Shown: positions 1-21,128, numbered from the stretch's first letter. The stretch is 21,128 bases of DNA from a virus (IMGVR_UViG_3300010391_000211:1-21128); one strand, 5' to 3'. Program-made: numbers and translations. The notes: a model not told the origin generated them from the letters alone.

Positions 1-142
1 CGCCGGCGCGGTACAGCCGCCTGTTGTCCCGGACGTTGTTGCGCAGCGTCCGCACGGAGCACATGCCGTGCTGGTCCGCGGCAGCCGCCGCCTCTTTGGC
101 TAACTCAGCCAGCTTCGCCTTGTCGATCATCACACGTGTCAT
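1..142 (-). CDS. hypothetical phage protein, 5' part only
   Basis: This leftward gene runs off the left edge, so only about 47 N-terminal residues are visible, beginning MTRVMIDKAKLAEL. The start is the ATG at 142, preceded by GGAG with a 7-base spacer. The visible part is a short helical, Ala-rich stretch followed by a basic segment (RTLRNNVRDNRR); I recognise no family. It lies downstream of the small late genes at 358-812 and is probably part of the same head/connector operon. The GG of its ribosome binding site touches the edge of the heptamer array at 152-238. Confidence is good that it is a gene and nil for function. Confidence 0.6.
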   Translation of the reverse strand, partial: MTRVMIDKAKLAELAKEAAAAADQHGMCSVRTLRNNVRDNRRLYRAG

Positions 143-151
143 GCTTGTTCT

Positions 152-238
152 CCGTAGGCCGTAGGGCATAGGGCGTAGGCCGTAGGGGGCAGGCCGTAGG
201 GCTTGTCCTGCGCCCTACGCCCTACTCCCTACGCCCTT
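152..238. repeat. CGTAGGG-type heptamer array, inverted pair
   Basis: Seven consecutive heptamers (CCGTAGG, CCGTAGG, GCATAGG, GCGTAGG, CCGTAGG, GGGCAGG, CCGTAGG; 152-200) are followed by a 10-base spacer and four heptamers in the opposite orientation (CGCCCTA, CGCCCTA, CTCCCTA, CGCCCTT; 211-238). The two arms can pair into a long imperfect hairpin. The array fills much of the 215-bp gap between the genes at 142 and 358. I see no gene or promoter in the rest of the gap (239-357). Confidence 0.9.
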
Positions 239-357
239 CCTCAGCATCGCCGCTCAGAGGCCCGCGGCCATCCGTGGCCACAGGCCGCCGAGCGGCGGCC
301 CCGGCGGAGGTCATTTGCCGAAACACGCCGGGGCGCGCCGCGCCGGGAAAGGATGTT

Positions 358-600
358 CTACTGTGCCGCCACCGGACCGGGCTTGCTGCCGGCGGGGGCG
401 TCGCCGACGATCTCGATGAAGCTCTCGCCGTAGGCCTCCGCCTGCCCGCGCGTGATGATCGCCTCGGTGGCGGTGAGCTTCTTGCCGCTGACGGCCGGGG
501 CCATGCGGACCCCGCCGACGCAGATGGCCCGAAGGACCTTGACTTTGACCAATTGCTTCATGTCCGGCTTGGCTTGCTCTGTCTTGGTTGGCTCTGCCAT
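358..600 (-). CDS. small late (head/connector-type) protein
   Basis: An 80-residue protein with ATG at 600 and a clear AGGAGA binding site 5 bases upstream. After a charged, probably disordered N-terminus (residues 1-15) there is a beta-rich segment, VKVLRAICVGGVRMAP, then KLTATEAIITRGQAEAYGESF. This layout is like the short proteins often found just after capsid genes in tailed phages, which bind the head or its completion site; that is analogy, not a family match. It lies in the leftward late operon, 8 bases downstream of the 67-residue gene. The Pro/Ala/Gly-rich C-terminus looks disordered. Confidence 0.7.
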   Translation of the reverse strand: MAEPTKTEQAKPDMKQLVKVKVLRAICVGGVRMAPAVSGKKLTATEAIITRGQAEAYGESFIEIVGDAPAGSKPGPVAAQ

Positions 601-608
601 GTTGTCTC

Positions 609-812
609 CTAGCTGCTAGTTGCCTGGTTGACTCGTTGACTCGTTGACTCGTTAACTCGCGACGGTCGCCGTTGGCTGGCCCGCCACAGCAGGGCCTTGG
701 CGACTTGCAGGCCGGCGATCTCACGATCCAAGGCATCCCGGCGGGCAATCAGCCCCGCCAACAACTTGCCGTGGCGCTCTCTTGTCGCTCGGTCGCGTGC
801 TGCCTTGCCCAT
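609..812 (-). CDS. small coiled-coil protein with repeat-encoded tail
   Basis: A 67-residue protein starting at ATG 812, with GAGGAG 6 bases upstream. Residues 1-48 are strongly helical and charged (ARDRATRERHGKLLAGL, then ARRDALDREIAGLQ), consistent with a short coiled coil. The last residues (RVNESTSQRVNQ) are encoded by the octamer array at 625-656, so the repeat has been read through and lengthened the protein. I recognise no family. Position between decoration-like and small head genes suggests a structural or assembly role, which is inference only. Confidence 0.6.
   Translation of the reverse strand: MGKAARDRATRERHGKLLAGLIARRDALDREIAGLQVAKALLWRASQRRPSRVNESTSQRVNQATSS
625..656. repeat. 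GTTRAC octamer array, 4 copies
   Basis: TGGTTGAC, TCGTTGAC, TCGTTGAC and TCGTTAAC stand head to tail. The array lies inside the 3' end of the 67-residue gene and is translated in the one open frame. It belongs to the same NNGTTRAC family as the arrays at 829-868 and 18375-18414. Confidence 0.9.
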
Positions 813-828
813 CGGATGCTCCTCTGCG

Positions 829-868
829 TGGTTGACTGGTTAACGGGTTAACCGGTTAACGAGTCAAC
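829..868. repeat. GTTAAC octamer array, 5 copies
   Basis: TGGTTGAC, TGGTTAAC, GGGTTAAC, CGGTTAAC, GAGTCAAC. The GTTAAC core is palindromic. The array occupies most of the gap between the decoration-like gene (stop at 875) and the 67-residue gene (start at 812). It carries TAA or TGA in several frames on either strand, so it would stop read-through translation. Confidence 0.9.
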
Positions 869-874
869 CGGCCG

Positions 875-2281
875 TCAAGGCACCGTTATCGCGGGCGGGG
901 CGGCCACGCCCGACAGCCCGACGATGATCCATCCGTCCGTGCCGTTGGTATAGAGCAATGTCGCCATGTCGCCCTTGTCGGCGAACACGATGGTGCTCCA
1001 CGTGCTCGCCGTCGCGGGCGTGAGCGTGCCGTCGCCCCCGCCGTCGGCCACCAGCACGATCGTCACGACCTGGCCGGGCGTGCCGTTGGCCAGCGTCAGG
1101 GCCTCGGCCCCGGCCCCGGTGGTTTTTTTCACCAGGCCGTAGGCGACGGGGATGACCACGTGGTTGGGGTCGGTCGCGCCGCTGGGCACGGCCGCGCTCG
1201 TGAGCGTCGGGGCGGCCAGGAGCGTCCCGGCCGTCGGCAGCGTGACGGCCGTGGTGTTGGTCGCCGTCACCGTCACGCCGTAGGCCCCGGCGGTGGTAAG
1301 CGCCCCGGCGGTGGTCAGCGCCCCGCCGAGCGTGACGGTGCGGTTGGCGTTGCCCGTTACGATCGTCAGCGTCTTGTCGGCGGTGTTGGTCTCCGTGTTG
1401 GCGATCGTCAGTTTGAAATTAGGATCGCCGCTATTGGCCACGCTCAGGCTGGTCAGCAGGTCCGCCGTGCCGCCGTTGACGTCCGGGGCGGTGAGGACCT
1501 TGTTGGTGAACGTCTCGGCCCCCGCCCGCGTGGCCAGCGTGCCCGTGGTGGGGAAGGTGACGCCCGTTGTGTTGGTCATGGTGAAGGTGCTGGCGTAGGC
1601 CCCGGCGGTGGTCAGGGCCCCGGCCGTGGTCAGCGCCCCGCCAAGTGTCACCGTGCGGCTGGCGTTGCCCGTGACGATCGTCAGCGTCTTGTGGGCGGTG
1701 TTGGTCTCCGTATTGGCGATCGTCAGTTTGTAATTCGGATCGCCGCTGTTGGCGACCGACAGGCTGGTCAGCAGGTCGGCGGTGCCGCCGTCGGCCACCT
1801 GGCGGAGGGCTGCATTGGCCGCCAGGACGACCACCTGCACGTCCTCGCCGGCGCCGCTGGCGGCGGACAGGGCCACGGCCGCCACGCGGAGGTTGGTCTC
1901 GCTGGACATGCTGGCCACGAACGCCGTGCCGCCCGTCCCGGCCATCAGCAGGTCGCCGACGGCGATCTGCTCGCCGCTGGTGACGACGCTCCGCGTGTTG
2001 GGCGGCGCGTATCTAGTCTGGGCGTTGGCGGCGGCCGTCTTTTCGCAGACGCCGATGGTCTTGTCGCTGTTGGCGGTGGCCGTGACGACCACGCCCGCCG
2101 CCGACAACTTCACGAACCGCTTGATCGTCACGCCGCCGGAGCCGGCCTTGGCCGTCCACGCGCCGCTTACGGGCGTGGCGGCCTGGAGGGGCGCGCTCAT
2201 CGGCGCGGTCAGCATCAGGACGATCGCCAGGACGCCCATCAGGGCCGTCCCGGCGATCGCAAAGTCTCTGAATCGTTTCAT
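875..2281 (-). CDS. capsid decoration-like protein with signal peptide and internal duplication
   Basis: A 468-residue protein; ATG 2281 is chosen because AAGAGGA lies just upstream. Residues 1-36 look like a Sec signal peptide: basic KRFR, a hydrophobic AIAGTALMGVLAIVLMLTA stretch, then LQAA before TPV. Residues about 40-155 resemble DUF2190-type head decoration proteins (IGVCEKTAA..., VAVGDLL-like and AVALSAASGAGEDVQ segments). Two 65-residue copies starting GGTADLLTSLSVANSG follow (about 165-229 and 270-334), differing at only three residues. The first is trailed by a TFTNKVLTAP motif common in phage fibre and decoration proteins. The C-terminus has a GQVVTIVLVADGGGDGTLTP beta module. Its place immediately downstream of the capsid gene supports decoration. 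A signal peptide is odd for a head protein; a fibre-like or exported surface protein is the alternative. Confidence 0.75.
   Translation of the reverse strand: MKRFRDFAIAGTALMGVLAIVLMLTAPMSAPLQAATPVSGAWTAKAGSGGVTIKRFVKLSAAGVVVTATANSDKTIGVCEKTAAANAQTRYAPPNTRSVVTSGEQIAVGDLLMAGTGGTAFVASMSSETNLRVAAVALSAASGAGEDVQVVVLAANAALRQVADGGTADLLTSLSVANSGDPNYKLTIANTETNTAHKTLTIVTGNASRTVTLGGALTTAGALTTAGAYASTFTMTNTTGVTFPTTGTLATRAGAETFTNKVLTAPDVNGGTADLLTSLSVANSGDPNFKLTIANTETNTADKTLTIVTGNANRTVTLGGALTTAGALTTAGAYGVTVTATNTTAVTLPTAGTLLAAPTLTSAAVPSGATDPNHVVIPVAYGLVKKTTGAGAEALTLANGTPGQVVTIVLVADGGGDGTLTPATASTWSTIVFADKGDMATLLYTNGTDGWIIVGLSGVAAPPAITVP
1280..1474 (-). repeat. internal duplication of decoration gene, copy 2
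   Basis: A 195-bp unit encoding the second GGTADLLTSL...TTAGAY copy. It is nearly identical in protein (62 of 65 residues) to the copy at 1595-1789, with a 105-residue period, which points to a recent tandem duplication. Confidence 0.9.
1595..1789 (-). repeat. internal duplication of decoration gene, copy 1
   Basis: The N-terminal copy of the 65-residue unit described for 1280-1474. The residue differences between copies are Tyr/Phe, His/Asp and Ser/Asn. Confidence 0.9.
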
Positions 2282-2305
2282 TGTCGTTTCCTCTTGCAAT
2301 CAGCC

Positions 2306-2427
2306 CGGCCCGTTTTGTCTTGTCGCGCCGGGCCGTTTGGCGCTCCGATGCCCTTACGGGCACACTACAAACTGCCGTAACGGGCGGCGCGGGGAGGCGA
2401 GAGCCGGTTGGCCGGGCCTCCCCGGCC
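2306..2427. other. capsid-decoration gap with two GC-rich hairpins
   Basis: The 204-bp gap between the capsid and decoration genes holds two perfect 7-bp stems: GGCCGGG/CCCGGCC with a 4-base loop (2410-2427), and CGGCCCG/CGGGCCG with a 16-base loop (2306-2335). Neither is followed by a T-tract in the leftward direction, so they are not typical intrinsic terminators. They might trim or attenuate late mRNA between a highly expressed capsid gene and its neighbour; that is inference. Confidence 0.4.
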
Positions 2428-2459
2428 GCAATCTCTATTCAGTTTTTCCGAACGCTCTT

Positions 2460-2483
2460 CCTACGCCCTACGCCCTATGCCCT
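2460..2483. repeat. CCTACGC heptamer array, 3 copies
   Basis: CCTACGC, CCTACGC, CCTATGC, then a degenerate CCTGCTC, ending 2 bases before the capsid stop codon. In the leftward reading direction it carries TAG stops directly after the capsid gene. Confidence 0.85.
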
Positions 2484-2485
2484 GC

Positions 2486-3823
2486 TCACGCGTGCGTGAT
2501 GCCCGTGACGATCGCCGAGGCGTCCGCCTCCTGGATGTCCAGGTGCATGATGCCGCGGACGGCCGTCATGTCGCTCTCGAACAGCACCTGGTCGCTGCGG
2601 GCGATCTCGATGTCCCGCACCATGCCGACCAGGTGGCTCATGCGGAGGTTGCCGAAGAAGGCGTACTTCGCGGCGGTCGTGATGGTGCCCGCCGCCGGCA
2701 TCCTCGGGCAGACGGTGAACGGGAAGTCGTCGATCGTCGCCGGCAGGCCGTCGCCCCCGCGCCGGAAGAGCGGCGGGGCGTTCAGGTCGGCCGTGGTCCG
2801 CAGGGACCGCATGTAGCCCAGGACCGACAGGGACATGCCCCATCGGGCCTCGGCCAGGGCGTAGGCCACCGGCAGGTTGCCCACGATCTCGGAGATGTCC
2901 GTGCCGGTGATCTCCGTCAGCGTGTCGTGGTCGGCGGCGGCGGCGGGGACCACGGCGGCGATGTGGGCCGATTGCAGGATGCCGGTGATCCCGCCGTAAT
3001 CGCTCGACCCGTCGCCGTTGACCAGGGCGTCGTCTATGCTCTTGGCCATGGCATGGACGATCTCCATGCCCAGGAAGTTGCCCAGGTCCACCAGCAGCGA
3101 GGACCTATTGAACTCGTTCGGGTAGGCCAGCAGCACCATGAGCTTCTCGGGCGTCAGGCTGACCAGCTCGAAGGTGGGCGCCGTCCGCGTGGGGGCGGCG
3201 GCCGGGGACGTCCAGTAGGCCGTCAGGCCGCCGGTCCGCTTGGGGATCTTCGTGGTGCCCAGCGTCAGCAGCGGTATCCGCCGGCAGAGCGGGAACAGCA
3301 CTCCCTCGGCCTCCACGTTGCGGATGATCTCCGGCCGGAACTCATCGGGGATCAGGTATCCGCCGGCCCCCGGCGTGCCGGGGTCCATGTCCGCCTTCAC
3401 GGCATCGGCGATGGCCTTGACGAACGGGGGGCAGTCCTCGCCCCGGCCGAGCAGGCTCAGGCTCCGCTCGGCCATGAAGCCCGCGAACCGCCGGGCCGTG
3501 TCGTCGGTCATAAAGCACCGGCCGTCCGCCAGCATCTCCTTGCGGGCCGACAGGCCGCCGGGGATGAGCACGGCGTTGTCCCGCACGCTCAGACCCAGCC
3601 GCTGGAACTTGCGCACCGCGTCGGCCTGGGCGTCCAGGTCCTTGCGGACCTGCGCCAGTTCGGCGCGCGCCTTGCCGACGTCCAGCGCGCCCTTGGCCTC
3701 GTCGGTGGCCAGGTAATCGTTTGCGTCCTTGAGGGTCTTGGCCAGCTCGCCCTCGTTGCGTTTCTCAGGCGACAGGGCCAGCATCGCCATCATCGCCGTG
3801 AGCATTCTGATGATCTTTTCCAC
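2486..3823 (-). CDS. HK97-fold major capsid protein
   Basis: A 445-residue phage major capsid protein (Phage_capsid family, HK97 fold). The N-terminal ~95 residues are helical and charged (LAQVRKDLDAQADAVRKF), as expected for the delta/scaffold domain that the prohead protease removes. The shell domain follows, with GGYLIPDEFRPEIIRNVEAE, TKIPKRTGG, EKLMVLLAYPNEF and a C-terminal FGNLRMSHLVGMVRDIEIARS segment typical of the family. I chose the GTG at 3823 because GGAGAACAAC gives a Shine-Dalgarno 6 bases upstream; a GTG at 3835 would swallow that site. The protease and portal genes lie upstream, the usual HK97 order. Capsid proteins of Mu itself belong to a different gene set, so this head module is a mosaic choice for a Mu-like phage. 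Confidence 0.9.
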   Translation of the reverse strand: MEKIIRMLTAMMAMLALSPEKRNEGELAKTLKDANDYLATDEAKGALDVGKARAELAQVRKDLDAQADAVRKFQRLGLSVRDNAVLIPGGLSARKEMLADGRCFMTDDTARRFAGFMAERSLSLLGRGEDCPPFVKAIADAVKADMDPGTPGAGGYLIPDEFRPEIIRNVEAEGVLFPLCRRIPLLTLGTTKIPKRTGGLTAYWTSPAAAPTRTAPTFELVSLTPEKLMVLLAYPNEFNRSSLLVDLGNFLGMEIVHAMAKSIDDALVNGDGSSDYGGITGILQSAHIAAVVPAAAADHDTLTEITGTDISEIVGNLPVAYALAEARWGMSLSVLGYMRSLRTTADLNAPPLFRRGGDGLPATIDDFPFTVCPRMPAAGTITTAAKYAFFGNLRMSHLVGMVRDIEIARSDQVLFESDMTAVRGIMHLDIQEADASAIVTGITHA

Positions 3824-3835
3824 GTTGTTCTCCAC

Positions 3836-3870
3836 AGGGCGTAGGGCGTAGGGCGTAGGGCGCAGGGCGC
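3836..3870. repeat. AGGGCGT heptamer array, 5 copies
   Basis: AGGGCGT three times, then AGGGCGC twice, a perfect 7-bp period. It fills the gap between the protease stop (3886) and the capsid ribosome binding site. Read leftward, it runs directly into the GGAGAACAAC site of the capsid gene. Confidence 0.95.
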
Positions 3871-3885
3871 CCGTTCGCCGCCGGC

Positions 3886-4818
3886 CTATGGCCCGGTCGA
3901 ATAACCAAGTGCCGCCAGGACCTTCCCGGCGATCGCTATGAGCTCCTTGCCCTTGGGCCCTTCTCCCGCTGCCGTGGCGGCGTCATCGACGATGGGCTGG
4001 AGCTCTATGTGCTCGTCGGAGCGGCCGCCGTAGGTGTCCGGGAGGAGGGCCTTCAATTCGTCTATTTGGTCCGTGAGGAAAGTTCGCAGTTCGTCCGCCT
4101 TCGTGGAGGCCTCCACGGATAGCGCTGTTTGCAGGTCCGCCACAGCCTTAATGACCGGGGCGCACAGGGCCCCGGCGAGCTTCTCGATGTCGGCCTGGCT
4201 GCCGGCGGCGCCGCCCGTGCCAAAAAACTTGGCGGCGAGCTCCTGAAGGCTCTCCCGGTTGGACGGGGCCATCACGGCGGAGATCTCGACCAGTTCGATC
4301 TCCGTGTAGACGCGGACCCAACTATCGTCCTTCAGGCCCGCGGCGGCGAAGACGGGCTTCAGATCCGGCATCTCCTTGGCGATGTCCGCCGCCGACCCGC
4401 TGATGTAACGTATCGGGATGAATCCAATCGAAAACGCGATGCCCTTGCCCGCCGGGTCGCTGGCGAGCATCCACCACTGGTCGGCCAGGTCCGTGGCGGC
4501 GAACTTGAAGGTACACCGCACTCGCTCGGCCTCGACGACCATGGCCGTCACCCAGCCGATCTGCGTGGGCAAGCCGTCCCCGGCCCTGTGCATGTGGGCC
4601 GCGCCGAACGGGGCGTTGCTCGCCAGGAACCGCCCGGCGCGGGCTTTGAACGCGGCGGGCAGGATGACCTCCCCCTCGCGGTCCAGGTTGATCGTGCTGG
4701 CCGCCCCGGTGATCGTCCGGCCGGGCAGGTCGATGCCCTTTTGCGCCTCGCTGAAACCCCTGACAAAGCGCCCTTGCGCGTCGTTTGAACTGCGTTGTAT
4801 TTCGCCTTTTTCAAGCAT
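3886..4818 (-). CDS. HK97-type prohead protease
   Basis: A 310-residue serine protease of the HK97 prohead protease family (peptidase S78/U35, herpes-assemblin-like fold), which cleaves the capsid delta domain during maturation. Visible motifs: His75 or His77 in the FGAAHMHRAG segment, Ser130 in AFSIGF, and the conserved LVEISAVMAPSN strand at 177-188. The C-terminal ~120 residues (for example KADELRTFLTDQIDELKALL) are helical and may act as scaffold. ATG 4818 overlaps the end of the portal-MuF gene by 8 bases, suggesting translational coupling; no strong ribosome binding site is seen. A longer reading from 4929 would be an upstream extension into the portal gene and is less likely. Confidence 0.88.
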   Translation of the reverse strand: MLEKGEIQRSSNDAQGRFVRGFSEAQKGIDLPGRTITGAASTINLDREGEVILPAAFKARAGRFLASNAPFGAAHMHRAGDGLPTQIGWVTAMVVEAERVRCTFKFAATDLADQWWMLASDPAGKGIAFSIGFIPIRYISGSAADIAKEMPDLKPVFAAAGLKDDSWVRVYTEIELVEISAVMAPSNRESLQELAAKFFGTGGAAGSQADIEKLAGALCAPVIKAVADLQTALSVEASTKADELRTFLTDQIDELKALLPDTYGGRSDEHIELQPIVDDAATAAGEGPKGKELIAIAGKVLAALGYSTGP

Positions 4819-7354
4819 GTCGATTTTCGCTTTCCGCTTGTGGTTCCGTCGCCGCGTCCCCGCGTCCCCGCGTCGCCGCGCCAGGGAGATCGTCATAGCT
4901 GACGAACTGGTAGCCGTCGTACGATGCAAAACCGGGGGCCTTCCCCTCCGCCGCCCGGCGCGCCAGCGAGAGGCACTGGCAATTGATGATCTCCGCCGCC
5001 GGCCCGGCCGGGTCGCGCGGATACATCAGCGCCGCGCCGTTGATGATGTAGGGTTGGTCGATGGGGTGGCCGCCGGCATACGCCGCCTCCGCGGCCACGT
5101 GGGCGGGCCGGCGCTCCCCCGCGCCCCGCGAGTGCAGCCAGACCTTGACGGTCATCCCCGCCGCCCGCTGGCCGGTGTGGCGGGACTGGCTGAGTGCCTG
5201 GCCCACGGTGTTGCGGGCGATGGTCATCGCCCGCGCGCGGGAGACGCTCATGCTCGATTGCACGCGTGTGGCGAGTTTGCGGTAGTCCTCACCGGCGGCC
5301 AGGCCCTCGGTGAGTTCGCGGCGCACGTGCTCCCGCGTGCGGAGGTCCGCAATGGTGGTCACCCGGATGGTCTGGTCGGCGATGGCGGCGATGATGCGGG
5401 GGTTGCTCAGCAGCTCCCGCACGGCCGTGTCCAGGGCGTCGCCCTTCAGGCCCGCCTCGGCGAGCGCCTGGCGAAGGCCGAGGGCGTTGGCGTCCCGGAC
5501 GAACATCCGCATCCGGGCGCGAAAACGCTCTTTGTCCTTGGGGTCCTGAAACACATCGACGAGTATCCTCCCAACAATCCCGTCGTCTTTGGCGGAAGAA
5601 GGCACTTGGCACTTGGCACTTGGCCGGGAGCCAGTGGCATCCTCTCCGCGTCTCCGCGTCTCCGCGTCATCTTTGCCGGGCGGCAGCTCGCGCTTCAGTG
5701 CCGCCAACACGCGGCGCTCCAATTGCACGACGCGCAATCGCAGCGGCTGCGCCGTCCGCTTCGCCAGGCCGTTCCAGGACGCCGCCCATGCTTTCCAAAT
5801 TCTCTCGGCGATCGCTTTCTCCGCGTCGCCGCGTCCCCGCGTCCCCGCGTCTTTCTTCCTCTCCGCGTCTCCGCGTCCCCGCGTCCCCGCGTCCTCTTCC
5901 GCAACGGGCTGTTCACCCGCCGGGGCTTGGGGCGGCTGACCCTCCGGCAGGGCCGGGAACACATCCCCCGCCGCCACGTCGGCTGCCGGCAGCAGGCCGG
6001 CCGGCAGGAAGCCCTGGCCGTGCCAGGGCCGGTCCGGCAGGCCGAGGTCTAGATAATCGTTCAAGTCGGCCAGGGGCACGCCCATGCCGAAGTACTTCGC
6101 CGCCGTGTCCGTCTGGCTGCGCCGGAGCTTCTGGAAGAGCGGGACCTGCTCCACGTCCCACCATGCCTCCAACCGCGTGTCAAATCGGGGCGCGATCTCG
6201 TTGTTGATGGGCGTGGCCATCGCCTCCAGGAGCGGCACCATCGTGTCCTGCCAAAACCGTTCCTGTTCAGCGTCCACGTAGGCCGATGCGTCGCCCTTGC
6301 TGGCCACGAACCCCGCCACCGACGGCGGCACGCGGAGGACGGCGCAGACCTCCTCGCGATTGAGCTGCTTGCCCAGCGGGTACACCATGTCGCTCAGCGT
6401 GTGGCCGTGGTCGACGTACTTCAGGCCGCCCCAGAGGATGGCCAGGCTGTTTGCGTTGGCCGCCCCGCGGTGGCGCTGGAGCCAGGTGCTCCGCATCGCC
6501 GAGTCCTTGTCGGCGTCGAAGGGGGCGTCGGTGCCCAGCACGGTGCCCGGCTCGCAGTTGTTGGCGAACATGGCGGCGTTGTGCAGGCTGGCGTTGTAAT
6601 CCGCGACGATCGCCAGCCGCGCGGGGTCGCGCGGGGACAGGCCGCCGTTGGGGTCGTCGGGGTCGAACCGCTGGATCGTTATGCACTCATCGAGGGCCAC
6701 CGGCACGCGCCCGCCCTTGGGGCCGGAGATTTCCCAGCCTATCAGCTCCTCCTCCAGGCGGCCGCTGCGGGTGACCGCCTTGGACCGGCGGCCGGGGATG
6801 CAGTACATGGTGACCGGCCGGCGGCCGATCATGTCGTCGAACACCCAGTGGACGCGCCCGCAGATGTCCAGCAGCGTCGTCGTGGCCTCGATGAACTGGC
6901 CCCAGGTCTGCCGCGCGTTGGGCCGTGCCAGGAACGTATACAGGTCGCCGGATGCGACTATCTCCCCCTCGGCGGCTCGGTGCAGTTCCATGGCCTTGCT
7001 GAGGTATTTCCTCCCCGCCGGCCTGCCCGTCCGCACGGCGCGGCTGCCCCACGCCCCTCGGGTCCCGAGCGCCTCAGCGACCGACAGGCGAAGGGGCACG
7101 CGGGCGGCGTTGGTCGCCTTGGCCCGGATGCAGGCGTAGAACCAGACGCTCTGCCGGTACGGGTTGGCCGGCCCGCCTATGCCGCCGCCGGCGCCGCTCA
7201 TGGCGGCGTCGGCCCCGGCCAGCCACAGCCTGGACCAGCCGGACAGGGACGCCTTCTCGGCTGGCAGTTCGGCCAGCGTCATCTGGCCCGCCGGGATCTG
7301 CCCGTAAGGGCCGACGATGCTCGGCTCTTCAAATTTGCAATCTGCAATCTGCAA
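4811..7354 (-). CDS. portal protein fused to MuF-type head morphogenesis protein
   Basis: An 847-residue fusion. Residues ~60-460 are an HK97-type portal (YRQSVWFYACIRAKATNAARVPL, then LGKQLNREEVCAVLRVPPSVAGF and DAEQERFWQDTMVPLLEA). The last ~250 residues are a Mu gpF-like minor head domain (VSRARAMTIARNTVGQALSQ, a KVWLHSRG segment and a terminal EIINCQC). The joining linker, residues ~487-580, is largely encoded by CCGCGTCC and GGCACTT repeats and reads as DAGTRGRGDAE-type repeats, as does the extreme C-terminus. The start is uncertain: TTG 7354 has AGGA 8 bases upstream, but sits inside a heptamer array; ATG 7282 is the alternative. It begins just after the terminase stop. Portal-MuF fusions are known in other phages; the protein would form the dodecameric portal with attached internal head domains. 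Confidence 0.88.
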   Translation of the reverse strand: MQIADCKFEEPSIVGPYGQIPAGQMTLAELPAEKASLSGWSRLWLAGADAAMSGAGGGIGGPANPYRQSVWFYACIRAKATNAARVPLRLSVAEALGTRGAWGSRAVRTGRPAGRKYLSKAMELHRAAEGEIVASGDLYTFLARPNARQTWGQFIEATTTLLDICGRVHWVFDDMIGRRPVTMYCIPGRRSKAVTRSGRLEEELIGWEISGPKGGRVPVALDECITIQRFDPDDPNGGLSPRDPARLAIVADYNASLHNAAMFANNCEPGTVLGTDAPFDADKDSAMRSTWLQRHRGAANANSLAILWGGLKYVDHGHTLSDMVYPLGKQLNREEVCAVLRVPPSVAGFVASKGDASAYVDAEQERFWQDTMVPLLEAMATPINNEIAPRFDTRLEAWWDVEQVPLFQKLRRSQTDTAAKYFGMGVPLADLNDYLDLGLPDRPWHGQGFLPAGLLPAADVAAGDVFPALPEGQPPQAPAGEQPVAEEDAGTRGRGDAERKKDAGTRGRGDAEKAIAERIWKAWAASWNGLAKRTAQPLRLRVVQLERRVLAALKRELPPGKDDAETRRRGEDATGSRPSAKCQVPSSAKDDGIVGRILVDVFQDPKDKERFRARMRMFVRDANALGLRQALAEAGLKGDALDTAVRELLSNPRIIAAIADQTIRVTTIADLRTREHVRRELTEGLAAGEDYRKLATRVQSSMSVSRARAMTIARNTVGQALSQSRHTGQRAAGMTVKVWLHSRGAGERRPAHVAAEAAYAGGHPIDQPYIINGAALMYPRDPAGPAAEIINCQCLSLARRAAEGKAPGFASYDGYQFVSYDDLPGAATRGRGDAATEPQAESENRHA
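4846..4880. repeat. CCGCGTCC octamer array in portal-MuF C-terminus
   Basis: Four or so octamers (CCGTCG.., CCGCGTCC, CCGCGTCC, CCGCGTCG) are translated on the minus strand as part of a TRGRGDAATE tail. It is the same family as 5643-5666, 5819-5893, 8800-8831, 13211-13244 and 15691-15722. Confidence 0.85.
5601..5624. repeat. GGCACTT heptamer array in portal-MuF linker
   Basis: Three perfect GGCACTT units plus GGCC, translated in-frame in the linker (segment AKCQVPSSAK). Same family as 10226-10314. Confidence 0.9.
5643..5666. repeat. TCTCCGCG octamer array in portal-MuF linker
   Basis: Three perfect octamers, translated in-frame as a DAETRRRGE-type segment, only 19 bp from the GGCACTT array. 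Confidence 0.9.
5819..5893. repeat. two CCGCGTCC octamer blocks in portal-MuF linker
   Basis: Blocks at about 5819-5851 and 5860-5893, four octamers each, are separated by an 8-base TTTCTTCC-like spacer. They encode two copies of DAGTRGRGDAE exactly where the portal domain ends. Confidence 0.9.
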
Positions 7355-7361
7355 TCTGCAA
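7334..7361. repeat. TCTGCAA heptamer array, 4 copies
   Basis: TTTGCAA, TCTGCAA, TCTGCAA, TCTGCAA at the terminase-portal junction. On the minus strand it reads TTGCAGA, contains no stop in any frame, and supplies the candidate TTG start of the portal gene. Confidence 0.9.
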
Positions 7362-7365
7362 TTCC

Positions 7366-8778
7366 TCAGACGGTAACGAACGGCTCGGCGTACCGGATAG
7401 CCCCGGCCTTCAGGGCCAGGCCGGCGCTGTAGGCGATGTCGCAATGGCTCTCGGCCAGGAGCGGGTTCTCGCTCTCCACCAGCCGGAGCGTCTTGTCGTC
7501 CGCGCCGCGTTCCTTCTGCACGGCGTAGATGTCCGTGGCGATGTTCTTGTAAGGGCCGTCGACGGGCGGTATGAGCTGCTCGCCGTCATTGAACGCGGTC
7601 GCGAGCAGCGACCCAACCTCCCTCTTGCCGGCACTGGTGAACGTATGCGGCAGCCAGCGCTCGGGGTACCTGGTGGCCAGCGTCTCGTTGCTGTCCATGC
7701 CCAGGCCCGTGGCGTCCCCCGCGCCCACGGCGGCGGCGCCGGCGTCCATCGCCTCGCAGATGATCGTCCGCTGGAGGGCGAACTGCGTCTTGTGCATGAG
7801 GACCAGGTATCGCAGGGCCTTGGGCTGGTTGGGGCGGGCAATGTTGATCCACAAGGGCGACAGGTCCGTGTGGCGGGCCACGTCCCAGCCGATCTCCGGC
7901 CGGCCCTGTATCTTCCGCAGGGCGGCGAACAAGCCGCTCTTCCAGCCCGCCCCCGCCTGCACGCGGAGGAAGTCGAACGGCAACTTCTCCTCCGCGAAGC
8001 GCTGGCCGGCATTGACCAGTTCGCCCCACTTGACCAGGGCTTCCAGGTCGCCGGTGAACTGGCAGAGGTACTCGCGCTCCCATCCGGCCTGGTCGCCGTA
8101 GAGGTCCTTGAACGCCTCGATGGACATCGGCCGGCCGTCCTCGCCCGTCAGGGGCATCCCCTCCGCCACGGCCTGGAAGATGTCCACGAAGTGCACGCTG
8201 TAGAGGTCCTTGGCGCTGAACAGCTCGAACGCCTTGTGGTTCTTGCCGCGCGGCGTCGTGATGACGACGACCTTGAACCCCCGCGTGCTCAGCGGGAAGA
8301 TCACCCGCCAGTGGTCGTACCCGCCGCCGGGGAACAGGGAGAACTCCGTGAATATGATGTTGCCCGTCAGCCCGGCCAGGTTGTCCGGGTCGCGGCCAGG
8401 CAGGGCCGTCACCGACCCGCCCCCCGGCAGGTGCAGCGTGCGGGCGGTGCAGCGGAATGCCTCGTCGATCTCGCTGTCGTAGTCCAGGTATTCCTGGCCG
8501 TCTTCGGCGGTGATCGACCCGGCCAGCCGGAAGGCCTCCTTGAACGCCTTGGCCACGGTCTTGCACTTGGCGAAGGTCTCGTCGGCCTGGCGCTGGGTCT
8601 TGGAGACGATGTACCATTTCTGGTGCGTGCGGATGGCGTCGTCGACGGCCTTGCACGAGGCGGTGAAGTCCTTGCCCGCCTGGCGGCACCAGATGACCAC
8701 CTGCACCCTGTGCTCGTCGGCGAACAGCCGCCGCTGGTAGGGGTACAGGCGTATCACGCTGTCGGCAGTCGCTACCAC
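7366..8778 (-). CDS. phage terminase large subunit (Mu gp28-like)
   Basis: A 470-residue DNA-packaging motor protein. ATPase features: Walker A-like WCRQAGKDF (about 31-39), Walker B-like NIIFTEFS (about 140-147, with Thr-Glu where Asp-Glu is usual), and a coupling-type ITTPRGKN (about 173-180). The C-terminal RuvC-like nuclease has plausible catalytic Asp299 (GWDVARHTD), Asp355 (AGDATG) and Asp447 (SHCDIAYSAGLAL). I prefer GTG 8778, which has AAAGGA 5 bases upstream; ATG 8832 is possible but would start in the octamer array and has almost no spacer after its AGGG. The preceding gene is the gp27-like partner, as in Mu. The changed Walker B residue is unusual but occurs in divergent terminases. 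Confidence 0.88.
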   Translation of the reverse strand: MVATADSVIRLYPYQRRLFADEHRVQVVIWCRQAGKDFTASCKAVDDAIRTHQKWYIVSKTQRQADETFAKCKTVAKAFKEAFRLAGSITAEDGQEYLDYDSEIDEAFRCTARTLHLPGGGSVTALPGRDPDNLAGLTGNIIFTEFSLFPGGGYDHWRVIFPLSTRGFKVVVITTPRGKNHKAFELFSAKDLYSVHFVDIFQAVAEGMPLTGEDGRPMSIEAFKDLYGDQAGWEREYLCQFTGDLEALVKWGELVNAGQRFAEEKLPFDFLRVQAGAGWKSGLFAALRKIQGRPEIGWDVARHTDLSPLWINIARPNQPKALRYLVLMHKTQFALQRTIICEAMDAGAAAVGAGDATGLGMDSNETLATRYPERWLPHTFTSAGKREVGSLLATAFNDGEQLIPPVDGPYKNIATDIYAVQKERGADDKTLRLVESENPLLAESHCDIAYSAGLALKAGAIRYAEPFVTV

Positions 8779-8799
8779 GTCTTTCCTTTTGCCTTTTCG

Positions 8800-8831
8800 C
8801 CGCGTCTCCGCGTCGCCGCGTCTCCGCGTCA
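8800..8831. repeat. CCGCGTCT octamer array before terminase
   Basis: About four octamers (CCGCGTCT, CCGCGTCG, CCGCGTCT, CCGCGTCA) lie between the gp27-like stop (8838) and the preferred terminase start (8778). If the upstream ATG 8832 is used, they encode an Arg-rich N-terminus. Confidence 0.88.
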
Positions 8832-8837
8832 TTTGCC

Positions 8838-9485
8838 CTAGCCAAAAACCGCCTTGCGGACCTTGCCGATCATCTCGTCAGTGAACTGCACCGGCTCGGC
8901 CTGGCCGTCACCCCTTTTCATCGCCTTGGCGATCTCCTCGTCGAATCGCCGTCGCAGCTCCTCCTCCCGCCGCTGGATCAACTCCCGCTCGGCGGCCACC
9001 TTGCCCAGGCGGCCGAATGTCTCTATACCTTGGAGTATCTGCCCGGGAGTCATGCCGGTCAGGGCCGCCTCCGGCAGGTCGCTCAGCCAATTGAACATGT
9101 GTTGCGCCGCCAGGGCCATGCCGCCCTGGAAGGTCTGGTCAAGGCCGGTGGCCTTGGCCGCCTGCACCATTTGGGCCGTGCGTTTGCCGGCCAGGTGCGC
9201 CTGCCGCTCGTCGGCGAGCAGCCTCTTGCGGTCGCGGTTGACGCTGGACCGGCCGGCCTTGACGCCGTGTTTCTTGGTCCAGGCCCACACGTCGTCTATG
9301 CGGTAGGTCTGGCTGTCCCGCAGGCGGACCTCGTACTCCATCACCAGCTCATCCCGCTTGGCCCGGAGCTGCTCATCCGCGGCCACGTCCTGCTCCGTGG
9401 CATTCGCCGCGCCGGCAGTCCTGGCGGCCCACAGGGCGAGTTGCCCGTACACCGTGCTGTGCGCCAGTCTTGGCCGCCCGGACAT
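8838..9485 (-). CDS. Mu gp27-like (DUF3486) protein, candidate small terminase
   Basis: A 215-residue protein starting MSGRPRLAHSTVYGQL at ATG 9485, with GGAGGA about 8 bases upstream; the A of the previous TGA is shared (TGATG overlap). The N-terminal half has a short basic DNA-binding-like segment (GVKAGRSSVNRDRKRLL) that fits the HTH-then-SrSsvnR pattern of the DUF3486 family encoded next to gp28-type terminases. The C-terminal half is helical (KVAAERELIQRREEELRRRF), probably a coiled coil. Family knowledge and position both suggest DNA recognition during packaging. Family assignment is by pattern, so moderately sure. Confidence 0.75.
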   Translation of the reverse strand: MSGRPRLAHSTVYGQLALWAARTAGAANATEQDVAADEQLRAKRDELVMEYEVRLRDSQTYRIDDVWAWTKKHGVKAGRSSVNRDRKRLLADERQAHLAGKRTAQMVQAAKATGLDQTFQGGMALAAQHMFNWLSDLPEAALTGMTPGQILQGIETFGRLGKVAAERELIQRREEELRRRFDEEIAKAMKRGDGQAEPVQFTDEMIGKVRKAVFG

Positions 9486-9799
9486 CAGTTGAATTCCTCC
9501 AGGCGGTCCCACGGGCAGCCGCGATTGACGAAGTCCCGCCCGCGCGGGGTGATCTTCAGGAGCTTGTCCGGCATGGGGTCGACGTCGTCGGCGTCCTGCA
9601 CAGTGGCCAGGCCGCGTTCCACGATGTCGGCTATGGCCGCGTCGATCTCCTGTTTGGCGTGCCGGACCTTGCCGCGCGAAAGGCCGCGATAGATGTCGTC
9701 CACGCGGAAGCCCACGTCCGCGTTGGCCCTGAAGGCGGCGTAAGCCATGCGTAGGATCATCGCCCGTATCGACCGGCTCTCGGCCAGTTGTAGATCCAC
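9485..9799 (-). CDS. small winged-helix-like late protein
   Basis: A 104-residue protein from GTG 9799, with AGGG upstream and only one base between it and the stop of the preceding gene. The sequence shows helix-helix-strand order: SIRAMILRMAYAAFRAN, then DDIYRGLSRGKVRHAKQEIDAAIADIVERGLATV, then a LLKITPRGRDFV wing. This is a typical winged-helix layout. It stands where Mu-like phages keep a small gene before gp27, and could help DNA recognition in packaging or regulate late genes. No catalytic residues are evident; the role is inferred from fold and position. Confidence 0.7.
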   Translation of the reverse strand: MDLQLAESRSIRAMILRMAYAAFRANADVGFRVDDIYRGLSRGKVRHAKQEIDAAIADIVERGLATVQDADDVDPMPDKLLKITPRGRDFVNRGCPWDRLEEFN

Positions 9800-9800
9800 G

Positions 9801-10385
9801 TCAGTTTCCCTTTCCTTCAGCGTCTACCCGGCCCTGCAAATGGGAGACGCTCTTGGCCACCTCGGTGATCCGGCTGTGGACGCTCTCGAGCTTCTCCTCC
9901 AGCCGCTCGCCCTGGGACGTGCTGTCGCTGACGAGTTGGGCCAGTTCGTCGCGGCTCACGTAGGTCCGGGCCGATCTCAGCTCGCAGCGGGTGCGGTCGT
10001 TGTCCACCCCGGCGATCCTGAGCTGCATCGCGTGCATGTCGCGGGCCAGGCTCTCCACGGCGGTCTTCAGGGCCGCGGTGGCGGTGCTCATGTCGCCGAT
10101 CCGCTGCTGGAGCAGCTTCAGGCTGACGTACACGCCGATGGCGGCGGAGGCGCCAGGTATGATGAGTTGGGGCAGTATGGCGGAGGCGGCCTGCCACAGG
10201 TCCCCGGCGGCGAGGGGGGGAACGAGGCACTCGGCACTAGGCACTAGGCATTTGGCAACAGCGACACAGAGGCCGACGGCTTGCCCCCAAGTGCCAAGTG
10301 CCAAGTGCCAAGTGCCTTCGGAAAGAATCCCCGACAGAAGGGTCTGTAAAGATGCCGCCGCGCCCGCCATCCATGAAGCGACCAT
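9801..10385 (-). CDS. membrane/coiled-coil protein (DUF2730-like)
   Basis: A 194-residue first gene of the leftward late block. ATG 10385 is set by AAAAGGA with a 6-base spacer. Residues ~1-22 form a hydrophobic or amphipathic helix. Residues ~23-58 are encoded by the inverted GGCACTT arrays (GTWHLALGTWG, CLVPSAECLVPP). A likely membrane segment follows (AILPQLIIPGASAAIGVYVSL, about 68-90), then a long coiled coil (GERLEEKLESVHSRITEVAK). One membrane helix plus coiled coil just upstream of gp27/gp28 matches DUF2730-type (Mu gp26-like) proteins by architecture and position. A holin- or spanin-like role cannot be excluded. The repeat insert looks like a later expansion. Confidence 0.7.
   Translation of the reverse strand: MVASWMAGAAASLQTLLSGILSEGTWHLALGTWGQAVGLCVAVAKCLVPSAECLVPPLAAGDLWQAASAILPQLIIPGASAAIGVYVSLKLLQQRIGDMSTATAALKTAVESLARDMHAMQLRIAGVDNDRTRCELRSARTYVSRDELAQLVSDSTSQGERLEEKLESVHSRITEVAKSVSHLQGRVDAEGKGN
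10226..10314. repeat. GGCACTT heptamer arrays in inverted pair
   Basis: GGCACTC, GGCACTA, GGCACTA, GGCATTT (10226-10253) face CCAAGTG x4 (10287-10314). The arms are complementary with a few mismatches around a 33-base loop, so the mRNA of the gene at 9801-10385 could form a long hairpin within its coding region. Confidence 0.9.
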
Positions 10386-10508
10386 TCGCAATCCTTTTGG
10401 TCTAACGGCTCATGATGGGGATTGGAACGGGCGGGGGGAGGGAACGCAAGAAGAAAATCCAAGAAAATATCTACCGACAACTCTCGTGCTATCTTACGGC
10501 AACGCCAG
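10386..10508 (-). other. late-operon leader region, promoter not identifiable
   Basis: This 123-bp gap precedes the first late gene and follows the zinc-ribbon gene. It is AT-richer than its surroundings, notably TAGATATTTTC on the minus strand. I find no convincing -35/-10 pair with 16-18 bp spacing, which would fit a late promoter needing a phage activator. A perfect 7-bp stem (ACGGCAA/TTGCCGT, 10496-10518, 9-base loop) at its right edge overlaps the zinc-ribbon stop codon but has no T-tract. Confidence 0.35.
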
Positions 10509-10871
10509 TCATTGCCGTTGTCGGCGGCAAAGCCAAACGAGGGCTATCACCGTGCCCAGACCGCAGCACAGGGAAAGCCAGGTGATTGCCAGGGTGAGGC
10601 CGACCACGACGCCGAGGTTGTAGCTTAGGAGTTCGCGGGCATCCCAGAAGGCAAAAAGAAAGACCGCCACCAGGGCTGGGATGACACCAAACAGGGCTAC
10701 CACCCAACCGATGAACGCCGCGTCACTGCCTTCGTGGGCCCGCCGCGCTACCAGGCCCAGGATTGGGACGCGTAGGAATGTTTTGCATTGCGGGCAGGTC
10801 TCTACCTTGCCCATTTGGCTCTCCGGCGATTGCATGGTGGCCATGCACCGGCCACACCTATAGTCGATCAC
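10509..10871 (-). CDS. zinc-ribbon membrane protein in repressor operon
   Basis: A 120-residue protein. GTG 10871 overlaps the repressor stop (GTGA) and has AAAGGAGG 6 bases upstream, so expression should follow the repressor in lysogens. The N-terminus is a zinc ribbon: Cys6-x2-Cys9 and Cys26-x2-Cys29, ending in RVP. Two membrane helices follow, at about 52-76 (GWVVALFGVIPALVAVFLFAF) and 86-114 (LGVVVGLTLAITWLSLCCG), and a basic CRRQRQ tail. The CxxC...G...CPxC...VP ribbon ahead of membrane helices is very common in planctomycete proteins. Position suggests a lysogenic-conversion or superinfection-exclusion protein; that is inference. Confidence 0.75.
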   Translation of the reverse strand: MIDYRCGRCMATMQSPESQMGKVETCPQCKTFLRVPILGLVARRAHEGSDAAFIGWVVALFGVIPALVAVFLFAFWDARELLSYNLGVVVGLTLAITWLSLCCGLGTVIALVWLCRRQRQ

Positions 10872-11800
10872 GGTCGCCCTCCTTTGCCGCCCCGCGGCAA
10901 ATGCTCGATGATCTTGTAAGCCCCCACGAGCTGCTCGACGGGCACGATGCGCGGGGCATAGGCCGTGTTGTCTGATGCCAGGATCGCGTTGCCGCCCTGG
11001 ATGGTGAGTCGCTTGAGCACAGGCTCGCGTTCGCCGCCAACGTCGATCATTACGCAGGCCAGGCCGCTGCGGACGTGCTGCGCCGGGTCGACAACCACGA
11101 TATCCCCATCCCTGTAGATTGGCTGCATTGACTGGCCCTGCACGCGGACGGCCACGCCGGTGGGCGGCGCGCCTTGATACACAAGGAACTCCCCGCACCA
11201 ACCCGGAGGATACTGCCGCGCCTCCACGGCGTCCAGGGCCGCGTCCCCCGCCGCCAGGCGGCCGACTATCGGGACAAACCGCCGATGCCAATCCGTCGAG
11301 GTCGGCACTGCCTCCGGGGGAACGGTGCGGATCTCGCGGGCCGGCGGCGCGGCCCGCCTGGCGCTTGCCCGTTCCCTCATGGCGGTCAATAACTCGGCCC
11401 CCGTAGAGACTACAATCGGGCCGCGAGGCTCCTGGGCAGGCGCCCCAGTCAGGTGTATGCCCATCCCGCGCAAGACTTCCCCGACCGTGGCGTAGTAATT
11501 GGCCTGGCCCGGCTGGGCGGGCGCGGCGCGCATGGCGCCAACCCCCGTGAACAACCACCGCAGGCAATAGCCCCGTTGCTCGGCCCACGCGGCGAGCTGG
11601 ACGGCCAAGTCCATCGGTATAGTCAGGGCGCGGCCAGTGAAGACCCGCGTGAGGACCTGTTTATCGTATCCACCCAGATGATCGCCCAGGGCGACCTGGG
11701 TAATCCCTGAGTCGCCAACCATGGCCCGCAGGCGTCCGGCAAAGGCCGCCGCGATCCCCGGATAAAGCACCCGGACGCGGCCTGGAACTTTTTTCGACAT
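10868..11800 (-). CDS. LexA/CI-like S24-family phage repressor
   Basis: A 310-residue repressor. The N-terminus is a CI-like HTH domain (AFAGRLRAMVGDSGITQVAL ... RWLFTGVG). The C-terminus is an S24 peptidase domain with catalytic Ser224 in VQGQSMQPIYRDGD and Lys263 in EPVLKRLT. The Ala184-Gly185 bond in GRLAAGDA is the expected self-cleavage site. The family cleaves itself when RecA filaments form, so SOS induction of this phage is likely. ATG 11800 follows an A/G-rich AAGAAAAAGAGAA leader; a longer form from 11878 would run across the divergent promoter and is disfavoured. A ~100-residue Ala/Pro/Arg-rich linker (about 90-170) is longer than in typical CI proteins. Confidence 0.9.
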   Translation of the reverse strand: MSKKVPGRVRVLYPGIAAAFAGRLRAMVGDSGITQVALGDHLGGYDKQVLTRVFTGRALTIPMDLAVQLAAWAEQRGYCLRWLFTGVGAMRAAPAQPGQANYYATVGEVLRGMGIHLTGAPAQEPRGPIVVSTGAELLTAMRERASARRAAPPAREIRTVPPEAVPTSTDWHRRFVPIVGRLAAGDAALDAVEARQYPPGWCGEFLVYQGAPPTGVAVRVQGQSMQPIYRDGDIVVVDPAQHVRSGLACVMIDVGGEREPVLKRLTIQGGNAILASDNTAYAPRIVPVEQLVGAYKIIEHLPRGGKGGRP

Positions 11801-11815
11801 TTTCTCTTTTTCTTC

Positions 11816-11844
11816 TTGACGCCCCTGGCCGATGATCGTATTAT
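11816..11844 (+). promoter_or_regulatory. early promoter, sigma70-like
   Basis: TTGACG (11816-11821) and TATTAT (11839-11844) are separated by exactly 17 bp, close to the sigma70 consensus in otherwise very GC-rich DNA. It faces the HTH/transposase operon, with an expected start near 11851 and a leader of about 48 bases. Confidence 0.75.
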
Positions 11845-11845
11845 C
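11831..11845. promoter_or_regulatory. candidate operator dyad over the -10 element
   Basis: GATgATcgtATtATC is an imperfect 15-bp palindrome covering the -10 box of the early promoter. It is well placed for repressor or Cro/Ner-like protein binding. It is a single copy; I did not find convincing further copies in 11801-11898. Confidence 0.4.
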
Positions 11846-11898
11846 TTGCAAAGACTCATATGCTTCGCTGGCAGACACATTAGCAGCGGGCTACAACA

Positions 11899-12222
11899 AT
11901 GCGGAAAAGCCGCCAATCTTCTGACAACACGAACGCTTCCGCCATTCTACGCGAGGCCGGCAATTCCGTCAAGGGGGCAATCATCGCGGCGGGACTCAGC
12001 CTGACGGACGTCTGCCGGGCCGCAAAGATTTCCAATCCCAAGCTCAGCGGCCTGCTGAACGGGGCCAGCCGCAACTGGCAGCGCCAAGTCCTCGTATGGG
12101 CCGCCTTTCGCCTCCTGGCGGGCAGTAAGAGCCAGGCCACCCTGGAGGAGTTCTGGGGAGCGCTCCTGAAGGACTCGCGAGTCGCGAGTCGCGAGTCGCG
12201 AATCAAGGAGGGCGGCAGGTGA
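11899..12222 (+). CDS. Cro/Ner-like HTH protein
   Basis: A 107-residue first gene of the early operon, divergent from the repressor. Residues ~20-60 form an HTH: IIAAGLSLTDVCRAAKIS, then NPKLSGLLNG as recognition helix. The position matches Mu Ner or lambda Cro, which damp repressor and early transcription. The last residues (DSRVASRESRIKE) are encoded by the GTCGCGA heptamer array at 12172-12211 and look like an added tail. The start ATG 11899 lacks a strong ribosome binding site. Its stop overlaps the GTG of the next gene (GTGA). Confidence 0.7.
   Translation: MRKSRQSSDNTNASAILREAGNSVKGAIIAAGLSLTDVCRAAKISNPKLSGLLNGASRNWQRQVLVWAAFRLLAGSKSQATLEEFWGALLKDSRVASRESRIKEGGR
12172..12211 (+). repeat. 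GTCGCGA heptamer array ending in Shine-Dalgarno
   Basis: GA, then CTCGCGA and three GTCGCGA units, then ATC and AAGGAGG, which serves the GTG start at 12219. The whole 40-nt module recurs at 15832-15871 with four differences, in the same reading frame of the upstream gene and again supplying the next gene's ribosome binding site. Confidence 0.9.
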
Positions 12223-12500
12223 TCGGCGCGGAGCAATGCATTTCCTATGACCAGATGGCCGGACGGATCATCGCCGACGCCCAGCGGCACTTCGATCGCC
12301 TCTACCCCCCGGTCCCGCGCAAGCAACTGGACGAAGTATCGATGGACCTCCTGGCGGGGGTCGTCATTCGCCTGCTCGTATGCGTACAGGTCCTTCAAGC
12401 ACGGATTGATCGGTTGAATGACTCCAGCCCCGGCAAGCGGCGGGGCCGGCCCGCCGAAGCCTCGGCGAAGGCGGGCGACCCGCCCATCGTGCCACTATGA
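12219..12500 (+). CDS. hypothetical early protein
   Basis: A 93-residue protein from GTG 12219, set by AAGGAGG 7 bases upstream and a 4-base overlap with the HTH gene. The middle is helical (LDEVSMDLLAGVVIRLLVCVQVLQARIDRLN), too polar to be a certain membrane helix. The C-terminus RPAEASAKAG is encoded by a GCCCGCC...GGCGGGC palindromic element (12449-12476). I recognise no family. As the second gene of the early operon it may be a small regulator or host-takeover protein, but nothing in it says so. Confidence 0.65.
   Translation: MIGAEQCISYDQMAGRIIADAQRHFDRLYPPVPRKQLDEVSMDLLAGVVIRLLVCVQVLQARIDRLNDSSPGKRRGRPAEASAKAGDPPIVPL
12449..12476. repeat. in-frame GCCCGCC palindromic element, copy 1
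   Basis: GCCCGCC-GAA-GCC-T-CGGC-GAA-GGCGGGC, 28 bp, able to form a hairpin with paired GAA/GAA internal mismatches. It is translated as PAEAS within the 93-residue gene. A second 29-bp copy lies at 13353-13381 in another gene, in the same frame. Confidence 0.85.
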
Positions 12501-12512
12501 GGACCGACTGAC

Positions 12513-12983
12513 ATGACGATCAGCAGAGGCCGGAACGTCGCGAGGGCCGTCCTGGGCGGCCGCACGAAATGGTACGACGTCTATCCCGCGGGGGCCTGCG
12601 TCATCTGCGGTTGCACTCAGGACCGCGCCTGCCCGGAGGGCTGCTCGTGGGTCATCGACCCTCACAAGGGGCCTGGCCGGCCGGGGCCGGGCCTGTGCGA
12701 TGTCTGCCTGGAGCGGGTGCAGATCCTCCTGGAGACCCCGCCCCTGTCGTGGCACAGCACCCTCTCGGCGGAGATCTGCCGCTGGGGGCCGTTGAACACG
12801 TTGGCCCTCGCTCGCCGCCTGGCGCGGGGCGCGGCCCGCCGGAAGCTGCTGATCGCGGCCATCGTTGTGCGGGAGGGCAACCTGCCCCTGCAAAGGAAAA
12901 AGGGCCAGCCGGTTCACCGCCGAGCGCGCTCGGTTAGGCGACGTTCTGGCCCCGGCTTCGCTGGCGCGAAGTCGGATGAATGA
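12513..12983 (+). CDS. Cys-rich zinc-binding phage protein (CxxCGC motif)
   Basis: A 156-residue protein from ATG 12513 with GAGGA 9 bases upstream. Cysteines at 29, 32, 34, 40, 44, 62 and 65 form CVICGCTQDRACPEGCSW ... LCDVC, a recurrent module of small phage and mobile-element proteins that presumably binds zinc. The middle region is helical (SAEICRWGPLNTLALARRLA), like a degenerate winged-helix start. The C-terminal 35 residues are very basic (RRARSVRRRSG). DNA or RNA binding is likely, but the function is unknown. The stop overlaps an alternative start of the next gene. Confidence 0.7.
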   Translation: MTISRGRNVARAVLGGRTKWYDVYPAGACVICGCTQDRACPEGCSWVIDPHKGPGRPGPGLCDVCLERVQILLETPPLSWHSTLSAEICRWGPLNTLALARRLARGAARRKLLIAAIVVREGNLPLQRKKGQPVHRRARSVRRRSGPGFAGAKSDE

Positions 12984-13017
12984 TAGCACGGATCGACCGG
13001 AAAGGAAACGCAAACAA

Positions 13018-13446
13018 ATGCCACAGGCTCCTCAAATCGAAAATCGAAAATCGAACATCGTACATCGTTCCGACGTCCAGGCCATCCAGGGCCGCCTGGC
13101 CCCCGGCGAGCGGATCCTCTGCGGGAACGTGGACATCGAGTTCGCCCCCGGCCCGGACGGGGACATCCTTATTACTGTCGGCGCACGCGGCGCCGAGACG
13201 AGCATCCGCCTCTCCGCGTCCCCGCGTCTCCGGGTCCCCGCGTCGATCTGCTTCATGGCCCGCGTCGAGCCTGGCGGGCACTACCCGTGCGTGCAGCGGC
13301 TGCTGCCTTGCGCCCCACAGAACGCCCGCGCCGCCGGCAGGCAGACCGTGCAGCCCGCCGAAGCCTCCGGCGAAGGCGGGCCGCTGCTGTCGATCGGCCA
13401 GGGCGACTACACGCGTCATTTTTACCCGTCCGATTTCGCGCCGTGA
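13018..13446 (+). CDS. hypothetical early protein riddled with repeat inserts
   Basis: A 142-residue protein from ATG 13018, with AAAGGA about 11 bases upstream; ATG 12976, overlapping the previous gene, is the alternative. The recognisable unique parts are GRLAPGERILCGNVDIEF, an ILITVGARG strand region and the C-terminal GDYTRHFYPSDFAP. Three repeat elements are read in-frame: AAATCGA heptamers at residues ~6-17, CCGCGTCC octamers near 65-76 (SASPRLRVPAS), and a GCCCGCC palindrome near 112-121. About a third of the protein is thus repeat-derived. No family is recognised. Its stop lies in the first heptamer of the array before the transposase. Confidence 0.6.
   Translation: MPQAPQIENRKSNIVHRSDVQAIQGRLAPGERILCGNVDIEFAPGPDGDILITVGARGAETSIRLSASPRLRVPASICFMARVEPGGHYPCVQRLLPCAPQNARAAGRQTVQPAEASGEGGPLLSIGQGDYTRHFYPSDFAP
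13034..13068. repeat. AAATCGA heptamer array, 5 copies
   Basis: AAATCGA x3, then ACATCGT x2, perfect 7-bp period, at the 5' end of the 142-residue gene and translated in-frame. The unit contains no stop in any forward frame. Confidence 0.9.
13211..13244. repeat. CCGCGTCT octamer array inside a coding region
   Basis: About four octamers (TCTCCGCG, TCCCCGCG, TCTCCGGG, TCCCCGCG) are read in-frame as SASPRLRVPAS in the 142-residue gene. Confidence 0.88.
13353..13381. repeat. in-frame GCCCGCC palindromic element, copy 2
   Basis: GCCCGCC-GAA-GCC-TCC-GGC-GAA-GGCGGGC, 29 bp, symmetric, translated as PAEAS in the 142-residue gene. See copy 1 at 12449-12476. Confidence 0.88.
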
Positions 13447-13498
13447 CCTATGACCTGCGCCCTATGACCTACGCCCTACGCCCTGTGACCTATGACAC
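13443..13498 (+). repeat. 8-unit heptamer array spanning stop and transposase start
   Basis: GTGACCT, ATGACCT, GCGCCCT, ATGACCT, ACGCCCT, ACGCCCT, GTGACCT, ATGACAC: eight exact 7-bp steps. The upstream gene's TGA (13444-13446) lies in unit 1 and the transposase ATG (13492) opens unit 8, so the whole intergenic gap is repeat. Units mix the CGTAGGG and GGTCATA families, which differ by two bases. Confidence 0.95.
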
Positions 13499-15906
13499 AC
13501 GCAGCGGCACAAATCATTGCCCCCTCCGCGACGCCCCAGGCGCCCGCCCGATGGTTCACCGTCAACGAGGCCGCCGGGGTGCTGGGCCTCACAGCCAGCC
13601 GCGTCCGCCAGATGTGCCGCGCGGGGGAGTTGACGGCCCGCCAGGAGCTTTCCCCGAGCGGCAGCGGTGAGTGGACGATCGACCCCGATTGCCGCCCCGC
13701 CCTGCGGATCGCGGCCGGGGGCCAGTTGATAGCGGCCCCCGCCGACGATCCGCTGAGCGGCCTGACCGCCGCCAAGCGGGCCGTCATCCATCGCCGCTAC
13801 CAGGCCGTGCGGGAGCTTCAGGCCGCCCTGGACGCCAGGCCCGCCGCCCTGGGCGCCGATGAGTTCCTCCGGCTGTGGGCGGCGGCGTGGTCTGTCCGCC
13901 GGCAGATGGCGGGCGAGCCGGGCGTGAGCGCCTCGACGCTCTACAACTGGCAGCGCCGGTTCCGCTCCGGGGGCATCGCCGGCCTCATCGACCGTCGCCG
14001 CTACGCCGGCCCCATCGCCGCCGTGGGCGAGGAGGCGTGGAGCGCGTTTTGCGGCCTGTACCTGGACCAGGCCGCCCCGCACATTCCGCGGCTGTGGGAA
14101 CGCGTCGCGGCCCTCGCCGCCGGCCACCCCGGCGACCAGCAGTGGGCCTGGCCCGGCCTGCGGACGATACAGCGGTGGGTCGCGCAAAAGCTCCCCGCGC
14201 CCCTGCTGGCGGCCGGGCGAGATCCCAAACGGTTCCGCGACCGCTGCCTGCCGTGGATCTCACGCGACTGGTCTGGCGTCCCGGCGATGGGCTGCTGGGT
14301 GGGCGACCACAGGCAGCTGGACGTCCTGTGGCCCCGCCTGGTCGTGGCGGAGAAAAAGGGCGTCAAGTCGCTCGCCTGGAAATGGTACCGCCCCTGGCTC
14401 ACCGGCTGGCTGGACGCCCGGTCGTGGTTCCTGCCGGCCTGGGACATGCGCTTCGCCAGCCCGGACGGCCAGCAGACGATGGGATCGTTCATACGCGGAG
14501 TGGCCCGCCACGGCCAGCCGGAGGCGGTGTACATAGACAACGGCAAGGACTTCCGCATGGGCCGTTTTGCCGGCGGGCGGCGCGGTAGGGCAGGTTTCCA
14601 ACCTGCCGGCCAGATCGTCGCGGAGAAGCACGTCAAGCCGATCCTCCAAATGCTCGGCATCGAGGCGTATTTCGCGACGCCGTACAACGCCAAGGCCAAG
14701 GTCATCGAGCCGTGGTTCAAGCTCATGGCCGAGTGGTTCGACAAGACCTGGCCGACCTATTGCGGCCGGTCGCCCGGCCACAGGCCCGAGCGGCTGGATA
14801 AGTTCTTCCGCCACGGCGGCGGGGAATCCGCCGAGGCGTACGCCAGGGGCGTCCTCGGCGAGGCGTACAGCCGCGTGATGCTCCTGGCTGATCCCCTCGA
14901 CCAGGACAGGCGGGACGAACTGACTATAGGCCCCCTGAAGGCGGCGTTTGAACGCTGGTTAACGGACGATTACGCCCTTCGCCAAAGCCCCTGCCAGTGG
15001 GCGGGCGGCCTGTCGGCGGGGAGGGCCTTCGCCGAGCTTCGGCGCGAGGGCCACCAGGTCCGCCGGCCGGCCACAGACACGCTCATGCTGCTGCTCATGC
15101 CGTCCGTGCCCGTCTGCGTGGGGCCAAAGGGCGTCTACGTCCGGGCCTTCGGGATGTACTACTGGCACCAGGCCCTAGAGAGCCGCGCGTGCGCCAGCGG
15201 GCGGGATCTCCGCCGCAAGGTCGTCTACCGCTACGACCCCGCCGACTCCGGCCAGATTGTGGTCTACGACGCTCAAACGGATCGGTTCCTGTGCATAGCC
15301 AGGCCGCACGCCTCCAACGGCATCCCGGCGATCGTCGCCGAGGGCGACGCGGACAACCAGGAGCGGCTGTCCGCGGCGATCGAACTCCAACGACACATGG
15401 CCAGGCGATACAACAAGGAAGTGAAGGGCCTCCGTCAGGCGGCCGGCGAGGCCGTCAACGGACTACTGAGCTCATCGCGTTCGGCGGCGCGGGCACTGGG
15501 CCTGTTAGATACCGGCCCCGGGGCGGCGGTCGTGGCATCCGCCGCCCCCGCCCCCGCCGCACAGATCATCTACTCGGCCAACCACGACCTGGCCTCGCGC
15601 GCCCTGGCCCGCGTGCGGGCGGACCGCGCGAGCGAGCGGGAGGCCTCGCAACTGGCCGCCCTGGCGGCCACGGGCACTGACGGAAGCGATGCGGAGACGC
15701 GGAGACGCCGAGACGCGGGGATACGCGAGCGGCAACAGCCCCTGCCGAGCAGTCTGAGCCTGCTCCGCGGATGCGATGACGACACTGAGGAAGCGGACGG
15801 ATCGCCGAGCACGGGCAGGGAGGCCCCTTTTGATTCGCGAGTCGCGAATTGCGAGTCGCGAATCGAGGAGGCCCCCGATGGACAGCAACCGACTCAGCAC
15901 GATTGA
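13492..15906 (+). CDS. MuA-like DDE transposase
   Basis: An 804-residue transposase that pairs phage ends and joins them to target DNA for replicative transposition. Residues ~21-50 are an excisionase-like HTH (WFTVNEAAGVLGLTASRVRQ). A second HTH lies near 140-165 (SASTLYNWQRRFRSGG), then the RNase H-like core with Asp272 (VGDHRQLDV), Asp349 (YIDNGKDF) and Glu406 (AKVIEPWFK). The D-D-E spacing of 77 and 57 is close to MuA, and a Mu-type C-terminal domain follows. The ATG lies inside a heptamer array without a Shine-Dalgarno. An in-frame palindrome adds RAGFQPAG between Asp349 and Glu406. The C-terminus (about 733-790) is lengthened by octamer and heptamer repeats. MuA is 663 residues, so about 140 are extra. 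Confidence 0.93.
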   Translation: MTHAAAQIIAPSATPQAPARWFTVNEAAGVLGLTASRVRQMCRAGELTARQELSPSGSGEWTIDPDCRPALRIAAGGQLIAAPADDPLSGLTAAKRAVIHRRYQAVRELQAALDARPAALGADEFLRLWAAAWSVRRQMAGEPGVSASTLYNWQRRFRSGGIAGLIDRRRYAGPIAAVGEEAWSAFCGLYLDQAAPHIPRLWERVAALAAGHPGDQQWAWPGLRTIQRWVAQKLPAPLLAAGRDPKRFRDRCLPWISRDWSGVPAMGCWVGDHRQLDVLWPRLVVAEKKGVKSLAWKWYRPWLTGWLDARSWFLPAWDMRFASPDGQQTMGSFIRGVARHGQPEAVYIDNGKDFRMGRFAGGRRGRAGFQPAGQIVAEKHVKPILQMLGIEAYFATPYNAKAKVIEPWFKLMAEWFDKTWPTYCGRSPGHRPERLDKFFRHGGGESAEAYARGVLGEAYSRVMLLADPLDQDRRDELTIGPLKAAFERWLTDDYALRQSPCQWAGGLSAGRAFAELRREGHQVRRPATDTLMLLLMPSVPVCVGPKGVYVRAFGMYYWHQALESRACASGRDLRRKVVYRYDPADSGQIVVYDAQTDRFLCIARPHASNGIPAIVAEGDADNQERLSAAIELQRHMARRYNKEVKGLRQAAGEAVNGLLSSSRSAARALGLLDTGPGAAVVASAAPAPAAQIIYSANHDLASRALARVRADRASEREASQLAALAATGTDGSDAETRRRRDAGIRERQQPLPSSLSLLRGCDDDTEEADGSPSTGREAPFDSRVANCESRIEEAPDGQQPTQHD
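14589..14607. repeat. in-frame palindrome in transposase catalytic domain
   Basis: GGCAGGTT-TCC-AACCTGCC, a perfect 8-bp stem with a 3-base loop, preceded by GTAGG. It is translated as part of RAGFQPAG, in the loop between the second Asp and the Glu of the active site. Confidence 0.85.
15691..15722. repeat. GCGGAGAC octamer array in transposase C-terminus
   Basis: GCGGAGAC, GCGGAGAC, GCCGAGAC, GCGGGGAT: four octamers, the inverse orientation of the CCGCGTCT family, read in-frame as DAETRRRRDAG. Confidence 0.88.
15832..15871 (+). repeat. GTCGCGA heptamer array ending in Shine-Dalgarno, copy 2
   Basis: GA, TTCGCGA, GTCGCGA, ATTGCGA, GTCGCGA, ATC, GAGGAGG. It encodes DSRVANCESRIEE at the transposase C-terminus and its GAGGAGG, 6 bases before ATG 15878, is the ribosome binding site of the ATPase gene. 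Aligned with 12172-12211 it differs at four positions over 38 repeat-and-SD bases. Confidence 0.9.
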
Positions 15907-17026
15907 ACTGATGAGGAGAACGGCGGCGATGACCACGGAAGGCGCGGAACATTTCAGCGACATACAGCGACGGGAGATCATCGACGCCCTGGTCAGGATC
16001 GCCAGGGCCGACCGGCTGAGCAACCGCTTCCTGGCGCGGTCCGTCCTCCAGGGCTCCGCGCCGACCTGGACGCTGATCCGCCAGGGCAAGTACGCCGGCA
16101 ACACGGACAAATACCTCCGGCGCGCCCAGCGTTGGCTGGCCGATCGGGTCAGCCGCGCCCAGGCCCCGGCGGCGTCGTATGTCCAGACCTCCATCGGCGA
16201 GGCCGTGCAGAAGGTCTGCCACCGCGCCTGGGAGATGCCCTGCATGGCGCGGATCGTCACCCCCAGCGGGGCGGGCAAGACGGCCGCCCTGCTGGAATAC
16301 GTCCGGCGCAACCCCGACCGGCGGCACTACCTCCAGGCGGGCCAGGCCCTGTCCAGTCCGCGCGGCCTCCTGGCGGAACTGGCCGACAAGCTCGGCGCGG
16401 ACTACGCCATGAGCCAGACCACGCCGGAGCAATATCGGCGGATCCGCAAGCGGCTCGCGGAACTCTACGCCGGCGGCACGGGCGACCCGGTGATCGTCGT
16501 GGTCGACGAGGCCACCACGCTGACGCCGCCGGCGTTGAACATCCTCCGCAACCTGCACGACGATCCGGCCTGCCGCCTGGCGGTGGTCCTGGCCGACACG
16601 TGGAGGCTGGACGCCGAGCTCCGCCGCCCGGCGGGCATGGCCGGCGGATACGAGCAGCTCCGGTCCCGCTTCGGCGCGACGCTGGCCATGTCGGCCCAGG
16701 AGGAGATTTCCCGCGCCGACGTGGCGGCCGTGGCCGGCGGGGTCCTGGCGGCCGTGGGGTTCGATGGCAGGCTGCACGCCGACGCCGCGCGATACCTGCA
16801 CCGCCTGGCCCAGGGCGACGGCAAGCTGCGCAACGTGGTACATCGCATCCAGGCGGTCCACGCCGTGGCCGAGGACCTCCAGATAGAGCCGGAGTACTCC
16901 GTCGCCCAACTGGACTACGTGGCCGACCTGGTGGGCGCCGAGCGCGAGATGCGGCATACCGTCTGTCCATTTGGCCAGGCCGGCGAGCGGCAACAGCCGG
17001 CGGGCAACAGACAGCAAGTGGCGTGA
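15878..17026 (+). CDS. MuB-like AAA ATPase, transposition target factor
   Basis: A 382-residue ATPase. Walker A is TPSGAGKTA at 128-136; Walker B is VIVVVDEAT at 205-213, with Asp210-Glu211; a sensor-type LADTWRLD follows. The N-terminal ~110 residues contain an HTH-like segment (LSNRFLARSVLQGSAPTWTLI), as in MuB, whose N-terminal domain binds DNA. MuB forms ATP-dependent filaments on target DNA, stimulates the transposase and gives target immunity. ATG 15878 is chosen for its GAGGAGG; it overlaps the transposase 3' end by 29 bases in another frame, implying coupling. A longer form from 15776 would be an upstream extension across the repeat. The Gln-rich tail (ERQQPAGNRQQVA) is probably disordered. 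Confidence 0.9.
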   Translation: MDSNRLSTIELMRRTAAMTTEGAEHFSDIQRREIIDALVRIARADRLSNRFLARSVLQGSAPTWTLIRQGKYAGNTDKYLRRAQRWLADRVSRAQAPAASYVQTSIGEAVQKVCHRAWEMPCMARIVTPSGAGKTAALLEYVRRNPDRRHYLQAGQALSSPRGLLAELADKLGADYAMSQTTPEQYRRIRKRLAELYAGGTGDPVIVVVDEATTLTPPALNILRNLHDDPACRLAVVLADTWRLDAELRRPAGMAGGYEQLRSRFGATLAMSAQEEISRADVAAVAGGVLAAVGFDGRLHADAARYLHRLAQGDGKLRNVVHRIQAVHAVAEDLQIEPEYSVAQLDYVADLVGAEREMRHTVCPFGQAGERQQPAGNRQQVA

Positions 17027-17073
17027 CGGAAGAAGGTCATAGGCCGGAAGAAGGTCATAGGTCATAGGTCGCA
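17027..17073 (+). repeat. GGTCATA heptamers plus an 18-bp repeat
   Basis: CGGAAGAAGGTCATAGG occurs at 17027-17043 and 17045-17061 (18-bp period). It passes into GGTCATA heptamers at 17053, 17060 and a degenerate 17067. The array starts the base after the ATPase stop. It carries TAG stops in the forward direction. Confidence 0.88.
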
Positions 17074-17112
17074 GAACGGAAACCCCTGAGACCTGTGACC
17101 TTGGAGATGAGC

Positions 17113-17730
17113 ATGGATGCCGAACTGGCGAATTGCGAGAAGCCCGCCTGCGGAGAGCCGGTATACGCCAAGGGCTTCAATTTGTGCCTGATGCACTTTA
17201 ACGAGGACCGCAAACGCCGCCTGGCGGCGGCACCGAGTGACCCGCCAACGGAAAGGAACGAACCCATGCCGAGATCCAAGGATTCCTGCCGCGTCCCCGG
17301 CTGCACCAACGCGGCCGCCAACCGGGGCATCTGCACCTCCTGCTACTACCACGCCAAGAAGGCCGGTCCGCGCGGCGACAAGGTCCGCGCCGCCATGCTC
17401 CCCAGCAAACGGGCGCCGAAGGCCGACCGCCTCGCCGGCGGGGCGCTGGACGATGACGAGAACCTCGGCCGCATGGCCGGCGCCAAGGCACTCCGCAAGC
17501 AGGCGGAGGATGCCGGGATATCGATCGACGACGTCCCTCGCCAGGCCATAGCCGCGGAGGTCATCCAGACATGCCGCGAGCTGTGCCAGGCTCTGGGCGT
17601 GTCGGTGATCGACAGGCCCGGCGGCGGCTTCTACGCCCTGGCCGCCGGGGTGCATCACGGGCAACTCGCCGAGGTGACCGAACTGGCCATGGTCTATCAG
17701 GCGAACATCACGAGGAAGGCTGGCGCGTGA
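17113..17730 (+). CDS. double zinc-finger early protein
   Basis: A 205-residue protein from ATG 17113, with GGAG 6 bases upstream. It has two similar metal sites: Cys8-x4-Cys13-x11-Cys25-x2-His28 and Cys59-x4-Cys64-x9-Cys74-x2-Cys77, each with a G-x-C turn as in small phage zinc fingers. The C-terminal half is a separate alpha/beta domain (AIAAEVIQTCRELCQALGVSVID). Between the fingers, ATG 17266 has its own AAAGGA site 8 bases upstream, so a shorter one-finger product may also be made, or the gene may be a fusion of two. It follows the transposition genes; nucleic-acid binding is likely, the exact role unknown. Confidence 0.7.
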   Translation: MDAELANCEKPACGEPVYAKGFNLCLMHFNEDRKRRLAAAPSDPPTERNEPMPRSKDSCRVPGCTNAAANRGICTSCYYHAKKAGPRGDKVRAAMLPSKRAPKADRLAGGALDDDENLGRMAGAKALRKQAEDAGISIDDVPRQAIAAEVIQTCRELCQALGVSVIDRPGGGFYALAAGVHHGQLAEVTELAMVYQANITRKAGA

Positions 17731-17928
17731 ATGGACGCCCAGGCCGTCAGGCAGCGGCTGAAGGAACTAGTGGCCCAAAGCGGCGACCGCCGCCGGGCCA
17801 TGCTCCTAATGCGATACGCGGACGGCTTCACCGACGCGGAGGTCGCCGCCGTCATCGGCGAGCCGGCCGAGGCGGTGACCAGAGAACTGGCAACGGCCAT
17901 CGAGGACCTCAAATGGGCGCTTCGCTGA
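17731..17928 (+). CDS. stand-alone sigma70 region 4-like HTH protein
   Basis: A 65-residue protein whose ATG directly follows the previous stop, with AGGAAGG upstream. It reads RRAMLLMRYADGFTDAEVAAVIGEPAEAVTRELATAIEDL, the pattern of sigma70 region 4 (bulk Arg-Tyr-x-(D/E)-G, then E-[IV]-A...V...L..A...L), with no region 2. Such small proteins can recruit or modify RNA polymerase. Mu uses Mor and C to turn on middle and late genes, and no Mor/C homologue is visible here, so this is a candidate substitute; that is inference. It could equally be an ordinary small HTH repressor. Confidence 0.7.
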   Translation: MDAQAVRQRLKELVAQSGDRRRAMLLMRYADGFTDAEVAAVIGEPAEAVTRELATAIEDLKWALR

Positions 17929-18137
17929 AACTAAAACGATTGCAGGCGAGCTTCAACGTAATCCGCCTCACCCGCGTCCGCGCCCGCCATGCCTGGTGTG
18001 GGCGGTGGCGGCTCCCGGATCGGTCACTCGTATTTGCCCCGAACGCCCGCACGCGGCGCAGGGCCGTCCAGGCGGCAATCGCCATGGCTACGGCCATGCA
18101 GGACGCCCTGATTGTGCCATCGCGGATCTGGCTGTGA
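17913..18137 (+). CDS. small basic protein
   Basis: A 74-residue protein beginning MGASLKLKRLQASFNVI. ATG 17913 overlaps the end of the sigma-like gene by 16 bases and has GAGGA exactly 6 bases upstream, inside that gene. The sequence is rich in Arg (RLTRVRARHAWCGRW, NARTRRRAVQ) with one hydrophobic helix (AAIAMATAMQDALIV). No family recognised. Coupling to the sigma-like gene suggests a shared job. Confidence 0.6.
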   Translation: MGASLKLKRLQASFNVIRLTRVRARHAWCGRWRLPDRSLVFAPNARTRRRAVQAAIAMATAMQDALIVPSRIWL

Positions 18138-18148
18138 ACGGCGGGTCA

Positions 18149-18232
18149 TTGGACTGTGGACTGTTCGGCTGTTGGGCGCCGCGAGGCGAGCCGTTTTTGC
18201 TATGCCCAACAGTCGAACAGTCCACAGCCCAA
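18149..18232. repeat. 29-bp inverted repeat (long hairpin)
   Basis: Left arm 18149-18177 (TTGGACTGTGG...TTGGGC) and right arm 18204-18232 are complementary at 27 of 29 positions, with one of the rest a G-T pair; loop 26 bases. The arms contain GGACTGT heptamers. It lies in the only large gap of the early operon (18138-18423, 286 bp). No T-tract follows, so a plain intrinsic terminator is unlikely; RNA processing, attenuation or a small RNA are possible. Confidence 0.85.
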
Positions 18233-18374
18233 TAGTCCAACAAGGCCATCAGAATGCTTGCATCAGGAAAGGCTTGGCGATGAAGCGGTGATCTCGACCA
18301 AGGTCATGCGCGGGTTTTGCCCAAATTGCCCGATGGCCCGGCCCCGCGACGGTCGCGGGGCAATGACGATGACC

Positions 18375-18414
18375 CGGTTAACCAGTTAACCGGTGAACCA
18401 GTTAACCAGTTCAC
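18375..18414. repeat. GTTAAC octamer array, 5 copies
   Basis: CGGTTAAC, CAGTTAAC, CGGTGAAC, CAGTTAAC, CAGTTCAC, ending 9 bases before the ATG of the GemA-like gene. That gene itself opens ATGTTAACGAACGG, a degenerate continuation. Same family as 625-656 and 829-868, 17 kb away. Confidence 0.92.
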
Positions 18415-18423
18415 GGGTGTTTC

Positions 18424-18861
18424 ATGTTAACGAACGGTCAAAAAAAGGCGCTGCACTCCGCGGCCCGCCAGGCGGGCATCGGCGAGGAACACCGGCGGAC
18501 CGTCCAGAGGAACCTGGGCGGCTTCCATTCCGCCGCCGACCGCACGGCCAGCCGGGCGGGGTTCATCGCCGTGATGGCCTTCTACGAGCGCCTCTGCGGC
18601 GGCACGCTGCACGGGTGCACCGCCGGCTACTGGCAGGGGCAGGACGCCGGGGAGAACCCCACCGCCGCCCTGGGCTACCGCGTCATCCAGGAGGCCCGCG
18701 CCCTAGGCATGGACAAGGCGTCCCTGGACGGCTTCCTGGCCGGGCCGCACATGTCCAGTGGTCTATATGCGACCGTCGAGGACGCCCCCGCCTACTGGCT
18801 CCGCCGCTGCCTGGAGGCGCTGAAGGCCATGCGTGCGCGGCGAGAGAGGCGGGCAATATGA
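18424..18861 (+). CDS. GemA-like protein (Mu gp16, DUF1018)
   Basis: A 145-residue protein starting MLTNGQKKALHSAARQAGI at ATG 18424. The order [helix with H-x-A], EEHRRTVQRNLGGFHSA, then a G-F-I-A-V-MAFYERL helix matches the N-terminal pattern of the GemA/DUF1018 family of Mu-like phages, whose Mu member modulates host gene expression and DNA supercoiling. The C-terminal half (DKASLDGFLAGPHMSSG ... YWLRRCLEALKAM) is helical. No Shine-Dalgarno is seen; the octamer array sits just upstream. Its stop overlaps the next start (ATGA). The family call is by pattern and position. Confidence 0.65.
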   Translation: MLTNGQKKALHSAARQAGIGEEHRRTVQRNLGGFHSAADRTASRAGFIAVMAFYERLCGGTLHGCTAGYWQGQDAGENPTAALGYRVIQEARALGMDKASLDGFLAGPHMSSGLYATVEDAPAYWLRRCLEALKAMRARRERRAI

Positions 18862-19187
18862 TCGACCAGGCCGTCGCCAACAAGATCGCCAACTGCCGGT
18901 TCAGCGAACCGGACACCCTGGCGGCGCCCGTGCCGCAGGGCAAGCGCGGCGGTTTTATCGCGGCGTATTTCTGCCGCGCCGCCTACGCCGCCCCCTACGC
19001 CCCGCCACATGGCCAGCACCCGATCTGCCGGGTCCACACGAACGGGCAATGCGACTGGGCCAAGCCGTGGCGTGGCCCGGAGGTTGTCACCACGATCAGC
19101 GACGGCAACGCCGACGCGATGATGGGCGAACAACCGCCCCAGGCCGAGGACGGGCTCGGCGAGGAGGACGATCTTGAACCAGCCTGA
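18858..19187 (+). CDS. hypothetical early protein
   Basis: A 109-residue protein from ATG 18858 with GAGGCGGG upstream and ATGA overlap with the GemA-like stop. The N-terminal half is alpha/beta with aromatic and Ala-rich stretches (GFIAAYFCRAAYAAPYAPP) and three Cys/His positions (YFCRAA, PICRVHTNGQC) that could hold a metal. The last 25 residues are acidic (EDGLGEEDDLEP), as in small DNA-mimic or adaptor proteins, but no function can be assigned. Confidence 0.6.
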   Translation: MIDQAVANKIANCRFSEPDTLAAPVPQGKRGGFIAAYFCRAAYAAPYAPPHGQHPICRVHTNGQCDWAKPWRGPEVVTTISDGNADAMMGEQPPQAEDGLGEEDDLEPA

Positions 19188-19776
19188 CAACCTGGACCGC
19201 CTCCCGCCCATGCCGGCGGCCGTGGCCGTGCCGGACACGGTGCGGTGGGCGGTCGTGCGGATCACGGACCTATGGAACGCGGTCATGCCGCGCAACCGGG
19301 TCCGCGTCCGCACGCGCCAGCGGACCGTCGACGTCGCCTCCGTCCTCCGCGAGATGACGGAGGAGCAGGTCATCCAGGCCGTCCGGTTCTACTCCAAGAG
19401 CGAATGGAACCGCACCCGCCAGGTATGGCGGACCTTCGACCACTTCATGACCATCGAGGTGTGTACCTATTGGTATGAGAAAGCCTGCGAGCACGCCGAC
19501 CTCGCCGACGCCGCCAGGCGGCGGCAGGCGCAGGCGGGGAAGGCCGGGGCAAGCCCGGCGATCACCCCGCCCGTGCGGGCGGACTGCCTGCGGGCCGGCC
19601 TCGTCAAACGGTTCGCGGACCTCCCCGCCGATCGGCAGGAATACTACCTGGTTCTGGCCCGCGCCAAACTGGCCGCCGCCGGGGCCGTCTCCGTGACCGG
19701 CCAGCGCGGCGGGGGCGATTTCTGCGTTCGCGGCCTGGCCGTGGACCTGTTCGCGGCGGAGGCCGCCACGCCATGA
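19174..19776 (+). CDS. hypothetical early protein, helical
   Basis: A 200-residue protein. The TTG at 19174 is chosen because GAGGAGG lies 6 bases upstream inside the previous gene, giving a 14-base overlap. A basic segment (MPRNRVRVRTRQRTVD) is followed by helices (LREMTEEQVIQAVRFYSKSEW, ADLADAARRRQAQAG) and a C-terminal domain (LPADRQEYYLVLARAKLAA). The composition suggests a soluble, possibly nucleic-acid-binding protein. I recognise no family. Mu-like phages keep variable small genes after gemA. Confidence 0.65.
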   Translation: MNQPDNLDRLPPMPAAVAVPDTVRWAVVRITDLWNAVMPRNRVRVRTRQRTVDVASVLREMTEEQVIQAVRFYSKSEWNRTRQVWRTFDHFMTIEVCTYWYEKACEHADLADAARRRQAQAGKAGASPAITPPVRADCLRAGLVKRFADLPADRQEYYLVLARAKLAAAGAVSVTGQRGGGDFCVRGLAVDLFAAEAATP

Positions 19777-19979
19777 GTGAGATAGTCCACACCGGCGCCG
19801 TGATCGTCGGGCCGGCCGGCCGCCTGTTCGCCGGCGCGGGCGACGTGCGGACGATCTATCCCGCGATCGACCGGGCGCGGACCGTGGCGGCGGCCTGGAA
19901 CGCCAGCCCCGCCTTCCGCGAGGTCGGGCCGCTGATGGCCCGGCGATGCACCGTTATCCTGGAGACTGACGATGACTGA
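19773..19979 (+). CDS. small hypothetical protein
   Basis: A 68-residue protein from ATG 19773, overlapping the previous stop by 4 bases (ATGA). It contains a beta-like start (IVHTGAVIVGPAGRLFAG) and a helix (AIDRARTVAAAWNASP). It ends in an acidic ETDDD. No family recognised; coupled translation in a tight operon supports its being real. Confidence 0.55.
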   Translation: MSEIVHTGAVIVGPAGRLFAGAGDVRTIYPAIDRARTVAAAWNASPAFREVGPLMARRCTVILETDDD

Positions 19980-20169
19980 GCGACAGATCGAACTGATTCT
20001 CGCGGCAGAACACTTCGAGCGTTGCTGGGCGACGCCCGGACGCCTCATCATCGGCGACCAACGCTATGGGGCATGGGTGCTGGATGCGGCCACGGAGCTG
20101 CGCCGCCTGGCCGAACGCCAGTCGTCGATCACCCTGGGGACCAATGATGATCCAACAACTGATCGGTAA
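19972..20169 (+). CDS. small hypothetical protein
   Basis: A 65-residue protein from ATG 19972, overlapping the previous gene by 8 bases, with GGAG upstream. The sequence is mostly helical (TERQIELILAAEHFERCW, LDAATELRRLAERQ) around a short GDQRYG turn. No family recognised. The 26-base overlap with the next gene's start implies coupling. Confidence 0.55.
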   Translation: MTERQIELILAAEHFERCWATPGRLIIGDQRYGAWVLDAATELRRLAERQSSITLGTNDDPTTDR

Positions 20170-20896
20170 CGACGTGGGCGAGCCGCCCCTGGGACTGCGC
20201 GGCCTGCCGCTGACCCGCGAGGCGCTGGATGCCATGGCTGCGGACCTCTGTGCCCGCGTGCAATCAGCCGGAGGCCGGAGCGTCAGCGGCATCCGCCTGG
20301 CCCAGGAGCTGCGCCTCCTCACGCCCCACGGCAGAGACGACGCCCGCGCCGTCAGGCTGCTCGTGGCCTACTGCCGCGTGTGGCTCCGACGCCATGAGAT
20401 CGTGGGCGTGCCGGGCGAGGGCTACTTTTGGGCGCCGAACAATCCCGACAAGACCCGGCGGATCATCCGCCTGGCCGGGAGGATGGGGCGCTGCTGGTTC
20501 TACATCTCGGCCCTGCTCCGCCGGGAGGGCGCGGCGATGGCGATGGCGCAAATGGTTTTTGATTTCGCCAAATCGGCCCAGCCCGGCTCTCGCGACGAGC
20601 TGGCGGCACTGGTAGCCGCCGAGGGAGTCACGCCCGCCGGTGTGATGGACGCCATGATCCGTCGCCTGGCCAGCGACCCTGCCGGTCGGCAGACCCTGGC
20701 AGACCTGGCAGCCCGCCACGCGGACGTGCTGCTGCCGAGAGCCGTGCTCCAGGACGCCGCCGCCCGGATCGCCGAGATCGGCCGCCACCTCCTCCAGATC
20801 GCCGACCGCCCGGCGCCCGCCGGAACGCCGTTAGATGGCCACATAACCGATCCAAAAACCCCGTTTGCGAATGGCGCGAACGAGGCGTCGCGGTAG
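20144..20896 (+). CDS. probable winged-helix DNA-binding protein, last early gene
   Basis: A 250-residue protein. ATG 20144 is preferred; a longer frame from 20066 would overlap the previous gene heavily. Residues ~45-105 read GGRSVSGIRLAQELRLL, ARAVRLLVAYCRVWLRRHEIVGVPGEGYFWA, which has helix-turn-helix-wing order ending in the GYFWA wing strand seen in phage winged-helix proteins. A helical middle (AMAMAQMVFDFAKSA) and Ala-rich helices (DVLLPRAVLQDAAARIAEIG) follow. The role may be regulation or a late switch; the call rests on pattern only. Confidence 0.6.
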   Translation: MMIQQLIGNDVGEPPLGLRGLPLTREALDAMAADLCARVQSAGGRSVSGIRLAQELRLLTPHGRDDARAVRLLVAYCRVWLRRHEIVGVPGEGYFWAPNNPDKTRRIIRLAGRMGRCWFYISALLRREGAAMAMAQMVFDFAKSAQPGSRDELAALVAAEGVTPAGVMDAMIRRLASDPAGRQTLADLAARHADVLLPRAVLQDAAARIAEIGRHLLQIADRPAPAGTPLDGHITDPKTPFANGANEASR

Positions 20897-21128
20897 CGGA
20901 AATTTCGCGGAAATCCGACCCCTTTCGCCCGTGCCCGCCTGGCCGCCGAACGAACGCTAACATCCGCCCCCTGCCGCCCTTACCCCATAACTCCCCACAG
21001 CCGCCCGTCGCCCCCTACTCCAAACTGCCCCCCCTTCCCCCCCAACCACACCTAACCCCCGCCAGTTCCGCCCTGTACCGCAATGTCCCGCCGTATTCCG
21101 CCCGTCCACACTGTCCTGTCATTCTGTA
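20897..21128. other. C-rich non-coding end region with phased 10-bp repeats
   Basis: No credible gene. From about 20960 to 21060 the plus strand is strongly C-rich and G-poor, including C7-TT-C7 at 21028-21043. The minus strand therefore has many G3-G7 runs, able to form G-quadruplexes. At 21065-21104 four decamers follow in register: GTTCCGCCCT, GTACCGCAAT, GTCCCGCCGT, ATTCCGCCCG, one helical turn apart. Transposase end-binding sites or a replication signal are possible; no defined phage terminus (TG...CA) could be fixed. Confidence 0.5.

Follow-up and report, generated by a model that had tools for sequence, protein, structure and literature searches.

Tandem arrays of seven- and eight-nucleotide words at gene junctions, protein tails and linkers of a Mu-type transposable phage fragment

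Introduction

Why should a small phage genome be punctuated by tandem arrays of many different seven- and eight-nucleotide words? The question belongs to a wider puzzle, namely that words of 7-8 nt are scattered over bacterial genomes, and why their step should be 7 or 8. It is raised here by a viral contig of 21,128 bases, an IMG/VR record without a host genome attached, whose whole length we refer to as the window. A preliminary description, made from the DNA sequence alone, had named eight families of exact 7- and 8-bp arrays at some 20 places, had likened them to the STRR repeats of cyanobacteria, and had suggested that they either colonised the phage from its host lineage or are spread by the phage. 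Phages with known hosts make the origin of the words testable, as the word lists of phage and host can be compared.

Gene content of the window

The window covers part of a transposable phage of Mu type whose head is of HK97 type; the ends of the contig are not defined. Its left half encodes, on the minus strand, an HK97-type capsid, a protease-like protein, a portal with a MuF fusion, the large terminase (TerL) and a Gp27-like small terminase (TerS). Near the middle is an S24-type repressor gene, and the right half carries, on the plus strand, a MuA-type transposase accompanied by a MuB-type ATPase (phrog_310, phrog_296 and PF09299), the combination that marks Mu-like transposable phages. No tail genes were recognised in the window. 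The genes needed for what follows are:

2486-3835, minus strand, HK97-type major capsid gene (PF05065, E 1.1e-39; phrog_10)
3886-4929, minus strand, head maturation protease-like gene (phrog_80, E 3.1e-9)
4811-7444, minus strand, ORF for the portal fused to a MuF-like domain (PF04860, PF04233; phrog_2662)
7366-8832, minus strand, TerL ORF (phrog_2, E 1.1e-23; 63% identity to phage L196)
13492-15906, plus strand, MuA-type transposase gene, tnpA (phrog_310, E 1.4e-81; PF09299)
15878-17026, plus strand, MuB-type DNA transposition ATPase gene, tnpB (phrog_296, E 1.2e-37; PF13401)

Homology to L196 suggests a true portal start near 7282. HK97-type head genes (2486-9512) occur with a Mu-type transposition module (13492-17026), together with the portal-MuF fusion. 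A 474-aa ORF at 875-2299 contains two near-identical tandem blocks of ~100 residues (TADLLTSLSVANSGDPN...) and had no match in Pfam or PHROG.

Inventory of the arrays

Arrays were detected with TRF and by self-comparison of the window. All eight families of the preliminary description were recovered at the places it had given, and a ninth, TGGACTG with its inverted partner, had been overlooked. That the arrays are exact held for some of them; several are degenerate. Families do recur at dispersed sites as proposed, CGTAGGG for example at five places between 152 and 13496. The arrays are, with the family in brackets where the local word differs:

152-202 and 207-237, CGTAGGG-type heptamer array followed by its inverted partner CCTACGC (CGTAGGG family), intergenic hairpin, folding z -5.1
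619-659, octamer array GTTGACTC/GTTAACTC (NNGTTAAC family), C-terminal tail of a small ORF
829-871, palindromic octamer array GGTTAACN (NNGTTAAC family), intergenic, folding z -6.9
2460-2483, CCTACGC heptamer array (CGTAGGG family), immediately beyond the capsid stop codon
3836-3870, CGTAGGG heptamer array, capsid/protease junction
4847-4880, octamer array CCGCGTCN, portal C-terminal tail, adjoining the protease start
5601-5624 and 5643-5668, GGCACTT heptamers and CCGCGTCT octamers (CCGCGTCN family), one portal linker, in which L196 has a double-hairpin element
5818-5900, two octamer arrays CCGCGTCN, second portal linker, where L196 again has a double-hairpin element
7332-7362, AATCTGC heptamer array (TCTGCAA family), TerL/portal junction
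8797-8830, CCGCGTCT octamer array (CCGCGTCN family), TerL/TerS junction
10225-10257 and 10287-10316, GGCACTN array and its inverted partner CCAAGTG (GGCACTT family), hairpin near a small-ORF start, z -6.9
12175-12201, self-complementary TCGCGAG heptamer array (GTCGCGA family), C-terminal tail of a small ORF, z -3.8
13034-13068, AAATCGA heptamer array drifting into ACATCGT; phage L197 has the same word
13205-13244, octamer array CCGCGTCN, within an orphan ORF
13443-13496, mixed heptamer array CCTATGA/CCTACGC (CGTAGGG family with GGTCATA mixed in), directly ahead of the transposase
15691-15718, octamer array GACGCGGA (CCGCGTCN family), transposase C-terminal tail
15835-15865, heptamer array TCGCGAA/TTGCGAG (GTCGCGA family), tnpA/tnpB junction
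17027-17070, GGTCATA heptamer array with an 18-nt duplication, right behind the MuB stop codon
18148-18242, TGGACTG array and its inverted partner CAGTCCA, intergenic hairpin with arms 93% complementary, z -8.7
18370-18419, octamer array GTTAACNN (NNGTTAAC family), just upstream of an ORF at 18424

Period and placement are non-random

We compared the window with composition-matched third-order Markov copies of itself (n = 60), counting arrays that scored at least p+4. Period 7 accounts for 12 arrays in the window and period 8 for 10, against expectations of 0.07 and 0.02, which rules out chance, as the simulation proposed in the preliminary description was meant to decide. A stricter form of the comparison likewise put both periods well beyond chance. 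Period 6 is slightly raised (3 versus 0.33), and periods 4, 5 and 9-12 are at chance. Tandem units of 7 and 8 nt are therefore above chance and single words occupy several dispersed sites, both as in STRR-type repeats.

Placement is mainly non-coding. Ten of the 22 arrays are mostly intergenic, against 2.0 expected when positions are rotated (P = 0.0014), and most of the others lie in tails and linkers, so that the placement originally noticed is borne out. Conserved coding blocks are avoided: only 3 of the 22 arrays overlap blocks that align with the closest relative, where 10.3 were expected (P = 0.0008), and these three sit within gappy, badly aligned portal linkers or the portal tail. The idea that the octamer peptide DAETRRRG favours one reading frame was dropped, because an 8-mer array gives the same cyclic peptide in every frame of a strand.

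Most arrays of the window are single. Three inverted pairs form hairpins with folding z of -5.1, -6.9 and -8.7, and so display the inverted pairing of the global regulator sites proposed for Geobacter metallireducens. In the hairpin at 18148-18233 the arms are 93% complementary despite irregular units, which suggests fold-back copying or joint selection. At the Rfam gathering score neither the window nor L196 gave a match. In the sets examined, neighbouring arrays of the same word were inverted in 12 cases and direct in 5.

Related phages carry other fillers at the same sites

Single-protein scans with the transposase and the terminase found no close relatives; a transposase alignment used as query yielded 79 related phage loci. 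The closest relative, L196, is syntenic with the window (identities of 63% for TerL, 49% for tnpA, 50% for MuB and 48% for the portal) and, at the threshold applied, lacks arrays of 7- or 8-mers. Its portal linkers and some of the shared junctions hold two other small repeats instead. One is a double-hairpin palindromic element of ~48 nt, present in five copies with compensatory stem changes. The other is a CCTCTGTGTCCTCTGTGTCTCTGTGGC-like repeat of mixed 8/9-nt spacing at junctions, among them TerL/TerS, where the window has CCGCGTCT. Their positions in L196 are:

1334-1391, 2063-2120, 2273-2330, 7044-7101 and 7887-7944, double-hairpin copies in portal linkers and junctions
231-313, 6349-6387, 9473-9499, 12142-12227, 13352-13392 and 13569-13664, CCTCTGTGTCCTCTGTGTCTCTGTGGC-like repeats

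At the TerL/TerS junction, L196 has CTCTGTGT-type repeats, and phage L306 has TTGAACYN octamers. As L196 bears other repeats at the same sites, these positions tolerate inserts, with a filler that varies by lineage. The CCTCTGTGTCCTCTGTGTCTCTGTGGC-like repeat corresponds to the window octamer with C/T variation (CTCYGYGT) and resembles the class-2 element of G. metallireducens (TCTCCGTS). A further contig, L449, is identical to L196 across 6.8 kb and also has double-hairpin copies. Mosaic seams were rejected as the origin of the arrays, several of which lie between or inside genes that are syntenic in L196.

The 79 loci contain 52 period-7 arrays against 1.0 expected, and at most 12 for every other period; they are clustered in a small number of phages that each use words of their own. 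A scan with three copies of CCGCGTCN found 31 further stretches in viral contigs, several of which are array-rich and show no recognisable homology to the genes of the window. Two viral contigs without gene homology to each other, L418 and L432, have words in common (AAGACCC/AAGACCT, ACGCGGAG) and are possibly phages of one host. Both contain many inverted array pairs.

Comparing orthologous junctions across related phages, as had been proposed, revealed arrays present in one phage and absent from the other, and words swapped with the register kept. In phages that are ~79% identical, an orthologous junction often retains period and register and has another word in nearly all units: AGACAGG versus AGGCAGA (L210/L263), ACTACTG versus ACTACCA and ACCATCA (L306/L307), and AAAAAAC-like versus AATCGAG-like (L211/L226). 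Elsewhere an array in one phage corresponds to a far shorter spacer in the other, and between L248 and L263 (90% identity) one array is unchanged. Change within arrays is concerted. Together with the presence of one word at many sites, for which pure slippage cannot account, this means that copying between sites must be assumed besides local slippage.

Among 66 perfect CGTAGGG runs from many phyla, start phases were uniform over the seven possibilities (P 0.95), which fits slippage and not the insertion of a fixed module; insertion of fixed units as a general rule was rejected on these grounds. The end phases of the same runs were uneven (P 0.0002).

Prophage words compared with host chromosomes

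Prophages of the TerL group of the window were found in Phycisphaerae, and the phage host is probably a planctomycete bacterium. Of 397 genomes in the class to which G003, a Phycisphaeraceae MAG, belongs, 7 had prophages of this group by TerL. Host contigs were sampled for six genomes (G003, G553, G484, G614, G229 and G454), with prophage and host contigs coming from metagenome bins or draft assemblies; part of the 40-kb prophage region of G484 may be chromosomal, and the phage assignment of the G553 contigs comes from TerL alone.

Two prophages share words with their own host. The host sample contains the word of 6 of 9 prophage arrays in G003 (Fisher P 0.0004) and of 10 of 23 in G553 (Fisher P 0.006), the arrays being not fully independent in either test; matches of these prophages to any other host numbered 0 or 1. 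The host copies of the shared words adjoin genes for glutamate synthase, queuosine synthase, URO-D, cellulase and PQQ-domain proteins, and with such ordinary neighbours they look chromosomal. In G484 only 1 of 9 arrays had an exact match, the ten host arrays sampled being too few for the comparison; octamers prevail in this prophage, at 7 of the 9 and with CCGCGTCN among them, and account for half of the ten host arrays too. Across 12 phages, 44 of 57 identical-word pairs lay within one genome (label-permutation mean 5.5, maximum 17), and the same word recurred within a genome ~30 times as often as between genomes. The earlier idea that repeats of the host lineage entered the phage is thus partly borne out, by proxy, through two related prophages that match almost only their own host. 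When genomes were searched by word, G018, G032, G004 and others shared some of the window words, G004 only CGTAGGG, and no genome examined had the full set.

In G018, an array-rich genome, octamer arrays (L133, L139 and L143) consist of a fixed 7-mer core, CCGYGTC, and one free base, and they often start and finish on a whole core.

Density differs between prophages. Relative to the expectation from host density, arrays were 2.7x enriched in the prophage of G003 (P 0.008), 6.3x in that of G553 (P 1e-11) and 8.0x in that of G484 (P 3e-6). The prophages of G614 and G229 were not enriched, with none or one array although their hosts have some, and that of G454 was too short for the comparison. 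No 10-kb bin of the six host samples reaches the density of the window, which has 22 arrays over its 21 kb; the highest bin count is 6. One guess would be that more rounds of replication lie behind the enrichment.

Origin of the arrays

We consider it probable that a process of the host lineage, slippage in 7-8-nt steps combined with copying between sites, fills the unconstrained spacers of the phage. The arrays would be heptamer and octamer repeats akin to STRR that arise in the host cell, with no phage function producing them. A host enzyme, as we infer, would err in steps of 7-8 nt during DNA synthesis and so expand short words wherever the DNA tolerates it, and words would be copied from site to site, at times by fold-back copying that yields inverted pairs. 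Expansion and word copying would give each host lineage its own changing lexicon, which a resident transposable phage would take up; a compact phage genome tolerates arrays only at junctions, tails and linkers, hence their accumulation there, in some lineages several times more densely than in the chromosome. The window would follow the same rule as its relatives. In favour of this account are the excess of periods 7 and 8, the placement at junctions and linkers, the own-host words of two prophages beside chromosomal genes, the octamers common to the G484 prophage and its host, the genome-specific words, the word swaps at orthologous junctions, the uniform CGTAGGG start phases, the other repeats in the linkers of L196, and the words shared by L418 and L432. 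The single G484 match, the two near-empty prophages, the uneven CGTAGGG end phases, the lack of the window's full word set in every genome examined and the need to assume a copying step speak against it.

The main rival is that the arrays are selected functional sites, with words recurring since a host factor reads them: sites for nucleoid or RNA-binding proteins of the host, hairpin terminators, or translation control between operon genes. Terminator or binding roles are possible, and the strong hairpins of inverted pairs, the fixed CCGYGTC core and single free base of the octamers and the junction positions all suit them, as do the predictions of global regulator sites for the paired 7/8-mer arrays of G. 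metallireducens (PMC2700814) and of translational control sites for TAACTGA arrays (PMC4679880). Selection is nevertheless unlikely as the general cause, given the many different words in a single small genome, arrays inside protein linkers too, words swapped or arrays missing at orthologous junctions, a syntenic L196 without such arrays, and the lack of an Rfam match.

We doubt still more that phages carry and multiply the arrays, with replicative transposition amplifying words and moving them between hosts and host copies being former phages. The denser prophages (three of six genomes), a window richer than any sampled host bin and the patchy occurrence of the same words across phyla favour it; host copies adjoin ordinary chromosomal genes, close phage relatives in other hosts have other words or none, and insertion-like fixed ends are absent. 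The proposal that the phage spreads the repeats gains from three prophages 2.7-8x richer than their hosts and loses from the two that are not. It is similarly improbable that transposable phages act as amplifiers and inter-host carriers of heptamer and octamer words, with arrays growing faster in replicating phage DNA and prophages seeding the host lexicon; if true, this would provide the means of transfer that has so far been lacking for repeats of this type. Chance or an assembly artefact is exceedingly improbable: the window is one metagenome contig and short repeats are error-prone in assembly, yet the excess over the Markov null is large, short and degenerate arrays from many families are involved, and the occurrence of similar ones in many independent assemblies disposes of the artefact envisaged at the outset.

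Orthologous spacers display word replacement with the register kept, and some prophages are hot spots. On the host-lineage reading, an orphan phage rich in arrays should share its words with the chromosome of its host, so that its word list would serve as a clue to that host.

Comparison with known systems

The repeat class itself is known: STRR belong to it, as do further heptamer arrays. TAACTGA repeats of Beggiatoaceae, Cyanobacteria and Bacteroidetes (MacGregor 2015, PMC4679880) are likewise short intergenic heptamer arrays, patchy across phyla, for which horizontal spread was suspected and no transfer mechanism identified; they differ in having one word, mostly just upstream of start codons, and no phage link. 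The multicopy sequences of G. metallireducens (2009, PMC2700814) resemble the window in comprising several families per genome, with 7- and 8-nt units (GTTGCTYN, TCTCCGTS[Y], MTYCTGA) both intergenic and intragenic, and TCTCCGTS is close to the window octamer CTCCGCGT. They are mostly paired on opposite strands, chromosomal, read as IHF/HU-type regulator sites and not reported in phage. Satellites of Burkholderia and Chloroflexus (Satellites in the prokaryote world, 2019, PMC6749651) share units of 6-8 nt and several species-specific scattered families, for which a transposition mechanism was suggested; that work is a chromosomal survey in which phages are not treated. The word 'phage' is absent from the text of PMC4692102, PMC4679880 and PMC6749651, and 'prophage' from PMC2700814. 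Within the open-access literature, the dense, host-matched, multi-family and prophage-enriched state in phages seems undescribed.

The likeness to cyanobacterial STRR that had been proposed fits in kind. STRR and the GGGNATC heptamer arrays of Xanthomonas and Nostoc (Rehm et al. 2015, PMC4692102) also have 7-nt units, few copies per array and many, mostly intergenic sites, with length and sequence varying between relatives and, in Xanthomonas, inverted pairs. A 2007 study, as cited in PMC4692102, found heptamers over-represented in bacteria and proposed a link to the DNA polymerase footprint. No such heptamer arrays occurred on the plasmids examined in PMC4692102. In those systems a single dominant G-rich word per genome occupies the chromosome, whereas the window has many words, of both 7 and 8 nt, in a phage.
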